Source of the DNA: Georgenia satyanarayanai
Lineage (GTDB): Bacteria > Actinomycetota > Actinomycetes > Actinomycetales > Actinomycetaceae
NCBI RefSeq assembly: GCF_900116375.1
Contig: NZ_UETB01000002.1
Span: 186,001-250,000, forward strand
Length of the DNA stretch: 64,000 nucleotides
Reading direction: 5' to 3'
The notes beneath the pieces were generated by a model. That model did no database searches, was not told the origin of the DNA, and was given only the letters and a program-made list of their open reading frames with translations. Below are positions 1-64,000 of the stretch, piece after piece. The translations under genes and the position numbers were made by a program. Numbering within the stretch: position 1 is the first letter of the stretch; every line of letters begins with the position of its first letter.

Positions 1-439
1 CCGTCGTCGAGAACGCGATGTCGATGCCGAGCACCTCGAGGCACTGCCCGAGCAGGCCGCGGCGGCCGAAGGTGGTGAGCAGCGCGAGGCCGGACACCAC
101 CGGCGGCAGGACGAGCGGCAGGAGGACGACGGTGCGTACCACCCGGGCACCGGGCAGGCGTGACCAGGCGAGCACGAGGGCGAGCGGCACCCCGAGCACG
201 ACGGCGAGGAGGGTGGCGGCGGCCGAGGTCCGCAGGCTGAGACCGAGCGCCGCGAGGGAGGCCTCGGAGGTGAGGAGCTCGGGCAGCTGCCCCCACGGCA
301 CGCGCAGCACCAGGCCGAGCACCGGCAGGGCGATGAGCAGGACGCCGACGGCGGCGGGCACGAGGGCCCAGCGCGGCAGGCCGCCGGTGAGGTCACCCGG
401 CACCCGGCGGACGGAGGGCCGGTCCCGCGTGACGGTCAT
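1..439 (-). CDS. modB: Molybdate ABC transporter permease ModB (3' end cut by window edge)
   Basis: This is the membrane permease of the molybdate importer; it would pass molybdate delivered by ModA across the membrane using the ATPase ModC. Reading the minus strand from ATG at 439 gives a protein with a first hydrophobic segment (WALVPAAVGVLLIALPVLGL), a second around ALGLSLRTSAAATLLAVVLG, and the family's VLPPVVSGLALLTTFGRRGLLG loop. The ATG overlaps the modA stop as ATGA, so the two are translationally coupled. At least 146 residues are present and the C-terminus lies outside. modC is not visible and may follow beyond the left edge. Confidence 0.85.
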   Translation of the reverse strand, partial: MTVTRDRPSVRRVPGDLTGGLPRWALVPAAVGVLLIALPVLGLVLRVPWGQLPELLTSEASLAALGLSLRTSAAATLLAVVLGVPLALVLAWSRLPGARVVRTVVLLPLVLPPVVSGLALLTTFGRRGLLGQCLEVLGIDIAFSTT

Positions 440-1200
440 GGCGCGAGGAACCCGGCCTCGTCGAGCACCTGCTGGGCCTCCCGGCCGAGGAGGAGGTCGA
501 CCCAGGCAGCGGCCAGCTCCGGGTCGGCGGCGTCGGCGGTGACGGCCACCGGGTACCGGTTGAGCACCTCTCCAGCCCGGGCGACGGGGACCGCCTCGAC
601 GGCGTTCCCCGCGGCGGCTGCGTCGGTCCGGTAGACGAGCCCGGCGTCCGCCTCCCCGCTCGTCACCTTGCCGAGCACGTCCGTCACGCTGCCCTCCTCG
701 CTCACCGGTGCGAGCGAGACGCCGTGCAGGCCGGCCAGCGTGGCGGTGGCGGCGCCGCAGGGCACCTGCGGCGCGCAGACGACGAGGGCGACGTCCTCGA
801 GGCTTCCGTCCAACCCGGTCACGTCGGCCGGGTTTCCGCTCGGGACGACGAGCGTGAGCACGTTGCGCGCGAAGATCTCCGGCTCCTCGGCGACGGTCCC
901 CGACGCGACGGCCCGTGCCATCGTTGTCTCGTCCGCGGTGGCGAGCACGTCCGCGGGAACACCGGCGTCGAGCTGCGCGACGAGGTCGGAGGAGCCCGCG
1001 AAGGAGAAGGCCACCTCGGCGCCGGGGTGCTGCTCGGTGAAGACCTCGGCGAGGTCCTCGAACACGCCGTGGAGGGATGCCGCGGCGAGGACGGTGAGGC
1101 GCTCGTCCGGCGCTGCGGCGCTCCCCGCGTCCGCCCCTCCACAGGCGCCCAGGCCCAGCGCGACGACGACGGCGGCGGCGAGGCCCCGTCCGCGGGTCAC
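436..1200 (-). CDS. modA: Molybdate ABC transporter substrate-binding lipoprotein ModA
   Basis: The predicted 254-residue lipoprotein would capture molybdate or tungstate outside the cell. It has a short basic N-terminus, a hydrophobic stretch and a lipobox ending in Cys20 (GLGAC), then the ModA opening LTVLAAASLHGVFEDLAEVF and the FSFAGSSDLVAQLDAGVPADVLATAD stretch typical of ModA. The GTG start at 1200 was chosen because it gives a complete signal peptide and overlaps the upstream stop as GTGA; the longer open frame upstream has no signal peptide. It is the middle gene of a regulator-modA-modB unit. Confidence 0.92.
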   Translation of the reverse strand: MTRGRGLAAAVVVALGLGACGGADAGSAAAPDERLTVLAAASLHGVFEDLAEVFTEQHPGAEVAFSFAGSSDLVAQLDAGVPADVLATADETTMARAVASGTVAEEPEIFARNVLTLVVPSGNPADVTGLDGSLEDVALVVCAPQVPCGAATATLAGLHGVSLAPVSEEGSVTDVLGKVTSGEADAGLVYRTDAAAAGNAVEAVPVARAGEVLNRYPVAVTADAADPELAAAWVDLLLGREAQQVLDEAGFLAP

Positions 1201-1607
1201 CGGTTCTCCCGGGGTGCTTCCACGATGACGGTCGTGGCCTTGACGACGGCGGAGGCGAGCGATCCGGGCTCGAGTCCGAGCTCCTCGACCGCCTCGGCGC
1301 TCATGAGGGACACCACCCGGAAGGGCCCGCACTGGAGGTCGACCTGCGCCATGACACCGTCGGCCCGGACCCTGGTGACGAGCCCGGTGAAGCGGTTGCG
1401 AGCGGAGCTGGTCACCCCGCCGACGTCCGGCAGCTGGCGTCGTTCGGCGAGCTCCTGGGCGTAGCGGGCCAGCTCGGCGCCGTCGACGACCTTGCGCCCG
1501 GCATCGTCGGTGCCGGCGGCGAGGTGTCCGTCCTCGACCCACCGGCGCACCGTGTCGTCACTGACGCCGAGCAGCGAGGCGGCGGAACCGATCCGATACT
1601 GCGGCAT
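1197..1607 (-). CDS. MerR-like HTH and Mop (molybdenum-pterin/TOBE) domain protein
   Basis: The 136-residue protein has an N-terminal helix-turn-helix (YRIGSAASLLGVSDDTVRRWVEDGHL, about residues 3-28) and a C-terminal Mop/TOBE domain (SARNRFTGLVTRVRADGVMAQVDL onward, about residues 67-133) that binds molybdate in this family. It probably senses molybdate and controls the mod genes it heads, although a storage role for the Mop domain is possible. The ATG at 1607 is preferred because homologues begin just before YRI and a -10-like TATGCT lies 7 bases upstream, as for a leaderless mRNA. An ATG at 1619 is the alternative. The stop overlaps modA by GTGA. Confidence 0.82.
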   Translation of the reverse strand: MPQYRIGSAASLLGVSDDTVRRWVEDGHLAAGTDDAGRKVVDGAELARYAQELAERRQLPDVGGVTSSARNRFTGLVTRVRADGVMAQVDLQCGPFRVVSLMSAEAVEELGLEPGSLASAVVKATTVIVEAPRENR

Positions 1608-1614
1608 GTTTGCG

Positions 1615-1641
1615 AGCATACCGCCGCATCTGCGACTGCAA
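1615..1641 (-). promoter_or_regulatory. Possible leaderless promoter of the mod operon
   Basis: Minus-strand TATGCT (1615-1620) lies 7 bases before the ATG at 1607, the spacing expected when transcription starts on the A of the start codon. TTGCAG (1636-1641) could be the -35, but the 15-base spacer is short. No Shine-Dalgarno sequence precedes this ATG. Confidence 0.3.
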
Positions 1642-1667
1642 GCCACCACACGTTCCAGCCTGTCTCC

Positions 1668-1759
1668 GTAACAACTCAGCGCTCGGCGGAAGGGGGCGGG
1701 GGTAACAACTCAGCGCTCGGCGGAAGGGGGCGGGGGTAACAACTCAGCGCTCGGCGAAA
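1668..1759. repeat. Three tandem 34-bp repeats downstream of narI
   Basis: Units start at 1668, 1702 and 1736 and share GTAACAACTCAGCGCTCGGC followed by a G-rich tail. The first two are nearly identical; the third runs into a long G tract. Each unit carries the 14-base arm CTCAGCGCTCGGCG that is repeated once in inverted orientation at 1806-1819. Confidence 0.9.
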
Positions 1760-1822
1760 GGGGGGGGGGGGGGGGGGGGGGGGGCGGAGGGGCTGCCGCC
1801 CTCTGCGCCGAGCGCTGAGTTT
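1741..1822 (-). terminator. Inverted repeat, probable nar operon terminator
   Basis: The arm AACTCAGCGCTCGGCG (1741-1756) is exactly inverted at 1807-1822, 9 bases below the narI stop. The loop is about 50 bases and holds the G tract. The two further copies of the arm at 1673 and 1707 could pair instead, so the structure may be a switchable or duplicated terminator. Confidence 0.5.
1760..1784. repeat. Homopolymer tract of 25 G
   Basis: An uninterrupted run of 25 G on the plus strand lies within the loop of the inverted repeat below narI. Such tracts are prone to slippage and can form G-quadruplexes; the exact length could also be a sequencing or assembly artefact. Confidence 0.9.
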
Positions 1823-1830
1823 TTACTGGC

Positions 1831-2616
1831 TCAGAGCTCGGTGCTCGTGGGGCTGCTGCGGCGCTTGCGGTCCTGCGGGGTGCCCACGGGCTCCCAGCCA
1901 CGGCCCGGCTCGCGCGTGCCGCGGGCCACGGAGCCACGCGAGCGGTACACCACGAGCGGCCGGGTCGAGTACCCGACGGGTGCGGAGAAGGCGTGGACGA
2001 GCCGGGTGAAGGGCCACACGAGGAAGAGCAGGAAGGCCGCGACGATGTGAAGCTTGAACTGGACGGGCACGTCGGCCATGAGCTCGGGCTGCGGCTGGAA
2101 GTAGAACAGCGAGCGCAGCCACGGCGAGATCGTCTCGCGGTAGTCGTAGCCGTGACCGCCGGCGACGATCTGGTTCTGCACCGTCGCCCACATACCCAGC
2201 AGGATCGGCAGGGCGAGCAGGACGTACATGAACTTGTCCATGCGAGTGGTCGCGAGGAACACCGGCCCGGTCTTGCGGCGCCGGTAGATGAGGATCGACA
2301 GGCCGACGATCGTCATGATCCCGGCCAGCGCCCCCATGTACGTGGCGATGAAGTGGTAGAAGTCCTGCCCGATCCCCACGGCCTCGGTCCAGCTCTTGGG
2401 GATGAGCAGGCCCATGAAGTGACCGGCCGCGACGAAGAGGATGCCGAAGTGGAACAGCGGCGAGCCGAGCCGCAGCAGCGCATGCTCGTAGAGCTCGGAG
2501 GACCGGGTGGTCCAGCCGAACTTGTCGTAGCGGTAGCGCCACAGCAGGCCGACGACGAAGACCGCCATCGACACGTAGGGGAAGACCACCCACGCGATCG
2601 TGCTGAGCCCGTTCAT
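1831..2616 (-). CDS. narI: Respiratory nitrate reductase gamma subunit NarI
   Basis: NarI is the membrane cytochrome b subunit that takes electrons from menaquinol and passes them to NarH. The 261-residue product has about five hydrophobic segments, starting FPYVSMAVFVVGLLWRY, with histidines in LFHFGILFVAAGHFMGL and PVQFKLHIVAAFLLFLVWPFTRLVHAF as expected haem ligands. A basic tail (about residues 215-261) ends the protein. ATG 2616 is preceded by AGGAGGTC and overlaps the narJ stop as ATGA. It is the last gene of the nar unit. Confidence 0.95.
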   Translation of the reverse strand: MNGLSTIAWVVFPYVSMAVFVVGLLWRYRYDKFGWTTRSSELYEHALLRLGSPLFHFGILFVAAGHFMGLLIPKSWTEAVGIGQDFYHFIATYMGALAGIMTIVGLSILIYRRRKTGPVFLATTRMDKFMYVLLALPILLGMWATVQNQIVAGGHGYDYRETISPWLRSLFYFQPQPELMADVPVQFKLHIVAAFLLFLVWPFTRLVHAFSAPVGYSTRPLVVYRSRGSVARGTREPGRGWEPVGTPQDRKRRSSPTSTEL

Positions 2617-3311
2617 GCCCTGACCTCCTTCTGTGCGGCGCCGCCGGGTGAGTAGGGCTCGAGCGGCCCGAGCGCGTTGAGGCCGACCATCTCGGTCGGC
2701 GGTCCGGACGTGATGAGCTCGAGGTACCGGTCGCGGACCTCGTCGGTGACCGGCGGCAGGGTGAGGCACACGGCCTCGACGACGGCGGCCCACGGGCTGC
2801 TCATGGAGGTGAGCGCCGAGCGCAGCACCTCGATCCCTTGCCGGTGGGAGCCGAGCAGGCCGCCGGCGATCTCGGCGTCGCCCCGGGCGGAGAACTCCAG
2901 GACGAGCGGCAGGAAGTCGGGCAGCTCGGGCCGGTCGACCTCCCAGCCGGCGGCCCGGTAGGCCTCGACGAACCGCACGAGCGCCGTCCCCCGCTTCCGG
3001 GTGTCCCCGGTGAGGAAGTAGGACAGGTACATCGAGCACTTGCGCTTGAGGTCGAAGGTCGCGACGTAGTCCTGCGCCAGCGCCTCGTCCCCCGCGGTGG
3101 CCGCGTGGTCCAGGAACCCCCACAGCCGCTGCCGCACAGGCTGCGGGAGCCCGGCCACGGCCTCGCGCACCGTGGCGTACGCGGCCAGCCGCCCCGCCGT
3201 CGGGTAGTCGAGGAGGATCGAGGCGGCCATGTGCGCGACGGCGCGGTCCCGGTCGCCCAGCCGCACCGGCGTGAGGGGAGTGAGCTCGGGGGCACGGATG
3301 AAGCCGCTCAT
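2613..3311 (-). CDS. narJ: Nitrate reductase assembly chaperone NarJ
   Basis: NarJ is the cytoplasmic chaperone (TorD/DmsD type) that inserts the molybdenum cofactor into NarG before membrane docking; it is not part of the final enzyme. The 232-residue product is helical, with the family stretch AHMAASILLDYPTAGRLA near residue 30 and DLKRKCSMYLSYFLTGDTRKRGTALVRFVEAYRAAG near residue 90. The order narG-narH-narJ-narI is the standard one. Start and stop overlap the neighbouring genes by 4 bases each, so translation is coupled. Confidence 0.95.
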   Translation of the reverse strand: MSGFIRAPELTPLTPVRLGDRDRAVAHMAASILLDYPTAGRLAAYATVREAVAGLPQPVRQRLWGFLDHAATAGDEALAQDYVATFDLKRKCSMYLSYFLTGDTRKRGTALVRFVEAYRAAGWEVDRPELPDFLPLVLEFSARGDAEIAGGLLGSHRQGIEVLRSALTSMSSPWAAVVEAVCLTLPPVTDEVRDRYLELITSGPPTEMVGLNALGPLEPYSPGGAAQKEVRA

Positions 3312-5170
3312 CGCGGGCCCTCCCCCGGTCGCGGCTCGTCGCCGGGCGTCCGGCCACGCACCCGGTCGGTGCCGCCCGCCTCCGGGCCGGGGTCACCCGC
3401 CGGGTACGGGTCCTCGTCGTACACGGCGGGACCGGAGTCGATGTCGCCGGAGTGGAGGTCCTCCCCGCCCTCCGACGGCGCGTCGTCGATGGCGACGGCG
3501 ACGTTCGCGGAGCCGCTCACCTCGTCCTCGCTCTCGTCGGCGCGAGGCGGGAACAGCCCGCTCGCGCCGCGGCCGTCCCAGTTGAGCAGGTTGGTCCGCC
3601 CCGGCGTCGAGGGCGAGTAGGGCGAGGTCTGGCGGTCCTTGAGCGCGTGGAAGTTCTCCACGGTGGCGGGCACGTCGGGTCCGGAGCCTGTGCCGAACGG
3701 TCCGCCGCCCCCCATCCCGGGTCCGCCGTGGACGTCGAGCGAGCAGGCCATCTCCTCGAGCTCACGGCTGATCTCGGCGTGGGCGGACGGGATGACGTAG
3801 CGGTCCTCGTACTTGGCGATCGCCAGGAGGCGGTACATCGCCTCGATCTCCTCGCCCGTCATCCCGACGGCGGCGGCGATCCCCTCGTTCGGTTCCTCGC
3901 CCAGGTTGATGTCGCGCATGTAGGAGCGCATCGCGGCCAGCCGCCGGAGGACCCGCTCGACCGGGGCGGGGTCCCCGGCCGTGAAGAGCTCGGCGAGGTA
4001 CTCGAGCGGGATGCGCATCGTCGACAGCGCCGTGAGCAGGGTCGCCGCGTCCTCGCCGTCGTTGCCGGAGGCGGTGACGACGTCGACGACGGGGCTCAGC
4101 GGCGGGATGTACCAGACCATCGGCAGCGTGCGGTACTCCGGGTGGAGCGGCAGCGCGACCTCGTAGTCCGTGATGAGCTTCCAGATCGGGGAGTTCTGGG
4201 CGGCCTCGATCCAGTCCTCCGGCATGCCCTCACGGCGGGCGGCGGCGACGACCTCGGGGTCGAAGGGGTCGAGGAACACGCCGCGCTGGGCGGCGAGGAG
4301 GTCGTGCTCGTTCGGGGTGGCGGCGGCCTCGGCGACGCGGTCGGCGTCGTAGAGGACGAGGCCGATGTAGCGCAGCCGGCCCACGCAGGTCTCCGCGCAC
4401 ACGGTGGGCAGGCCGGCCTCGATGCGCGGGTAGCACATGGTGCACTTCTCGGCCTTGCCGGTCTGGTGGTTGAAGTAGACCTTCTTGTACGGGCAGCCGG
4501 TCACGCACATCCGCCAGCCGCGGCACTGGTCCTGGTCGACGAGCACGATGCCGTCCTCAGCGCGCTTGTACATCGCGCCCGACGGGCAGGAGGCCACGCA
4601 CGAGGGGTTGAGGCAGTGCTCGCAGATCCGCGGCAGGTAGAACATGAAGGTCTCTTCGAACTCGGCCTTCACCTGCGTGTTCATCTTCTTGAGCACGGGG
4701 TCGTCGGCCATCGTCTCGGTCGAGCCGCCGAGCATGTCGTCCCAGTTGGCCGACCACTTGATGTCCATGTTCTCGCCGGTGAGCAGCGACTTCGGACGCG
4801 CCACGGGCGTGTGCCGCGAGTCCGCGGGCGCGTTGAGCAGCATGTCGTACTCATAGGTCCACGGCTCGTAGTAGTCGTGGATGGTCGGCATCTTCGGGTT
4901 GGAGAAGATCGTCGCGAGCTTCTTCGCCCGGCCACCGGCCTTGAGCTTGAGCTTCCCGCGACGGTTGAGCGTCCAGCCGCCCTCCCAGACCTCCTGGTCC
5001 TCGTAGGTGCGGGGATACCCGAGGCCCGGACGGGTCTCGACGTTGTTGAACCACACGTACTCGGTGCCGGTCCGGTTCGTCCACGCCTGCTTGCAGGTGA
5101 CCGAGCACGTGTGGCACCCGATGCACTTGTCGAGGTTCATCACCATCGACATCTGCGCCATGACCTTCAT
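3308..5170 (-). CDS. narH: Respiratory nitrate reductase beta subunit NarH (iron-sulfur)
   Basis: NarH relays electrons from NarI haem to NarG through three [4Fe-4S] and one [3Fe-4S] clusters on the cytoplasmic face. Cluster motifs are visible: Cys16, Cys19, Cys22 and Cys26 near the N-terminus, then CEHCLNPSCVASC, CRGWRMCVTGC (the Trp in the first position set marks the [3Fe-4S] site) and CTMC. At 620 residues it is longer than usual; the extra length is a low-complexity, acidic and proline-rich C-terminal tail after residue about 500. ATG 5170 has AGGAGGTG upstream and overlaps the narG stop by one base (TGATG). Confidence 0.96.
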   Translation of the reverse strand: MKVMAQMSMVMNLDKCIGCHTCSVTCKQAWTNRTGTEYVWFNNVETRPGLGYPRTYEDQEVWEGGWTLNRRGKLKLKAGGRAKKLATIFSNPKMPTIHDYYEPWTYEYDMLLNAPADSRHTPVARPKSLLTGENMDIKWSANWDDMLGGSTETMADDPVLKKMNTQVKAEFEETFMFYLPRICEHCLNPSCVASCPSGAMYKRAEDGIVLVDQDQCRGWRMCVTGCPYKKVYFNHQTGKAEKCTMCYPRIEAGLPTVCAETCVGRLRYIGLVLYDADRVAEAAATPNEHDLLAAQRGVFLDPFDPEVVAAARREGMPEDWIEAAQNSPIWKLITDYEVALPLHPEYRTLPMVWYIPPLSPVVDVVTASGNDGEDAATLLTALSTMRIPLEYLAELFTAGDPAPVERVLRRLAAMRSYMRDINLGEEPNEGIAAAVGMTGEEIEAMYRLLAIAKYEDRYVIPSAHAEISRELEEMACSLDVHGGPGMGGGGPFGTGSGPDVPATVENFHALKDRQTSPYSPSTPGRTNLLNWDGRGASGLFPPRADESEDEVSGSANVAVAIDDAPSEGGEDLHSGDIDSGPAVYDEDPYPAGDPGPEAGGTDRVRGRTPGDEPRPGEGPR

Positions 5171-8100
5171 CAGTACTGCACCTCCTGGCTGCGACGGCGG
5201 ATGACCGTCACCTCGTCCCGCTGGTTGCCGGTGGGCCCGGTGTAGTTGAACGCGTACGCCAGCTGGGCGTAGCCACCGATGAGGTGGCTGGGCTTCATGA
5301 GCACCCGGGTGAGGGAGTTGTGGATGCCGCCGCGCTGCCCGGACGTCTCGGCAACCGGGACGTCGACGACGCGCTCGGTCGCGTGGTGCATGTAGACCGT
5401 GCCCTCGGGCATGCGGTGGGAGACGACGGCGCGGGCGACGACGACGCCGTTGCGGTTGTAGGCCTCGATCCACTCGTTGTCCCGCACGCCGATCTTGTCG
5501 GCGTCCTGCGGGGACATCCAGATGTTCGAGCCGCCGCGGGAGAGGGACAGCATGAAGAGGTTGTCCTGGTACTCGGAGTGGATCGACCACTTCGAGTGCG
5601 GCGTGAGGTAGCGGACGGCGACCTCCGCGTGCCCGGCGGCCGCCGGGTCCCCGGTGGGGGTGGTGTCCCCGGGGACGGCGTCACCGTAGAGCCGGTGCAT
5701 GTCGAGGGGCGGGCGGTAGACCGGCAGAGTCTCGCCCATCTCCTCCATCCAGTCGTGGTCGAGGTAGAAGTGCATGCGCCCGGTGAGCGTGTGCCAGGGC
5801 TTGAGCCGCTCGACGTTCGTCGAGAACGCGGTGTACCGCCGGCCGCCGGTCTCCGAGCCGGACCACTCCGGGGAGGTGACGACGCTCGTGGGCCGGGTCT
5901 GGGCGTCGGTGAAGGTCACCCGGACCGACTCCGACTCCGCGGCGAGGTCCGCCAGCCTCGTCCCGGTGCGCTTCTCCATGTCCTCGAAACCCTGGGTGGC
6001 CAGGCGCCCGTTCGTCGTGCCGGACAGCGCGAGGATCGCCTCGATCGCCTTGGTGTCCTTGTCCAGCGACGGGCGGCCCTTGGCGATCCCGGAGACCACG
6101 CGCCCGTTACGGGCGGCGAGCTCGGCGACCTCCTTGTCGGGCATGAACTTCACCCCCTTGGTCTGCATGCCGAGGGTGTCGGTGAGCGGGCCGAGAGCGT
6201 TGAACTTCGCCAGGGTCTTGGTGTAGTCGCGCTCGACGGTGATGAGCTTGGGCATCGTCACGCCCGGCACGAGCGGCGTCTCCTCCAGCGGCGCGACGGC
6301 ACCGTGGGGGGTGGCCAGGGCGTCGGCGGTGTCGTGGTTGAGCGGCGCGGCGATGACGTCGCGCCGGGCCCCGAGGTGCCCGACGCTGAGCTCGGAGACC
6401 TTCGCGGCGAGGTCCTGGAAGATCCGGAAGTCGGTCCGGGTCTGCCAGGGCGGGGAGATGGCCGGGTTGAAGGAGTTGACGAAGGGGTGCATGTCCGTCG
6501 TCGAGATGTCGTGCTTCTCGTACCAGGTGGCGGCCGGCAGGACGATGTCGGAGTAGATCGTCGTCGAGGTGTTGCGGAAGTCGATCGTCGTGAGGAGGTC
6601 GAGCTTCCCCTCGGCGGCCTCGTCGCGCCAGACCATCGACGCCGGCCGGCGCCCGGGCGGGGACTGCTCGTTGCGGACCGCGGACTCCGCACCGAGGAGG
6701 TGCTTGATGAAGTACTCGTTGCCCTTGCCGGAGGAGCCGAGGATGTTGGAGCGCCACACGGTGAGCACCCGCGGGAAGTTCTCCGGGGCGCCGGGGTCCT
6801 CGACGGCGTACTTCAGCCGTCCCTCGCGCAGCTCGTCGACGATGTGCTCTGCGACCTCCTTGCCCGCGGCCCGTGCCTCGTCCGTGAGGTCGAGGGAGTT
6901 GCGGTTGAAGGTGGGGAAGCTCGGCACCCAGCCGCGCTTGGTCGCTTCGACGAGCGTGTCCGCCGTCGTCATCCCCTCGAGCTTGCCGGAGGCGAGCGGT
7001 GAGGTGAGCGTCTGTGCGGGCAGGCCGTCGTAGCGCCACTGCTCGGTCCCGAGGTACCAGAAGGCGGTCGAGATCATGTGGCGGGTGGGACGCTGCCAGT
7101 CCAGGCCGAAGGCGTACTGCTGGAAGCCGGTGATCGGGCGGACCTTCTCCTGGCCCACGTAGTGCGCCCAGCCCCCACCGTTGACGCCCTGGCAGCCGGT
7201 GAGCTGCACGAGAGCGATCATCGCCCGGTAGATCGTGTCGGAGTGGAAGTAGTGGTTGGTGCCGGCGCCCATGACGATCATCGAGCGGCCCTTGGAGCGG
7301 CGCGCGTTGTCCGCGAACTCCCGCCCGATCCGGATGATCGCGGCGATCGGGACGCCCGAGTGCTCCGCCGCCCACGCCGGGGTCCCGGGCTGTGTCGCGT
7401 CCTCGTAGCCGGCCGGCCACTCGCCGGGGAGGCCGGGACGGTCCACGCCGTACTGGGCGAGGAGCAGGTCGAAGACGGTGGTGACCAGGCGGCCGCCGAC
7501 CTCACGGACCGGCACCCCGCGGCGCAGCACGCCGGTGCCTCCGACGTGGAGGCCGGTGTCGCCGCTCTCCGCGCCGGGGACGACGTCGAAACGCGGGAGA
7601 AGCACCTCGACGGCACGCCCGCCGTCGCCGTCGTGCACGGAGAGCACCGGGTCCCGGCCGCCGAGGTCGAGGTTCCAGCGACCCTTGCCTGCCTCCCCGA
7701 AGCGGTCCCCCAGGGTGCCGTTCGGGACGAAGGGGGTGCCGCCGTCGTCGAGCATGACCGTCTTGAACGCGGCGTTCTCGGCGTCGGCGTGCTCGGGAAG
7801 GTCGGCCGCGGTGAGGAACTTGCCCGGGACGTAGGCGCCGTCGCGCTCCTCGAGGGAGACGAGGAACGCGGAGTCGGTGTAGCGCTTGACGTAGTCGGTG
7901 AAGTACGGCTCGGGCCGCTCGACGTGGAACTCGCGCAGGATGACGTGCCCCATCCCCATCGCCAGGGCGCCGTCGGTGCCGGGGTGGACGGCGAGCCACT
8001 CGTCGGCAAACTTCGTGTTGTCCGCGTAGTCCGGGGAGATGCCCACGACCTTCTGGCCCCTGTACCGGGCCTCGACCATGAAGTGGGCGTCCGGGGTGCG

Positions 8101-8916
8101 GGTCACGGGGATGTTCGAGCCCCACATGATGAGGTAGCCGGCGTCGAACCAGTCGGCGGACTCCGGGACGTCGGTCTGGTCCCCGAAGATCTGCGGGGAG
8201 GCCATCGGCAGGTCGGCGTACCAGTCGTAGAAGGACAGGATGTTGCCGCCCATGAGGGACAGGAACCGGGTGCCGGCGCCGTAGGAGACCTGCGACATCG
8301 CGGGGATGACGGTGAAGCCGGCCAGCCGGTCCGGCCCGTACTGCTTGGTCGTGTACACGTGGGCGGCGGCCATGATCTCCATGACCTCCTCCCACTGGGC
8401 GCGCACGAGGCCGCCGCGACCGCGGGCGCGCTTGTAGCGGCGCGAGCGCTCGGGGTCCTCGACGACGTCGGCCCAGGCGAGCACCGGGTCACCGAGGCGC
8501 GCCTTGGCCTCGCGGTACATGCCGAGCAGCGCGCCGCGCACGTAGGGGTAGCGCACCCGGGTGGGCGAGTAGGTGTACCAGCTGAACGCGGCGCCGCGGG
8601 GGCAGCCGCGGGGCTCGTACTCCGGCTTGTCCGGCCCGGTCGTCGGGTAGTCGGTCTGCTGCGCCTCCCACGTGATGATCCCGTCCTTGACGTAGACCTT
8701 CCACGAGCAGGAGCCGGTGCAGTTGACGCCGTGGGTGGAGCGGACGACCTTGTCGTGGCTCCAGCGGTCCCGGTAGAAGGAGTCCCCCTGCCGACCGCCC
8801 TTGAGGAAGAGCCGGGACAGGTCCTCCGAGGCCTCCCCGCGCCGCAGGAAGGTCCCGAGCCTGAGCAGCGCGTCGGTGGCGGCCGTCTGCGGCTTCTCCG
8901 GTCTCGTCGTCGTCAT
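5170..8916 (-). CDS. narG: Respiratory nitrate reductase alpha subunit NarG (molybdenum catalytic)
   Basis: NarG reduces nitrate to nitrite at a molybdenum bis-MGD centre on the cytoplasmic side. The 1248-residue length fits the family. His62, Cys66, Cys70 and Cys105 form the HxxxCxxxC...C ligand set of the FS0 [4Fe-4S] cluster, and the YDWYADLP region follows where the molybdenum-ligand Asp is expected. No twin-arginine signal is present, as normal for NarG. ATG 8916 is preceded by AAAGGA and overlaps the narK stop as ATGA. The surrounding cofactor genes supply its Mo-bis-MGD. Confidence 0.97.
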   Translation of the reverse strand: MTTTRPEKPQTAATDALLRLGTFLRRGEASEDLSRLFLKGGRQGDSFYRDRWSHDKVVRSTHGVNCTGSCSWKVYVKDGIITWEAQQTDYPTTGPDKPEYEPRGCPRGAAFSWYTYSPTRVRYPYVRGALLGMYREAKARLGDPVLAWADVVEDPERSRRYKRARGRGGLVRAQWEEVMEIMAAAHVYTTKQYGPDRLAGFTVIPAMSQVSYGAGTRFLSLMGGNILSFYDWYADLPMASPQIFGDQTDVPESADWFDAGYLIMWGSNIPVTRTPDAHFMVEARYRGQKVVGISPDYADNTKFADEWLAVHPGTDGALAMGMGHVILREFHVERPEPYFTDYVKRYTDSAFLVSLEERDGAYVPGKFLTAADLPEHADAENAAFKTVMLDDGGTPFVPNGTLGDRFGEAGKGRWNLDLGGRDPVLSVHDGDGGRAVEVLLPRFDVVPGAESGDTGLHVGGTGVLRRGVPVREVGGRLVTTVFDLLLAQYGVDRPGLPGEWPAGYEDATQPGTPAWAAEHSGVPIAAIIRIGREFADNARRSKGRSMIVMGAGTNHYFHSDTIYRAMIALVQLTGCQGVNGGGWAHYVGQEKVRPITGFQQYAFGLDWQRPTRHMISTAFWYLGTEQWRYDGLPAQTLTSPLASGKLEGMTTADTLVEATKRGWVPSFPTFNRNSLDLTDEARAAGKEVAEHIVDELREGRLKYAVEDPGAPENFPRVLTVWRSNILGSSGKGNEYFIKHLLGAESAVRNEQSPPGRRPASMVWRDEAAEGKLDLLTTIDFRNTSTTIYSDIVLPAATWYEKHDISTTDMHPFVNSFNPAISPPWQTRTDFRIFQDLAAKVSELSVGHLGARRDVIAAPLNHDTADALATPHGAVAPLEETPLVPGVTMPKLITVERDYTKTLAKFNALGPLTDTLGMQTKGVKFMPDKEVAELAARNGRVVSGIAKGRPSLDKDTKAIEAILALSGTTNGRLATQGFEDMEKRTGTRLADLAAESESVRVTFTDAQTRPTSVVTSPEWSGSETGGRRYTAFSTNVERLKPWHTLTGRMHFYLDHDWMEEMGETLPVYRPPLDMHRLYGDAVPGDTTPTGDPAAAGHAEVAVRYLTPHSKWSIHSEYQDNLFMLSLSRGGSNIWMSPQDADKIGVRDNEWIEAYNRNGVVVARAVVSHRMPEGTVYMHHATERVVDVPVAETSGQRGGIHNSLTRVLMKPSHLIGGYAQLAYAFNYTGPTGNQRDEVTVIRRRSQEVQY

Positions 8917-10145
8917 CGCGTGGTCCTTTCCGTGGTCTGTCGGGAGGCTCGACGAACGGGCCACCAGCAGAAGGCGGCCACGCCCAGCGCGCTGATGGCG
9001 AGGAGGACGAAGCCGAGGGTGTAGGCGTCGGTGGCGCCGTAGACGGCGCCCATGACGAGCGGCGGGAAGAAGCCGCCGAGGCCACCGGCCGCACCGACGA
9101 TGCCGGTCACCGAGCCGACGGTGCCGGGAGGTGCGACCTGCGCGACGAGGGCGAAGCACGCCCCGGAGGCCGCGCCCAGGGTGGCGGCCATGGTGAGGAA
9201 GGCGACGGTGCCCGCCGGGAGCAGCTCCAGGCGCAGGGCGGCCAGCACCGCCATCGCGCCGGCGACGACGAAGCACGTGGTGAGGACCGGGACCGGGTGG
9301 AAGCGGTCGGACAGCCAGCCGCCGACGGGCCGGGCGACGACGGCGAGCACGATGAAGCCGGCAGTCCGGAAGGAGGCGTCGGAGCGGTCGAGGCCGAAGT
9401 CGTTGATGAGGTACGTGGGCAGGTAGACGCTGAAGGCGACGAACCCGCCGAATCCCATGGCGTAGATGAGCGAGAGCTGGAGCGTGGCGGGGATCTTGAG
9501 GGTGGTCCACGTCCGGCGGAGCATCGAGCCCGTGGCGGCCGGCGGGCGGGCGGGCGAGTCGCGCAGCACGACCCAGGCGACGGCGGCGTACAAGGCGAGG
9601 ACGACCGCGACGAGCACGTAGGGCGCGGGACGGCCGTAGCTGTCGGCGATGCCGACGGTGGTGAAGGCGGCGACGGCGGTGCCCGCGGTCCCCGTCCCGA
9701 AGATCCCTAGGGCCAGGCCGCGACGCGCCGGTGGGTACCAGGCGTTGACGAAGGGGACCCCGACGGCGAAGGCCGTGCCGCCGATCCCGAGGAAGAACCC
9801 GCCGATGATGAGCATGGCGAAGCTGTTCGCGACGAAACCGACGAATAGCGTCGGGACAATCGTCACGAGGCTGACGGCGGGGAACATCACCCGCGCACCG
9901 AAACGGTCGGTGAGGGCACCGACGGGAATTCGTCCCAACGAGCCCACGATGACCGGGACGGCGACGACGACCGACACCTGGAAGGCCGTGAGGTCCAGCT
10001 CCCCACCGTAGGTGTTGCCCAGCGGTGCGATGAGGTTCCAGGCCCAGAAGTTCACCAGGAAGCCGCCCGTGGCCAGGGCGAGCATGAGCGCCGGTGAGCG
10101 GGCGCCACCCGTCGTCGGCTCCGTTGCGACGTCGTCCCTGCTCAC
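8913..10145 (-). CDS. narK: Nitrate/nitrite transporter NarK (major facilitator superfamily)
   Basis: The 410-residue transporter has about twelve hydrophobic segments and the NarK motifs FWAWNLIAPLG near the start and PVGALTDRFGARVMFP in the loop after segment 2. It would bring nitrate in or exchange it for nitrite for the reductase encoded next. The GTG at 10145 was chosen because GGGAGGG lies 5-6 bases upstream; the frame stays open to a GTG at 10199, but that codon overlaps a -10-like CATAAT. It leads the coupled nar set. Confidence 0.92.
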   Translation of the reverse strand: MSRDDVATEPTTGGARSPALMLALATGGFLVNFWAWNLIAPLGNTYGGELDLTAFQVSVVVAVPVIVGSLGRIPVGALTDRFGARVMFPAVSLVTIVPTLFVGFVANSFAMLIIGGFFLGIGGTAFAVGVPFVNAWYPPARRGLALGIFGTGTAGTAVAAFTTVGIADSYGRPAPYVLVAVVLALYAAVAWVVLRDSPARPPAATGSMLRRTWTTLKIPATLQLSLIYAMGFGGFVAFSVYLPTYLINDFGLDRSDASFRTAGFIVLAVVARPVGGWLSDRFHPVPVLTTCFVVAGAMAVLAALRLELLPAGTVAFLTMAATLGAASGACFALVAQVAPPGTVGSVTGIVGAAGGLGGFFPPLVMGAVYGATDAYTLGFVLLAISALGVAAFCWWPVRRASRQTTERTTR

Positions 10146-10190
10146 GTGCCCTCCCGTCCGGGCGGGCCGCGCGACCCTGCCCCCGAGCCG

Positions 10191-10196
10191 ATTATG
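10191..10196 (-). promoter_or_regulatory. Possible -10 box of the nar operon
   Basis: Minus-strand CATAAT lies 45 bases before the narK GTG start. The matching -35 region is poor, which would fit an activator-dependent anaerobic promoter, but no activator site was recognised in the 120 bases between mobA and narK. Confidence 0.25.
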
Positions 10197-10269
10197 CACA
10201 GGTTCGTCGAGTGTTGCCGCCGGGATTGCCGAGGGTTCTACTTGTGCAATACGGGCATGACTTTAAGGT

Positions 10270-10896
10270 TCATTCGTCCGGGTGGCCGGTGGTATTTGTC
10301 CCGGTATTTTCCCGGAGGTAGTCGTCGCGGTCCGCCCACGTGTCGATGTCGCGCACCTCACCCGTGGCGGCCGGGATCGCGAGGAGCCGCAGCGGAGCCA
10401 CCAGGTCCCGCACGGGCGCGCCGCGCACCCCGCCAGCGGCGGCGACGGACGCGACCGCGGCCTCGAGCGCGGAGCGCACGTAGAGCCCGAGCAACCACTG
10501 CTCGCGCCCCCCGTCGTCACTGAGCACCAACCCGTCCGCGTCCGTGGCGCCACTCTCCTCCGCCGCGGCGAGCAGACGGGGCACGGCGGCCGAGGCACCG
10601 GGCAGGTCGCAGGCGAGGAGGAGGACGAGCGGGGCTCCGCTCCCGAGCGCCCGCAGACCGGCGACGATCCCGGCGACGGGCCCGCCGTGGGGCGGGTCCT
10701 CGAGGGTGCGGGCCACGCCGTCGGGCACCGGCACCGCCTCCGGGGCGACGACGACGACGCGGCTCGCGTCCCCCGTCGCGTCGAGCACGTGGTCGAGCAG
10801 GCGCCGTCCGAGCACCTCGACCTGCGGCTTGAGCGCCCCACCCAACCGCCGGCCGGTTCCCCCGGCCAGCACGACGGCGTCGTGGTCTAGGGCCAC
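10270..10896 (-). CDS. mobA: Molybdenum cofactor guanylyltransferase MobA
   Basis: MobA transfers GMP from GTP to molybdopterin, making the MGD form needed by NarG. The 208-residue protein has the nucleotidyltransferase opening AVVLAGGTGRRLGG with the downstream lysine in LKPQVEV, and the LLLACDLPGAS motif with the metal-binding Asp. GTG 10896 overlaps the moeA end by 10 bases; the longer open frame upstream belongs to another frame of moeA. It is the last gene of the moeZ-moeA-mobA unit. Confidence 0.88.
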   Translation of the reverse strand: MALDHDAVVLAGGTGRRLGGALKPQVEVLGRRLLDHVLDATGDASRVVVVAPEAVPVPDGVARTLEDPPHGGPVAGIVAGLRALGSGAPLVLLLACDLPGASAAVPRLLAAAEESGATDADGLVLSDDGGREQWLLGLYVRSALEAAVASVAAAGGVRGAPVRDLVAPLRLLAIPAATGEVRDIDTWADRDDYLRENTGTNTTGHPDE

Positions 10897-12107
10897 TGCA
10901 GCAGTCCGACCTCGTCCCCGGGGGCGACGGCGTCGACGTCCTCGGCGACGACGGCGAGCGCCTGGGCGGCCGCGAGCGAGGCGACGAGGTGGGAGCCCGA
11001 GCCGCCCGCGGCGGCGGGACGGACGGACGCCACCGGCCCGTCGTCGACGAGCACCGGCAGGTACTGGCGCCGGCCGGGCGGGCAACGCCAACCCACGGCG
11101 GCGCGCGCGGTCCCGAGCGGCACGCGGGCTGGCCGGCCCACGAGCTGCCGCAGCGCGGGAGCCACGTGGACGTGGAAGGAGACCATGACGCTCACCGGGT
11201 TCCCGGGCAGCGCGAAGACCGGGACCCGGCCCTCGAGCAGCCCGAAGCCCTGCGGCTTGCCCGGCTGCATCGCCACGGTGGTGAAGTCGAGCTCGCCGGA
11301 CAGGGCGGCCTTGACGACGTCCTTGGTGCCCACGCTGACGCCGCCGGACGTCACGAGCGCGTCGAGGCGGGGCAGTGCGGCCGCGACCACGGCGCGCAGC
11401 GCCTCGGGGTCGTCGCCCACCGACCCGAGCGGCACCGGCTCGCCGCCCGCCTCCCGCACGAGGCCGGCGACGAGCACACTGTTGGAGTCGGGGATCCGGC
11501 CCGGGCCAGGGTCGACGCCCGGCGGGCACAGCTCGTCCCCGGTGGCCAGGACCCCCACCCGGGGGCGCGGCCGCACGAGCAGCTCGCCGTGGCCGGCGGA
11601 GACGGCGGCGGACAGGTGGGTGGCACCCAGCACCGTGCCGGCCCCGAGGACGACGTCACCGGGGCGGACGTCCTCCCCGCGGCGGCGCACGTGCGCGCCG
11701 GCCTCGGGCGCGCGGCGCAGCAGCACCCGCGCGGGGAGCGCGGCGGCGCCCGGCGGCTGGTCGCTGAGCTCGACGGGCACGACGGCGTCCGCGCCGGGCG
11801 GCAGCGGCGCACCGGTCATGATCCGCGCGGCCCGTCCCGGGCCGACCGTGACGGGCCGTGTCGTCCCGGCCGGGACGTCCCCGTCGACCGGCAGCGCGAC
11901 CGGTGCGGTCCCGCTCGCGCCGACGAGGTCGGCGGCCCGCACGGCGAAGCCGTCCATCGCGGAGTTGTCGAAGGGCGGGACCGCCAGCACGGCGATGACG
12001 TCCTCCGCCAGGCGCAGCCCGTGGGCCTCGGTGACGGGCACGCGCCGCGGGGCGAGCGGCTCGACCCGGCCGAGCACATGCTCCTGGTACTCCTCGACGG
12101 TGATCAC
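10887..12107 (-). CDS. moeA: Molybdopterin molybdenumtransferase MoeA
   Basis: MoeA inserts molybdate into adenylylated molybdopterin made by MogA. The 406-residue length is usual. It opens ITVEEYQEHVLGRVEPL, followed by the family motifs PPFDNSAMDGFAVRAAD and IMTGAPLPPGADAVVPVE, and the later SGGVSVGTKDVVK loop of the MoCF-binding domain. GTG 12107 is preceded by AAGGGG and starts 11 bases after the moeZ stop. The huge open frame continuing upstream past it is an artefact of GC-rich sequence. Confidence 0.95.
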   Translation of the reverse strand: MITVEEYQEHVLGRVEPLAPRRVPVTEAHGLRLAEDVIAVLAVPPFDNSAMDGFAVRAADLVGASGTAPVALPVDGDVPAGTTRPVTVGPGRAARIMTGAPLPPGADAVVPVELSDQPPGAAALPARVLLRRAPEAGAHVRRRGEDVRPGDVVLGAGTVLGATHLSAAVSAGHGELLVRPRPRVGVLATGDELCPPGVDPGPGRIPDSNSVLVAGLVREAGGEPVPLGSVGDDPEALRAVVAAALPRLDALVTSGGVSVGTKDVVKAALSGELDFTTVAMQPGKPQGFGLLEGRVPVFALPGNPVSVMVSFHVHVAPALRQLVGRPARVPLGTARAAVGWRCPPGRRQYLPVLVDDGPVASVRPAAAGGSGSHLVASLAAAQALAVVAEDVDAVAPGDEVGLLQWP

Positions 12108-12118
12108 GGGCAGCCCCT

Positions 12119-13357
12119 TCAGTAGACCGGCAGGCTCGGGTCGACGTCCGCCACCCACGCGCGGACACCGCCGGCGAGGTTGGTGACGTCGGCGTACCCG
12201 GCCCCGCGCAGGATGCCTTGAGCCTGCGCGGAGCGGCCACCGGACAGGCAGTGGACGACGACGGCGGCTCCCGGCCCGACCCCGGCCGCCTCCGCCGCCC
12301 GCGGGTCTGCGACGAGCCGCTCGAGGGGGACGGTGACCGCGCCGGGGATCTGGACGATCGCCCGCTCGGTGGGCTCGCGGACGTCGAGGAGGACGAAGTC
12401 GTCCTCCCCGCGCTCCCGAGCGGCGAGCCGCTCGGCCAGCTCGCGGGCGGTGAGCGTGGGACCGTCGTCGTCGACGGCGGGCGCGGGCTCGGCGGCGAGG
12501 ACGGCGGCGGCGTGGGCGGTCACGGGAAGCCCGAGGGGGTCGTAGCCGAGCTCGGCGCGCGAGGACGGGGCACTGGGACGGGGCCGTGGGCGCAGCGGCA
12601 GCTCGCTCCAGCGGGCGGCGAGGACGTCGAGGACGGCGACCCTTCCCAGCAGCGGCTCCCCGGCGCCGGTGACGAGCTTGACGGCCTCGGCCGCCATGAG
12701 CGAGCCGACCTGCCCGCACATCGCCCCGAGCACGCCCGCCTGCCCGCACGACGGCGTCGCACCCGGTGGCGGCGGCGCCGGGAAGAGGTCCCGCAGCGTC
12801 ACCGCGGGGTAGCCGGCCTCGCGGGGCGGGCGTGACCAGAACACCGCGACCTGCGCGTCGAAGCGCAGGATCGAGCCCCACACGAGCGGCAGGCCGAGGT
12901 CGGCGCAGACGTCGGCGACGAGGTAGCGGGTCGGGAAGTTGTCCGTGCCGTCGAGCACGAGGTCGTAGCCGGCGATCACCTCGCGCGCGTTCGTCGCGTC
13001 CAGCCGCAGGTGGTGGCGGGTCACGGCGACGTCGGCGTTGAGGGCCCGGACGTGCTCGGCGGCCGAGTCCACCTTCGGTCGCCCGACGTCCGCCGTGGTG
13101 TGGAGGACCTGGCGCTGCAGGTTCGTCGCCTCCACGACGTCGTCGTCGACGATCCCGAGGTGGCCGACACCGGCGGCCGCGAGGTAGTGGAGGATCGGGG
13201 AGCCGAGCCCGCCGGCGCCCATGACGAGCACCCGGGCCGCCCGCAGCCGACGCTGCCCGGTCTCGCCCAGCTGCTCGAGGAGCAGGTGGCGCGAGTAGCG
13301 CAGCACCTGCTCCCGCTCCAGCGGCGGGCCCGGCGGGACGAGCGGCGGAAGGGGCAT
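12119..13357 (-). CDS. moeZ: Molybdopterin-synthase adenylyltransferase with C-terminal rhodanese domain (MoeZ/MoeBR type)
   Basis: The protein activates the C-terminal Gly-Gly of MoaD by adenylation, then the rhodanese domain supplies sulfur. The E1-like domain (about residues 15-260) has GAGGLGSPILHYLAAAGVG, the DDDVVEATNLQRQ acidic stretch and a Cys in GVLGAMCGQ. The rhodanese domain (about residues 310-412) ends with the active-site loop HCLSGGRSAQA. Length 412 fits MoeZ. ATG 13357 is preceded by TACAGT plus 7 bases, suggesting a leaderless start; a GTG at 13384 is the alternative. Confidence 0.9.
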   Translation of the reverse strand: MPLPPLVPPGPPLEREQVLRYSRHLLLEQLGETGQRRLRAARVLVMGAGGLGSPILHYLAAAGVGHLGIVDDDVVEATNLQRQVLHTTADVGRPKVDSAAEHVRALNADVAVTRHHLRLDATNAREVIAGYDLVLDGTDNFPTRYLVADVCADLGLPLVWGSILRFDAQVAVFWSRPPREAGYPAVTLRDLFPAPPPPGATPSCGQAGVLGAMCGQVGSLMAAEAVKLVTGAGEPLLGRVAVLDVLAARWSELPLRPRPRPSAPSSRAELGYDPLGLPVTAHAAAVLAAEPAPAVDDDGPTLTARELAERLAARERGEDDFVLLDVREPTERAIVQIPGAVTVPLERLVADPRAAEAAGVGPGAAVVVHCLSGGRSAQAQGILRGAGYADVTNLAGGVRAWVADVDPSLPVY

Positions 13358-13443
13358 GGGCCCCACTGTAGGAGGGTGCGGCACGCCGCGGGCGCGTCGA
13401 GCGTCCCGTGCCCCGTCGCGGGGAACGGTGAGACGCTGGGCAC

Positions 13444-13923
13444 ATGAGTCTCACCCACCTCGACGCGCGCGGGCACGCGCACATGGTCGACGTCACCGAG
13501 AAGAGCCCGACGGTCCGCGCCGCCACGGCGGCCGGCCGGGTGCGCTGCTCCCCCGAGCTGGTGCGGACGCTGCGTGAGGGGACGGCCCCCAAGGGCGACG
13601 TCCTCGCCGTCGCGCGGGTCGCCGGCATCGCAGCCGCCAAGCGCACCCCCGAGCTGCTGCCGCTGGCGCACGTCATCGGCGTGCACGGCGTCGCCGTGGA
13701 CGTCGAGATCGACGACGAGGGGGTGGCGATCACCGCCACCGTCCGCACGGCCGACCGCACCGGGGTGGAGATGGAGGCGCTGACGGCGGTGAGCGTCGCG
13801 GCGCTCAACGTCGTCGACATGGTCAAGGGGCTGGACCGCTCGGTGACGATCACCGACGTCCGGCTCGTGTCGAAGTCCGGTGGCCGCTCGGGCGAGTGGC
13901 ACCGCGAGGAGGACGGACGATGA
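13444..13923 (+). CDS. moaC: Cyclic pyranopterin monophosphate synthase MoaC
   Basis: MoaC makes cPMP from the cyclised GTP product of MoaA, the first committed step of cofactor synthesis. The 159-residue protein carries [47 protein letters not shown] and the catalytic stretch [26 protein letters not shown] with KSGG near the end. It is transcribed divergently from moeZ, 86 bases apart. Its stop overlaps moaD as ATGA. Confidence 0.96.
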
Positions 13924-14156
13924 GCACGGTGCGGTACTTCGCGGCGGCCGCCGAGGCGGCCGGACGCGAGCAGGAGCCGGTCGAGCCGGCGAGCGTGGGC
14001 GAGCTGCGGGCCGCGCTGGCCGAGCGGCACGGCGAGCGCCTGGCCCGGGTGATGGAGCGCTGCTCGGTCCTCGTCAACGGCGTGCGGAGCGACAACGACG
14101 CCCAGGTCGGCGCGGGCGACGTCGTCGACGTCCTGCCCCCCTTCGCCGGCGGCTGA
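13920..14156 (+). CDS. moaD: Molybdopterin synthase sulfur-carrier subunit MoaD
   Basis: This 78-residue ubiquitin-fold protein carries the sulfur as a thiocarboxylate on its terminal Gly-Gly (PPFAGG), the diagnostic end. It works with MoaE to form molybdopterin and is recharged by the MoeB-rhodanese protein. ATG 13920 overlaps the moaC stop as ATGA; a longer frame from 13896 is inside moaC and is less likely. Confidence 0.93.
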
Positions 14157-14170
14157 CCGCCCCCTTCCTC

Positions 14171-14240
14171 GCACTGTGCGCCTCTTCGTCCACTGTGCGC
14201 CCGGTCTACCGGGCGCACAGTGCACCCAAGAGGCGCAAGG
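14171..14240. repeat. Long palindromic element, copy 1
   Basis: A nested hairpin lies between convergent moaD and moaA. The inner stem is CACTGTGCGCCCGG paired with CCGGGCGCACAGTG around TCTA; the outer stem is TGCGCCTCTT with AAGAGGCGCA. A diverged copy of identical length follows 150 bases later. It may serve as a bidirectional terminator or be a dispersed palindromic repeat. Confidence 0.85.
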
Positions 14241-14245
14241 TCGGC

Positions 14246-14311
14246 GCTGGGCCGGGCGGCGGACGCCGCTGGGCCGGGCGGCGGACGGCGCTGGGTCGGG
14301 CGGCGGACGCC
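14246..14311. repeat. Three tandem 22-bp GC-rich repeats
   Basis: Units begin at 14246, 14268 and 14290, each close to GCTGGGCCGGGCGGCGGACG plus two bases, and differ by one base each. They fill the space between the two long palindromes. No reading frame there looks like a gene. Confidence 0.85.
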
Positions 14312-14320
14312 ACCTCTCTC

Positions 14321-14390
14321 GCACCTTGCGCCTCCCTGTCCACCGTGCGCCCGGTCTACGGGGCGCACGGTGCACCCAGGGGGCGCAAGG
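14321..14390. repeat. Long palindromic element, copy 2
   Basis: This is the second 70-base copy of the nested palindrome. The inner stem reads CACCGTGCGCCC with GGGCGCACGGTG and the outer stem CGCCTCCCTG with CAGGGGGCG. The T-to-C change in one arm is matched by A-to-G in the other, so pairing is kept. It ends 20 bases from the moaA stop. Confidence 0.85.
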
Positions 14391-14409
14391 ATGGCGGTCG
14401 CGGCGGCGG

Positions 14410-15432
14410 TCAGCCGCCGATGGCGCTCATGGGACGGTCGGGCTGGAGGAAGCCAGGGTCGTTGATGCCGTGACCCGGCAGCTTGCCGGCGATGCAGCGG
14501 TGGAGGACGCGCGCGAGGTCGTCGTCGGTGCCACCCTCGCGCAGCGGGGTGAGCAGGTCGGACTCCTCACGGGAGAACAGGCAGTTGCGGAGCTGACCGT
14601 CGGCGGTGATGCGCACGCGGTCGCAGGTGCCGCAGAAGGGCTTGGTCACCGAGCGGATGACCCCCACGGTGGTGGGCCCGTCGTCGACGAGGAAACGCTC
14701 GGCGGGCGCGGAGGCGCGGCCGGGCAGCGGCGTGAGGGTGAACTCGGTGGCGAGCTGCTCGAGGATCTCCTCCCCCGTCACCATCCGCACCCGCGACCAC
14801 ACGTGACCGGCGTCCAGGGGCATCTGCTCGATAAAGCGCAGCTCGAGCTCCCGCTCGGCGGCGAAGCGGACGAGGTCGACGATCTCGTCGTCGTTGACGT
14901 CGCGCATCGCCACGGTGTTGATCTTGAGCGGCGCCAGGCCGGCGTCACGGGCGGCCTCGATGCCGTCGAGGACGTCGGTGAAGCGGTCGCGCCGGGTGAG
15001 CTCGTGGAAGCGCTCCGCGCGCAGCGTGTCGAGGCTGATGTTCACGCGCCGCAGCCCCGCGGCCGCCAGCCCAGGTGCGAGCTTGGGCAGCAGCAGGCCG
15101 TTCGTCGTCATCGACAGCTCGAGCGGCCCGTCCGGCCCGGTGATCCGCGCCAGCCGGGCGACGACGTCGACGACGTCCTTGCGCAGCAGCGGCTCCCCAC
15201 CGGTGAGCCGGACGGTGGCGATCCCGAGCGCCGCGGCGGCCTCCGCCACCCGGACGAGCTCGTCGGTGGTGAGGATGGAGTCGCGGTGCAGCCACGGCAC
15301 CCCCTCGGCGGGCATGCAGTACGTGCACCGCAGCGAGCACTTGTCGGTGAGGGAGATGCGCAGGTCGGTGTGGACGCGGCCGAAGCGGTCGACCAGCGGC
15401 CGACGCAGCTCGGGGGAGATCGTCACGCTCAT
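14410..15432 (-). CDS. moaA: GTP 3',8-cyclase MoaA (radical SAM)
   Basis: MoaA cyclises GTP using S-adenosylmethionine radical chemistry, upstream of MoaC. The 340-residue protein has the N-terminal radical-SAM cysteines Cys32, Cys36 and Cys39 (CSLRCTYC), the SAM-binding LTGGEPLLRKD, and the C-terminal second cluster set CGTCDRVRITADGQLRNC. It ends with the conserved Gly-Gly. ATG 15432 overlaps the moaE stop as ATGA. It converges on moaD across the palindromes. Confidence 0.96.
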   Translation of the reverse strand: MSVTISPELRRPLVDRFGRVHTDLRISLTDKCSLRCTYCMPAEGVPWLHRDSILTTDELVRVAEAAAALGIATVRLTGGEPLLRKDVVDVVARLARITGPDGPLELSMTTNGLLLPKLAPGLAAAGLRRVNISLDTLRAERFHELTRRDRFTDVLDGIEAARDAGLAPLKINTVAMRDVNDDEIVDLVRFAAERELELRFIEQMPLDAGHVWSRVRMVTGEEILEQLATEFTLTPLPGRASAPAERFLVDDGPTTVGVIRSVTKPFCGTCDRVRITADGQLRNCLFSREESDLLTPLREGGTDDDLARVLHRCIAGKLPGHGINDPGFLQPDRPMSAIGG

Positions 15433-15857
15433 GCCGATCCCACCCAGGTGTGGCTGCCGTCGTCCAGGACCTGCTTCTTCCACACGGGCAGGCGCGCCTT
15501 GACCTGCTCGACGAGCTCGCGGCAGACGGTGAAGGCGAGGTCGCGGTGGGAGCTGGCGGCACACGCGAGGATGGCGACGTCCCCGACGTCGAGGACACCG
15601 ACGCGGTGGGTGACGGCCACGCGGACGTCGTCGTGGGCGGCGGCGACCTCACCGGCGATCTCGGCGAGCGCCCGGGCGGCGTCCGGGTGGGCGCTGTACT
15701 CCAACCGGACGACCGGGCCGGCGGCGTCGGGGCTGTGGTCGCGGACCTGCCCGGTGAAGGTGGCGACGGCGCCCGTGGCGGAGGTGGACACGGCGGCGAG
15801 GTGCGCGGCCAGGTCGAGCGGCTCCGCGCTCATCGCCGTGAGCACGACCTCCCCCAT
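15429..15857 (-). CDS. moaE: Molybdopterin synthase catalytic subunit MoaE
   Basis: MoaE transfers two sulfurs from MoaD to cPMP to make molybdopterin. The 142-residue protein has GAVATFTGQVRDHS near residue 33, LEYSAHPDAARALAEIAGE, and the RVGVLDVGDVAILACAASSHRDLAFTVCRELVEQVKARLPVWKKQ core with the catalytic lysines. ATG 15857 overlaps the mogA stop by one base and the stop overlaps moaA by four, so mogA-moaE-moaA are coupled. Confidence 0.96.
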   Translation of the reverse strand: MGEVVLTAMSAEPLDLAAHLAAVSTSATGAVATFTGQVRDHSPDAAGPVVRLEYSAHPDAARALAEIAGEVAAAHDDVRVAVTHRVGVLDVGDVAILACAASSHRDLAFTVCRELVEQVKARLPVWKKQVLDDGSHTWVGSA

Positions 15858-16333
15858 CAGTGGTCGCCCCCGTCCAGCTGGTCGAGGATGTGGCCGAGGA
15901 GGGGGCCGACGACGGCGACCGTGTCCGTCACCCCACCCGTGCTGCCCGGCGCGTTGACGACGACGGCGCCGCCCACGGTCCCGACCAGCCCGCGGCTGAG
16001 GACGGCGGCGGGGGTGGTGCCGTGGCGGCGCACGGCCTCGGCGACGCCGGCGAGCTCGCGCTCGAGCAGCGGGCCGGTGGCCTCGGGTGTCCTGTCGGTG
16101 GGGCTCACGCCCGTGCCGCCGGTGGTGAGGACGACGCGCGCGCCGTCGGCCAGCGCCGCCTGCAGCGCCTCGCGGACCGGTTCCTCGCCGTCCGGGACGA
16201 TCCGCGCCGGCCCGACGGCGCAGCCCAGGTCGGCCAGGAGGCGCACCGCGAGGGGGCCCGACTCGTCCGCGCGCTCCCCCCGGCTGCACCGGGTGGAGAC
16301 GGTGAGGACCGTCGCGGGCACGTTGTCCAGCAT
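15857..16333 (-). CDS. mogA: Molybdopterin adenylyltransferase MogA/MoaB type
   Basis: The enzyme adenylylates molybdopterin before MoeA inserts molybdenum. The 158-residue protein shows the MoCF-binding motifs VLTTGGTGVSPTDRTPEAT and VVNAPGSTGGVTDTVAVVGPLLGHILDQL. ATG 16333 has GGCGGG directly before it, closer than a usual ribosome site, and a TAGCCT hexamer 6 bases upstream, so a leaderless transcript is possible. It heads the mogA-moaE-moaA unit. Confidence 0.92.
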   Translation of the reverse strand: MLDNVPATVLTVSTRCSRGERADESGPLAVRLLADLGCAVGPARIVPDGEEPVREALQAALADGARVVLTTGGTGVSPTDRTPEATGPLLERELAGVAEAVRRHGTTPAAVLSRGLVGTVGGAVVVNAPGSTGGVTDTVAVVGPLLGHILDQLDGGDH

Positions 16334-16438
16334 CCCGCCAGGCTACGTGATCCCCGCCCGTCGGCACTCGTACCCGGGTCCGGGCTGACGCACCCCGCGG
16401 ACGGGTCTACGATGACCAGTCGATGAGGGGAGGGCCGG

Positions 16439-17539
16439 GTGAGCCTCGCCGACGCGCCACAGTGGCTCGTCTCCGCGTTCGTGCGCAGCGCCGTCGCCGT
16501 CGGGGCGACCGCCCCGCGCGAGCAGATCCAGCGCACCGCGCGTGAGCTCGTGGAGCGCTGGCAGGAGCCGGAGCGCCGCTTCCACAACCTTCGCCACCTC
16601 ATCGACGTGCTCGCCCGGGTCGAGGAGCTCGCCGAGGAGACGCACGTGCCCGACGTCGTCCGTCTGGCGGCCTGGTACCACGGCGCGGTCTTCAACAGCT
16701 CCGCCCAGGTCGCCTACGCGCGCCGCGGTGGGGAGGACGAGGTGGCGAGTGCCGAGCTGGCCCGGGAGCAGCTGACTGAACTGGGTGTCCCCGACGCCGT
16801 GACCGAGCGGGTCGAGGAGCTGGTCCGCGCCCTCGCCCGGCACGACGCCGACGAGCACGACGTCGACGCGCTCGCCCTGTGCGACGCCGACCTCGGCACG
16901 CTGGCCGTCGAGCCGCAGCGCTACGCCGCCTACAAGCGTGCGATCCGCGAGGAGTACGCCCACATCCCCGAGCCCGACTACGTCGCCTCGCGGCTGGCGA
17001 TCCTCACCCGGTTGCTGCGCCGGCGGCGACTCTTCGTCAGCCCGTTCAGCCTGGCGTGGGAGGAGCCGGCGCGGGAGAACCTCACGGCCGAGCTCAGCCA
17101 CCTGCGCACCCGGCTCGCCGAGCTGGGCGGCACGGAGTACCCGGCCGAGGAGTGCTCCCCCCGCTCGGGGACCGCGACGAGCTGGCCGAGCCGCGGCCCC
17201 GCGGCGCCTGCCTCCCCCGCCGCCCCCGCGGCCCGTCCGGCCGGGGCGACGACGGACCCGCGCGATGCGCCGGCCCCCGCGCCGCAGCCGGCCGCCCCAC
17301 CTGCCCCGGGCGCCGCGCCGGGTGGCGGCACTCCCCGCTCCGCTGCCACCCCGGACGAGGCGGACCCGCCCGGGGACGGCGAGCGGGGACGGTCCGGCAT
17401 CGAGCGCGATCCGGAGTTCGAGCTGCGGCGCCGCATCCGGCGCAAGCGGCGCGAGCGCGCTGCCGCACAGCACCCGGACGAGGCGGCGCCGTCCCCAAGC
17501 GCGCTCTTCCGGCCACCGCCCAAGCCGCCGCGCTCCTAG
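16439..17539 (+). CDS. HD-superfamily-like protein with a degenerate HD motif and proline-rich tail
   Basis: The N-terminal half (about residues 1-225) resembles predicted metal-dependent HD phosphohydrolases: RFHNLRHLIDVL (His49, His53), AAWYHGAVF, CDADLGTL and EYAHIPEPDYVASRLAILTRLL. The usual HD pair is HG here (His81-Gly82), so the catalytic aspartate appears lost. Residues about 230-366 are Pro/Ala-rich and end in a basic cluster (RRRIRRKRRERAA). GTG 16439 is preceded by GGGGAGGG. A paralogue with intact HD lies 1.4 kb away on the other strand. Function is unknown. Confidence 0.75.
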   Translation: MSLADAPQWLVSAFVRSAVAVGATAPREQIQRTARELVERWQEPERRFHNLRHLIDVLARVEELAEETHVPDVVRLAAWYHGAVFNSSAQVAYARRGGEDEVASAELAREQLTELGVPDAVTERVEELVRALARHDADEHDVDALALCDADLGTLAVEPQRYAAYKRAIREEYAHIPEPDYVASRLAILTRLLRRRRLFVSPFSLAWEEPARENLTAELSHLRTRLAELGGTEYPAEECSPRSGTATSWPSRGPAAPASPAAPAARPAGATTDPRDAPAPAPQPAAPPAPGAAPGGGTPRSAATPDEADPPGDGERGRSGIERDPEFELRRRIRRKRRERAAAQHPDEAAPSPSALFRPPPKPPRS

Positions 17540-17591
17540 CGTCGTCCTCAGCGCCGCACCACGAGGGTGCGGCCGACGGAGGGAGAGCACC

Positions 17592-17882
17592 ATGACCCGG
17601 TTCGAGGTCGACAGTGTCGAGGTGGAGGCGGCGGCCGCACGCGCCCGGACCAGCGCCGGCACCATCCACGCGGAGGTCGCGGGGATGATGACGCAGCTGC
17701 TGGACCTGCAGAGCACCTGGAGCGGCGCGGCCGCCGAGAGCTTCGCCGGTGTGGCTCAGGAGTGGCGCGCCACCCAGCAGGTGGTCGAGCAGTCCCTCGC
17801 CCAGATCACCGAGGCCCTGGACCTGGCGGCCCGCACCTACGCGGACGCCGAGACCAGCGCCCACGGACTCTTCGCCCGCTGA
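17592..17882 (+). CDS. WXG100 family (ESAT-6-like) protein
   Basis: The 96-residue helical protein opens with TRFEVDSVEVEAAAARARTSAGTIHAEV and carries the WSG form of the WXG turn (QSTWSGAAAESFAGV) in the middle, the hallmark of type VII secretion substrates. ATG 17592 is preceded by GGAGGGAG. No ESX core gene (EccC, EccD, mycosin) lies nearby, so the partner system, if any, is elsewhere. Confidence 0.85.
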   Translation: MTRFEVDSVEVEAAAARARTSAGTIHAEVAGMMTQLLDLQSTWSGAAAESFAGVAQEWRATQQVVEQSLAQITEALDLAARTYADAETSAHGLFAR

Positions 17883-17883
17883 G

Positions 17884-18762
17884 TCACCCCGCCCGCAGCC
17901 GGGCGAGCTCGGCGCCGACGTTGCGGCGCGCGGCTTCCTCCCACAGCCGCGCCCCGGTGGGCGTGACGTAGAGGCGCGGACGGTCGAGCAGGGACGAGAG
18001 CACGGCCGCGCGCCCGCGCCGGAAGTCCGGCTCGGGCACGTGGCGGTACTCGGCGCGGACCTGCTCGGCGTAGCGGCGGTAGTCCTCGGGCGCGCCGCCG
18101 AGCACCCCGAGGTCGGCGTCGCACAGCACCCGGCCGGGTGCGTCGTCAGGGCTGGGGACGTGGTCGGCGGTGACCCGGACGAGGCGGGCCACCTCGACGG
18201 CGTCGTCGGCACCGACGACGGGGCCGAGCAGCCTGGCGGCGAGCGCGGCGGAGGCCTCCTCGTCGGCGGGCGTGGTGCCGTCGTGGACGGCGTCGTGGCA
18301 CCACGCCGCCAGCACGACGGCGCGACTCACCCGCTCACCGCCATCGGCGAGGAGCCGGAGGCGGTCGAGGACGGCGAGCAGGTGCTCCACCCCGTGGTAC
18401 ACCCGGTGCGGCTCGCTCCAGCGGACGGCGAGCTCCTCCCCCACCGCGGGGTGGGCGGGCAGCAGCTCGGCCCAGCGCCGGGCGAGCTCGGTGCGGGCAG
18501 GACGCTCGGTGGCGCGCACGCGTAGCCCGCTGGCGCGCAGGCGACGGACGAGCTCGCGCCCCTCGACGTGCTGCGCGCCGGCGGCGACGAGCTCGGCGTG
18601 CCGGGCGGCTGGGACGTCGTAGTGGTCGAGGTCGAAGGAGCGTCGCGGCACGCCGCAGCGGGCGGCGAAGGCGTGGAGCTCGGCGAGGCTGGTGTCCGAG
18701 ACGAGGTGCGCCCACAGGGTGCCGTGCGCGGGCCAGCGCGGGGTGTCGACCAGGACCGCCAC
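17884..18762 (-). CDS. DUF4031 and HD domain fusion protein
   Basis: The N-terminus (about residues 2-78: VLVDTPRWPAHGTLWAHLVSD, then RSFDLDHYDVP) matches DUF4031. The rest is an HD-superfamily domain with YHGVEHLLAVLDRL, the intact pair His156-Asp157 (AAWCHDAVHD), CDADLGVL and EYRHVPEPDFRRGRAAVLSSLL. The C-terminal half aligns with the plus-strand HD-like gene at 16439 over CDADLG, EPDY/F and WEE-AR-N motifs. GTG 18762 has GGAGG at a good distance; an upstream frame to 18798 has none. Substrate unknown. Confidence 0.8.
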   Translation of the reverse strand: MAVLVDTPRWPAHGTLWAHLVSDTSLAELHAFAARCGVPRRSFDLDHYDVPAARHAELVAAGAQHVEGRELVRRLRASGLRVRATERPARTELARRWAELLPAHPAVGEELAVRWSEPHRVYHGVEHLLAVLDRLRLLADGGERVSRAVVLAAWCHDAVHDGTTPADEEASAALAARLLGPVVGADDAVEVARLVRVTADHVPSPDDAPGRVLCDADLGVLGGAPEDYRRYAEQVRAEYRHVPEPDFRRGRAAVLSSLLDRPRLYVTPTGARLWEEAARRNVGAELARLRAG

Positions 18763-18841
18763 GCTCCGCCTCCGTCCTCGCGGGTGGTGCCGGTGCACCG
18801 CCCGCCCTCATTGTCACCCCGAGCCCGCCCGCCCCCAAGGA

Positions 18842-18884
18842 CGCCGAGAGCCGGACCCCTCCGAGGAGGGGCCCGGCTCTCGGC
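18842..18884 (-). terminator. groEL terminator hairpin
   Basis: CGCCGAGAGCCGG pairs with CCGGCTCTCGGCG, extended by CCCTCC/GGAGGG around a GA loop; one mismatch. It lies about 55 bases past the groEL stop, with no clear U tail, as is common in high-GC actinobacteria. Confidence 0.75.
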
Positions 18885-18937
18885 GCTCTGCTTGGGCGGT
18901 GACCGGACCGGCGTGGCCAGTCAGCCTCCGGGTGGGA

Positions 18938-20680
<1,743 letters not shown>

Positions 20681-20684
20681 TCAG

Positions 20685-20711
20685 TTGTCACTCTCAGCAC
20701 GAGAGTGCTAA
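20685..20711. promoter_or_regulatory. CIRCE operator, proximal to groEL
   Basis: TTGTCACTC-N9-GAGTGCTAA matches the HrcA consensus TTAGCACTC-N9-GAGTGCTAA with a perfect right arm and two left-arm mismatches. It lies just downstream of the predicted -10, about 120 bases before the groEL start. Confidence 0.88.
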
Positions 20712-20715
20712 CTCG

Positions 20716-20744
20716 ATCTTGGCACTCTCCACCCGAGAGTGCAA
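20716..20744 (-). promoter_or_regulatory. Predicted groEL promoter
   Basis: Minus-strand TTGCAC (20739-20744) and CAAGAT (20716-20721) are separated by 17 bases. The -35 lies in the right arm of the distal CIRCE and the -10 touches its left arm, so HrcA binding would block polymerase. Confidence 0.55.
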
Positions 20745-20745
20745 G
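20719..20745. promoter_or_regulatory. CIRCE operator, distal
   Basis: TTGGCACTC-N9-GAGTGCAAG is a second, more diverged HrcA-type inverted repeat, 7 bases from the first. It overlaps the predicted promoter. Confidence 0.8.
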
Positions 20746-20771
20746 CACTCGGGCGGCTCGCTGCCGAGGTG

Positions 20772-20806
20772 GCCGGGCCGGCGGTCGCGAGAACCGCCGG
20801 CCCGGC
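20772..20806 (-). terminator. Hairpin between LytR_C gene and groEL promoter
   Basis: GCCGGGCCGGCGGT pairs perfectly with ACCGCCGGCCCGGC around CGCGAGA. It lies about 80 bases past the stop of the LytR_C gene and before the groEL promoter, so it likely ends that transcript. Confidence 0.55.
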
Positions 20807-20885
20807 GATCCCCACAACGCTGTGGAGGAACGGCCCCCACCCTAGGTGTGAGGCTCCTCACGGTCAATGTCCGGTGAGACGGAGG

Positions 20886-21524
20886 TCAACGGCCGGCGAA
20901 GTCGCCCCGCAGCACGATGGCGATCTCGACGTTCTGCGTCGCGGAGGGCGCCTCGAGGAGGTTGTCGATGCCGAGGAGCTCACCGACGGCCTCCGCCGTC
21001 GGGGCGAGGTCGGCGTTGCGGTAGTAGAGGGTCGTGACGTCCGGGGAGCCTGCGCCGTAGTCGGCAGCGCCCACCGTGGTGAAGCCGGCCTCGCCCAGCT
21101 CGGCGGCCACGTCGCCCGCCAGGCCGTTGATGCCCGCGCCGTTCAGCACGGAGATCGACGTCGTGAGGACGGGATCGTCGTCGGGCTCGGTCGTCTCCTC
21201 CTCCGGCGTCGTCTCCTCGTCGCCGGGTTCCTCGGAGGTGGGCTCCTCGGGCGAGGTCTCCTCGTCGGTCGACTCCTCGGAGGTGGGCTCCTCGGAGGGC
21301 TCGGCGGACTCGGTCGTGGTCTCGACCGGCGCGGGGTCGGCCCCGGGGCCGGCGTCACCACCGCCGAGCAGGCTCACCGCACCCCACGCGAGGAGCGGGA
21401 CGATGACGATGACGGCAAGGAAGGGCGCCAGCGTGCGCAGGAGGGACCGCGGCTCGCGGTGCACGCCCTGGGGGCCGCGATCACGGCCGGCGACGTCGAA
21501 CTCGTCCTCGGGATACTGACTCAC
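20886..21524 (-). CDS. Membrane-anchored protein with acidic linker and LytR_C domain
   Basis: The 212-residue protein has a cytoplasmic head, one transmembrane segment (about residues 32-54), a Glu/Thr/Ser/Pro-rich acidic linker (about 60-118) and a C-terminal LytR_C domain (SISVLNGAGINGLAGDVAAELGEAGF, then TTLYYRN and AEAVGELLGI). LytR_C domains occur at the end of cell-wall ligases or alone, facing the wall; the role is not established. GTG 21524 is the start. It follows the DUF3263 gene by 44 bases. Confidence 0.82.
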   Translation of the reverse strand: MSQYPEDEFDVAGRDRGPQGVHREPRSLLRTLAPFLAVIVIVPLLAWGAVSLLGGGDAGPGADPAPVETTTESAEPSEEPTSEESTDEETSPEEPTSEEPGDEETTPEEETTEPDDDPVLTTSISVLNGAGINGLAGDVAAELGEAGFTTVGAADYGAGSPDVTTLYYRNADLAPTAEAVGELLGIDNLLEAPSATQNVEIAIVLRGDFAGR

Positions 21525-21568
21525 GCGAGCAGGCTAACCGTTCGCGGACGCGGCCCGCGGCGGGACGC

Positions 21569-21850
21569 TCAGCTGGAGGGGCTCAGGCGGCGCCCGGACC
21601 GCTCGCGCTGGCGGGCGTCGCGCATCCGGCGGAGCCGCTTGACGAGCATGGGGTCGGTCGCCAGGGCGGCCTCGGTGTCGATGAGGGAGTTGAGCACCTG
21701 GTAGTAGCGGGTGGCGCTCATCCCGAAGAGCTCACGGATCGCCGTCTCCTTGGCGCCGCCGTACTTCCACCACTGCCGCTCGAAGGCGAGGATCTCGCGC
21801 TCGGTGTCCCCGAGCGCGGCCTGCGGACCCAGCGCGTAAGCGGTGTCCAT
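21569..21850 (-). CDS. DUF3263 domain protein
   Basis: The 93-residue protein has the DUF3263 pattern: LGDTEREILAFERQWWKYGGAKETAIRELFGMSATRYYQVLNSLID, which reads like a helix-turn-helix of a DNA-binding protein, then a basic C-terminus (LRRMRDARQRERSGRR). ATG 21850 is preceded by GGAGGAGA. The family is typical of actinobacteria; its target is unknown. Likely co-transcribed with the LytR_C gene. Confidence 0.85.
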   Translation of the reverse strand: MDTAYALGPQAALGDTEREILAFERQWWKYGGAKETAIRELFGMSATRYYQVLNSLIDTEAALATDPMLVKRLRRMRDARQRERSGRRLSPSS

Positions 21851-21969
21851 GTCTCCTCCTCCTGTCCGGCGCGTCGAGTCGGCGCCGCGACCACCCCATG
21901 CTAGGGCGGAATGACACCCGTGTCATTACTCCCACGGGGTGGAGCCGGCCACCCGGTTAGGCTGCCGGC

Positions 21970-22641
21970 GTGACTCCGCTCGCCGACATCCTCGACCCCG
22001 GCTGGGCCCGGGCGCTGGCGCCCGTGGAGGACCGGGTCCACGCCATGGGCGGCTTCCTCCGCGCGGAGGTTGCCGCCGGCCGCGGCTACCTGCCGGCCGG
22101 CTCGGACGTGCTGCGGGCCTTCACCCGGCCCTTCGCGGACGTGCGCGTCATCATCGTCGGCCAGGACCCCTACCCCACCCCCGGCCACCCGATGGGTCTG
22201 TCCTTCTCCGTGCAGCCCGACGTCCGCCCGATCCCGCGCAGCCTCGTCAACGTCTTCCGCGAGCTCGTCGACGACGTCGGCACGCCCCCGCCGTCGACGG
22301 GTGACCTCTCCCCGTGGGCGGACGACGGCGTGCTCCTCCTCAACCGCGTGCTCACCGTGCAGCCGGGACAGCCCGCGTCCCACCGCGGCAAGGGCTGGGA
22401 GGAGGTGACCGAGCACGCGATCAGGGCGCTCGTGGGGCGCGGGACACCGCTCGTGGCGGTCCTGTGGGGCAACCAGGCCCAGACGCTGCGTCCGCTGCTG
22501 GGTGACGTGCCCGTCGTCGCCTCGGCGCACCCGAGCCCGCTGTCGGCGTCGCGCGGCTTCTTCGGCTCGCGCCCCTTCTCGCGTGCCAACGCGCTGCTCG
22601 AGGAGCAGGGCGGCCGCCCGGTCCGCTGGGCGCTGCCCTGA
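21970..22641 (+). CDS. ung: Uracil-DNA glycosylase
   Basis: Ung removes uracil from DNA in base excision repair. The 223-residue protein has the catalytic water-activating motif [18 protein letters not shown] (Asp66) and the second motif [21 protein letters not shown]. The start is GTG 21970; no clear ribosome site precedes it. It starts 119 bases from the divergent DUF3263 gene and is followed closely by the SGNH hydrolase. Confidence 0.96.
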
Positions 22642-22672
22642 CGCCGCGCGCCCGTGGTGGCAGGATCGAGAC

Positions 22673-23485
22673 GTGAGCACGCAGGACACCACTGCCCCGC
22701 CCTGGGCCCGCTACGTCGCCGTCGGGGACTCCCTCACCGAGGGCATGGTCGACCCCGACCCCACCGACCCTGGCCGCCACCGCGGCTGGGCCGACCTGCT
22801 CGCGAGCGCGCTCTCGCGCCGCCGCACCGCAGCAGGGCAGCCTCCGCTGGAGTACGCCAACCTCGCCGTCCGCGGCCGGCTGCTCAGACAGATCCTCAGC
22901 GAGCAGCTGCCCACGGCGCGTGACCTGCGCCCGGACCTCGTGTCGATCACCGGGGGCGGCAACGACATCCTGCGCCCGGGGGCGGACGTCGACGCCCTCC
23001 TCCGGTCGCTCGAGGACACTGTCGCGGGGCTGCGCGCGGCCGGCACCGACGTCCTGCTCGTCACCGGTTCGGATCCCGCAGGTGCCCCGGTCATCCGGCT
23101 CACCCGGGCGAAGGTGGCCGTCCTCAACACGGGGCTCTGGTCGATCGCCCACCGCCACGGCGCGCACGTGCTCGACCTGTGGGGGATGCGGGCCATCCAG
23201 GACTGGCGCATGTGGGCCGAGGACCGCATCCACCTGTCGACGGCGGGCCACGAGCGTGTGGCCCAGGCCGCCCTCGTGGGCCTGGGCCTCACGCCCGACC
23301 ACGACGCGTGGGACGACCCGCTCTCGCCGCTGCCGCCCGAGGCGCGGGCCGACCGGTGGCGGGGGAACGCGCGCTGGGCCCAGGCCTACGCGCTGCCCTG
23401 GGTGCAGCGCCGCCTGCGCCGACAGTCCTCCGGTGACCTGCGCCGGGCGAAGTACCCGGAGCCGGTCACCGTCGAGACCTCCTAG
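22673..23485 (+). CDS. SGNH/GDSL-family hydrolase
   Basis: The 270-residue protein has the SGNH blocks: block I VAVGDSLTEG with the nucleophilic Ser, block II with NLAVRGR, block III GGGNDIL, and the C-terminal Asp-x-x-His pair in RIHLSTAGHERVAQAAL. No signal peptide is seen, so it acts in the cytoplasm on an unknown ester. GTG 22673 is preceded by AGGATCGAG. It converges on the chemotaxis operon with only 10 bases between stops. Confidence 0.88.
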   Translation: MSTQDTTAPPWARYVAVGDSLTEGMVDPDPTDPGRHRGWADLLASALSRRRTAAGQPPLEYANLAVRGRLLRQILSEQLPTARDLRPDLVSITGGGNDILRPGADVDALLRSLEDTVAGLRAAGTDVLLVTGSDPAGAPVIRLTRAKVAVLNTGLWSIAHRHGAHVLDLWGMRAIQDWRMWAEDRIHLSTAGHERVAQAALVGLGLTPDHDAWDDPLSPLPPEARADRWRGNARWAQAYALPWVQRRLRRQSSGDLRRAKYPEPVTVETS

Positions 23486-23495
23486 CGCAGGCTCG

Positions 23496-23981
23496 CTACC
23501 GCAGCACCACCGACAGCAGACCGCCGCCGTAGCCCTGTACCTCGACGGTGGTGTCGAGCCGGGGGCCGTAGCTGCGCAGCCAGGTGGCGACGTCGGCCGG
23601 GAGCGGCCCGGCACCGGAGTCGTGGACGGACTCCAGGCGCAGGTGCGGCGCGCTGCCGACGTTGAAGAGCGCCGAGGTCACGTTGAGGACCTCGGTGACG
23701 TTCTCGAGGAGGGTCTCCTGCAGCGGGCCGAGGGACGCCTGCGCGGCCGCGGCGGGGATGAGCGCGATGGCTCCACCGAGGGCCGCCGCGAGGTGCGTGT
23801 CCACGGCCACGAGCGCCTCACCGCGGAGGAACTCGGTGACGTAGACGCCGACGACGACGCCCGGCTCGGTCGCCGGGGTGACCGACTCCTCGGCCAGGGC
23901 GATCTCGCAGTCGCGCCCCACGAGCATGGTGAAGAGGTCGCGCAGCTCCTTGAGCGGCGGGAGCGGAGTCGTGGCGCTCAT
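23496..23981 (-). CDS. CheC/CheX-like protein, probable CheY-P phosphatase
   Basis: The 161-residue protein has an ENVTEVLNVTSALFN helix that fits the ExxN catalytic pattern (Glu and Asn) of the CheC/CheX/FliY phosphatases, and a GEALVAVDTHLAAALGGAIALIP segment like the matching beta-alpha region. It is the last gene of the chemotaxis operon and follows a CheY by a 4-base overlap. Assignment rests on this motif and the context. Confidence 0.55.
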   Translation of the reverse strand: MSATTPLPPLKELRDLFTMLVGRDCEIALAEESVTPATEPGVVVGVYVTEFLRGEALVAVDTHLAAALGGAIALIPAAAAQASLGPLQETLLENVTEVLNVTSALFNVGSAPHLRLESVHDSGAGPLPADVATWLRSYGPRLDTTVEVQGYGGGLLSVVLR

Positions 23982-24346
23982 GCGAGGAGGGGGTCGATGG
24001 TCGAGCGGAACGCGTCGGGCGTGAAGGGCTTGGCGATGAGGAACAGCGCGCCCTCGCTCTCGGCCAGCTCCCGCATCTGCGGGGAGCCCTCGGAGGTGAC
24101 GAAGCCGAGCGGGACCTCGCTCCCGGAGGCGTTGAGCCCCCGGAGCAGCTCGATGCCGGTCATCTCGGGCATGTTCCAGTCCGAGAGCACGAGGTCGGGC
24201 TGCTGGGCGAGCGCGAGCTCGAGCGCCTCGGCACCGTTGGTCGCCTCGGTCACCTCCCAGTCGCCGTACCCGGCCTGCCGGAGCGTACGGATGACGATCT
24301 GCCGCATGACCTTGCTGTCGTCGGCGACGATGACTCGCAGACTCAC
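23978..24346 (-). CDS. cheY: CheY-type response regulator (1)
   Basis: This is a single receiver domain of 122 residues. Acidic pocket residues ADD (9-10), phosphorylation site Asp56 (LVLSDWNMPEMTG), Thr in FVTSEG and Lys in IAKPFTPDAF are all present. It would bind FliM to change motor rotation or act as a phosphate sink. GTG 24346 has AGGAGGACACGCA upstream and overlaps the cheX stop as GTGA. Confidence 0.9.
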   Translation of the reverse strand: MSLRVIVADDSKVMRQIVIRTLRQAGYGDWEVTEATNGAEALELALAQQPDLVLSDWNMPEMTGIELLRGLNASGSEVPLGFVTSEGSPQMRELAESEGALFLIAKPFTPDAFRSTIDPLLA

Positions 24347-24819
24347 TGCGTGTCCTCCTTTGCGTCGGTGGTGGTGTCGGGTTCCCAGACGGAGATGACG
24401 AGGGGTGCCTCGTGCCAGCGGAGCGAGCGCTCCCACACGAGGTCCCCAGCCGGCTGGGTGTCGTCGAGGCTGACGACGGGCAGGCTCAGCGCGTTGCTGC
24501 CTGTCATGAGCCCCTTGAGGTTGCCGCCGATGACGTTGGCGATCTCCCCGAGGGCGTCGCGCAGGTCCTGGACGGCGACGGGCTCACCGGGCCCCATGTC
24601 GAGCAGGGCACGGGCGATCCGGTCGGCGGTGTCGCGGCCGGTGGCCACGACGGTGCGCACGGGCAGCTCGCCCTCGATCTCCACCCAGGCGCGGACGGGC
24701 TCGGTGAGGACGACGACGTCGTCCGCCCGGTCGGTGAGCAGGCCCGGTTCTCCGTCGATCATCGCGGTGAACATGTCCTGCGCGATCGTGACGACGTGGT
24801 CTGCCATCGTGGCGGTCAT
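24343..24819 (-). CDS. cheX: CheX-type CheY-P phosphatase
   Basis: The 158-residue protein matches CheX, which dephosphorylates CheY-P. The catalytic helix reads LGEIANVIGGNLKGLM, holding the ExxN pair, preceded by a RIARALLDM beta-alpha unit typical of the family. ATG 24819 is preceded by AAGGAGACCGC; an internal ATG at 24807 is possible. It sits between two CheY genes, with overlaps on both sides, which links it to their turnover. Confidence 0.82.
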   Translation of the reverse strand: MTATMADHVVTIAQDMFTAMIDGEPGLLTDRADDVVVLTEPVRAWVEIEGELPVRTVVATGRDTADRIARALLDMGPGEPVAVQDLRDALGEIANVIGGNLKGLMTGSNALSLPVVSLDDTQPAGDLVWERSLRWHEAPLVISVWEPDTTTDAKEDTQ

Positions 24820-25199
24820 GCGGTCTCCTTGGCGGGGACGAGCCCGAGCATCTCCAGCTTGCCCTTGAGCGCGTCCGGGGTGAACGGCTTGATGAGGTAC
24901 TCGTGGGCGCCGGCGGCGAGGGCACGCACGATCTGGCCGTGCTCCGACTCCGTCGTCACCATCATGAGCGTGATGCCGCGCCACTCACGGCGCTGGCGGA
25001 CGGCGTAGACGAAGGACAGGCCGTCCATGACGGGCATGTTCCAGTCCACGCAGGCGAGGTCGTAGTCGCTGTCGGCCTCCAGGAGGGCCAGCGCCTCGGC
25101 ACCGTCGCCCGCCTCGTCGGTGGTGTACCCGAGGTCCTGCAGCAGGCGTGAGACGATCCGGCGCATCGCGCGCGAGTCGTCGATGACGAGAGCTCTCAT
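24816..25199 (-). CDS. cheY: CheY-type response regulator (2)
   Basis: This is a 127-residue receiver domain with IDDSRAMRR at the N-terminus, phosphorylation site Asp52 (CVDWNMPVMDG), Thr in MVTTESEH and Lys in LIKPFTPDAL. It differs from the other CheY, so the two may divide motor output and phosphate-sink roles. ATG 25199 has AGGAGG upstream and overlaps cheR as ATGA. Confidence 0.92.
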   Translation of the reverse strand: MRALVIDDSRAMRRIVSRLLQDLGYTTDEAGDGAEALALLEADSDYDLACVDWNMPVMDGLSFVYAVRQRREWRGITLMMVTTESEHGQIVRALAAGAHEYLIKPFTPDALKGKLEMLGLVPAKETA

Positions 25200-26017
25200 G
25201 AGATGCCTCCTGGCACTCGGTAGACGGAACCTTGAGCGGTCGGGACGCGCTCCCACGCGTCGTCGATGCCCACCATGGACTCGGCGGCACCGAGCACGAG
25301 GAATGCGCCTGGCCGCATAGCCCGGCGGGTGCGGGAGAGGATGTCCCGCTTGGTCGCGGCGTCGAAGTAGATGAGGACGTTGCGGAGGAAGACGACGTCG
25401 AACGGGCCACCGGCCGGCGGCGGCTGGAGGAGGTTGTGCTGGGTGAAGGTGATGGCGCGGCGCAGCTCGTCCTTGACACCCCAGCCGGCACCCGCACGCT
25501 CGAAGTAGCGCACGAGCATGGCCGCGGGCAGGCCACGGTTCATCTCGAGCTGGCTGTACTGCCCGCTCCGCGCCTGCGCGAGGACGGCGTTCGACAGGTC
25601 CGTCGCGAGCACCGAGAACCGGCGCTCGCCGGACTCGAGCAGGGTCATCGCGATGCTGTAGGGCTCCTGGCCGGTGGAGCAGGCCGCGGACCAGATCCGC
25701 AGCGGCCCGGCGTTCTGGGCCCGTGCGGCCGGCGCGATGTGCTGACGCAGGGCCGCGAACGGCGAGGAGTCCCGGAACCAGGAGGTCTCGTTGGTCGTGA
25801 GCGCCTCGACGACGCGCGTGACCTCACCACGGTCGGGGCTGCGACGCACGTCGCGCACGTAGCTGTCCACGGCCGCCGGCCCGGTCAGGCCCTTCGCCCG
25901 CGCGAGCGGCAGCAGCCGGCTCTCGACGAGGTACTCCTTGCCGGGCGCGAGCTGGATCGCACTGTGGGTGCGCACGAGGTCCGCGACGTACCCGAAGGTC
26001 TCTGCTGACACGCTCAT
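25196..26017 (-). CDS. cheR: Chemotaxis protein methyltransferase CheR
   Basis: CheR methylates glutamates of receptors using SAM for adaptation. The 273-residue protein has the N-terminal helical part (residues 1-75), TNETSWFRDSSPF, the SAM-binding IWSAACSTGQEPYSIAM and FDVVFLRNVLIYFD motifs. ATG 26017 overlaps the cheB stop as ATGA. Confidence 0.95.
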   Translation of the reverse strand: MSVSAETFGYVADLVRTHSAIQLAPGKEYLVESRLLPLARAKGLTGPAAVDSYVRDVRRSPDRGEVTRVVEALTTNETSWFRDSSPFAALRQHIAPAARAQNAGPLRIWSAACSTGQEPYSIAMTLLESGERRFSVLATDLSNAVLAQARSGQYSQLEMNRGLPAAMLVRYFERAGAGWGVKDELRRAITFTQHNLLQPPPAGGPFDVVFLRNVLIYFDAATKRDILSRTRRAMRPGAFLVLGAAESMVGIDDAWERVPTAQGSVYRVPGGIS

Positions 26018-27120
26018 CGTCGTGCCTCCCCCATGACTCGTCTCATTGCGCTGGCGATCTCCGGTAGTGGAAGGACGGCGTGGGCGTGCCCGGCGACCGC
26101 AGTCGCTCCGGGCATCCCCCACACCACGGACGTCGCCTCGTCCTGGACGAGGACGGTGCCACCGGCGTCGGCCACCTGGCCGGAGCCGGCCGCGCCGTCG
26201 GCACCCATACCGGTGAGGACGACGGCGAGCAGCTCCCCGCCGAGCGCGGCGACGGCGGAGCGGAAGAGCACGTCCACGGAGGGTCGGCTGTAGTTGACGG
26301 GCGGGGTGTCGGTGAGCCGGGCCCGCAGGCCGCCTCGTTCGGATGCCACGAGGAGGTGGCGTCCACCGGGAGCGACGTAGACGTGCCCGGGCAGCAGTGC
26401 CTCGCCGTCGGTGGCCTCGACGACCGTCGCGGGCCCGATCCGGTCGAGCCGGTCGGCGAGCTGGCGGGTGAAGACGGCAGGCATGTGCTGGACGACGGCC
26501 ACCGGCACCGGCGGCGCCTCGCCCAGCCCGCCGACGAGCTCGGCCAGGGCGGCGGGCCCGCCCGTGGAGGACCCGATGACGACGGCGCGCACCGGCGTGG
26601 TCCGCGGGGTGAGGGCGCGCAGGCGGACGGGTCCGCGGCCGGTCAGGGTGGGCGCCGCCGTCGCGGTCGCCGCCGTCGTGGTCCGGGCCGCGGTGAGCTG
26701 CTCGGTGCGGCGCCGGCCCGGGACGAGGGCATGGATCTTGGGGACCAGCTCCTCGGCCACCCGCCGCAGCCCCTCCTGGAGGCCTCCCACGCCGGACGGC
26801 TTGGCGACGTAGTCCGTCGCGCCGGCCGCGAGCGCCTCCAGGGTGGCGGCAGCGCCGCGCTCGGTCAGCGTGGAGAACATGATGATCGGCATCCGCTGGC
26901 CGGCGGCCCGCAGCGCACGGACCGTGGAGATGCCGTCGAGCTCGGGCATCTCGATGTCCATGGTGACGAGGTCGGGCGCGAGCTGCTCGACCTTGCCGAG
27001 GGCCAGGCGTCCGTTGGCAGCGACCCCGACGACCTCGATCGTGGGGTCGGCGGCGAGCGCCTGGGTGACGAGGCGGCGGATGACGACGGAGTCGTCGACA
27101 ACGAGAACTCGCACGCTCAC
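26014..27120 (-). CDS. cheB: Protein-glutamate methylesterase/glutaminase CheB
   Basis: CheB removes receptor methyl groups when phosphorylated by CheA. Residues 1-125 form a receiver with Asp55 (LVTMDIEMPELDG); a linker rich in Thr/Ala follows; residues about 180-365 are the esterase with the Ser in VVIGSSTGGPAAL, His in VVQHMPAVFT and Asp in LTGMGADGAAG. GTG 27120 is preceded by GAGGGGG. It follows an MCP gene by 77 bases in which nothing else was recognised. Confidence 0.95.
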   Translation of the reverse strand: MSVRVLVVDDSVVIRRLVTQALAADPTIEVVGVAANGRLALGKVEQLAPDLVTMDIEMPELDGISTVRALRAAGQRMPIIMFSTLTERGAAATLEALAAGATDYVAKPSGVGGLQEGLRRVAEELVPKIHALVPGRRRTEQLTAARTTTAATATAAPTLTGRGPVRLRALTPRTTPVRAVVIGSSTGGPAALAELVGGLGEAPPVPVAVVQHMPAVFTRQLADRLDRIGPATVVEATDGEALLPGHVYVAPGGRHLLVASERGGLRARLTDTPPVNYSRPSVDVLFRSAVAALGGELLAVVLTGMGADGAAGSGQVADAGGTVLVQDEATSVVWGMPGATAVAGHAHAVLPLPEIASAMRRVMGEARR

Positions 27121-27197
27121 GCGGGGTTCCCCCTCTCGGTCGTCGGGCGCGGCGCCGGAGCGGCGACGCGGGTGGGTGTGGTGGGCACGGCCGGTGC

Positions 27198-28841
27198 TCA
27201 GTAGGCGAATCTGGCGACGCGGTCGCGCAGCTCGGTGGACATGCCCGCGAGGTCGCCGACCTCCGCGCTCATCCCGCCGAGGACGGAGTCGAGGGTCTCG
27301 GCGGCGGACGCGAGGACGGTGACGTTCTGGGCGATCTCTCCCGAGCCGGCGGCCGCCTCGGACAGCCCTCGGCCCATCTCGTTCGTCGTCGCCGTCTGCT
27401 CCTCCACCGCCGAGGCGATGGTGAGCTGCAGGTCGTTGATGGCCCCGACGATGCGGGCGATCTCGTCGATCTCGCCGACGGCGGCGCCCGCGTCGCCCTG
27501 GATCGTCTCGATCCGGCGGGCGATGTCCTCGGTGGCCCGCGCGGTCTCCTGCGCCAGCTCCTTGACCTCCCCGGCGACGACGGCGAAGCCCTTGCCCGCC
27601 TCACCGGCCCGCGCGGCCTCGATGGTCGCGTTGAGCGCGAGCAGGTTCGTCTGCTCGGCGATCGAGGTGATGACCTTGACGACGTCGCCGATCTCCTGGG
27701 AGGAGGTGCCGAGCTTGCCGACGGTACGGTTCGTCGACTGCGCGACGGTGCTGGCGCGGGAGGCGACGGAGGCCGCCTCCCCCGCGGTCCGGGCGATCTC
27801 GCGGATGGAGGCACCCATCTGCTCGGCCCCGGCCGCGACGGTCTGCACGCTGGCGGAGACCTGCTCGGCGGCGGCCGCGGCGGCGGCGCTCTGGGCGGAG
27901 GTCTGGGCGACCTCGCCGGCCACGCGCTGCGTGCGCGCCTCCAGCTCCCCGGTGGACCCGGAGACCCGGTGCGCGGAGTCCCCGACCGCACTCACGAGGT
28001 CACGGACGGCGGCCACCCCCTCGTCGAGGGCGGCACCGACGTCACCGAGCTCGTCGGTGCGGGTGAGCTCGCTGCGCGCGGTGAGGTCCCCCGCCCGCAG
28101 CCGGTCGGCGACGTGCCGCAGGCGCGCGATCCGGCGCAGCAGGAGCCGGGTGGTGCGACCGGCGAAGAGCGCCGCGAGGACGATGCCGATGGCACCGGTG
28201 GCCACCAGCCGCTTGACCGCGGTCGCCTGACCCTCGGCCTGCGCGTCTTGGGCAGCGGCGACCTGCTCCTCCGCGAGCGCCTGCGCCTCGTCGGCGATGG
28301 TGAGCACGGTGGAGTAGGCCGCGCCCGCCTCTCCGTCGTTGATCGACTGGAGCGCCGTCTCGCGGCCCTCCTGCGTGTCGAGGGCGAGCCACTCGACCAC
28401 CTGGGCGTCCCAGGAGAAGAAGTCGTCCCAGGCCGGGCGGAGCCCACCGAAGATCTCCTGCTCCGCGGGACGCAGGTCCACGGTGTCGAGCTCGTCGAGC
28501 CAGGCCTCCACGGCCCGCCGCGACTCGGCCATGCCCGCCCTGTTGAAGGAGTCGGCGGCGAGGCCGACCTCGGTGCCGAGGACGGCCACGTCGCTGAGGT
28601 AGAGCCCCTGCCAGCCGGTCGCGTCGGCGATCTGGAAACGCGCCTCCTCGGCGAGCTGGGCGATCGACTCGGCACGCGCCAGCTCTTCCGACTGCTCGCG
28701 CTGCTGCGAGACGGCGCCGTAGCCGATGCCGGCCGCGATGAGGACGAACAGCGCGACGACGCCGAAGGCGACGTACAGCCGGGTCGCGACGCCGGTGCGA
28801 CGCAGCCGCACGGAAGGCGCGGGCACGGGGGCGGTGGACAT
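27198..28841 (-). CDS. Methyl-accepting chemotaxis protein (mcp1)
   Basis: This 547-residue receptor has TM1 (about residues 23-44), a helical periplasmic sensor, TM2 (about 208-228), HAMP (about 230-280) and a signalling hairpin whose tip reads [38 protein letters not shown]. The ligand is unknown. A 150-base segment of the tip (27513-27662) is identical to one in mcp2. No NWETF tether is present at the C-terminus (RDRVARFAY). Confidence 0.93.
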
Positions 28842-28852
28842 GGGAGCTCCGA

Positions 28853-30535
28853 TCAGAAGCTGAACTGGGCGAGGCGGTTCTGGAGGCTGGCGGACATCCC
28901 CGCGAGCTCCTGGGCCGCAGCCGTCAGCTGGACGAGGGTGTCGTTGGCCGCGGCACTGGAGGCGGCGACGGCGGTGATGTTGCCGGCGATCTCCCCGGAG
29001 CCGGTGGCGGCCTCGGTGATGCTGCGGGACATCTCGTCGGTCGTGGCGTTCTGCTCCTCGACGGCGGAGGCGATCGTCAGCTGGTAGTCGTTGATGGCGC
29101 CGATGATCCGGGAGATCTCGGCGATGGCGTCGACCGCCCCGGCCGTGTCGACCTGGATCGCGTCCACCCGGCGGGCGATGTCCTCGGTGGCCCGCGCGGT
29201 CTCCTGCGCCAGCTCCTTGACCTCCCCGGCGACGACGGCGAAGCCCTTGCCCGCCTCACCGGCCCGCGCGGCCTCGATGGTCGCGTTGAGCGCGAGCAGG
29301 TTCGTCTGCTCGGCGATGGTCGTGATGACCTTGACGACCTCACCGATCTCGCGGGAGGACGTGCCGAGCTTGGCGACCGTCTCGTTGGTCGTCTCGGCCA
29401 CGCCGGTGGCCTGGGCGGCGACGTCGGCAGCCTCGGCGGCGTTCTGGGCGATCTCGCGGATGGAGGCGCCCATCTCGTCCGCGCCGGCCGCGACGGTCCG
29501 GACGTTGCCGGAGACCTGTTCGGCCGCGGCGGCGACGACGCCGGCCTGCGAGGAGGTCCCCTCGGTGGTGGCCCGCAGCGTGCCGCTGCTCGCCGAGAGC
29601 TGCTCCGCGGCGGCGGCGACCGCCTGCGCGGTGCCGGAGGCCTCGGCGACGAGCTCGCGCAGCTTGTGCTGTGCCGCGTCGAGCGCCTCGGCGACCTGGC
29701 CGAGCTCGTCCCGGTCGGTGATGTCGGTCGCGGTCGTCAGGTCTCCGGCCGCCATCGCCGTCGACGTCCGGACGAGCTGGAGGGCGTTGCGGGAGACGCG
29801 GCGGCCGATGAGCACGCCACCGGTCACCATGACGACCGCACCGATGGCCGCCCACAGCACGGCCGAGACGATGGCGGTCGTCGCCGTGGACTCCATCTCC
29901 TCGAGGCCGGCCGCGGACGTCGTCTCGTGGATGGTGGCGACGCGGGCAAGGTCCTCCGCGATGAGCGCAGCCTGCGCGTCCATCTCGGCCACCAGCTCGT
30001 CGACCCCGGGACCGCCACCGCTGCTGATCAGCTCACCGGTGGCCGCTGCCGCAGCGAGGTAGTCCTCGACCGCGGTCTCGACGTCGGCCACGAGGGTTGC
30101 CGCCTCGGCGTTCGGGGCGAGCTCGGCACGGTACTCCTCGGCGAGGGTGGTGAGCTCGGCGAGGTGCGCATCGCGCTCCTCCAGCACGGACTGGGCGTCC
30201 TGCGGGGTGGCGACGAGGAGGCTCGCCGCCCCGAGGAACTGGGCCTGGGAGAAGGCCAGGCGCATCTGCCCGGTGACCTCCTCGGAGCGCACGTCACGCT
30301 CCAGCGTCTCGGTCGCGAAGTCCGCGGCACTGAGGGTGCCCCAGACCGCGACGCCGGCGAGGCTGAGGACGAGCGCGGCGGCTCCGAGGGAGCTGCCGAT
30401 GATCTTCTTGCGCAGCGAGACGTCGCTGATGCGGCGTCGACGGCTGGGGGCGGGGAGGGGCTCGGTGGGGCGCTGGACCGGTACCGGCGACGGAGCCGGT
30501 GCGGGTCGCGTCCGCTCGGGGGCGAGGAGGGCCAT
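28853..30535 (-). CDS. Methyl-accepting chemotaxis protein (mcp2)
   Basis: The 560-residue receptor begins with a Pro-rich cytoplasmic leader, then TM1 (about residues 46-68), a long helical sensor domain, TM2 near residues 215-240, HAMP and the standard tip. It lies 11 bases from mcp1 and 28 from cheW, inside the cheA operon. The tip shares exact DNA tracts with mcp1 and mcp3. Ligand unknown. Confidence 0.93.
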
Positions 30536-30563
30536 GGAAGTCTCCAGAAGTGGGGGGTCGGTG

Positions 30564-30980
30564 TCAGGCCGCGGTGACGGCGTCGACGTCGAGGGCGAGC
30601 AGGAGGCGGCCGTCGAGCTTGTAGGCGCCGCGGATGACCTCGCGGAGCTCGGGCGTGAGCGTCTGGGGCGGGGCCTCGAACTGGGCGTCGTCGACCTCGG
30701 CGACGTCGCCGATCGCGTCGACGAGGAGCGAGACGGGCTCCCCGCCGAGCTTGACGACGACCATCATCGGTTCGCTCGCCTCGCGGGGCGCCAGGCCCAG
30801 CCGCGTGCGCAGGTCCAGGGCGAGGACCACCTGGCCGCGGAGGTTGACGAGGCCCGCGACCTCCTCGGAGGCGAGGGGCACGCTGGCGGTCGCCCGGTAG
30901 GGCAGCACCTCCTGCACCTGCCCGACGCCGATGCCGTAGAGGTTGTCACCGAGGGTGAAGGTCACGTACTGGGTGCTCAT
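30564..30980 (-). CDS. cheW: Chemotaxis coupling protein CheW
   Basis: CheW joins CheA to receptors in the array. The 138-residue protein has the CheW fold pattern: [51 protein letters not shown] and [17 protein letters not shown] 30980 overlaps the cheA stop by one base (TGATG), so the two are made together. Confidence 0.96.
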
Positions 30981-33304
30981 CAGATCCTCACCAGGTCCTC
31001 GTCGAGAGCGGAGGTGTCGAAGGGGGCGATGCCCACGGCGTGGAGCAGGTCGCTGACGTCGAGGAGCTCGGTGACCCGGTCCTTGACGACGGTGGAGCCG
31101 GTGAGCCCGGTGTCCTCGAGCCCGCTGTGGCTGGCCGGGTCGTCGGTGACGATGTCGACGATCTCGCCGACGACGACGGCGACCGTCACACCACCGGAGG
31201 TGAGCACGATGACGAGGAGCTCCTCGGGCTGGTCGTAGCTCATGGCGCCCAGCACGCGGTCGAGACGGGCGACGGGCAGGAGGTCGCCGCGGTACTGGAC
31301 GACCTCGCGGCTCCCGACGCGCTCGAGGCGGTCGGCGGGCATCCGCTCGAGGCGGGTGACGTCCGCGAGCGGGATGGCCACGCGCCGGCCCTCGCCGATG
31401 GCGACGACGAGCAGCTGCTGCTCCGTGCCGCTCGCGCGGACCTCCGGGCCCCTGCTCGCGCGCACCAGCTGGCCCAGCTCACCGATGAGGGCGCGGCGGG
31501 CGATGGCCTGGATGTCGAGGATGAGGGCGATGTCGCCGTCGCCCAGCACCGTGGCACCGGAGTACAGGCCGATCTGCTTGATCCGCGAGGACAGCGCCTT
31601 GACGACGATCTCCTCGTTGTTGAGGACCCGGTCGACGAGGAGGCCGAAGCGCTGCTCGTCGGCCTGGAGGACGGCGATGGTGTGCGAGGCCTGCTCCTGC
31701 TGCTCCATGCCGAGGACCTCGGCGAGCGAGAGCAGGGGCAGGAGCGCACCGCGCAGCCGGTAGACCGGCGCGGTGCCGACGTACTCGAGCTGGCTGGACT
31801 CGACGGCGACGAGCTCGAGGAGGTTCGTCTGGGCGATGGCGAAGGTGCGGGCACCGCAGGTGACGGTGAGCGCGGGCATGATCGCCAGGGTGAGCGGGAT
31901 GCGCAGGCGCCAGGTCGTGCCGGCCCCGGGCTGGGAGTCGACGTCCACGGAGCCGCCGATGGCCTCGATCTTCGTGCGCACGACGTCCATGCCGACGCCG
32001 CGGCCGGACACGTTGGTCACCGCCTTGGCGGTGGAGAAGCCGGGCAGGAAGAGCAGCTCGTAGATCTCCTGCGGGCTCATCGCCCGCACCTGCTCCTCGG
32101 TGCGCACCCCCTTCCGGACGGCGCTGGCCGCGACGGCGTCGGGGTCGATCCCGTGGCCGTCGTCGGCGATCTCGACGATGACCTGCCCACCGGCGTGGTA
32201 GGCGCGCAGCGTGACCTGGCCCTTCTCGGGCTTCCCCGCGGCGACGCGTTCGGCGGGCGCCTCGATGCCGTGGTCGACGGCGTTGCGCACGAGGTGGGTG
32301 AGCGGGTCCTTGACGGCCTCGAGGAGCGAGCGGTCGAGCTCGGTCTCCCCGCCCAGCATGGACAGCGACACCTTGCGGCCGAGCATGGAGGCGAGGTCGC
32401 GCACGACGCGCGGCATCTTGTTCCACACGTGCTCGATGGGCTGCATGCGCGTCTTCATGACGCCTTCCTGCAGCTCGGTGGCGATGAGGCTGAGCCGCTG
32501 GGCGGAGCGGGCGAGCTCGGCGTCCTCGCCGCGGTCGGAGAGGCGGTCGAACTGGTTGCGGACGAGCACGAGCTCGCCGACCTGGCGCATGAGGCTGTCG
32601 AGCAGCTCGACGTCGACGCGGATGGAGCTCTCGGCCGCGTTGCGGTGGTGCTCGGGCTCGGGCTGGGCCTCGGCCTGCTCGGGGGCCGGGACGGCGGGGG
32701 CCGGCTGCGCGGGGGTGGCAGCGGGCGCCTCGGTGGCGCGGCGCTTGCCGATGACCTTGCGGGCCGGCTCCGCGGCGGGCTCCGGCTCCGGCTCCGGCGT
32801 GACCGGCTCGGGCTCGACGACGGCGGACGGCTCCGGCTCGACGACGGCGACCGGCTCCGGCTCGACGACGGCGACCGGCTCCGGCTCGACGACGGCGACC
32901 GGCTCCGGCTCGGGCGGCGTCTGCCCCTCCTGGACCGCGACGATGCGCGCGATCGTGGGCTCGACGTCGTGGTCGTCGCCGCGGCCGGCCTCGATGGAGG
33001 CGAGGATCGCGCGGAGCGTGTCGACGAGCGCGAGGAGCACGTCGGTGGTCGCCTGGTCCATGCGGCGGGCGCCGTCGCGGAGCTCGGCGAGCAGGCTCTC
33101 ACCCGTGTGGGAGACCCTCTCGAGGTTCGAGTAGCCGAGGAAGCCGCTCGTTCCCTTGATCGTGTGGACCGTGCGAAAGATGCTGCTCAGCAGCTCGCGC
33201 GAGGTCGGGGCGCCTTCGAGCGCGACCAGGTCCTGGTCGAGCTGGTCGAGGTTCTCGTAGCTTTCGACGAGGAACTCGTGGACGATCTCATCCATGCCAT
33301 CCAC
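30980..33304 (-). CDS. cheA: Chemotaxis histidine kinase CheA with a second CheW-like domain
   Basis: CheA phosphorylates CheY and CheB. Order: P1 (residues 1-110, phospho-His47 in RTVHTIKGTSGFLG), a Pro/Glu repeat linker with no recognisable P2 (about 125-235), P3 dimerisation, P4 kinase (NAVDHGIEAP, DDGHGID, GRGVGMDVV), P5 CheW-like, then a second CheW-like domain (about 640-770). GTG 33304 was chosen because GGAGGT lies 6 bases upstream; ATG 33295 is too far from it. Length 774. It heads the operon behind a sigma-28-type promoter. Confidence 0.95.
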   Translation of the reverse strand: MDGMDEIVHEFLVESYENLDQLDQDLVALEGAPTSRELLSSIFRTVHTIKGTSGFLGYSNLERVSHTGESLLAELRDGARRMDQATTDVLLALVDTLRAILASIEAGRGDDHDVEPTIARIVAVQEGQTPPEPEPVAVVEPEPVAVVEPEPVAVVEPEPSAVVEPEPVTPEPEPEPAAEPARKVIGKRRATEAPAATPAQPAPAVPAPEQAEAQPEPEHHRNAAESSIRVDVELLDSLMRQVGELVLVRNQFDRLSDRGEDAELARSAQRLSLIATELQEGVMKTRMQPIEHVWNKMPRVVRDLASMLGRKVSLSMLGGETELDRSLLEAVKDPLTHLVRNAVDHGIEAPAERVAAGKPEKGQVTLRAYHAGGQVIVEIADDGHGIDPDAVAASAVRKGVRTEEQVRAMSPQEIYELLFLPGFSTAKAVTNVSGRGVGMDVVRTKIEAIGGSVDVDSQPGAGTTWRLRIPLTLAIMPALTVTCGARTFAIAQTNLLELVAVESSQLEYVGTAPVYRLRGALLPLLSLAEVLGMEQQEQASHTIAVLQADEQRFGLLVDRVLNNEEIVVKALSSRIKQIGLYSGATVLGDGDIALILDIQAIARRALIGELGQLVRASRGPEVRASGTEQQLLVVAIGEGRRVAIPLADVTRLERMPADRLERVGSREVVQYRGDLLPVARLDRVLGAMSYDQPEELLVIVLTSGGVTVAVVVGEIVDIVTDDPASHSGLEDTGLTGSTVVKDRVTELLDVSDLLHAVGIAPFDTSALDEDLVRI
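32807..32902. repeat. Four tandem 24-bp repeats inside cheA
   Basis: Units of CTCCGGCTCGACGACGGCGA plus four bases, the first slightly diverged, encode the VVEPEPVA linker repeats between P1 and P3. Copy number may vary among strains. Confidence 0.9.
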
Positions 33305-33334
33305 CGGCGGACCTCCATGCATCCGTGTCGGTCT

Positions 33335-33351
33335 GTGCGCTTCCTGCGCAC
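33335..33351 (-). promoter_or_regulatory. GGA-loop hairpin at predicted 5' end of cheA mRNA
   Basis: GTGCGC-AGGAA-GCGCAC starts 7 bases after the -10, so it is the first thing transcribed. The 5-base loop carries GGA, the CsrA core. A further ACACGGATG and the GGAGGT ribosome site follow. The same 17-mer precedes the mcp4 gene exactly and the mcp3 gene with one loop change. Confidence 0.6.
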
Positions 33352-33358
33352 TCCCTCT

Positions 33359-33386
33359 CCATCGGTGCCCACGCGGCGTTTGTGAG
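33359..33386 (-). promoter_or_regulatory. Sigma-28-type promoter of the cheA operon
   Basis: CTCA (33383-33386), 16 bases, then ACCGATGG (33359-33366) on the minus strand, matching the flagellar sigma pattern TAAA-N15/16-GCCGATAA in its -10. It lies 55 bases before the cheA start. Confidence 0.8.
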
Positions 33387-33401
33387 ACGTCGGCGTGAAA
33401 T

Positions 33402-33440
33402 GCCACGGGCGGGCCCGCCGGTGGCGGGCCCGCCCGTGGC
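33402..33440 (-). terminator. mcp3 terminator hairpin
   Basis: An 18-base perfect stem, GCCACGGGCGGGCCCGCC with its complement, around a 3-base loop, starting 12 bases past the mcp3 stop and ahead of the cheA promoter. Confidence 0.85.
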
Positions 33441-33451
33441 GGAGGGGTGAC

Positions 33452-35062
33452 TCAGACGCGGAACTGGGACACCTGGGCGCGCAGGCCCTCGGAGATGCTC
33501 GCGAGCTCCGCGACAGCGGTGCTCATCTGCGTCATCGTGCCGCTGTTGTCGGCCGCGGCGGACGCGATGCCGGTGATGTTGCCCGCGATCTCGGTGGACC
33601 CGGTCGCGGCCTCGGTCACGCTGCGGGACATCTCGTTGGTCGTCGCGGTCTGCTCCTCGACGGCCGAGGCGATCGTCATCTGGTAGTCGTTGATCTGGCC
33701 GATGATCTCGGTGATCTCCCCGATGGCGCCGACGGCTCCTTCGGTGTCGTGCTGGATCGCCTCGATACGGCGGGCGATGTCGTCGGTGGCCTTGGCCGTC
33801 TCCTGGGCCAGCTCCTTGACCTCCCCGGCGACGACGGCGAAGCCCTTGCCCGCCTCACCGGCCCGCGCGGCCTCGATGGTCGCGTTGAGCGCGAGCAGGT
33901 TCGTCTGCTCGGCGATGGTCGTGATGACCTTGACGACGTTGCCGATCTCGATCGACGAGGCGCCCAGCTTCTGCACCGTCTCGTTCGTCACCGCGGCCTG
34001 GGTGGTGGCCCGGGCGGCCACGGCGGCCGCCTCGCTGGAGCTCTGGGCGATCTCGCGGATCGAGGCGCCCATCTGCTCCGCACCGGCCGCCACGGTGTGG
34101 ACGTTCTGGCTGACCTGCTCGGCAGCGGAGGCGACGACGCCGGACTGGGCAGAGGTCTCCTCGGACGCGGCGACCACCTGCGTGGTCGACGCCGCCAGCT
34201 CCTCGGCGCCGGAGGCGATGGTCACGGCGGCCTCGTTGACCGCGCCGACGGTGCCGCGCAGCTGGCGCATCGAGCGGGCGAGGTGCTCGGCCATCTGGCC
34301 GAGCTCGTCGCGGGTGCGCACCTGGGGCTCGGCGGTGAGGTCGCCGTTGCCGAGCGCCTCGACCGCGGCGCGGACCGTCTCGACGGTCCGCATGATCTGG
34401 CGGATGACGCCGAGGGCGACGGCGATGCCGAGGGCCAGCCCGACAAGGAGGACGACGACGAGGAGCGTCTGGGTGGTCGCCGCGCGCGCGTCTGCGGCCC
34501 TCTGGTCCGCGGCGGCGCGCTCGACCTGGTCGTCGGCCGCGGCGGCCATCAGGTTCGCCGTGTCCGCTCCGACGACCTCGAGCGTCTCGTTGTAGTACGC
34601 GTTCATGGCGGCGGGATCACCCGTCCGCACGACGTCGGCCCACGGTCCGCCGACCTCGTCGTGAAATGCCTGCACTCCGGCGATCATGGCGTCGAGGTCA
34701 CCCCGGTCCTCGAAGAAGTGACCGTAGGCCTCCAGGGACCCGATGGCCTCCGCCTCACGCTCGGCGATCTCGACGAGCTGGGCCTCCAACTCGTTGTCAT
34801 CCCGCAGAGGGAGCGCGTTGACCCGCACCCGCGTGCCCTGGAAGGTCGCTCGAGCATCGGACAGGTGGTTGAGCGGCTCCACCCGCTGCTCGTACATCTC
34901 GGTCTGTGCCGTGGCCAGGTTGCGCACCTGGGCGATACCGAGAACCCCGATGACGAGGGCGACGAGGGCGACGACGCCCACGGCAGCAGCGATCTTCACG
35001 CGGACGGAGGCGTCCCGGAGGGAGCGGCGGCTCGTGGCGGGGGCGAGGGATTCTGTGGACAT
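33452..35062 (-). CDS. Methyl-accepting chemotaxis protein (mcp3)
   Basis: The 536-residue receptor has TM1 (about residues 24-46), a helical sensor with [18 protein letters not shown] typical of four-helix-bundle sensors, TM2 (about 193-215), HAMP and the standard signalling tip. ATG 35062 is preceded by AAGGAAG. It stands alone between hairpins with its own sigma-28-type promoter. Bases 33807-33937 in the tip are identical to mcp2. Confidence 0.93.
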
Positions 35063-35160
35063 CGGTCTTCCTTGTGGGTCCGTGGCCGTCCTGCAGGGGG
35101 CACCGGCGGTCCGTGGGCTCGGCCCACGGCGCCGGGCAGTCGCGGTGACGCGGGACGGCC

Positions 35161-35177
35161 GTGCGCATCCTGCGCAC
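35161..35177 (-). promoter_or_regulatory. GGA-loop hairpin at predicted 5' end of mcp3 mRNA
   Basis: GTGCGC-AGGAT-GCGCAC begins 7 bases after the -10. The loop AGGAT contains the CsrA core GGA followed by U, closer to the known CsrA consensus than the cheA copy. Confidence 0.6.
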
Positions 35178-35184
35178 ACCCCAC

Positions 35185-35212
35185 CCGTCGGCAGGGGCGC
35201 CGCCGTTGTGAG
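35185..35212 (-). promoter_or_regulatory. Sigma-28-type promoter of mcp3
   Basis: CTCA (35209-35212), 16 bases, GCCGACGG (35185-35192) on the minus strand. The -35 sits in the stem of the hairpin that ends the mcp4 transcript. Confidence 0.78.
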
Positions 35213-35235
35213 ACGTCCGTCCCGAGGAACGTCTC
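35210..35235 (-). terminator. Hairpin downstream of mcp4
   Basis: GAGACGT pairs with ACGTCTC around a 12-base loop, just after the mcp4 stop. It is a modest stem and overlaps the mcp3 -35. Confidence 0.4.
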
Positions 35236-35239
35236 CGGC

Positions 35240-36898
35240 TCAGTGCGTGAACTGCGCGACGCGGGCCTGCAGGTCGGCTGACATCCGGGCGAGCTCGTCG
35301 GCCGCTCCGTTGAGCTGGCCGAGGACCTCGGTCGTCGTCACCGCGGCGGTGGCCACCCCCGTGATGCTCGTCGCGATCTCCCCGGAGCCCGTCGCGGCCT
35401 CAGTCACGCTGCGCGCCATCTCGTTGGTCGTCGCCGTCTGCTCCTCCACCGCCGAGGCGATGGTGAGCTGGTAGTCGTTGATCTGTCCGACGATGCGCGA
35501 GATGTCCTCGATCGCGTCCACCGCGCCGGCGGTGTCGACCTGGATCGCGGCCACCCGCCGGGCGATGTCCTCGGTGGCCCTGGCCGTCTCCTGAGCGAGG
35601 TCCTTGACCTCCCCGGCCACCACCGCGAAGCCCTTGCCGGCCTCGCCGGCGCGCGCGGCCTCGATCGTGGCGTTGAGCGCCAGCAGGTTGGTCTGCTCGG
35701 CGATCGAGGTGATGACCTTGACGACGTCCCCGATCTCCTGGGAGCTCACTCCCAGCTTGGCCACCGTCTCGTTCGTGGCCGCCGCCACCCCGGTCGCCTG
35801 GTGGGCGACCCGGGCCGCGTCGTTCGAGCTCTGCGCGATCTCCCGGATGGAGGCTCCCATCTGCTCGGCCCCAGCCGCGACCGTCTGCACGTTGCTCGAC
35901 ACCTGCCCGGCGGCGGCTGCCACCACACCTGCCTGGGTCGAGGTCTCCTCCGAGGTCGAGCCGAGCTGGCTCCCGCCGGCCGACAGCTCCTCAGCGGCCG
36001 CTGCCACCGCCTGCGCCGTCCCGGAGACCTCACCGACGAGCGCCCGGAGGTTCGACTGTGCGGTGTCCAGTGCCTGCGCCATCTGACCGACCTCGTCGGC
36101 GCTGTCGACCCCCGCGCGCACGGTCAGGTCCCCGGCCGCCATCGCCTGGAGCGCCGTGTGCATCCGGCCCACGGGGCGGGTCACCGAGCGTTGGGTGAGC
36201 CAGCTGATACCGAGGACGAGGGCCAGACCGACAACTGCGACGGCGAGGCTGACGGACCGTGCCGTCACCATCGCGTCGGAGAGGTCCTCCCCCGCGGCGG
36301 CCGTGTCGGCCGCGGCCCCGTCGGCTACGGCCGCCACGGCGTCGTCGGTCAGGGCGTTGGCCGCCTGGATCTCCTCCCAGCGTGATGCCGTGCCCGCCGA
36401 GTCGGCGATGGCGTCGTCGATGAACGCCGCCGTCGTCGCGAGGTACTCGCGGAAGGCGGTCTCCAGGTCCCTCACCTCCGCCGCACGCGCCCCCTCGAGC
36501 GGCAGAGCCGTCAGCCGACCGAGGAGCTCCTCGACCGTGGCGGTGTCCTCCTCGAGCGCGACGACCTGCTCCTCGGGGTCGTCACGAACCAGCACCATGT
36601 AGGCGCTGACCTTGAGCTCGCTGGCGCGGGTGTCGAGCAGCAGCACGCTCTCCTGGATGCGTTCCTCGAGGGCCACCCGGGCGCTGGCGCGCTCGACGCT
36701 GGCGTTGCCGACGACCGTCGCGGTGAGGAGCCCGCCGAGGGAGAGGACGACCACCCCGACGAGCACGGCGAACTTGGTGCCGATGCGTGTGTCGGCGAAG
36801 CGGCGACGCCGCCGTGGCGTCGGCGCCGCGGGCACCGAGGGGTGACGGGAGGCGTGCTCGTGGGGAGTGCTCGAGCGTTCGGCAGCCAACGCGACCAT
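35240..36898 (-). CDS. Methyl-accepting chemotaxis protein (mcp4)
   Basis: The 552-residue receptor has a basic cytoplasmic leader ([12 protein letters not shown]), TM1 (about residues 43-64), a helical sensor, TM2 (about 218-238), HAMP and the standard tip. Its tip protein sequence matches mcp1-3 but uses different synonymous codons, so it has not shared their DNA exchange. It has its own sigma-28-type promoter 163 bases upstream. Confidence 0.93.
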
Positions 36899-37034
36899 GC
36901 GGGTGTCCTTGCGTCCGGGCGGCCCGGCACCACCGAGAACCCGTCAGGAAGCCGTCGGCGACCTCACCGACCCGGTCCGGCCATCGTCGACCAGTGCCCG
37001 TCCTGACGATCTCGCCGGTGCCACGCAGCGCTTC

Positions 37035-37051
37035 GTGCGCTTCCTGCGCAC
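37035..37051 (-). promoter_or_regulatory. GGA-loop hairpin at predicted 5' end of mcp4 mRNA
   Basis: GTGCGC-AGGAA-GCGCAC, identical to the cheA leader, starts 9 bases after the -10. The remaining leader to the mcp4 start is about 135 bases and holds nothing else recognised. Confidence 0.6.
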
Positions 37052-37060
37052 ACCCAAGAA

Positions 37061-37088
37061 CCTTCGGCAGGACACGCCCGGTGTTGAG
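37061..37088 (-). promoter_or_regulatory. Sigma-28-type promoter of mcp4
   Basis: CTCA (37085-37088), 16 bases, GCCGAAGG (37061-37068) on the minus strand. It lies between csrA and mcp4. Confidence 0.75.
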
Positions 37089-37135
37089 CGGTTGCCGGCA
37101 ACCTCACTCGGCTCGGCCGACGGGCAGCCTGGCGC

Positions 37136-37375
37136 TCAGCCCTCGGTCGTGGGCGGGCGCAGGGAACGGAGTGCATCGAGGTCCTCGTCGCCTGCGCGGG
37201 CCGCGTCGCGGTTGGCCTCCTCGACGGCGCGGAGCACCTCGGCCCGGTTGACCGTCACGTGCCGCGGGGCGGCGATGCCCAGCCGGACCGTGTCGCCGCG
37301 CACATCGACGACGGTGAGGACGATGTCCTCGCCGATGACGATCTGCTCGCCGACCTTGCGGCTCAGTACCAGCAC
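37136..37375 (-). CDS. csrA: Carbon storage regulator CsrA
   Basis: CsrA dimers bind GGA motifs in mRNA leaders, often in hairpin loops, and in Bacillus repress flagellin translation until FliW removes them. The 79-residue protein begins VLVLSRKVGEQIVIGEDIVLTVVDVRGDTVRLGI and keeps the RNA-contact Arg in HVTVNRAEV. The extended C-terminus resembles the FliW-binding type rather than the short E. coli form. GTG 37375 follows the flhF-like gene by 10 bases, at the end of the fliM operon. Confidence 0.93.
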   Translation of the reverse strand: MLVLSRKVGEQIVIGEDIVLTVVDVRGDTVRLGIAAPRHVTVNRAEVLRAVEEANRDAARAGDEDLDALRSLRPPTTEG

Positions 37376-37385
37376 GCGCTCGACC

Positions 37386-37727
37386 TTACCGTCCGCGCTG
37401 GCTCTTGGCCGACCTGGCGCCCGCCGCGCGTGCCGCCCTGCTGGCCTCCGACTCCATCCGCTCGGCCGCCTCGGCGGCGCCGAGCAGGTCGCCGATGCCC
37501 GCGGGAGGTGCCACCGGCCGCGCCGGCGCGGGTGCCCGACGGGCCGCCAGCCGGGTGGGCGGGGCGACCTGCGGGTCGGGCACCGCCACGGTCACCTCGT
37601 ACCACTGGCGCATGAGCAGGCCCTTGCGCAGCCGTTGGGCGCGCACCACCCGGCCGCCGAGCTGCCCCGCGCGCGCGAGGAGCTCGGTCAGGTCGGGACC
37701 GTCAAGCAGCAATCGCCTGTCCGACAC
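37386..37727 (-). CDS. Small protein resembling the N-terminal domain of FlhF
   Basis: The 113-residue protein opens LLLDGPDLTELLARAGQLGGRVVRAQRLRKGLLMRQWYEVTVAV, resembling the N-terminal domain of FlhF, but there is no GTPase. The rest is Ala/Pro/Arg-rich. GTG 37727 overlaps the end of flhA by 26 bases with GGGAG upstream. Its place after flhA, where flhF usually lies, supports the idea; similarity is short, so the call is tentative. Confidence 0.5.
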   Translation of the reverse strand: MSDRRLLLDGPDLTELLARAGQLGGRVVRAQRLRKGLLMRQWYEVTVAVPDPQVAPPTRLAARRAPAPARPVAPPAGIGDLLGAAEAAERMESEASRAARAAGARSAKSQRGR

Positions 37728-39759
37728 CCACGGCTCCCACGGTCTCGATGGTCAGCGACGTGCCCGTCACCTCGGTGTAGGACAGCACGGGAAGGCGCGG
37801 GACCGCCAGTCCCGCCACCCGGCGCAGCGCCGGGCGGATCGCCGGCGAGCACACGAGGACCGCCTGGCGGCCGGTCGCCTCGAGCGTCTCCACCTGGGCA
37901 CGGAGCGAGGCCAGCAGGCCCTCGACCCGGTCCGGCGCGAGCGAGATCTGCGTGCCGCCCTCCCCCGGCCGCAGGGACTCCAGGAGCAGCTGCTCGGTGG
38001 CCGGCTCGAGGGTGAGGACGCGCAGCACGCCGCCCTCGCGCTGCCGGTCGACGATGACGTCCGCGACCGCCTGGCGCGCCGCCTCGACGAGTCCCTCCGC
38101 GTCGGTGGAGACCTTCGCCCGCAGGGTGAGCGCCTCGAGGATGCGGCCCAGGTCGAGGATCGGCACCTGCTCGGCGAGCAGCCCCTGGAGGACCCGCTGC
38201 ACCTCACCGAGGCTGAGCACGGCGGGAACAAGCTCCTCGACCACCGAGGGGTTGGTCTGCTTGAGCCCCTCGACGAGCACCCGCACGTCCTCGCGGCCGA
38301 GCAGCCGGTCGGCGTGGGTGGAGGCCACCGAGGAGAGGTGGGTGATGAGGACGGACACGCGGTCGACCACCGTAGCCCCGGCCATCTCGGCGCTGTGCCG
38401 CAGCTCGGTGGGGATCCACTTGCCGGGCAGGCCGAAGACCGGTTCGACGACGGTGCTGCCGGGCAGCCCCTCGAGGCCCTCGCCGAGGGCGAGGACGCGC
38501 CCGCGCGGTGCCGTGCCGCGCGCGACCTCGACTCCGGAGAGCCGGATGGCGTAGGTGCCGGCGGGCAGGTCGACCGAGTCCCGGGTGCGCACCGGGGGCA
38601 GCACGTACCCCATCTCCAGGGCGGTCTTGCGGCGCAGCGCCCGGACCCGCCCGAGCAGGTCCTGGTCGGCCGACCCGCCGACCATGTCGACGAGGTCGGG
38701 GGCGAGCAGCACCTCGAGCGCGTGGACGCGCATCTGCTCGATGAGCGCCTCGGGCGTCTCCGCAACGGGCTGCAGCGCCGCGGCGGTCTCGGTGGCGGTC
38801 TCGGCGTCGGCGACCTCCGTCTCCTTGGCCTTGATCCGCTGGGCGAGGAGGAGCAGGGCCGCACCGACGAGGATGAAGGGGATCTTGGGGATGCCGGGCA
38901 CGAGCGCGAGGACCACGGCAGCGCCCCCGGCGATCATCAGGGCCGTGCGCGACTGGGCGAGCTGGGAGGTGGCCATCGTGCCCATGTCGGAGTCCGACGT
39001 CGCCCGCGTGACGACCAGGCCGGTGGCCACCGACATGAGGAGGGCGGGGATCTGGGTGACGAGGCCGTCACCGACGGTGAGGAGGGAGTAGGTCTCGATG
39101 GCCTCGCCGGCGCTCATGCCGAGCTGGACCATGCCGATGACGAACCCGCCGACGAGGTTGATGACCGTGGTGATGATGCCGGCGATCGCGTCGCCCTTGA
39201 CGAACTTCGCGGAGCCGTCCATCGCGCCGTAGAAGTCGGCCTCGGAGGCCACCTCCGCGCGGCGGCGGCGGGCCTCGTCGTCGTCGATGGCGCCGGCGTT
39301 GAGGTCGGCGTCGATAGCCATCTGCTTGCCGGGCATGGCGTCGAGGGTGAACCGTGCCCCGACCTCCGCCGCGCGCCCGGCGCCGTTGGTGATGACGACG
39401 AACTGGATGACGACGAGGATGAGGAAGATGACCAGGCCGATGACGATCGAGCCGCCGACGATGATGTGCCCGAAGGCGTTGATGACCTCACCCGCGTAGC
39501 CGTCACGCAGCACGAGGCGGGTGGAGGCGACGTTGAGTCCGAGCCGGAACAGCGTCATGACGAGCACGAGCGCCGGGAAGATCGAGAAGTCGAGGGACTT
39601 CTTGATGTACATCGTCGTGAGCAGCACGAGCATCGCGCCCATGATGTTGACCGCGATGAGGAGGTCGAGCAGCGGCGCCGGCAGCGGGATGACGAGCAGC
39701 ATGATGATCCCGACGACGGCGGCCGGGGCGGCGAACTGGGTGACCTTGCCGTTCTTCAT
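37702..39759 (-). CDS. flhA: Flagellar type III export protein FlhA
   Basis: FlhA forms the export gate ring and docks substrates and chaperones. The 685-residue protein has about eight N-terminal membrane segments (residues 1-310), the conserved FRLGLNVASTRLVL, GRAAEVGARFTLDAMPGKQMAIDADLNAGAI and later cytoplasmic domains. ATG 39759 follows AAGGACAGCCG and overlaps flhB as ATGA; the open frame upstream is inside flhB. Confidence 0.96.
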   Translation of the reverse strand: MKNGKVTQFAAPAAVVGIIMLLVIPLPAPLLDLLIAVNIMGAMLVLLTTMYIKKSLDFSIFPALVLVMTLFRLGLNVASTRLVLRDGYAGEVINAFGHIIVGGSIVIGLVIFLILVVIQFVVITNGAGRAAEVGARFTLDAMPGKQMAIDADLNAGAIDDDEARRRRAEVASEADFYGAMDGSAKFVKGDAIAGIITTVINLVGGFVIGMVQLGMSAGEAIETYSLLTVGDGLVTQIPALLMSVATGLVVTRATSDSDMGTMATSQLAQSRTALMIAGGAAVVLALVPGIPKIPFILVGAALLLLAQRIKAKETEVADAETATETAAALQPVAETPEALIEQMRVHALEVLLAPDLVDMVGGSADQDLLGRVRALRRKTALEMGYVLPPVRTRDSVDLPAGTYAIRLSGVEVARGTAPRGRVLALGEGLEGLPGSTVVEPVFGLPGKWIPTELRHSAEMAGATVVDRVSVLITHLSSVASTHADRLLGREDVRVLVEGLKQTNPSVVEELVPAVLSLGEVQRVLQGLLAEQVPILDLGRILEALTLRAKVSTDAEGLVEAARQAVADVIVDRQREGGVLRVLTLEPATEQLLLESLRPGEGGTQISLAPDRVEGLLASLRAQVETLEATGRQAVLVCSPAIRPALRRVAGLAVPRLPVLSYTEVTGTSLTIETVGAVGVGQAIAA

Positions 39760-40856
39760 CGGCTGTCCTTCCTGGACTGGGGCATGCGGTGGGTCCCGGT
39801 GGCGGCGCCACGACGGCGCAGGGACATGACGAAGGCGAGGACGCGTGCGACGGCCTCGTAGAGGTAGTCGGGGACCTCGTGGCCGACCTCGCACATCGCG
39901 TTGAGCGTGCGGGCCAGCGTGATGTCCTGGACGACGGCGACCCGGTGCTGGGCCGCGCGTTCACGGATCTTGGCGGCCAGGTGGCCCTGGCCCTTGGCGA
40001 CGACGCGTGGGGCGCCCTTGCCGGGCTCGTAGCGCAGCGCGACGGCGACGTGCGTGGGGTTGACGACGACGACGTCGGCGTCGGCCACGGCGGCGAGCAT
40101 GCGGTTGCGGCTCATCGCGCGGGCCTTGGCCAGGCGCTGGCCCTTGATCATCGGGTCGCCCTCGGAGCGCTTGTGCTCGTCCTTGACCTCCTGCTTGGAC
40201 ATGCGCGTGGTCTTGCGGTTGCGGCGCATGACCACGAGGAGGTCGACGGCGGCGAGCGCCAGGCCAGCGGCCACGCCCCACGTGAGGAGGGTCTGGATCC
40301 GGGAGCCGACCTCGCCGAGGATCTGCATGACCGACAGCTGGCCGGACTGCGCGACGATCGGGATGAGGCCGACGACGGCGGAGTACAGGACGGCGCCGAC
40401 GACGAGCGTCTTGAGGAACGCCTTGACGCCCTGCCACCACGCCTGCGGGCCGAAGAGCCGCTTGGCCCCCTTGGCGAGGTTGAACTGCTCGAAGCGGGGC
40501 TTGAGCTTCTTGGTGGAGATGTGCACCCCGCCCTGCGCGACGCCCGCGGCGACGGCCGCGAGCGCGGCGACGGCGAGGAGCGGCGCGACGGCCATGATGG
40601 CGCTGAGCAGCCCCTCCCCCAGCGCGCGCACGGCGAGGGCCGGCTCCGGCGCCGCGATGACCTCGCGCAGCCCGAGCACGTGACCTGCGGCGGCGTCCGA
40701 CCCGCGCGCGACGACCATGGGCATGGTGAGGACGCCCGCCCCGACGACGACCCACGCGGTGAGGTCCTGGGACTTGCCCAGGCTCCCGTCCTTGCGGGCC
40801 TTCTTCATCCGTTCCGGAGTGGCCTTCTCGCTCTTCTCACCGGCGGTCTTGCTCAT
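39756..40856 (-). CDS. flhB: Flagellar export switch protein FlhB
   Basis: FlhB sets the switch from rod/hook to filament export. The 366-residue protein starts EKSEKATPERMKKARKDGSLGKSQDL, has four membrane segments and the autocleavage site Asn-Pro-Thr-His at residues 266-269. The start overlaps the fliR end as ATGA. Confidence 0.96.
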   Translation of the reverse strand: MSKTAGEKSEKATPERMKKARKDGSLGKSQDLTAWVVVGAGVLTMPMVVARGSDAAAGHVLGLREVIAAPEPALAVRALGEGLLSAIMAVAPLLAVAALAAVAAGVAQGGVHISTKKLKPRFEQFNLAKGAKRLFGPQAWWQGVKAFLKTLVVGAVLYSAVVGLIPIVAQSGQLSVMQILGEVGSRIQTLLTWGVAAGLALAAVDLLVVMRRNRKTTRMSKQEVKDEHKRSEGDPMIKGQRLAKARAMSRNRMLAAVADADVVVVNPTHVAVALRYEPGKGAPRVVAKGQGHLAAKIRERAAQHRVAVVQDITLARTLNAMCEVGHEVPDYLYEAVARVLAFVMSLRRRGAATGTHRMPQSRKDSR

Positions 40857-41602
40857 CGCACGACCTCCCCGATGCCACGGATGGCCTGGTCGGTGAGCCA
40901 GTCGACGACGCCGGGCAGCGCCGCGAGCGTGATCGAGCCGAGCGTGAGGGTGATGAGGATCTTGAGCGGGAAGCCGAGGGCGAAGGCGTTGAGGGCCGGG
41001 GCGACGCGGGTGAGCAGGCCCAGTCCGACGTCGGCGAGGAAGAGGACGGCGATGAGCGGCCCGGCGACCTGGATGGCGGCGAGGAAGAGCTGGCTCACGC
41101 CCTCGGTGAGCTGACCGGCGAGGGCGCCGAGATCCAGCATGGCGCCGAGGGGCAGCGCGTCGAAGCTGCGGGCCAGCCCACCGACGACGAGCTGGTAGCC
41201 GTCGGAGACGAAGAGGAGGACGACGGCGATGAGCTGGTAGAAGCGGCCGAAGGGGCCGCTGCTGGTCATCGTCATGGGGTCCAGCGCCTGGCCGAGCTCG
41301 AAGCCGCCGAGCATGTCGATGAGGCGCCCGGCGGACTGGACCGCCGAGAAGACGAGCGAGACGAGGACGCCGAGCCCGGCGCCGGTGACGGCCTCCGACA
41401 GCGCCATCGCGATGAGCGTCGCGGCGGTCACCTCGACCGGCACGGTCATGGAGGAGGCGAGCGCCAGGGCCAGCCCCACCCCGAGCATCGCCTTGACGGT
41501 CCCGGGGATCGCCCGGTGGTTGAAGGGCGGGGCGATGACGAGGAAGACGGTCACCCGCACGGCCGCGAGGATGACGGGGAGCACCACGAGTGCCGCGTCC
41601 AC
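40853..41602 (-). CDS. fliR: Flagellar export protein FliR
   Basis: FliR is part of the export gate with FliP and FliQ. The 249-residue protein has about six hydrophobic segments and the FliR pattern RVTVFLVIAPPFNHRAIPGTVKAMLG and LGGFELGQALDP. GTG 41602 lies 3 bases after the fliQ stop. Confidence 0.94.
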   Translation of the reverse strand: MDAALVVLPVILAAVRVTVFLVIAPPFNHRAIPGTVKAMLGVGLALALASSMTVPVEVTAATLIAMALSEAVTGAGLGVLVSLVFSAVQSAGRLIDMLGGFELGQALDPMTMTSSGPFGRFYQLIAVVLLFVSDGYQLVVGGLARSFDALPLGAMLDLGALAGQLTEGVSQLFLAAIQVAGPLIAVLFLADVGLGLLTRVAPALNAFALGFPLKILITLTLGSITLAALPGVVDWLTDQAIRGIGEVVR

Positions 41603-41605
41603 GCC

Positions 41606-41878
41606 TCAGCCGCCCAGCAGACCGGGGATCCGGTCGAAGAGCTCGTGGGTGGTGACGACCAGCTCGGAGATCATCCAGTTGCCGCACACGACGATCGCGA
41701 CGGCGACGCCGATCGCCTTGGGCACGAAGCTCAGGGTGATCTCCTGGATCTGGGTGACCGACTGGAGGAGGGAGACGGCGAAGCCGACGACGAGCGCGGT
41801 GACGAGGAGCGGGGCGGCGAGCTTGGCGGCCAGCCCGAGCGCGAGGGTGGCGATGTCGATGACGCCTGCGGTGTCCAC
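41606..41878 (-). CDS. fliQ: Flagellar export protein FliQ
   Basis: This is a 90-residue, two-segment export gate protein with FAVSLLQSVTQIQEITLSFVPKAIGV, the core FliQ sequence. GTG 41878 overlaps the fliP stop by one base (TAGTG). Confidence 0.95.
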   Translation of the reverse strand: MDTAGVIDIATLALGLAAKLAAPLLVTALVVGFAVSLLQSVTQIQEITLSFVPKAIGVAVAIVVCGNWMISELVVTTHELFDRIPGLLGG

Positions 41879-42693
41879 TAGTAGCTCCCCACCAGCTGCG
41901 TGATGATGAGGCCCCAGCCGTCGACGAGGACGAACAGCAGGATCTTGAAGGGCAGCGAGATCATCGAGGGCGGCAGCATCATCATGCCCATCGCCATGAG
42001 CGCGGAGGCGACGACGAGGTCGATGACGAGGAAGGGCACGAAGACGACGAAGCCGATGATGAAGGCGGCGCGCAGCTCGGAGAGCATGAACGCGGGGATG
42101 AGCGTCTGCATGGGCACGGTCTCGGCGCTCTCCGGGTTGGGCATGTCCGCGGCGCGCGTGAGCAGCGCGAGGTCCTCCTCCCGGGTGAGGCCGACCATGA
42201 ACTCCCGCAGCGGCACCTGGGCCGCCTCGAGGGCGGCGGCGAAGTCGATCTGCCCGTCGAGGTAGGGCTGGACCGCGGCGCCGTTCACGTCACCCAGCAC
42301 GGGGGACATGATGAAGATCGAGAGGAACAGCGCGAGCCCGGCGAGCACCTGGTTGGGGGGCACGCCCTGGAGCCCCAGCGCGTTCCTGGTGAGGGCGAGC
42401 ACGACGAAGATCTTCGTGAAGCTCGTCATCATGAGGAGCAGCGACGGCGCGACACCGAGCAGGGTGAGCGCGAGGAGCGCGATGATCGACGTGGAGGGGG
42501 TGCTCCCGGCGACGTCGACGTCGATGCCCAGGCCCGGCTCGGTCGGCTCTGCCGGCGCGGTGGGGTCGTCGGGCGGCAGCGGGGCGCCGTGCGCGAGGGA
42601 GGTGCCGAGGACGAGCGCGGCCGCGACGAGGACGAGGACCGCCAGGACCCGCGGCAGCCAGGCCGCGCGGGGGCGGGAGACCGCGGCGCTCAT
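41878..42693 (-). CDS. fliP: Flagellar export protein FliP
   Basis: FliP forms the export channel core. The 271-residue protein begins with a cleavable-type signal (WLPRVLAVLVLVAAALVLGTSLAHG), then the family blocks LLMMTSFTKIFVVLALTRNALGLQGVPPNQVL and FIIGFVVFVPFLVIDLVVASALMAMGMMMLPP. ATG 42693 overlaps fliO as ATGA; the longer frame runs inside fliO and fliN. Confidence 0.96.
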   Translation of the reverse strand: MSAAVSRPRAAWLPRVLAVLVLVAAALVLGTSLAHGAPLPPDDPTAPAEPTEPGLGIDVDVAGSTPSTSIIALLALTLLGVAPSLLLMMTSFTKIFVVLALTRNALGLQGVPPNQVLAGLALFLSIFIMSPVLGDVNGAAVQPYLDGQIDFAAALEAAQVPLREFMVGLTREEDLALLTRAADMPNPESAETVPMQTLIPAFMLSELRAAFIIGFVVFVPFLVIDLVVASALMAMGMMMLPPSMISLPFKILLFVLVDGWGLIITQLVGSY

Positions 42694-43091
42694 CGGCGCA
42701 CCCGGCTGCGCAGGACCTGCCACGAGGTGCGCCACGCCGTCGGGGACAGGACGGAGCCGCCGAGGGCGGAGGGCGGGGTGGAGATCGGCGCGGGCACGGA
42801 GGACTCCGGGCCCTGGACGCCGTCGTCCTCGAGGACGAAGGGGGCGGACTCGAGCTCGGTGAGGAGGCGGACCTCGGTGTCGCTGACACCGAGGACGAGG
42901 GTCCGCCCGGCGACGTCGACGACGGTGATGCCGGAACGGCGTCCGAGGTTCTGCCGGCCGAGGACGGTGATCGGCAGCCGACGGACGGCGCCCCCACCGG
43001 CGCCCATCCGCCGGGCGAGGAACCACAGCAGCGCGAGGACGAGTCCCAGCGAGACCGTGACCCGCAGCGCGAGCTCGAGCGTGTCGCTCAC
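42690..43091 (-). CDS. fliO: Flagellar export accessory protein FliO
   Basis: The 133-residue protein has one N-terminal membrane segment (about residues 6-26) and a FliO-type cytoplasmic part (LPITVLGRQNLGRRSGITVVDVAGRTLVLGVSDTEVRLL). FliO helps FliP complexes form. GTG 43091 overlaps fliN as GTGA. Confidence 0.85.
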   Translation of the reverse strand: MSDTLELALRVTVSLGLVLALLWFLARRMGAGGGAVRRLPITVLGRQNLGRRSGITVVDVAGRTLVLGVSDTEVRLLTELESAPFVLEDDGVQGPESSVPAPISTPPSALGGSVLSPTAWRTSWQVLRSRVRR

Positions 43092-43768
43092 TGGGCCGCG
43101 GTCTCCGACACGATCTCGGTGATGCGCACCGCGTAGTCCTCGTCCACGACGACGACGTCACCGCGGGCGACGAGGCGGCCGTTGACCATGACGTCGGCGG
43201 GGCTGCCGGCGGCCCGGTCGAGCTCGAGGACGGTCCCGGGGGTGAGGGCCAGGACGTCACGCAGCGGCATACGGGTGCGGCCGATCTCGGTGGTGAGCGT
43301 GAGCTCGACGTCGTACAGGACGCGCATGCTGCCCGGCGTGAGCGGGGCGCTGCTCACCGGGGCGACGGTGGAGACGGTGCGGATCCCGAACCAGGCCTGG
43401 ACACCGCTGCCCGAGGTGAGGGCGAAGAGCTGGACGTCACGACCGGTGAGCGCGTCCCCGGCGGGGCGCTCCTCGGCGGCGCTGAGCACGCCCGCGCCGA
43501 GCTGCTGGGAGGCGGCCTCGAGGGCGGGACGCAGCGCCTCGGCGAGGGTCAGCGCCGCAGCGCCGGCCATCGCCTCCGCGACGGCCTCCTCGGCGACGAC
43601 GACGAGCTCGGCGCTGCCCTGCCCGACGAAGCTGGCGACGACCGCGACGGCCTCGGGGGCCGGGCGCTCACCGGCCTCGGCGGGGCGGGCGACGAGCGGC
43701 TGCGACGAGGGCAGCAGCCGCGCGAGCTCCTCGGCGACGGCGTGGGTGTCGACGGTGGTGGTGCTCAT
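43088..43768 (-). CDS. fliN: Flagellar motor switch protein FliN (long form)
   Basis: FliN builds the lower C-ring and helps bind CheY-P. At 226 residues it is longer than E. coli FliN: residues about 1-140 look like a CheC-type fold remnant, residues about 150-222 are the SpoA/FliN domain (YDVELTLTTEIGRTRMPLRDVLALTPGTVLELDR and ARGDVVVVDEDYAVRITEI). ATG 43768 overlaps fliM as ATGA. Confidence 0.93.
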   Translation of the reverse strand: MSTTTVDTHAVAEELARLLPSSQPLVARPAEAGERPAPEAVAVVASFVGQGSAELVVVAEEAVAEAMAGAAALTLAEALRPALEAASQQLGAGVLSAAEERPAGDALTGRDVQLFALTSGSGVQAWFGIRTVSTVAPVSSAPLTPGSMRVLYDVELTLTTEIGRTRMPLRDVLALTPGTVLELDRAAGSPADVMVNGRLVARGDVVVVDEDYAVRITEIVSETAAQ

Positions 43769-44676
43769 GAGTTCTCCTTGACGTTGACTACCAGCCCGGC
43801 GAGGCGGGAGCCGTTGGTCCCTGCGACGGCCTGGGCGAGGACGCGGTCACCGACCACGACGTCCATGGGCTGGGTACGGGGGTGGTGAAGCGGGAGGAGG
43901 TCGCCCACGGCGAGGTGGACGACCTCCCTGGGGTGGACGGGCACGGCGGCCAGACGGACGGCGACCTCGACGGGCGCGTTCTGCACGGCGCGGTCGAGGA
44001 GCTCGCGCTGCTGCTGCTCGGCGACCTCCTGCGCGGCACTGCGCTGGTCGGGGGCGTTGCTCTCGCGCAGCGCCGCGATGATGCCCTCGGCCGGGGCCAT
44101 GAGGGACGCCGTGGCGTGCTGCTCACCGGCGGAGATGTCGAAGCGCGCGGAGATGACGGTCGTCGTCGCCGTCATCAGCTGGAGGACCTGCGGGGAGTGC
44201 TGGATGTGACGCAGCTGCACGTCGATGGGGATGATCCCCTCGAAGGCGTAGTTGAGGTCGCCCAGCACACGGAGCATGAGGTCACCGAGGAGCGCCTGCT
44301 CGATCTCGGTGAGCTCCCGGGTGGGGACGGCGCCGGGCTTCCCGGGGCCGCCGAGCATCTGGTCGACCCAGGTGAGCGCGGTCTCCAGCGGGAACTGCAT
44401 GATGGCCGGGCGCCGGTTGGGGCCGACGGCGCACACGACGAGCGTCGTGAGCGAGGGCAGGCCGCTGACGTAGTCGTCGTACGTGCTCAGGCTCACCGTG
44501 TCGAGGGACACCTGGGTGGGCACACGCAGGCGCGCCATCAGCTGGTTGGACCACTGGCGCGCGAAGGTGCCGAGCGCGACCTCGAGGGTGCGCGCGTGCT
44601 CGCGCGCCAGTGTCATCGGCCGGCGGAAGTCGTAGACGACCGTACCGTCGGCGTGGGGAGAGTGGGGAACCGTCAC
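43765..44676 (-). CDS. fliM: Flagellar motor switch protein FliM
   Basis: FliM joins the C-ring and receives CheY-P. It has the core VYDFRRPMTLAREHARTLEVALGTFARQWSNQL, LETALTWVDQMLGG and a C-terminal SpoA domain. The ATG at 44688 lies inside the -10 of a strong sigma-28-type promoter and has no ribosome site, so the GTG at 44676, four codons on and 8 bases past the -10, is chosen as a leaderless start (303 residues). The usual N-terminal CheY-binding motif is not obvious. Confidence 0.9.
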   Translation of the reverse strand: MTVPHSPHADGTVVYDFRRPMTLAREHARTLEVALGTFARQWSNQLMARLRVPTQVSLDTVSLSTYDDYVSGLPSLTTLVVCAVGPNRRPAIMQFPLETALTWVDQMLGGPGKPGAVPTRELTEIEQALLGDLMLRVLGDLNYAFEGIIPIDVQLRHIQHSPQVLQLMTATTTVISARFDISAGEQHATASLMAPAEGIIAALRESNAPDQRSAAQEVAEQQQRELLDRAVQNAPVEVAVRLAAVPVHPREVVHLAVGDLLPLHHPRTQPMDVVVGDRVLAQAVAGTNGSRLAGLVVNVKENS

Positions 44677-44684
44677 GTATGTCC

Positions 44685-44712
44685 CCATCGGCGGCGCCCA
44701 GCCGATGTTGAG
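44685..44712 (-). promoter_or_regulatory. Sigma-28-type promoter of the fliM operon
   Basis: CTCA (44709-44712), 16 bases, GCCGATGG (44685-44692) on the minus strand. It follows the fliL terminator at once and covers the first possible fliM ATG. Unlike other sites here it has no GGA hairpin; the transcript would be leaderless. Confidence 0.75.
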
Positions 44713-44720
44713 GAGTCACC

Positions 44721-44749
44721 GCGCGCCCGGCGTCAGCCGCCGGGCGCGC
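44721..44749 (-). terminator. fliL terminator hairpin
   Basis: GCGCGCCCGGCG pairs perfectly with CGCCGGGCGCGC around TCAGC, 7 bases past the fliL stop. It separates flbD-motA-motB-fliL from fliM. Confidence 0.8.
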
Positions 44750-44755
44750 GGGGTG

Positions 44756-45244
44756 TCACTGCGTGACGAAGTCGGTGAAGTAGACCGTGAGCACCTCTCC
44801 GTCGTAGGCCTCGACGAGCCGCTCCGACAGCTCGGACTTCAGCTCCTCGCGCCGCTCGGGGTCGTTGACCTCGGCGATGGTCCGGCCGGTGAACAGGGCG
44901 ATGGCGATGTCCGTCGCGTGCGCCGTCGCGACCTCCTCGACCTCCGCGACGAGCTCGATCGCGAAGCCGAGCCGCAGGTAGTGGCCGTCGGCGAGGTTGA
45001 TGTTCCGTGGCTCGATGGTGACCGTGTCACCCACCTCGGGCTCCGCGGGCACGGCCGGTTCGGTGGGGCGGAGGAAGACGAAGGCCCCGGCGGCGAGGAC
45101 GGCGAGGACGGCCGCCAGGACGATGAGCAGCCGGCCGCGCCCCCGGCGGGGGGCTGCCTCCGGCTCCGGAGGTGCGGGCGCCGCAGCGGCCTGCCCACCT
45201 CCGATCTTGCGGGACTGGGCCCCGATCACGCGCTTCTCGGCCAT
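44756..45244 (-). CDS. fliL: Flagellar basal body protein FliL
   Basis: FliL binds the stator near the rotor. The 162-residue protein has one membrane segment (about residues 39-58: LLIVLAAVLAVLAAGAFVFL) and the FliL domain (RNINLADGHYLRLGFAIELV, then VYFTDFVTQ at the end). It follows motB by one base. Confidence 0.92.
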   Translation of the reverse strand: MAEKRVIGAQSRKIGGGQAAAAPAPPEPEAAPRRGRGRLLIVLAAVLAVLAAGAFVFLRPTEPAVPAEPEVGDTVTIEPRNINLADGHYLRLGFAIELVAEVEEVATAHATDIAIALFTGRTIAEVNDPERREELKSELSERLVEAYDGEVLTVYFTDFVTQ

Positions 45245-45245
45245 G

Positions 45246-46082
45246 TCAGGCTCCTTCCATGTCGTGTGCGGCCTCGGGCAGCAGGGTGCGGACCGTCTCG
45301 GGCTCGTTGCTCAGGACGACGACGTCGACGCGCCGGTTGAGGTCGAGGGCGTCGGGGCCCTCCGCCGCCGGGTAGGCGTCGCCGTAGCCGATGGCGCGCA
45401 CCCGGGTGGGGGCGATCCCCTCGTGCTCGACCATCCGGCGCAGCACCTTGGTGGCGCGGTCCGCGGAGAGCTCCCAGTTGGTCTCGTAGGGCTCGGTGTA
45501 GGGCAGCGGGTTGGCGTGGCCCTCGAGGAGGATGTCGTTGTCCAGCGGCCGCAGGGTCGCGGCGATCGTGTCGACGACCTCGAGAGACGTACGCGGCATG
45601 GCCGCGCTCGCCGGGGAGAAGAAGGTGTTCTCGCTGACGAGGCCGATGACGAGGCCGCGCTCGGTGATCGCGAAGCGGACCTCGTCCTCCAGCCCTGCCC
45701 TCTCCAGCTCGGTGCGGATGCTCTCGCGGACCGCGTCGAGGTTTCGGGCCTCCGCCTGCGCCAGCTGCTGGGGGTTGCCGTCCAGCGGGGAGATGCCGGC
45801 CGCGCCGTCGACCGGGGCGACGTCGACCGACGGGGTGTCCGCGCCGTCGAGCACTCCGCTCGAGCCGTCGACGACGGAGACGGAGGCGGACGCGTCCCCG
45901 AAACCGGCGGCGAGGGACTCCCGCAGCTCGTTGAACTTCACCTGGTCGACCTGGCTGATGGCGAACAGGACGATGAAGAGGCACATCATCACCGTGACCA
46001 TGTCCATGTAGCTCACGGTCCAGCGCTCGGAGTTCTCCTCCTCTTCCTCCTCGTGGCCGCCCCGGCGGCGGCGCGAGCTCAC
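45246..46082 (-). CDS. motB: Flagellar motor stator protein MotB
   Basis: MotB anchors the stator to peptidoglycan. The 278-residue protein has an N-terminal membrane segment with the ion-channel Asp27 (SYMDMVTVMMCLFIVLF), a linker, and a C-terminal OmpA/MotB domain (LEGHANPLP, NWELSADRATKVLRRMVE, RVDVVVL). GTG 46082 overlaps motA as GTGA. Confidence 0.95.
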   Translation of the reverse strand: MSSRRRRGGHEEEEEENSERWTVSYMDMVTVMMCLFIVLFAISQVDQVKFNELRESLAAGFGDASASVSVVDGSSGVLDGADTPSVDVAPVDGAAGISPLDGNPQQLAQAEARNLDAVRESIRTELERAGLEDEVRFAITERGLVIGLVSENTFFSPASAAMPRTSLEVVDTIAATLRPLDNDILLEGHANPLPYTEPYETNWELSADRATKVLRRMVEHEGIAPTRVRAIGYGDAYPAAEGPDALDLNRRVDVVVLSNEPETVRTLLPEAAHDMEGA

Positions 46083-46858
46083 GCCGCCTGCCCGGCGTCG
46101 TCGTCGACCAGCTCACTGGCCGGGACCATGCTGCGCAGGCGCTCACCGACGGTGCGCGGGTTGGCGCCCGCCTGGAGGGCGAGGAGCCCCTCGAGGCTGA
46201 TCTCCATCTGGGCGCACTCGAGGTCCGAGATGCGCTTGAGGCGGCTGCCGATCGGCAGGAAGATGAGGTTCGCGGAGAGGATGCCCCACAGCGTCGCGAC
46301 GAAGGCCGCCGCGATCATCGGGCCCAGGTGGCTGGGGTCGGAGAGGTTCTCGAGCACGTGCACCAGCGAGATGACCGTGCCGATGATCCCGATGGTCGGC
46401 GCGTACCCGCCCAGGGAGTTGAAGAAGCCGGAGGCGACGCGGTCCTGGGCGCGCTTGGTGTCGATGCGGTCCTCGAGCATGGTGCGCAGGTCCTCGGGGT
46501 CCGCGCCGTCGATGGCGGCCATCAGCCCGTCGCGGAGGAACTCGTCCTCGACGTCCTGAGCCGCGTCCTCCAGGGCCAGCAGGCCCTCGCGTCGGGCCCG
46601 GTCGGACAGGGTGACGACGGCGGCGATGGTGGCCCCGCGCTTGGGCGCCTTGGCGGTGAAGGCCTTGGGCAGCGTCTTGAAGGCGTGCACGGCGTCGCGC
46701 AGCGCGCCGCCGGCGATCCCGGCGCCGAGACTGCCGACGAACACGATCGCCAGCGGGCCGGGCAGGAGGATGGCCGAGAGGTGGACGCCCTCGGCGCTCA
46801 TGAGCACGAACACGCCACCGAACGCGATGGCGAGCCCGAGAAGAGTTGCCGGATCCAT
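46079..46858 (-). CDS. motA: Flagellar motor stator protein MotA
   Basis: MotA surrounds MotB and turns ion flow into torque. The 259-residue protein has four membrane segments, a large cytoplasmic loop and GGYAPTIGIIGTVISLVHVL with the conserved prolines. Tandem ATGs at 46861 and 46858 overlap the flbD stop; the second is chosen because GGAG then has a 4-base gap. Confidence 0.95.
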   Translation of the reverse strand: MDPATLLGLAIAFGGVFVLMSAEGVHLSAILLPGPLAIVFVGSLGAGIAGGALRDAVHAFKTLPKAFTAKAPKRGATIAAVVTLSDRARREGLLALEDAAQDVEDEFLRDGLMAAIDGADPEDLRTMLEDRIDTKRAQDRVASGFFNSLGGYAPTIGIIGTVISLVHVLENLSDPSHLGPMIAAAFVATLWGILSANLIFLPIGSRLKRISDLECAQMEISLEGLLALQAGANPRTVGERLRSMVPASELVDDDAGQAA

Positions 46859-47127
46859 CATTCTCCCTGGGGTCGAGTCGGCAGGGGAACGACGGGACGC
46901 AGCTCGGGGCGGGCCGCGGGGGGCTGCTCCGCCGGCTGCAGCGCACGGGAGATGACTCCGGCGCGGTACTCCTGGACCATCGCGACGACGTCCGGCATCG
47001 TCTCCGCCACGAGGTAGCGCGTGCCGTCCATCAGCACGAGGATCGTGTCGGGAGTGCACTCGATCCGTTCGATGAGATCAGGGTTGATCGCGAACGGTTG
47101 TCCGGTCAGACGGGTCACGGTGATCAC
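46858..47127 (-). CDS. flbD: FlbD family flagellar protein
   Basis: The 89-residue protein matches the short FlbD family (ITVTRLTGQPFAINPDLIERIECTPDTILVLMDGTRYLVAETMPDVVAMVQEYRA), usually placed before motA. Role unclear; not the Caulobacter transcription factor of the same name. GTG 47127 is the first start of the unit; the C-terminal third is Pro-rich. Confidence 0.88.
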   Translation of the reverse strand: MITVTRLTGQPFAINPDLIERIECTPDTILVLMDGTRYLVAETMPDVVAMVQEYRAGVISRALQPAEQPPAARPELRPVVPLPTRPQGE

Positions 47128-47152
47128 GGGTCGGTTCCATCCTGGTTACTTC

Positions 47153-47170
47153 GGGCCCATCCATGAGCCC
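47153..47170 (-). promoter_or_regulatory. GGA-loop hairpin in flbD-motA leader
   Basis: GGGCTC-ATGGAT-GGGCCC folds with six pairs, one G-U, and a loop holding GGA. It begins 10 bases after the -10. A second GGA, in CCAGGATGG, lies just before the GTG start. Confidence 0.55.
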
Positions 47171-47180
47171 TGCACACTGC

Positions 47181-47208
47181 CTATCGGCCACCGGGCCCGG
47201 ACCTTGAG
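47181..47208 (-). promoter_or_regulatory. Sigma-28-type promoter of flbD-motA-motB-fliL
   Basis: CTCA (47205-47208), 16 bases, GCCGATAG (47181-47188) on the minus strand, the closest of the nine to the enterobacterial -10. The -35 lies in the loop of the flgE terminator. Confidence 0.82.
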
Positions 47209-47220
47209 GGGTCCGGGCCC
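47193..47220 (-). terminator. flgE terminator hairpin
   Basis: GGGCCCGGACC pairs perfectly with GGTCCGGGCCC around TTGAGG, 8 bases past the flgE stop. It overlaps the flbD promoter. Confidence 0.8.
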
Positions 47221-47228
47221 GTCGGACG

Positions 47229-48431
47229 TCAGCGCTTGAGGTTGACGAGCTCCTGGAGGAGCTCGTCGGAGGTGGTGATGATGCGGGAGCCGGCCTGGAA
47301 GCCGCGCTGGGCGATGATGAGGTTGGTGAACTCCTGGGAGAGGTCGACGTTCGACATCTCCAGCGCGCCACCGGTCAGCGTGCCCCGGCCGCCGTCGCCG
47401 GCGGCGCCCACCGCCACGTCACCGGAGTTGACGCTGGCGCGCAGCATCGAGCCGCCGACCTTCTCCAGGCCCTCGGCGTTGGCGAAGCTACCCACGGCGA
47501 CCATGCCGACGGCCCGCTTGAGGCCGTTGGAGAAGGAGCCCATGAGGGTGCCGTCGGCGTTCATCGAGAAGGACTGCAGGACGCCGGCGCCCTGACCGTC
47601 CTGGCTCGCGGCCTCCACGGTGGTGAGGGAGGCGAACCCGGTGAGCCCGCTCATGTCGAGGTCCATCGGAGCGCCGGCGACGGTCACGCGCGGGACCGTG
47701 ACGTCCTGCAGGCCGCCCCGGGCGTCGAAGGCGATGCTGCCGGTACCGAGCTCGGTGTCGCCGTCCATGACCTGGACGTCCCATGTCGCGCCGGGCGTGC
47801 TGGCGCGCAGGGTGTAGCGCACGTCGAGAGAGGTGGCGGCGCCGTCGGCGGCGTGGACGTCGATGCTGCGCAGCAGGCTCGTGCCGACCTCCGCGTCGGA
47901 GGGCAGGTTGCCCGTGAAGGTGACGGTGCTCGTCGCACGGGCGCCCATCGTCGTCGACACGGGCAGCGAGAGGTTGGACAGCGGTCCGTTCGCGTTGACG
48001 ACGCCGTCGGCGTCAGCCGCCCAGCCCATGACCTGGGCGCCGGAGGAGGTGACGAGCCGGCCCAGGCCGTCGAGGGTGAAGGCCCCGGCGCGGGTGTAGA
48101 GCTGCTCGCCGCCCGAGCTGACGACGAAGAACCCGTCACCGTTGAGCATCATGTCGAGGCTGCGGCCGGTCTGCTGGGCGGCGCCGGGCGTGAAGTTCGT
48201 GCTGATCCCGGCCACGCGCACACCGAGGCCCACCTGCGCCGGGTTGGTGCCGCCGTTGTCGGCCTGCGGGGCGCCCGGCGCGTTGAGCATCTGGGACAGG
48301 GTGTCCTCGAAGCGCGTCTGGGAGGCCTTGAAGCCCGTGGTGTTCGCGTTGGCGATGTTGTTGCCGGTGACGTCGAGCATCGTCTGGTGGGAGCGGAGGC
48401 TGGAGATGCCGGAGAAGAGTGAGCGAAGCAT
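47229..48431 (-). CDS. flgE: Flagellar hook protein FlgE
   Basis: FlgE polymerises into the hook. The 400-residue protein has the N-terminal rod-type motif LRSHQTMLDVTGNNIANANTTGFKASQTRFED and the matching C-terminal EFTNLIIAQRGFQAGSRIITTSDELLQELVNL. It follows flgD by 18 bases and ends the operon. Confidence 0.95.
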   Translation of the reverse strand: MLRSLFSGISSLRSHQTMLDVTGNNIANANTTGFKASQTRFEDTLSQMLNAPGAPQADNGGTNPAQVGLGVRVAGISTNFTPGAAQQTGRSLDMMLNGDGFFVVSSGGEQLYTRAGAFTLDGLGRLVTSSGAQVMGWAADADGVVNANGPLSNLSLPVSTTMGARATSTVTFTGNLPSDAEVGTSLLRSIDVHAADGAATSLDVRYTLRASTPGATWDVQVMDGDTELGTGSIAFDARGGLQDVTVPRVTVAGAPMDLDMSGLTGFASLTTVEAASQDGQGAGVLQSFSMNADGTLMGSFSNGLKRAVGMVAVGSFANAEGLEKVGGSMLRASVNSGDVAVGAAGDGGRGTLTGGALEMSNVDLSQEFTNLIIAQRGFQAGSRIITTSDELLQELVNLKR

Positions 48432-48449
48432 GGTCTGGTGTCCTTCGGG

Positions 48450-48914
48450 TCAGGCAGCGGGGTCGGTGGGGGTCCCGCCGGCGGGCGGGGTGGCGGACGG
48501 CAGGGCACCGACCGTGGCGAGCAGGTTCATCGGGACGACGGCGTCGCCGATGACGGCGCCGGGAGGGGTGCTGGAGAAGTCGACGGCACTGACCACGCCG
48601 CTGTGGCGCACGCCGTCACCGTCGAGGTAGCTGACGTCCTTGCCGACGAGCTCGGTCGCCGAGCTGCGCATCTGCAGGTGGAAGGCCTCCTGCGTGAGCG
48701 TGGTGAGCTCGGTGAGCTGCTCCATCGTCGACAGCTGGGTCGTCTGGGCCATGAGCTCGCTCGTGGAGAGCGGCTCGGAGGGGTCCTGGTAGCGCAGGGA
48801 GGTGACGAGCAGCTGGAGGAAGTCGTCCTTCTTCAGGCCGCTCGCCGCCGGCGCGGACGCGGCCGGGCTGGTCGGGGTCGGGGTGTAGCCCGCGGAGACG
48901 GGGTCGATGGGCAT
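48450..48914 (-). CDS. flgD: Flagellar hook-capping protein FlgD
   Basis: FlgD is the cap for hook growth. The 154-residue protein has GLKKDDFLQLLVTSLRYQDPSEPLSTSELMAQTTQLSTMEQL, the family core, and a short C-terminal part, as in short actinobacterial FlgD. It follows fliK by 11 bases. Confidence 0.93.
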   Translation of the reverse strand: MPIDPVSAGYTPTPTSPAASAPAASGLKKDDFLQLLVTSLRYQDPSEPLSTSELMAQTTQLSTMEQLTELTTLTQEAFHLQMRSSATELVGKDVSYLDGDGVRHSGVVSAVDFSSTPPGAVIGDAVVPMNLLATVGALPSATPPAGGTPTDPAA

Positions 48915-48925
48915 GGTCGTGCTCC

Positions 48926-50254
48926 TTAGGCGAGGAGGTCCAGGCCGCCGTGGCGGACGGGCGTGGTGGGGGCGGGGGCCGGGTCGGCCGTGGCGGTGGC
49001 GGTGGCGGCGGCGAGACGCTCGCCGTCCCGCGCGGGGGCGGCGGGTCGCTCGGCGGGGTTGCGCTGGTCACTCTCGGACCCGAGGTCGAGCTCGGCCCGC
49101 AGGCCGGTGGCGGCCAGCTCACGGCGCAGGTCGTGCAGGGCCCCGCGCAGGGCGTCCTTGGCGGCGTCGGTCATGCCGTGCAGCTCGATGCGCACGCCGT
49201 CGGCGCCGATGTGGGCCGAGACCCGGACGGGCCCGAGGTCCTCGGGGTCGACGCGCACATGAAGGGTGTGGTGCCCCTCGGGTGCCGTGCGCAGGCGGGA
49301 CAGGGCAGAGGCCAGCTGCGTGCCGAGCGGCTGCTGCGGCGGGGCAGCAGGCGCGGGCGCGGCGGGCTGCTCGGCACGGGTGCCCCCCTCCGTCCGCGCC
49401 GGCTGGTCGACCCGGAGGGTGCCCTCGACGGCGAGCGTGGGCCCCTCGGGCGCCGTCCGCGGCTGTTCGCCGGCCGCGGGCGGCACGACCGCGGCCGGTG
49501 CGACGGCAGTCGGCACGGCGGTCGGCGTGGACGCGACTGCCACGGGCTCGGCGGGCGCGGCGACGACGGCGGGAGGGCCGGAGGTCACCTGCGCCGCGCC
49601 CGCTGAGGGCTGGGGGTCCGTCAGGAGGGTGCCGATGGCGCGCACCTCTCCGGGGACGGCCGGGGTGGCGCCGTGCGCGGGGCGCGGGCCGGAAGCGGAC
49701 TCGACGGCCTCGACGGCTGCCGGGGCTGCGGCCGAGGCGGTGGCGGGTGCAGCAGGCGCGGCAGGATCGGCCGGTGCGGCAGGTGCGGCAGGTGCGGCAG
49801 GAGCGGCAGGAGCGGCAGGAGCGGCAGGAGCGGCAGGAGCGGCAGGTGCGGCAGGTGCGGCAGTCTCACCGGCGGGCACCTGGGTGGTGAGGGCCTCGGT
49901 CGCAGTCACCGGGACCGTGGGGGCCGTCGTGGCCCCCGGCACGGCGGTGGCGGTGGCGGTGGCGGTGGCGGTGGCGACACTGTCGGTGCTGCCCTCGGCC
50001 TGCGCCGTCCCGACCGTCCACCCGGGGAGCACCGGGAGCGAGGTGCTCTCGGCGCCCTCGGTGCCCTCGCTGCTCTCCCCCGGCACCGCCGTGGCGGGCT
50101 CGACGCCGGGCGCGTCGGCACCAGCCGCGTCGTCGGGCAGGGTCGCCGCCGCGAGGCTGGCGGCGAAGGCGTCGCCGCTGCCGCTGCGGCCGGCCGCGGG
50201 ACGGCCGGTGGCCGCCGGGGCCGGAGCGGGCGCGGTGGGAATGGCGATGCTCAT
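48926..50254 (-). CDS. fliK: Flagellar hook-length control protein FliK
   Basis: FliK measures the hook and flips FlhB specificity. The 442-residue protein is Ala/Pro/Thr-rich through residue 330, with an APA-repeat block and an AT-repeat block, then the conserved domain (LHVRVDPEDLGPVRVSAHIGADGVRIELHG, DLRRELAATGLRAELDL). ATG 50254 overlaps the nlpC stop by one base. Confidence 0.9.
   Translation of the reverse strand: MSIAIPTAPAPAPAATGRPAAGRSGSGDAFAASLAAATLPDDAAGADAPGVEPATAVPGESSEGTEGAESTSLPVLPGWTVGTAQAEGSTDSVATATATATATAVPGATTAPTVPVTATEALTTQVPAGETAAPAAPAAPAAPAAPAAPAAPAAPAAPAAPADPAAPAAPATASAAAPAAVEAVESASGPRPAHGATPAVPGEVRAIGTLLTDPQPSAGAAQVTSGPPAVVAAPAEPVAVASTPTAVPTAVAPAAVVPPAAGEQPRTAPEGPTLAVEGTLRVDQPARTEGGTRAEQPAAPAPAAPPQQPLGTQLASALSRLRTAPEGHHTLHVRVDPEDLGPVRVSAHIGADGVRIELHGMTDAAKDALRGALHDLRRELAATGLRAELDLGSESDQRNPAERPAAPARDGERLAAATATATADPAPAPTTPVRHGGLDLLA
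49773..49862. repeat. Ten tandem 9-bp repeats in fliK
   Basis: Units of GGTGCGGCA or GGAGCGGCA encode the (Ala-Pro-Ala)n block. Gain or loss of a unit keeps frame, so the ruler length can vary. A shorter run of five GGCGGT units is at 49943-49972. Confidence 0.92.
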
Positions 50255-50868
50255 CAGGCCCCCGTCGGCAGGACGCGGCGGATGGTCGTGGGCGGAGTCG
50301 TCATCTCGGCGAGCTTGACCTTCTCCCCCGGGTAGGGGGCGTGGATCCACTTGTTGTCACCGGCGTAGATGCCGATGTGGCCGCCGCCGCGGGTGACGAC
50401 GAGGTCACCGGGCCGTGCCTGGTCGATCGAGGGCACCTCGGTGCCGATCTTCATCTGGTCGCGGGCCACGCGGGGCACGTCCACACCGAGGTCCTTCATC
50501 GCGAGCTGGACGAGCCCGGAGCAGTCCAGACCACCCTCGGACAGGCTCTCCCCGCCCCACACGTAGGGCACGCCGAGGTACTTCTTGGCCGACTCCACGA
50601 GGGCGGCACCCGTGCCGGGCGCGGCTGTGGTCGCGACGCCACCGGCCGCGGCAGCGGGGGCGGCCGCCGTCGTCGTCCCGCCCGTGAGGGCCGAGGCGAC
50701 GGACGAGGCGGAGACGCCGGTGGTGGTCTCGCTGGTGAGCGCGGCCGCGAGCGCGCCGCCGAAGTCGGTGGCGGGCCGGGTGGTCGCGGGCGTGGCGGGC
50801 GGCTGGCTGACGGCGCTGATGGCGCTCTGCAGCTCGACCATCCGGGCCTGCACGGCGGCGATGCTCAT
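50254..50868 (-). CDS. NlpC/P60 (C40) peptidase in the flagellar operon
   Basis: The 204-residue protein ends with an NlpC/P60 domain: Cys116 (LDCSGLVQLAM), His164 (GGGHIGIYAG) and His176 (KWIHAPY), which cleave peptidoglycan stems. There is no signal peptide; the N-terminus (MSIAAVQARMVELQSAISAV) is helical, and export through the flagellar system is an inference. Set between fliJ and fliK, it may open the wall for the rod in place of FlgJ. Confidence 0.88.
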   Translation of the reverse strand: MSIAAVQARMVELQSAISAVSQPPATPATTRPATDFGGALAAALTSETTTGVSASSVASALTGGTTTAAAPAAAAGGVATTAAPGTGAALVESAKKYLGVPYVWGGESLSEGGLDCSGLVQLAMKDLGVDVPRVARDQMKIGTEVPSIDQARPGDLVVTRGGGHIGIYAGDNKWIHAPYPGEKVKLAEMTTPPTTIRRVLPTGA

Positions 50869-51293
50869 CGGGTGGCCTCCCGGGAGCGCATGCGCTGGGA
50901 GGCGACCTCGTCGAGCGTGACCTGCTCAGCGTGGTTCTCCTCGTCCTGCTCGGCCAGGCGGTGGCGCTCGGCGAGCTTGGCGATGGTCGTGCTGCGGCGG
51001 CGGGCCGCCGACCACTCCCCCTGCGCTGTCTGCTCGTCGGCCTGCGCGAGCTCGGCCACGGTCGCGGCCTCGACGGCCGACGCGCTGGCCGCGGCGCGTG
51101 CGGCGACGGCGGCCTGCCAGCTGAGGACGTCCACCTCGGTGGGCAGGTGCGCGGTGTCGAGAGCAGCCAGCGCCTGGGCGGTGCGGGAGTCGGCGGTCCG
51201 TCGGAACTCGCGGCGCTGCACGAGGGCGGCCGTCGCGCGGTCCTCCTCCATCTGGCGCAGCCGGGCCACGCTCTGCAGCCGGAACGGCCTCAT
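50865..51293 (-). CDS. fliJ: Flagellar export chaperone FliJ
   Basis: The 142-residue helical coiled-coil protein begins RPFRLQSVARLRQMEEDRATAAL as FliJ does and is the stalk of the export ATPase. It overlaps fliI and the peptidase gene by 4 bases each. Sequence conservation is low; position decides. Confidence 0.85.
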   Translation of the reverse strand: MRPFRLQSVARLRQMEEDRATAALVQRREFRRTADSRTAQALAALDTAHLPTEVDVLSWQAAVAARAAASASAVEAATVAELAQADEQTAQGEWSAARRRSTTIAKLAERHRLAEQDEENHAEQVTLDEVASQRMRSREATR

Positions 51294-52633
51294 GACATCA
51301 CTCCCATTCCCGCGACGAGCGCGCTCAGGTGGCCCCAGGACTGCTCCGCGTCGACCGTGTCGGCGACGTCCTGGCGGAGGAAGGCGTCGATCGCGTCGGC
51401 ATGTGCGACCGCGGCGTCGACCCGGGGGTTGGAGCCGGCGACGTAGGCGCCGACATCGATGAGGTCCTGCGCCTGGCGGCGGGCCGCCAGGACCGAGCGC
51501 AGGGCGGTGGCCGCGGCCCGCTGCTCCGCCGTCGTCACCCGGGAGGCGACGCGCGAGATGGAGGCGATCGCGTCCACGCTGGGGAAGTGGCCGGTGACGG
51601 CGAGCTTGCGGTCCAGGACGACGTGGCCGTCGAGGATGGAGCGGGCGGCGTCGGCGATCGGCTCGTTGTGGTCGTCGCCGTCGACGAGGACGGTGTAGAT
51701 GCCGGTCACGGAACCGGTCGAGCCGGTCCCCGCGCGCTCGAGGAGCTGGGCGAGCATCGAGAAGGTCGACGGCGGGTAGCCGCGGGTGGCGGGCGGCTCA
51801 CCGACGGAGAGGCCGATCTCGCGCTGGGCCATGGCGGCGCGGGTGAGGGAGTCCATCATGAGGACGACGTCGGTGCCCTGGTCGCGGAAGTACTCGGCCA
51901 CGCGGGTGGCGGTGAACGCGGCCCGCAGACGGACCACCGGCGGCTCGTCCGACGTCGCGACGACGACGACGGAGCGGGCCAGCCCCTCGGGGCCGAGGTC
52001 GTCCTCGAGGAACTCGCGGACCTCGCGGCCGCGCTCGCCGACGAGAGCGATGACGTTGACGGTCGCGTCGGTGCCGCGGGCGATCATCGACAGCAGGGAG
52101 GACTTGCCCACGCCGGAGCCGGCGAAGAGGCCCAGCCGCTGGCCGCGGCCGGCGGTGACGAGCGTGTCGAGGACCCGCACGCCGAGGGACAGCGGCTGGT
52201 CGACGCGGGCACGCTCGAGGGCGGAGGGGGCCTGCGCGGTGACGGGCACGGAGTCCTCCACGCGCAGCGGACCCTTGCCGTCGATGGGCCGGCCCAGGCC
52301 GTCGAGCACGCGCCCGAGCAGCCCCTGGCCCACGCCGATGGTGAGCGGGTGGCCGGTGGAGCGGGCGGGGGCGCCGATGCGCAACCCGTCGACCGGTCCG
52401 AGCGGCATGCAGCGGCTGGAGTCACGGCCCAGGCCGACGACCTCGGCGCCCACGGTCCAGCCGCCGGCGTCGATGTCGACGAGGTCCCCGACGGCGAGGG
52501 GCAGGCCGGTCACCTCGACGGTGAGCCCGACGACGGAGCGGACCACACCCACCCGCTGGGGGCGGGCGACGGTGAGGGCGCGCTGCCAGCGTCCGGCGGG
52601 CCGGGCGGTGGGCGTGGCGAGCTGGACGGTCAC
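51290..52633 (-). CDS. fliI: Flagellar export ATPase FliI
   Basis: FliI drives substrate unfolding. The 447-residue protein has Walker A at residues 171-179 (AGSGVGKSS), Walker B in DVVLMMDSLTR, and GYPPSTFSMLAQLLERAG. GTG 52633 overlaps fliH as GTGA. Confidence 0.97.
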   Translation of the reverse strand: MTVQLATPTARPAGRWQRALTVARPQRVGVVRSVVGLTVEVTGLPLAVGDLVDIDAGGWTVGAEVVGLGRDSSRCMPLGPVDGLRIGAPARSTGHPLTIGVGQGLLGRVLDGLGRPIDGKGPLRVEDSVPVTAQAPSALERARVDQPLSLGVRVLDTLVTAGRGQRLGLFAGSGVGKSSLLSMIARGTDATVNVIALVGERGREVREFLEDDLGPEGLARSVVVVATSDEPPVVRLRAAFTATRVAEYFRDQGTDVVLMMDSLTRAAMAQREIGLSVGEPPATRGYPPSTFSMLAQLLERAGTGSTGSVTGIYTVLVDGDDHNEPIADAARSILDGHVVLDRKLAVTGHFPSVDAIASISRVASRVTTAEQRAAATALRSVLAARRQAQDLIDVGAYVAGSNPRVDAAVAHADAIDAFLRQDVADTVDAEQSWGHLSALVAGMGVMS

Positions 52634-53253
52634 TCCGTGACCTCCAGGGCGTCGCGGACGCGGGAGACAGCGGCACCGACGCGCGCGTCGAGGTAGCCCT
52701 CCTCGAGCTCGCTCACCGCGTCCCCGCGCCCGAGGGCGGGGTCCGCGACGAGCTCGACGCCGGCGGGGAGGCCCAGCTCGGCCGGGAGGGAGTCGAGGGT
52801 CGCCGTGAGGTGGGCGAGGTCCTCGGGGTTGAGGCGGACGCGGACCAGGCCTTCGTCGCGCACCGACAGCGCGCGGCGCAGCGCGGACCGCGCGGAGGCG
52901 TCGCCGTCGCCGAGCTCGGCACCCAGCACGGTCTCGGCGAGGTCGACGGCAGCGCGGGTCAGCGCACCCTGGGCCTCGCTGAGGACGGGGGCGGCGCGGT
53001 GGCGGGCGGCCTCGGCTGCCCGGGCCAGCACGCTCAGTGCCTCCTGGGCCGCGGTCGCGGCCTGCTGGGCGCGGACGGCCAGCTCCTCGGCGGCACGGCG
53101 GCGCTGCTCCTCGGCGTCCTGGGCGGCGGCCCGGGCACCGGCGGACCAGCCGGCGGTGTACCCGCTGGAGTAGCCGGCCGCCACGGACGCCGCCTCGGGC
53201 CGGGAGGCGTGGAGCGGGGTGAACACGGGACCCTGGGTGACCTCAAGAGACAT
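52630..53253 (-). CDS. fliH: Flagellar export regulator FliH
   Basis: FliH holds and restrains FliI. The 207-residue protein has a Gly/Ala-rich N-terminal helix (GYSSGYTAGWSAGARAAAQDAEEQ), a coiled coil and the C-terminal VRVRLNPEDLAHL and VELVADPALGRGDAV. ATG 53253 overlaps the end of fliG by 11 bases. Confidence 0.9.
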   Translation of the reverse strand: MSLEVTQGPVFTPLHASRPEAASVAAGYSSGYTAGWSAGARAAAQDAEEQRRRAAEELAVRAQQAATAAQEALSVLARAAEAARHRAAPVLSEAQGALTRAAVDLAETVLGAELGDGDASARSALRRALSVRDEGLVRVRLNPEDLAHLTATLDSLPAELGLPAGVELVADPALGRGDAVSELEEGYLDARVGAAVSRVRDALEVTE

Positions 53254-54250
53254 ACTCGTCCTCCGCGTCCCGGCGCACGACGATCTGGCCGGACTCCTCG
53301 AGCGTGCGGATGACCTTGACGATGGCGCCGCGGGCGTCGTGGACCTCCGAGACGCGCACCGCACCGGCGATCTCCATCTCGTCGACGAGGTCCAGGCGGG
53401 CGCGCTCGGAGAGGTTGCGCTTGATCTTCTCGGTGAGCTCCGCGGAGGTGCCCTTGAGCGCGAGCGCGAGACCGCTCGTGTCGGTCTGGCGCAGGACGAG
53501 CTGGACGGCGCGGTCGTCGAGGTGGATGACGTCCTCGAAGGTGAACATGAGGCTGCGGACCTGCTCGGCGAGGGCCTCGTCGCGCTGGCCGAGCTCCTCG
53601 AGGATCTGCTTCTCGGTGCTCGGGTCGGCGCGGTTGAGGATCTCGACGAGGGGCTGGATGCCGCCCACCGCCGTCGTCGGCTCACCGGCGGTCAGCACGT
53701 GGCCGGCGCGCCGCTGGAGGCTGTCGGCGATGGTCATCACGGCGTCCGGGCTCGCCTGCTCCATCGTGCCGATGCGCATCGCGACGTCGGCACGCTCGGC
53801 CGGCGGGAGGCCGGCCATGATGGCCGAGGCCCGCTCGGGGCGCAGGTGGGCGAGGACCACGGCCATGGTCTGGGGGTGCTCGCCGTTGATGAGGGACAGG
53901 ACCTGACGGGGCTCGGCCTGCTGGAGGAAGTCGAAGGGCTGGCCGGCCAGCAGGGTGGTGAGCCGACCCATGACGAGGCTGGCGCGCTCGGCGCCGAGGG
54001 AGTCCTCGAGGAGGCGCTGGGCGTACTCGAGGCCCCCGTGGCCGGCGACGGGCGCGCCGCCGTTGGCCTGGTCGTAGAACTCGACGAGGACCTGGTCGGC
54101 GATGGCGGAGGGCACCGTCTCCATCCGCGCGATCTCGGCGGAGATCTCCTCGACCTCCTGCTCCTCGAGCAGGGCGAGCACCTTGGTGGCGCGCTCGTGG
54201 CCGAGCTGGAGCAGCACGACGGCGGCCTTCTGCGGGCTGGTGAGGTTCAC
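53243..54250 (-). CDS. fliG: Flagellar motor switch protein FliG
   Basis: FliG transmits torque between stator and rotor. The 335-residue protein has the family parts LTSPQKAAVVLLQLG, HPQTMAVVLAHLRPERASAIM and FTFEDVIHLDDRAVQLVLRQTD. GTG 54250 overlaps the fliF stop as GTGA; a frame from 54268 has no ribosome site. Confidence 0.96.
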   Translation of the reverse strand: MNLTSPQKAAVVLLQLGHERATKVLALLEEQEVEEISAEIARMETVPSAIADQVLVEFYDQANGGAPVAGHGGLEYAQRLLEDSLGAERASLVMGRLTTLLAGQPFDFLQQAEPRQVLSLINGEHPQTMAVVLAHLRPERASAIMAGLPPAERADVAMRIGTMEQASPDAVMTIADSLQRRAGHVLTAGEPTTAVGGIQPLVEILNRADPSTEKQILEELGQRDEALAEQVRSLMFTFEDVIHLDDRAVQLVLRQTDTSGLALALKGTSAELTEKIKRNLSERARLDLVDEMEIAGAVRVSEVHDARGAIVKVIRTLEESGQIVVRRDAEDEYVS

Positions 54251-55806
54251 TGCTTGACCGCCATCCACTGGCGCAGCCGGTCGGCGACCGCGCTCGGGTC
54301 CTCGTCGGCCATGGCGACGACGCCCAGGCGGGCTGCCTCGGTGGCGTCGGGCTCGATGGCGCGCACCTCCGGGGCGGGCTCGAGGAAGCTGGTGTCCGGC
54401 TCGAGGGGCTCGGGCTCGGGCAGCTGGCTGACCTCGAGCTCGCCGAGGTCGATGTCCTCACGGTCCCGACCGCGTCGTGCGCGGCGCAGGACGGCGAGGA
54501 GGACGACGAGGAGGACGACGGCGATGATCCCGCCGCGGATGAGGGCGTCGCGCTGGGCCGCGGCAGCGGCAGCGGCCTCGGCGTCCGCCTGGGCGTCGAG
54601 CGCCTGCTGGGCGGCGTCGGCCGTCGAGGTGTCGAAGGCCATCTGCGCGACGGCCACCTGGTCACCACGCGCCACGTCGACGCCCGCCGCCACGGCGACG
54701 ATGTCCTCGAGCTCCTCGACGGTGATGCCGGCGGCGGCGACGGAGTCGACGACGACGGACACGGACTGGCGGGTGACACCACCGGGGTTGACGGTCGTCA
54801 GCTCGGTGACCTTGTTGACGGCGTTGTTCGTCGTCGCGTCCTCGCGGGTGTAGGTGCCGGCCTCCCCACCGTTGGGCACGGCGATGTTGTCCGGGCCGAG
54901 CACGCCGCCGACGGCCTGGCCGCCGCCCTCGTACTCCTCGGTGCTGCGGGACTCGCTCAGCGGCGGGGTGCCGTCCGCGGGAGTGAAGGTCTCGCTCGTG
55001 CGCTGGGTCTGGTCGCGGCCGAGCTCGGCGTTGACCGACACGACGGCGTTGCCGGCGCCGACCACCCGGTTGAGCATGGTCTGCACCTGTCCGGCGACGC
55101 GTTCCTCGTACTCGGTGGCGCCGTCGGGCCCGCCACCGCCCGGGGAGGCGGTGAGGACGGCGCCCTCGGCGTCGATGACCGACACGTTGAGCGGGTCCAT
55201 TCCCGCGACGGCGGAGGAGACGAGGTTGACGACCGCCTGCACGGAGCCGGAGTCGATCGTCTTGCCCGTCTCCGCCTGGACGAAGACGGAGGCGGTGGGC
55301 TCGGGGGCGGTCTCGGTGAAGACGCTCTCCTCGGGCAGGGCGAGGTGGACCGTCGCGGTGGACACGCCGTCGAGCGCGCGCACCGTCTTGGCGAGCTCGC
55401 CCTCGAGGGCGCGCTGGTAGCTGACCTGCTGCTGGAAGTCCGAGCTCGTCATGCCCATGTCGTCGAGGAGGCTGTAACCACCCTCCTCGGTGGGCAGCCC
55501 CTCGGCGGCGAGCGCGATGCGCTGGTCGTAGACCGACTCGGCGGGCACGAGGACCGTGGCGCCGCCGTCGGTGAGCTCGTAGGTGACGCCGGCGGCCGTG
55601 AGCTGGTCGACGACGGCGGAGGCGTCCTCGCCGGAGAGGCCGCTGAACAGCGGGCTCATCGTCGGCCGGTTGGCCCACGACGTGGCGACGACGATGCCCA
55701 GGACGAGGGCGGCGATCCCGATGAGGGCGAGCGTCTTCTGGGGGAGGCTGAACTCCCCCACCCGCTCCTTCAGGCGCGCGAACGCGCCGGTGACGGCGGC
55801 GGGCAT
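54247..55806 (-). CDS. fliF: Flagellar MS-ring protein FliF
   Basis: FliF forms the MS ring that houses the export gate. The 519-residue protein has TM1 (about residues 26-46), the YscJ-like domains (LPTEEGGYSLLDD, YQRALEGELAKTVRALDGVSTATVHLALPE), TM2 (about 430-450) and the cytoplasmic tail for FliG (DPSAVADRLRQWMA). Confidence 0.96.
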   Translation of the reverse strand: MPAAVTGAFARLKERVGEFSLPQKTLALIGIAALVLGIVVATSWANRPTMSPLFSGLSGEDASAVVDQLTAAGVTYELTDGGATVLVPAESVYDQRIALAAEGLPTEEGGYSLLDDMGMTSSDFQQQVSYQRALEGELAKTVRALDGVSTATVHLALPEESVFTETAPEPTASVFVQAETGKTIDSGSVQAVVNLVSSAVAGMDPLNVSVIDAEGAVLTASPGGGGPDGATEYEERVAGQVQTMLNRVVGAGNAVVSVNAELGRDQTQRTSETFTPADGTPPLSESRSTEEYEGGGQAVGGVLGPDNIAVPNGGEAGTYTREDATTNNAVNKVTELTTVNPGGVTRQSVSVVVDSVAAAGITVEELEDIVAVAAGVDVARGDQVAVAQMAFDTSTADAAQQALDAQADAEAAAAAAAQRDALIRGGIIAVVLLVVLLAVLRRARRGRDREDIDLGELEVSQLPEPEPLEPDTSFLEPAPEVRAIEPDATEAARLGVVAMADEDPSAVADRLRQWMAVKQ

Positions 55807-56117
55807 CAGGCCTGCATCCGCATGATCTCGTTGAACGCGTCGACAGCCTTGTTGCGCAGCGCGACGGTGAGCTCCAGGGCGACCGCGGCCTCGGTGGCGG
55901 CGATCGTGTAGTCGTGGACGTCCTCGAGGTCACCGGTGACGGCCTTGAGCGCGAGGTCGGAGGAGACCTCCTGCTTCTGGCTGACGCCGTCGATGGCCGA
56001 GGCGAGCGCAGAGCCGAAGGCGCTGCCGTCGCTCGCGGCCGGGTCGACGGCCTCGAGGCCGTCGAGGTAGCCGGTGGGCGCGACGCTGGTGAGGGCTTCG
56101 ATCGCGGGGACGGACAT
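55806..56117 (-). CDS. fliE: Flagellar hook-basal body protein FliE
   Basis: FliE joins the MS ring to the rod. The 103-residue protein has KQEVSSDLALKAVTGDLEDVHDYTIAATEAAVALELTVALRNKAVDAFNEIMRMQ, the complete FliE core. It overlaps its neighbours by one base each (TGATG). Confidence 0.95.
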   Translation of the reverse strand: MSVPAIEALTSVAPTGYLDGLEAVDPAASDGSAFGSALASAIDGVSQKQEVSSDLALKAVTGDLEDVHDYTIAATEAAVALELTVALRNKAVDAFNEIMRMQA

Positions 56118-56515
56118 CAGTTTTTCCCGATCTGAAGTGCGGACTGGTAGCTCTCCCGGGCTCGGTCCACGACCGCCGCGCTGGCCTGGTAGCCGCGCTG
56201 GGCCATGATGAGCTGGGTCATCTGGCTGGACATGTCGACGTCGGGGTAGCGCACGTACCCCTCCTCGTCGGCGAGGGGGTGGTCGGGCTCGTGGACCATG
56301 CGGCCCTCGGCGTTGCCGAGCTCGATGCCGGCCACCTGCGCGCCGGCGGGCTCGCCGTAGCTCATCGCGGTGGCGACGACGTAGCGGGCCTGGAAGGCGG
56401 CGCCGTCGGTCGGGCTGGCGTTGTTGGCGTTGGCGAGGTTGTCGCTGACGGCGTCCAGCCACTTGCGGTGGACGGTCATGCCGGTCGAGGCGATGCCGAT
56501 GGCGTCGAAGGTCAT
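56117..56515 (-). CDS. flgC: Flagellar rod protein FlgC
   Basis: FlgC is a proximal rod protein. The 132-residue length fits; IASTGMTVHRKWLDAVSDNLANANN and YPDVDMSSQMTQLIMAQRGYQASAAVVDRARESYQSAL are the paired terminal helices. Confidence 0.96.
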   Translation of the reverse strand: MTFDAIGIASTGMTVHRKWLDAVSDNLANANNASPTDGAAFQARYVVATAMSYGEPAGAQVAGIELGNAEGRMVHEPDHPLADEEGYVRYPDVDMSSQMTQLIMAQRGYQASAAVVDRARESYQSALQIGKN

Positions 56516-56859
56516 CAGGCGCTCCTGAGTGCGGTACGGATGGCGGTGAACCCGCCGTCGATGGAGCGGGTCGCCACCTGGTAGCGCAGGTTCGCGTCGA
56601 TGTTCGCCAGCGTCTCGGTGTCGAGGTTGACGTTGTTGCCGTTCTCGCGCGTCGGCTCGAGGGAGCGGTCGACGCTCGCCTCGACGCCGGCGTCGCGGCC
56701 GGTACGGACCGCGTTGGCGAGGGCGTCCTCGAACTGCACCCGCCCGGCGAGGAAGCCGGGGGTGTTGACGTTGGCGATGTTGTCGGCGATGACTCGCTGG
56801 CGCAGCGAGAGCGCGTCGAGGGCGCTCTTCATCGCCACGGAGGTCACTGAATCGAACAC
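56515..56859 (-). CDS. flgB: Flagellar rod protein FlgB
   Basis: FlgB is a proximal rod protein. It has 114 residues with LRQRVIADNIANVNTPGFLAGRVQFEDAL and the C-terminal NIDANLRYQVATRSIDGGF. GTG 56859 is preceded by AAGGGG. It heads the largest flagellar operon, about 75 bases from the sigma-28-type promoter start point. Confidence 0.95.
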   Translation of the reverse strand: MFDSVTSVAMKSALDALSLRQRVIADNIANVNTPGFLAGRVQFEDALANAVRTGRDAGVEASVDRSLEPTRENGNNVNLDTETLANIDANLRYQVATRSIDGGFTAIRTALRSA

Positions 56860-56895
56860 GTGGGTCTAACCCCTTAGTGAAACTGCGGTACGTGC

Positions 56896-56910
56896 GGCCG
56901 ATCCGTGGCC
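56896..56910 (-). promoter_or_regulatory. Second GGA-loop hairpin in flgB leader
   Basis: GGCC-ACGGATC-GGCC, a 4-pair stem with a loop holding ACGGAT, lies 4 bases after the first flgB hairpin. Two sites suit a CsrA dimer. Confidence 0.5.
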
Positions 56911-56914
56911 TGGT

Positions 56915-56935
56915 GGCGAGCTATCCGTGCTCACC
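56915..56935 (-). promoter_or_regulatory. First GGA-loop hairpin in flgB leader
   Basis: GGTGAGC-ACGGATA-GCTCGCC forms seven pairs with one G-U. The loop ACGGATA has the GGA core. It starts 6 bases after the -10, at the predicted mRNA 5' end. Confidence 0.6.
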
Positions 56936-56941
56936 CATCCC

Positions 56942-56969
56942 TGATCGGCAGCCGTCGGGGACGTGTGAG
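56942..56969 (-). promoter_or_regulatory. Sigma-28-type promoter of the flgB operon
   Basis: CTCA (56966-56969), 16 bases, GCCGATCA (56942-56949) on the minus strand, about 83 bases before the flgB start. Confidence 0.82.
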
Positions 56970-57118
56970 GGATTGATGGGGAGTTCTCCCCATTGAGCGC
57001 GACCGGACTCTCTGGCTGACTGGGCACGCCCCCGGACGCCGACGGCCGGTGCCTCCCGCTGCCCCCGGGACACCGGCGGTCGGCGCTCCTGTCGTGCCCG
57101 CCCGCGGGCATGCCAGAA

Positions 57119-57166
57119 CACCGTGTGTCTTTCGGGTCCTATGAGAACCCGAAAAGACACACGGTG
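57119..57166 (-). terminator. Strong hairpin ending the fliD-fliS unit
   Basis: CACCGTGTGTCTTTCGGGT pairs with its complement (one extra A) around CCTATGAGA, 16 bases past the last stop. The next promoter, of flgB, starts 150 bases further on. Confidence 0.88.
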
Positions 57167-57181
57167 CTTGTCGGACGCTGG

Positions 57182-57508
57182 TCAGCCGGCGGCGTCGAGG
57201 TAGACCGGGCGGCGGGGCCCGCCGGCCCTGAGCACCTCGGTGAGCCGCGCCTGGCGTCGGCTGAGGACGAGCGCCTCGCTCAGCCGCTGGGCAACCTCCG
57301 CCTGACGCTCGAGGAGCAGCTCGGCACGCGCGCGCAGCGGCTCGGGCAGCGGCCCGAGGTCGGACGGCGGGGTCCAGGGCGAGGCGGGCCGGGCGACGTG
57401 GTCCCCCGCGAGCATCGCCTCGGTCTCGGCGACGTCGAGCTCGAGCTCGGTGAGCGCGGCCTCCCAGCGGGCACGGAAGGCGTCCGGCGCCACGGCGGTG
57501 ACGTCCAT
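57182..57508 (-). CDS. FliT-like flagellar protein
   Basis: The 108-residue helical protein (RARWEAALTELELDVAETEAMLAGD, RAELLLERQAEVAQRLSEALVLSRRQARL) follows fliS by a one-base overlap. This is where FliT-type chaperones for FliD lie. Sequence alone does not prove it, so this is a position-based call. Confidence 0.5.
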   Translation of the reverse strand: MDVTAVAPDAFRARWEAALTELELDVAETEAMLAGDHVARPASPWTPPSDLGPLPEPLRARAELLLERQAEVAQRLSEALVLSRRQARLTEVLRAGGPRRPVYLDAAG

Positions 57509-57912
57509 CAGCCGACGGCGACGGCGGCGGCGGTGGCGGTACCGGGCATGGCAGCAGCCTGGTGCCAGGCGTCGCGGAGAGGGACGATGAGCGCGCGGCA
57601 GGCGGTGACCTTGGCGGCGTCGTGCGCGACGTTGGCGGTGACGAGCTCCGCGTAGAGGTAGTTGTAGATCTCCAGGAGCTGCGGACCTCCGTCCCAGGCG
57701 TCGACGTCCAGGCTGCAGCGCAGCTCGTGGATGATCTGCTGGGCGTGCCCGAGCTGCTCGTTGACTGCGGCGCGATCGCCGGACTCGAGGGCGACGACAG
57801 CTCGGTCGAGGTCGAGGAGCAGCCGGTCGTAGAGCATCGTGAGAAGCTGCGCCGGGGACGCGGTGGACAGCGACTCTCGGCGGAACTTGGCGAGCAGGGC
57901 AGCCTGGTTCAT
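57508..57912 (-). CDS. fliS: Flagellin export chaperone FliS
   Basis: FliS binds flagellin before export and, in Bacillus, frees FliW to act on CsrA. The 134-residue protein has STASPAQLLTMLYDRLLLDLDRAVVAL and LRCSLDVDAWDGGPQLLEIYNYLYAELVTANVA. It lies 9 bases from fliD. Confidence 0.94.
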   Translation of the reverse strand: MNQAALLAKFRRESLSTASPAQLLTMLYDRLLLDLDRAVVALESGDRAAVNEQLGHAQQIIHELRCSLDVDAWDGGPQLLEIYNYLYAELVTANVAHDAAKVTACRALIVPLRDAWHQAAAMPGTATAAAVAVG

Positions 57913-57921
57913 CGATGTCTC

Positions 57922-59268
57922 CTACTGCTTGCTGGCGTTGAGGCCGGCGATCTGGTTGGTCAGCCAGCTCTGCGTGGAGTTGAGCTGCGAGAGCCGGACC
58001 TCCATCGAGCTGAACTGCGCGACGAGCTGCGCGCGCCGGGCGCTGAGCCGCTCGTCCCACTTGGCGATCTGGGTCCCCAGGTCCCGGACGACTGACTCCT
58101 GGGAGGTGATCTTCCCGGTGAGGGAGCCCTCGGTCTTGTCGGACGCGCGTTCCGCCACCTCGCCCACCCGCGTCGCGAGGGCCTGGATCGTCTCCATCGT
58201 CGCCTTGGGGTCCTCCGCCATCGCCTTGTCGAAGGTCACCTTGTCGAGAGTGACCGCGCCGTAGCGGTCCATGGTGATGCCGACCGCGGCCGGGGACCGC
58301 CCGTTCACCGGGTTGGTCATCGCCGCCTGGATGTCGTTGGTGAGGAAGCGGATGGCGGAGTCACCGGAGAACAGGCCGCCGGTGACGACGGTGTTGCCGG
58401 AGCTGTCGGTCTCCGTCGTCGTGCGCGTGCGGGAGGCGATCTCGGACAGCACGACGGACACGTTGGCGACGAGCTCGTCGGCGAGCTTGCGCTGGGCGTC
58501 GGCGTCGGTCGTGACGGTGATCGTCACGGGGTCCGAGGACACCGTGCTGACGGTGAGGTCGACGCCCTCGAGGACGTCGGTGAAGGTGTTGGTCGCGCTG
58601 CTCAGCTCATAGCTGCCGGACGAGCCCGGCCACATCGCGATCGTGGCGTCCTTGGCCGTGGCGATGGCGTTGTCGGCCGAGGCGAGGGCCGGTACGGACG
58701 TGTCGGTGCCGGCGTGCACGGTGAAGCTGTTGGCCTCACCGGTCTTCCCGGTGAGCTGCAGGCTGTAGGTGGGGCTGGAGTCGGTCCCGCCGGTACGGAC
58801 CCGCGTCGCAGTGATGCCGGTCTTGTCGGCCAGCGCGTTGATCGCGGCGGCGACGTCTTCCGGGTTCGGCGAGGACGGCGTGATGTCGTAGGTCTGTCCA
58901 CCGGTGCCGAGCGTGAAGACCGCCTGGAGCTTCGTGGGGTCGAGGAGCGAGACCTGGCCGGAGGCGAGCTGGGTGACCTCGAGTGCGACGGTGCCGGCCC
59001 TGGCGGACTCGGAGCCGGCGACGGTGACGGTGTCGGACGACGACGAGGCCTTGGTGACCGCCCAGGACGCGGGATCCGCGACCTTGGTGGCTGCCGTGGC
59101 GAGGGAGGCCACCCTGCTGTTGAGCCCCTGGAGGGCCTGGACCAGCGTGGAGGCGACCGTCGACTTGTTCTTGAGCAGGACCTGCTGGTTCGCCTGGATC
59201 TTGACCAGACCGTCGATGATGGCGGTCGTGTCCAGACCGCTGGCCATGCCGTCGATGCCGATCGTCAT
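57922..59268 (-). CDS. fliD: Flagellar filament cap FliD
   Basis: FliD caps the filament for flagellin folding. The 448-residue protein begins IGIDGMASGLDTTAIIDGLVKIQ, with repeated beta domains and the C-terminal coiled coil (RLSQLNSTQSWLTNQIAGLN). No own promoter was found, so read-through from fliC is likely. Confidence 0.95.
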   Translation of the reverse strand: MTIGIDGMASGLDTTAIIDGLVKIQANQQVLLKNKSTVASTLVQALQGLNSRVASLATAATKVADPASWAVTKASSSSDTVTVAGSESARAGTVALEVTQLASGQVSLLDPTKLQAVFTLGTGGQTYDITPSSPNPEDVAAAINALADKTGITATRVRTGGTDSSPTYSLQLTGKTGEANSFTVHAGTDTSVPALASADNAIATAKDATIAMWPGSSGSYELSSATNTFTDVLEGVDLTVSTVSSDPVTITVTTDADAQRKLADELVANVSVVLSEIASRTRTTTETDSSGNTVVTGGLFSGDSAIRFLTNDIQAAMTNPVNGRSPAAVGITMDRYGAVTLDKVTFDKAMAEDPKATMETIQALATRVGEVAERASDKTEGSLTGKITSQESVVRDLGTQIAKWDERLSARRAQLVAQFSSMEVRLSQLNSTQSWLTNQIAGLNASKQ

Positions 59269-59304
59269 CCGGCGACCTCCCGTGCGTGTGTGGTGGGCAT
59301 GCGG

Positions 59305-59338
59305 CCGGCGGCCCGCCCAGGAGTGAGCGGGCCGCCGG
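59305..59338 (-). terminator. Hairpin between fliC and fliD
   Basis: CCGGCGGCCCGC pairs perfectly with GCGGGCCGCCGG around a 10-base loop, 39 bases past the fliC stop. It may partly stop transcription so that flagellin exceeds cap protein. Confidence 0.75.
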
Positions 59339-59376
59339 TCAGTCGTGCAGTGCTACCGGGCCAGGCCCGGCGGCGG

Positions 59377-60195
59377 TCAGCGCAGCAGCGAGAGGATCGA
59401 CTGCGGCATCTGGTTGGCCTGAGCCAGCATGGAGGTGCCGGCCTGCTGGAGGATGTTCGCGCTGGTGTAGCTGACCATCTCGTTGGCCATGTCGGTGTCG
59501 CGGATACGGGACTCCGACGCGGTGAGGTTCTCGACCGAGACCTGCAGGTTGTTGATGGTGTGGTCGAGGCGGTTCTGCTTCGCACCGAGCTCGGCACGGA
59601 CCTTGGAGACCGTGTCGATGGCGGTGTCGAGCGTCGTGATGGCGGTGCTGGCGTTCGTCACGACGTCGAGGGCGTCCACGCCGAGGCCCGTGGAGCTCAT
59701 CGCGGTGGCGATGTTCACGGTGATGACCTCGCCGGCGTTGGCGCCGACCTGGAACGTCTGGTCGGTGTAGGTGCCGTCGAGCAGGGCGCGACCGTTGAAC
59801 TGGGTCTGCGAGGCGATGTCGTCCAGACCAGCGGCGAGCTCGTCGACCTCCGCCTGGATGTTGGTCTTGGCGGTGTCACTGAGCGCACCGGTGTTGGACG
59901 CCTGGACGGACAGGTCACGCATCCGCTGGAGGATGGCGTGCGTCTCGGTGAGCGCACCCTCAGCGGTCTGGACGACGGAGATGCCGTCCTGAGCGTTGCG
60001 GACGGCGACGTTGAGGCCACCGATCTGGGAGCGCAGGCCCTCCGAGATCGCCAGGCCCGCGGCGTCGTCGGCCGCGCGGTTGATGCGGAAGCCGCTGCTC
60101 AGCTTCTCGAGGGAGGAGCTGAGGTCGTTCTGCGTGTTCGCCAGGTTGCGGTACGAGTTCATCGCGGCGACGTTGTTCTGCACGGAGAGTGCCAT
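59377..60195 (-). CDS. fliC: Flagellin FliC
   Basis: FliC is the filament subunit. The 272-residue protein has only the D0/D1 helices: MALSVQNNVAAMNSYRNLANTQNDLSSSLEKLSSGFRINRAADDAAGLAISE and the C-terminal NEMVSYTSANILQQAGTSMLAQANQMPQSILSLLR, with a short middle. ATG 60195 follows AAGAGGAACAACC. It has a sigma-28-type promoter and a GGA hairpin leader. Confidence 0.97.
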   Translation of the reverse strand: MALSVQNNVAAMNSYRNLANTQNDLSSSLEKLSSGFRINRAADDAAGLAISEGLRSQIGGLNVAVRNAQDGISVVQTAEGALTETHAILQRMRDLSVQASNTGALSDTAKTNIQAEVDELAAGLDDIASQTQFNGRALLDGTYTDQTFQVGANAGEVITVNIATAMSSTGLGVDALDVVTNASTAITTLDTAIDTVSKVRAELGAKQNRLDHTINNLQVSVENLTASESRIRDTDMANEMVSYTSANILQQAGTSMLAQANQMPQSILSLLR

Positions 60196-60229
60196 GGTTG
60201 TTCCTCTTCTTCCTGAAGTGTGGTGTCTC

Positions 60230-60251
60230 GATCGCCCTTCCATGGGCGATC
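60230..60251 (-). promoter_or_regulatory. GGA-loop hairpin at 5' end of flagellin mRNA
   Basis: GATCGCCC and GGGCGATC form eight perfect pairs around ATGGAA, with GGA in the loop, 8 bases after the -10. Two more GGA triplets lie just before the start, one of them in the ribosome site (AGAGGAAC). This mirrors the two CsrA sites of Bacillus hag. Confidence 0.68.
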
Positions 60252-60259
60252 ACACGTAC

Positions 60260-60287
60260 TCATCGGACGCCCCTCAGCGGTGATGAG
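60260..60287 (-). promoter_or_regulatory. Sigma-28-type promoter of fliC
   Basis: CTCA (60284-60287), 16 bases, TCCGATGA (60260-60267) on the minus strand. Confidence 0.82.
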
Positions 60288-60308
60288 AAGTTTCGAGCGG
60301 GGAGTTTC

Positions 60309-61859
60309 TCAGGCGTGGGAGACGAGCCCGGGAGCGAGCACGTCGAGCTGGACCGCGAGCTCGGCCTCGTCCTCCGGTGCGACCGCGCCAAGGGCGGCCT
60401 CCAGCGCCGGGAGCGCGCGCGCGTCGTCATACGCGAAGAGCGCCAGCGCGGCCGCCCGTGCCCGCTGAAGCGCCGGCACGTCCGCGTCCGTCGCTGTGGC
60501 GGCGAGCGGGCAGTACTCCGCCATGCCGGCACTGCGCAGGCGGGCGGACCATGTCGCCGCCTCCTCGAGGCCGGCGAGGTCGTGCGGGAAGCTCAACCGG
60601 CTCCCGCACAGGAGGGTGGCCAGGTCGGTGGGGCGCACCTGCGCCATCGCGTCGAGCACGGCACGCCCCTCCGCGCCGGTGTCCTGGGTGCACACGACGG
60701 CCAGCACCTGCCACACGTCGTCCGGCAGCGCACCGGCGAAGGCGCGCACGCCCTCCTCGCCCAGCCAGGTCACGAGCTCCCGCGGTCCACCGGGCAGCAC
60801 TCCCGCCCGTGCGGCACGTTCCGCCGCACTCAGCGCCTCAGCGCGGCGTCCTAGCTTCCACAGCGCCCACACCTCGTACTGGGCGTAGTCGACCCGCCGC
60901 ACGCGCCGACCGAGGGCGTCGACCATCGTGGTCGGGATGCAGTCCAGGGCATCGAGGGTGCGCTCCGCGGAGCCCTCGGTCACGGCGAGCTGCATGAGGA
61001 CGATGTCGGCCCAGACCCGGTTGCCCGTGACCGCCACGAGGCGGTCGACCCAGGTCCGCGCGAGCTCGGGCTTGCCGCACTTGCGTGCCGCCGCCAGGGC
61101 CATGGCTCCCGCGAGGAGCTCCATGGCGATGTCGGCGAGCGCTCCGCCCTCGTGGATCTCCTCAGCAAGCTCAAGTGCCTCGTCCGCTCTCCCCACGGCG
61201 CTCAGCGAGCGTGCCAGGTTGGCCTGCTTGATGGCGTACTCGGCGGGGCGCTCGTCACGGCTCGGTCTGGCGTCCGCGAGCTCCTGCTGCGCGAGCTCGA
61301 GGTTGCGGTAGGCGCGCTCGGCCATCGCCTCTGGCCCCTCCGCGTAGCCGGCGTGCCGGATGGACGCTCCGGCCAGCGGGCGGATCACCATCGGACGGCC
61401 GGGACGATTGACGACCTGCTCGTGGAGGGCGCCGGCATAGGTCCCGTCGGCACGTCGGAACAGCCGGATCGAGGCAACCGGGGAGTCCGCGGCGCCGGGC
61501 GCGAGGACCCGCGCCGCAATCGTCACGGTGAGGAAGTTGGCCTGCGCCTCACGAAGGGCCCGGCGGACGGAGCGGGCGCTCGCCTCGAAGGTCTCGTCGG
61601 CGTCGATGATGAGCACCCAGTCGCTCGTCGCGTGCTCGAGCGCCCGGTTGCGTGCCTCGCCGAAGTTGTCGTTCCAGTACCCCTCGACCACCGCGTCGGT
61701 GAACTGCCGGGCTATCTCGACGGTCCGGTCGGTCGAGCCGGTGTCGTAGACGACGATCTCGTCCGCCCACCGCACCGACGCGAGGCAGCGCGCGAGATAG
61801 TCCTCCTCGTCCTTGACGATGAGGACGGCAGAGATGGTCGGGTCAGGCTGTCGCGCCAC
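60309..61859 (-). CDS. Family 2 glycosyltransferase with TPR-like region, possible flagellin glycosylation
   Basis: The 516-residue protein has a GT-A domain (ISAVLIVKDEEDYLARCLASVRWADEIVVYDTGSTDRT, Asp-x-Asp at 86-88) followed by a helical repeat region (about 200-500) like TPRs. It lies between fliC and fliA and has its own sigma-28-type promoter, so it is co-expressed with flagellin. Flagellin O-glycosylation is a reasonable guess; acceptor and sugar are unknown. GTG 61859 is the start. Confidence 0.82.
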   Translation of the reverse strand: MARQPDPTISAVLIVKDEEDYLARCLASVRWADEIVVYDTGSTDRTVEIARQFTDAVVEGYWNDNFGEARNRALEHATSDWVLIIDADETFEASARSVRRALREAQANFLTVTIAARVLAPGAADSPVASIRLFRRADGTYAGALHEQVVNRPGRPMVIRPLAGASIRHAGYAEGPEAMAERAYRNLELAQQELADARPSRDERPAEYAIKQANLARSLSAVGRADEALELAEEIHEGGALADIAMELLAGAMALAAARKCGKPELARTWVDRLVAVTGNRVWADIVLMQLAVTEGSAERTLDALDCIPTTMVDALGRRVRRVDYAQYEVWALWKLGRRAEALSAAERAARAGVLPGGPRELVTWLGEEGVRAFAGALPDDVWQVLAVVCTQDTGAEGRAVLDAMAQVRPTDLATLLCGSRLSFPHDLAGLEEAATWSARLRSAGMAEYCPLAATATDADVPALQRARAAALALFAYDDARALPALEAALGAVAPEDEAELAVQLDVLAPGLVSHA

Positions 61860-61898
61860 GCGGGTCTCCTCGACGGTTGGAGGGAGGTCTCCTCCGTC

Positions 61899-61926
61899 TC
61901 ATCGACCAGCGTGGCGCGATCCTGAG
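61899..61926 (-). promoter_or_regulatory. Sigma-28-type promoter of the glycosyltransferase
   Basis: CTCA (61923-61926), 16 bases, GTCGATGA (61899-61906) on the minus strand: one change from GCCGAT. It starts just past the fliA stop. Its leader can form GACGG...CCGTC but no clean GGA hairpin. Confidence 0.65.
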
Positions 61927-61932
61927 CCGATC

Positions 61933-62775
61933 TCAGACCGCTTCGCTGATCACCGGAGGGGTGGCGACCTCGACCACCGTCCGCAGCGCCGTCGCGCTGG
62001 CCCGCTGGGCCACGGCGGCGTAGTAGGCCTGACGGCGCTTCTCGGCGACACCCGGCACGTCGGAAGCGACCGGAGCGAGCTCCGGGTCCAGTGCCGTGTT
62101 CATCGCGTCGCGCAGCATGCCCAGGGCCTGGGTCCGCAGCTGGCTGATCCGTGACTGGGTGACGCCGAGCTCGGCAGCGAGCTCGGCGACGGGGCGCTCC
62201 TCGAAGAAGATCCCCTGGACGACGGCCCTCAGGTTCTCCGGCAGCTCGCCGACGCCGGCGGTGAGGTAGCGGAGGCGCTCGTCGACGACGATGCGCTCCT
62301 CCGGGTTCGGGGCCTTGTCGCTGATGCTGCCCGTGGCGTCGGTGGTGTCGGCGTCCAGGGAGACCACCCGGCGCTGCGCGTCGTCGCGGATCGAGCGCAG
62401 CTCGTCGACACCCACGCCCATCGCCTGCGCCAGCTCGTCCGGGCGCGGGGCGCGACCGAGGTCGCCGGTGAGGCGCTCGGTCAGCTCGGCCAGGCGACGG
62501 GCGCGCTGCCGGGTGCCGCGGGAGGCCCAGTCCATGCCGCGCAGCTCGTCGAGGATCGCGCCGCGGATACGGGTGGAGGCGTACCGCGCGAACGGGACAC
62601 CGAGGTCGGCGTTGAAGCCTCGGGCGGCCTGGACCAGCGCCAGGGACCCGGCAGCGGCGAGCTCGTCGCGCTGCACGTGGGTCGGAACCCGTCGAATCAT
62701 CTCACTCACGTGGTAACCCACGAGCGCGAGGTGCTGCTCGATGAGTTCGTCCTGCTCGCGACGCTCAAGCGCCAT
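61933..62775 (-). CDS. fliA: Flagellar RNA polymerase sigma factor FliA (sigma-28/WhiG family)
   Basis: This factor likely reads the nine CTCA-N16-NYCGAHVR promoters. The 280-residue protein has region 2 (VPTHVQRDELAAAGSLALVQAARGFNADLGVPFARYASTRIRGAILDELRGMDWASRGTRQ), region 3 and region 4 (LPENLRAVVQGIFFEERPVAELAAELGVTQSRISQLRTQALGMLRD). ATG 62775 has GGGGGT upstream. No FlgM-type anti-sigma is seen nearby. It does not have its own sigma-28 site. Confidence 0.93.
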   Translation of the reverse strand: MALERREQDELIEQHLALVGYHVSEMIRRVPTHVQRDELAAAGSLALVQAARGFNADLGVPFARYASTRIRGAILDELRGMDWASRGTRQRARRLAELTERLTGDLGRAPRPDELAQAMGVGVDELRSIRDDAQRRVVSLDADTTDATGSISDKAPNPEERIVVDERLRYLTAGVGELPENLRAVVQGIFFEERPVAELAAELGVTQSRISQLRTQALGMLRDAMNTALDPELAPVASDVPGVAEKRRQAYYAAVAQRASATALRTVVEVATPPVISEAV

Positions 62776-62843
62776 GGTCGTACCCCCAGGTCGGGACCCG
62801 CCGCAATGCGAACGGGCCCCTGCAGTTGTGATCGTTGAATGTG

Positions 62844-62889
62844 GTCGTCCTGTCGATCTCGGTGCGAGATTGCCCCGACAGGTGACGAC
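62844..62889 (-). promoter_or_regulatory. Large bulged hairpin in the fliA leader
   Basis: On the minus strand GTCGT, CCTGTCG and ATCTCG pair with CGAGAT, CGACAGG and ACGAC (18 pairs, bulges of 2 and 5, loop CAC). It may be transcribed from its first base, and could control fliA translation or bind a protein as DNA. Confidence 0.5.
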
Positions 62890-62898
62890 TACTCGGTC

Positions 62899-62928
62899 AG
62901 CATGGTGGCTGCTCCTACGAAAGTACAA
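62899..62928 (-). promoter_or_regulatory. Possible fliA promoter
   Basis: TTGTAC (62923-62928), 18 bases, CATGCT (62899-62904) on the minus strand. The -10 is weak, fitting an activated promoter below the CRP-type site. Confidence 0.3.
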
Positions 62929-62939
62929 GGCGTTGATAT

Positions 62940-62955
62940 TGTGATGTGGCTCACA
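62940..62955. promoter_or_regulatory. CRP-family palindrome TGTGA-N6-TCACA
   Basis: TGTGATGTGGCTCACA is a perfect core match to the CRP/GlxR consensus. It is 165 bases before fliA and, by the weak promoter noted, roughly 55-62 bases before its transcription start, a normal activator position. Confidence 0.6.
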
Positions 62956-63097
62956 TCCCGTCCCGTGAAGCGGTCCTGCCCCGCTGCATCGACGCACGAG
63001 TAGGTCAGAGGTCCCGCAGTCGCGTTGCGCACCCTGTGACGGTCGTCTCATCCCAAGGAAGGAGTCGTTGTCGCAAGGAGGAACTGTGCCCCCAACG
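62956..63097. other. Intergenic stretch between fliA and flgN control regions
   Basis: The plus strand here contains AAGGAGG followed by GTG at 63086, in frame with the flgN-like gene, and nothing else recognised. It might give a longer flgN form from an upstream promoter. Confidence 0.4.
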
Positions 63098-63125
63098 CTC
63101 ACACCGACCACGGCCCTGCCGATGG
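63098..63125 (+). promoter_or_regulatory. Sigma-28-type promoter of flgN-flgK
   Basis: CTCA (63098-63101), 16 bases, GCCGATGG (63118-63125) on the plus strand. It is the only plus-strand site and lies 47 bases before the flgN-like start. Confidence 0.78.
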
Positions 63126-63172
63126 ACAGGACCGTGATGGTGAACGCAACGGCCCCGAACGGAGAAGTGACA

Positions 63173-63652
63173 ATGCTCGGCTCCCTCTCCGACCTCCTCT
63201 GGCGCGAGCGCGACCTGCTGGAGTCGCTGCGATACCGGCTGGAGGTCGAGCACCTGCTCCTTGCCGCCGGGCGCACCGAGCTGCTGCCGGTCGCGGTCCG
63301 GGAGGTCGACGACGTCCTCGCCCTCATCCGCACGGCCGAGCTGGCCCGTGCGGCCGAGGTCGCGGCGGCGGTCACGGCGCTCGGCCTGGCCGACGGCGCA
63401 AGCCTGCTCGACCTCGCCACCGCGGCCCCGGCGCCGTGGGACGGGATCCTCCTCGAGCACCGTGTCGCCTTCCTCACCCTCACCACGGAGATCGCCACCG
63501 TCGCCGAGACGAACCGCGACTTCCTCATGGCCAGCCACCACGCGACGCAGGAGACGCTCATGTCCCTCCACGAGAGCGTCGACGTCTACGACGAGCGCGG
63601 CGGCACGTCGCGCGGCATGGCCGACGCCCACCTCGTCGACAAGTCTCTGTGA
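63173..63652 (+). CDS. flgN: FlgN-type flagellar chaperone
   Basis: The 159-residue helical protein (LSDLLWRERDLLESLRYRLEVEHLLLAAGRTELLPVAVREVDDVLALIRTAELAR) resembles FlgN, the chaperone of FlgK and FlgL, and comes just before flgK. ATG 63173 has GGAGAAG upstream and lies below the promoter; the frame is open back to 63068, with a GTG at 63086 behind AAGGAGG. Confidence 0.78.
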   Translation: MLGSLSDLLWRERDLLESLRYRLEVEHLLLAAGRTELLPVAVREVDDVLALIRTAELARAAEVAAAVTALGLADGASLLDLATAAPAPWDGILLEHRVAFLTLTTEIATVAETNRDFLMASHHATQETLMSLHESVDVYDERGGTSRGMADAHLVDKSL

Positions 63653-63662
63653 GAGGTCACCC

Positions 63663-64000
63663 ATGAGCTCCTTCTCCGCACTCAACGGTGCTTTCACCGC
63701 CCTCACCGCCCAGCGCGTCGCGCTCGAGGTGACCGGGCAGAACATCTCCAACGTCAACACCGCCGGCTACACGCGCCAGCGCGCGGGCATGGAGGCCATC
63801 ACCGGCACGACCGGCCCGACGATGTTCGCGACGTCCGGCGCCCAGGGCACCGGCGTCCGCATCACGTCGATCGACCGGCTGGGTGACATCTTCCTCGAGA
63901 CCAAGCTGCGCACCCAGACCTCCTCCACCGCCCGGCTCGAGGTCGTGGCCCAGAGCTGGTCGCTCGTGGAGACGACGCTCAAGGAGCCCGGCGAGAACGG
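63663..64000 (+). CDS. flgK: Flagellar hook-associated protein FlgK (3' end outside window)
   Basis: FlgK is the first hook-filament junction protein. The visible 112 residues begin MSSFSALNGAFTALTAQRVALEVTGQNISNVNTAGYTRQRA, the conserved rod/hook N-terminus, and continue with GTGVRITSIDRLGDIFLETKLRTQ. ATG 63663 follows GAGAGGTC, 10 bases after flgN. flgL and perhaps fliW should follow. Confidence 0.93.
   Translation, partial: MSSFSALNGAFTALTAQRVALEVTGQNISNVNTAGYTRQRAGMEAITGTTGPTMFATSGAQGTGVRITSIDRLGDIFLETKLRTQTSSTARLEVVAQSWSLVETTLKEPGEN

Follow-up and report, generated by a model that had tools for sequence, protein, structure and literature searches.

The locus considered here raises the question of why six leaders of a flagellar and chemotaxis cluster should carry the same kind of hairpin. 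Within the 64,000-nucleotide stretch of DNA that was analysed (the window), the original prediction had placed hairpins with GGA in the loop just past the sigma-28-type -10 elements of six leaders, and had taken them for a candidate CsrA regulon. All six were found at the predicted positions on the minus strand. The presence of csrA within the cluster was also borne out by a gene at 37220..37375 (-), which starts with GTG at 37375 and has a Pfam match at 37220-37372; its 3' end is not fixed.

Hairpins and promoters of the six leaders

The leaders of cheA, two receptor genes (mcp), flbD-motA, flgB and fliC each contain a hairpin of 6-9 bp that presents GGA in a loop of 5-7 nt, located 8-12 nt past the -10 element of a promoter of the form TCAN-N15-NCCGAN. 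The sigma-28 promoter consensus is TCAA/TAAA-N15-GCCGAT. A FliA/WhiG-family sigma factor gene is located at 62101..62745 (-) with a score of 167.7 bits, under the curated cut-off of 189.6. Judged by sequence, the locus therefore has the features of a sigma-28 (FliA/WhiG) regulon, namely a FliA-family sigma gene and promoters of the consensus type.

The cheA promoter (TCAC-N15-ACCGAT, 33361..33385 (-), score 7.7) is followed by GTGCGC[AGGAA]GCGCAC at 33351-33335 (-), a GGA pentaloop kept in the same place in two other Georgenia genomes, G002 and G004, with one compensatory pair change in G004 (GTGCGC/GCGCAC versus GTGCAC/GTGCAC). cheA, cheW and two receptor genes that follow likely form an operon. 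The leader of the first hairpin-bearing receptor gene (promoter 35187..35211 (-), start codon about 35062) has the pentaloop hairpin GTGCGC[AGGAT]GCGCAC at 35177-35161 (-), also present in G002 and G004. That of the second (promoter 37063..37087 (-), score 8.2, start codon 36898) has GTGCGC[AGGAA]GCGCAC at 37051-37035 (-), which scores 23.6 bits against the leader model described below. Since the cheA and both receptor hairpins have one stem and loop type in common, the three are not mutually independent. The exact 17-mer GTGCGCAGGAHGCGCAC occurs four times in the 3.9-Mb genome, three times in the cheA/receptor leaders. The receptor survey was confined to the genus Georgenia, where the receptor hairpins were found in the window, G002 and G004.

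The flbD-motA leader (promoter 47183..47207 (-), score 8.9) folds into GGGCTC[ATGGAT]GGGCCC at 47170-47153 (-), an ANGGAX hexaloop on a stem with one G-U pair, and two more GGA lie in the ribosome-binding region at 47136..47142 (-), 20 and 24 nt past the first. The flgB leader (promoter 56944..56968 (-), score 8.4) has two hairpins, GGTGAGC[ACGGATA]GCTCGCC at 56935-56915 (-) with a 7-nt loop and one G-U pair, and GGCC[ACGGATC]GGCC at 56896..56910 (-), 22 nt past the first GGA. The fliC leader (promoter 60262..60286 (-), score 7.7) carries TGATCGCCC[ATGGAA]GGGCGATCG at 60252-60229 (-), again an ANGGAX hexaloop, with U-G as the outer pair; its purine-rich ribosome-binding region at 60202..60213 (-) holds two GGA, 28 and 37 nt past the first, upstream of the ATG at 60195. 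The flbD-motA and fliC hairpins score 63.1 and 58.3 bits against the leader model, of which each is itself a training row.

Folding of leader prefixes recovered both flgB hairpins at 30 and 45 nt, the flbD hairpin within the best fold at 26-60 nt, and the second receptor hairpin in the best fold at 25 and 30 nt, the latter being absent at 40 nt or more. Competing structures are favoured when longer windows of the flbD leader or the second receptor leader are folded. An Rfam scan of window positions 26000-64000 gave no match at gathering score and a search of 56800-57000 around flgB gave none near one, and a known RNA family was set aside on these results.

At a score of at least 7.7, the window contains 28 sigma-28-like sites. 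Seven lie just upstream of genes, and at six of the seven a GGA-loop hairpin (stem of at least 6 bp) follows, as compared with none of the remaining 21; the sorting was manual and includes the six leaders of the original prediction, hence it was not blind. Among random 45-mers of the window, 77 of 4000 had a GGA-loop hairpin. The contrast case is the promoter of the flgN-flgK-flgL-fliW operon at 63099..63123 (+), which has no GGA hairpin, as is also true of the sigma-28-like promoter of a VanY gene. Of the eight receptor genes in the genome, two carry the hairpin and two others follow cheA-cheW; a fifth, on a different contig, has a sigma-28-like promoter and no GGA loop, and for the remaining three no GGA-marked promoter was found upstream.

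Conservation of loop and stem among relatives

The comparison set comprised the flagellar stretches of 49 relatives together with the window, representing 13 families. When GGA-loop hairpins with a stem of at least 6 were counted in the 110 nt before the start, they were observed in 29/48 fliC, 26/47 flgB, 20/49 flbD and 7/11 cheA leaders, against shuffle means of 1.8, 2.6, 3.1 and 0.6, respectively. GGA was the top loop trinucleotide of all 64 in each of these four leader sets, at about 6-16 times the shuffled level. Control leaders rarely had such a hairpin (fliF 0/46, flgC 0/47, fliM 1/49, csrA 2/48). The loop motif is strand-specific: TCC, the reverse complement of GGA, occupied the same loops in only 4 fliC, 1 flgB, 0 flbD and 1 cheA leaders. 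The first GGA falls 15-24 nt past the -10 in 23/28 fliC, 39/43 flgB and 29/44 flbD leaders.

The original prediction held that the stems keep pairing while their letters change. For fliC, flbD and flgB this is what was found, and the stems of these three are kept in relatives. In an arm-swap test, the GGA was chosen blind to the stems and pairing of each leader's own arms was compared with that of swapped arms (score per six pairs). Own arms paired better for fliC (4.61 versus 3.20, sd 0.19), flbD (3.93 versus 3.11, sd 0.15) and flgB (4.30 versus 3.80, sd 0.12), with none of 5000 permutations as high in any case. The same test was not significant for cheA, which has few orthologues (n = 10). 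The rows represent 28/48 fliC, 43/47 flgB, 44/49 flbD and 10/11 cheA leaders, fliC rows being lost probably through the start estimate and promoter finder. Double-sided stem changes were also above shuffles in fliC, flbD and flgB, and one such count takes in every arm-swap row. The flgB alignment used 31 of 35 leaders (of 47; eight named genomes and other spacings were omitted), and an flbD alignment that omitted 6 of 25 leaders, several weakly paired, was redone with all 25. Since GGA served as the alignment anchor it is invariant by construction, and its invariance was not counted as evidence.

A leader model was trained on 11 of 30 fliC and flbD leaders (those spaced 20 nt from the -10, after removal of three near-copies), a selection that favours clean cases. 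Searched against 1.94 Mb of the relatives' stretches, it identified 69 places with E no higher than 0.01, nine of them training rows; 67 lie ahead of fliC, flbD-motA, cheA, mcp or flgB, and a GGA loop is present at 64. At the same threshold, the model matched 32/40 flagellated genomes (25/33 among those without a training row) and 5/40 non-flagellated genomes (best E 0.003). Among the model matches lying beyond the fetched stretches or at their borders, 16 places were retrieved and 15 read. GGA hairpins stood upstream of three genes, a cheB (L237) and two more (L234, L238). At a second cheB (L249) and a receptor (L248) the promoter was present and the GGA loop missing, and the rest of the 15 gave nothing convincing.

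The hairpin is not universal. Among leaders with a good promoter, 14/33 fliC, 5/29 flgB, 12/34 flbD and 4/10 cheA lacked a stem of at least 5 bp, and 8, 2, 6 and 3 of these, respectively, had no hairpin even at a stem of 4. At a stem of 6, flbD leaders had none in three families (f5, f13 and f19, 0/14) nor in three more (f14, f15 and f18, 0/7), though some of the latter have stems of 4-5 bp. Leaders of flgN, with the same promoter type, had a GGA hairpin in 1/29 cases versus a pooled 71/106 for fliC, flgB, flbD and cheA, and sigma-28-like decoys at fliM had none in 25. On these two counts an element intrinsic to the promoter was set aside. In this genome the flgN operon extends to fliW.

A predicted CsrA regulon and its rivals

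The CsrA protein is conserved at the positions that align with L4 and R44 in known CsrA, which we take to be RNA contacts. R44 is also named in the accessible portion of PMC7652899. The fliW gene lies just outside the window, in a search that covered this genome, so both genes of a CsrA-FliW checkpoint are present. Of 396 genomes, csrA was found in 102 and fliM in 104; 100 of the 106 with either gene have both, and each of the four genomes with fliM only is split into more than 500 contigs. Thus, csrA tracks flagella almost perfectly, so closely that the set offers no usable flagellated control lacking csrA.

A second GGA frequently accompanies the first. In flgB it lies 19-26 nt downstream in all 39 leaders used, and within 18-30 nt the count of 39/39 compares with 9.3 expected (sd 2.7). 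The corresponding values are 26/29 versus 9.4 for flbD, a figure confounded because Shine-Dalgarno sequences contain GGA anyway, 8/10 versus 4.5 (sd 1.7) for cheA, and 6/9 versus 2.7 for fliC, a count that the expectation also reached at its maximum (6). These counts used 39/43 flgB and 29/44 flbD rows, namely those whose first GGA follows the -10 by 14-24 nt. A spacing of 10-63 nt, as for bridging by a dimer, is seen in flgB (39/39), and the fliC pair of the window is 28 nt apart. In the window, fliC, flbD and cheA have a second GGA in or beside the ribosome-binding region. In flgB leaders checked by hand, the second site precedes the start by roughly 34-83 nt; since the paired sites are well upstream, ribosome occlusion as in hag is not obvious for flgB.

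With covarying stems, loops that match CsrA rules, and csrA together with fliW, the original reading of a candidate CsrA regulon is supported at the level of predicted sites. The hairpins probably mark a CsrA regulon that is shared across the lineage, takes in late flagellar and chemotaxis mRNAs, and leaves out the operon encoding the antagonist FliW. We infer transcription starts, CsrA binding, the direction of regulation and release by FliW as its steps. Each hairpin would serve CsrA as a binding site at the head of a sigma-28-type mRNA. CsrA from the same cluster would place one RNA pocket on the loop GGA of the 5' hairpin and its other pocket, where possible, on the second GGA about 20-30 nt downstream. 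In fliC, flbD-motA and cheA the second GGA falls within the ribosome-binding site or adjoins it, and CsrA held there should keep the mRNA untranslated until flagellin export frees FliW to displace CsrA. The second site of flgB is a hairpin well before the start codon, and CsrA may affect mRNA stability in that case. The flgN-flgK-flgL-fliW mRNA, having the same kind of promoter and no hairpin, would escape CsrA.

Several other explanations were weighed. Chance hairpins in GC-rich DNA would account for the GC-rich stems in a window of 73% GC; shuffles, random 45-mers, the other 63 trinucleotides, control genes and the distribution of model matches between flagellated and non-flagellated genomes all contradict this scarcely credible explanation, and it was set aside. 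The inverted repeats might instead act at transcription, either as DNA operators or as a portion of the initially transcribed region of sigma-28 promoters, which their position just downstream of the -10 would allow. An operator would keep its letters, however, and here it is the complementarity that stays; it was set aside on the strand-specific loops, and with the near absence of the element from flgN leaders and fliM decoys it appears very improbable. Slightly less so, while still improbable, is a 5'-terminal stability element that works independently of CsrA and protects the mRNA against 5'-end-dependent decay. The hairpins do lie at or just past the likely mRNA start and keep their pairing through sequence change, yet a plain stabiliser needs no set loop and GGA leads in leaders picked regardless of GGA. 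Neither the near-fixed distance to the second GGA in flgB nor the lack of the hairpin in flgN is explained by it.

A variant that retains CsrA is unlikely overall, although it is better placed than the foregoing: CsrA may bind as an activator that protects 5' ends from nucleases, at least for flgB, with its two sites near the 5' end and the second far from the start. Escherichia coli flhDC is a precedent, according to the accessible part of PMC7652899. Against it, the second GGA of fliC, flbD and cheA in the window is placed as in the repressed hag and flaA.

Returning to the predicted CsrA regulon, a broader proposal can be offered tentatively. In the flagellated actinobacteria of this order, CsrA could be a dedicated late-stage checkpoint on almost all of the sigma-28 regulon, acting through promoter-fixed 5' hairpins. 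Their loop geometry (hexaloop in flagellin and stator leaders, heptaloop in the rod leader, pentaloop in those of CheA and receptors) would grade affinity and order synthesis. Only the operon for the hook-filament junction, a chaperone and the antagonist FliW would be exempt, closing a feedback loop. One promoter class divides into hairpin-marked mRNAs, predicted CsrA targets, and unmarked mRNAs that include the antagonist's operon, which gives a clear and testable design for post-transcriptional ordering of flagellar and chemotaxis synthesis. Through the predicted pads, CsrA alone would govern a large part of the motility apparatus simultaneously.

Comparison with known CsrA systems

The high-affinity site of RsmE/CsrA is an ANGGAX hexaloop atop a stem (PMC4005645). 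As the original prediction had anticipated, the loops fit published CsrA rules (PMC4005645 and the available text of PMC4894983). The fliC and flbD loops mostly have this form on a stem, whereas flgB has one extra loop base (7 nt) and the cheA/receptor loops (5 nt) lack the N. These variants are reported to be weaker (PMC4005645), and a graded CsrA affinity is therefore predicted.

In the literature searched, CsrA control of flagella was found for Bacillus, Campylobacter, Clostridioides and gammaproteobacteria. The hag leader of Bacillus subtilis has two CsrA sites, one at the Shine-Dalgarno sequence (PMC7652899, PMC2587704, both as far as accessible), and the present locus resembles it in having csrA, fliW and two predicted sites in the flagellin leader. 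In the accessible accounts of B. subtilis flagellin is the target, whereas here sites are also predicted on rod, stator, CheA and receptor leaders. In E. coli, flhDC has two CsrA sites near the mRNA 5' end, as predicted for flgB; it is a master regulator, however, while flgB is structural and any stabilisation here would be hypothetical.

A parallel in architecture is Campylobacter jejuni flaA, with two GGA in adjacent CANGGANG-type hexaloops 21 nt apart. According to the available part of that study (PMC4894983), paired GGA, compensatory changes, FliW and several flagellar targets (predicted ones here) are common to both systems, and the phylum and target set differ. Its table gives flgB 1.6x and 0.7x and motA 10.3x and 1.4x (columns presumed to be 5'UTR in two strains), and cheA is absent from the main text as available. 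A position fixed to sigma-28 promoters and a hairpin-free fliW operon are features found here.

For Actinobacteria, the literature searched held a single prediction, made in 2008, of a CsrA site on the flagellin mRNA of Kineococcus radiotolerans, whose csrA is also in a motility island. The accessible text of PMC2587704 places that proposed site at the Shine-Dalgarno sequence of the one gene and mentions neither a 5' hairpin nor further genes; here conservation alone names a predicted target set. Thus, the mechanism of CsrA is known, while the target set, the architecture and the lineage are new within the literature searched.

Hairpins in the flagellar and chemotaxis cluster

The window (GC 73%, from a genome of 3.9 Mb) contains a flagellar and chemotaxis cluster in which gene names were assigned by us from Pfam domain fit. 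Its FliF shares 93–95% identity with records from Georgenia satyanarayanai and Oceanitalea stevensii. On the minus strand, domains identify cheA, cheW, four receptors, flhA, flhB, fliP, fliN, fliM, fliL, motB, flgE, flgD, fliK, fliJ, fliI, fliH, fliF, fliE, flgC, flgB, fliS, fliD and fliC. Additional genes are motA, flbD, csrA and a FliA/WhiG-family sigma gene; flgN is on the plus strand and fliW lies 2.1 kb past the window edge. Among 396 genomes of the order, csrA was found in 102 and fliM in 104, with both in 100. Genomes G201 and G413 have csrA without a fliM match, and one of these is a near-complete two-contig assembly.

The six GGA-loop hairpins are located where the original prediction had described them, in the leaders of cheA, two receptor genes (near 35 kb and 37 kb), flbD-motA, flgB and fliC, each 8–12 nt past a TCAN-N15-NCCGAN site. 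The loops of fliC and flbD have six bases of the form ANGGAX, and that of flgB has seven. The cheA and both receptor leaders have in common a GTGCGC/GCGCAC stem with an AGGAA or AGGAT loop. This hairpin occurs genome-wide in four exact copies, the fourth having no promoter of the TCAN-N15-NCCGAN type just upstream; no frame that begins within the 400 nt after it exceeds 58 aa.

Conservation and covariation in relatives

Orthologue leaders were extracted by tblastn from the flagellar stretches of 49 related genomes (mostly 40 kb, range 20–60 kb). GGA-loop hairpins with a stem of at least 6 bp within 110 nt upstream of the start were counted and compared with shuffles: fliC had 29/48 (shuffled mean 1.8), flgB 26/47 (2.6), flbD 20/49 (3.1) and cheA 7/11 (0.6), and GGA was the top loop trinucleotide in each of these sets. 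Control leaders were at or below shuffles (fliF 0/46, flgC 0/47, fliM 1/49, csrA 2/48), with a mild excess upstream of fliD (5/40 against 1.4) and directly upstream of motA (9/49 against 2.1). The complement TCC is found in few of these loops (fliC 4, flgB 1, flbD 0, cheA 1), a strand bias that speaks for an RNA element over a DNA one. Of 50 genomes, 45 carry the hairpin in one or more of the four leader types and 27 in at least two; by family, the counts are 10/12 for fliC, 9/13 for flgB, 7/13 for flbD and 3/4 for cheA.

The hairpin is missing from part of the leaders examined. Stems of at least 6 bp are absent from flbD leaders in families f5, f13 and f19 (0/14) and in f14, f15 and f18 (0/7). 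Several flbD leaders of f5, f13 and f19 (for example in genomes G155, G185 and G235) have a promoter of the TAAC/TTAC-N15-GCCGAC type, and fliC and flgB often keep the hairpin in these families, where the stator branch may have left the regulon or never joined it.

Stem pairing was assessed by swapping arms between genomes, with the GGA chosen by sequence context and by how far it lies from the -10, blind to the stem. The chosen GGA lies 15–24 nt past the -10 in 23/28 fliC, 39/43 flgB and 29/44 flbD leaders. Own arms pair significantly better than swapped arms for fliC, flbD and flgB; the difference for cheA (10 rows) was not significant. Over all usable rows, double-sided changes exceeded shuffles for fliC (37 against 17.5), flbD (35 against 22.0) and flgB (21 against 10.5). 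In 25 flbD leaders (GGA 17–24 nt past the -10, three near-copies omitted), 85.3% of cells were paired against 70.2% when shuffled. Their covariation score was 0.404 (shuffled 0.171), and no slid version exceeded 0.204. An alignment of 11 fliC and flbD leaders, which favours clean cases, scored 0.605 against 0.231; both flgB helices together scored 0.154 against 0.090. Unconstrained RNAalifold drew the core of each flgB hairpin and that of the flbD hairpin. From the arm swaps and double-sided changes, the stems around GGA are kept and covary in relatives for fliC, flbD and flgB, and for these three the proposal that structure is conserved more than letters holds.

A covariance model was built from the 11 fliC and flbD leaders with the promoter part included. 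In the Georgenia satyanarayanai genome, scoring of 150 out of 9844 first-look candidates put two training rows on top, flbD (63.1 bits) and fliC (58.3 bits), followed by a receptor leader (23.1 bits) that was no training row. The second receptor leader, missed at this step, reached 23.6 bits when scored separately; cheA (18.2) and flgB (13.8) were too low to stand out genome-wide. The relatives' stretches (1.94 Mb) gave 69 matches at E ≤ 0.01, 9 of them training rows, preceding fliC (34, one of which, in genome G002, sits before a gene fragment only), flbD-motA (25), cheA (4), mcp (2), flgB (2), cheB (1) and fliD (1). A GGA loop on a stem of at least 4 bp is present in 64 of the 69. Whole-genome searches at E 0.01 gave a match in 32/40 flagellated genomes (25/33 without the seven donors of training rows) and in 5/40 non-flagellated genomes, none better than 0.003.

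Individual leaders show further arrangements. A flbD leader (L051, 503–582, genome G026) has two successive ATGGAC hexaloop hairpins spaced by 27 nt, as if a predicted CsrA site had been duplicated. In genome G060 (L067, about 12200–16623), four flagellin matches each have their own sigma-28-like promoter and ACGGAC loop, on stems of more than one sequence type. A cheB outside the flagellar cluster (L237, about 211–270, genome G247) carries an ACGGAA hexaloop hairpin downstream of its sigma-28-like promoter.

Sigma-28-like promoters without the hairpin

The hairpin might be considered a part of the promoter. The flgN-flgK-flgL-fliW run, a linkage read in Georgenia satyanarayanai alone, has a sigma-28-like promoter without a GGA hairpin (63099–63173, plus strand). 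Of 37 flgN leaders found in relatives, 29 had a promoter score of at least 7.4 and only one of these had the hairpin; nearly the same test gave 19/33 for fliC, 24/29 for flgB, 22/34 for flbD and 6/10 for cheA. Together these four make 71/106, compared with 1/29 for flgN (Fisher p 1.7e-10, indicative only since the genomes are related). As the flgN leaders share the promoter type yet lack the hairpin in 28 of 29 cases, a promoter role was rejected.

Two further sigma-28-like promoters in the genome, one before a VanY-domain gene and the other before a receptor gene, lack a GGA loop; only 2 of the 8 receptor genes have their own hairpin. The former promoter is strong and lies remote from the flagellar cluster (L158, 1501–2161, contig C24 from 286672), upstream of a VanY-type D,D-carboxypeptidase that is possibly a flagellum-linked wall hydrolase. 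A sigma-28-like sequence also overlaps the fliM start (44687–44711, minus strand). Sites scoring at least 7.4 occur in 25/49 fliM leaders and may reflect either a promoter or coding conservation; the hairpin test used for fliC, flgB, flbD and cheA gave 0/25 at the sigma-28-like sequences near fliM.

Predicted CsrA sites and known systems

On the sequence evidence, a CsrA regulon spanning sigma-28-type leaders, as originally proposed, is the best reading of the GGA hairpins, and we infer repression as the likely effect of CsrA on fliC, flbD and cheA. In an NMR study of RsmE sites, the high-affinity site is an ANGGAX hexaloop on a stem, and sites that lack the N or have additional bases in the loop are weaker (PMC4005645). 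By this rule, fliC and flbD are predicted to be strong CsrA sites, flgB intermediate, and cheA and the receptors weaker.

A second GGA lies 19–26 nt past the first in all 39 flgB leaders used (shuffles 9.3, sd 2.7). It lies far upstream of the start, in most cases within a separate short hairpin such as GGCC[ACGGATC]GGCC. For flbD, 26/29 leaders have one at 18–30 nt (9.4, sd 2.4), but close to the ribosome-binding site, a region in which a GGA would be expected in any case. For fliC, counting only leaders of sufficient length, the figure is 6/9 against 2.7; in the window, GGA occurs 28 and 37 nt past the first, within the ribosome-binding region. According to a review, CsrA can bridge 10–63 nt (PMC7652899); in C. 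jejuni flaA, two GGA in hexaloops are spaced by 21 nt (PMC4894983).

A CsrA site was predicted at the Shine-Dalgarno of a Kineococcus flagellin (PMC2587704). This was the only relevant item among the matches listed for CsrA, FliW, flagella and chemotaxis in actinobacteria in the open-access literature. The mechanism is of a known kind; new within the literature that could be searched are the lineage, the set of targets, the 5' position fixed by the promoter and the exemption of the FliW operon.
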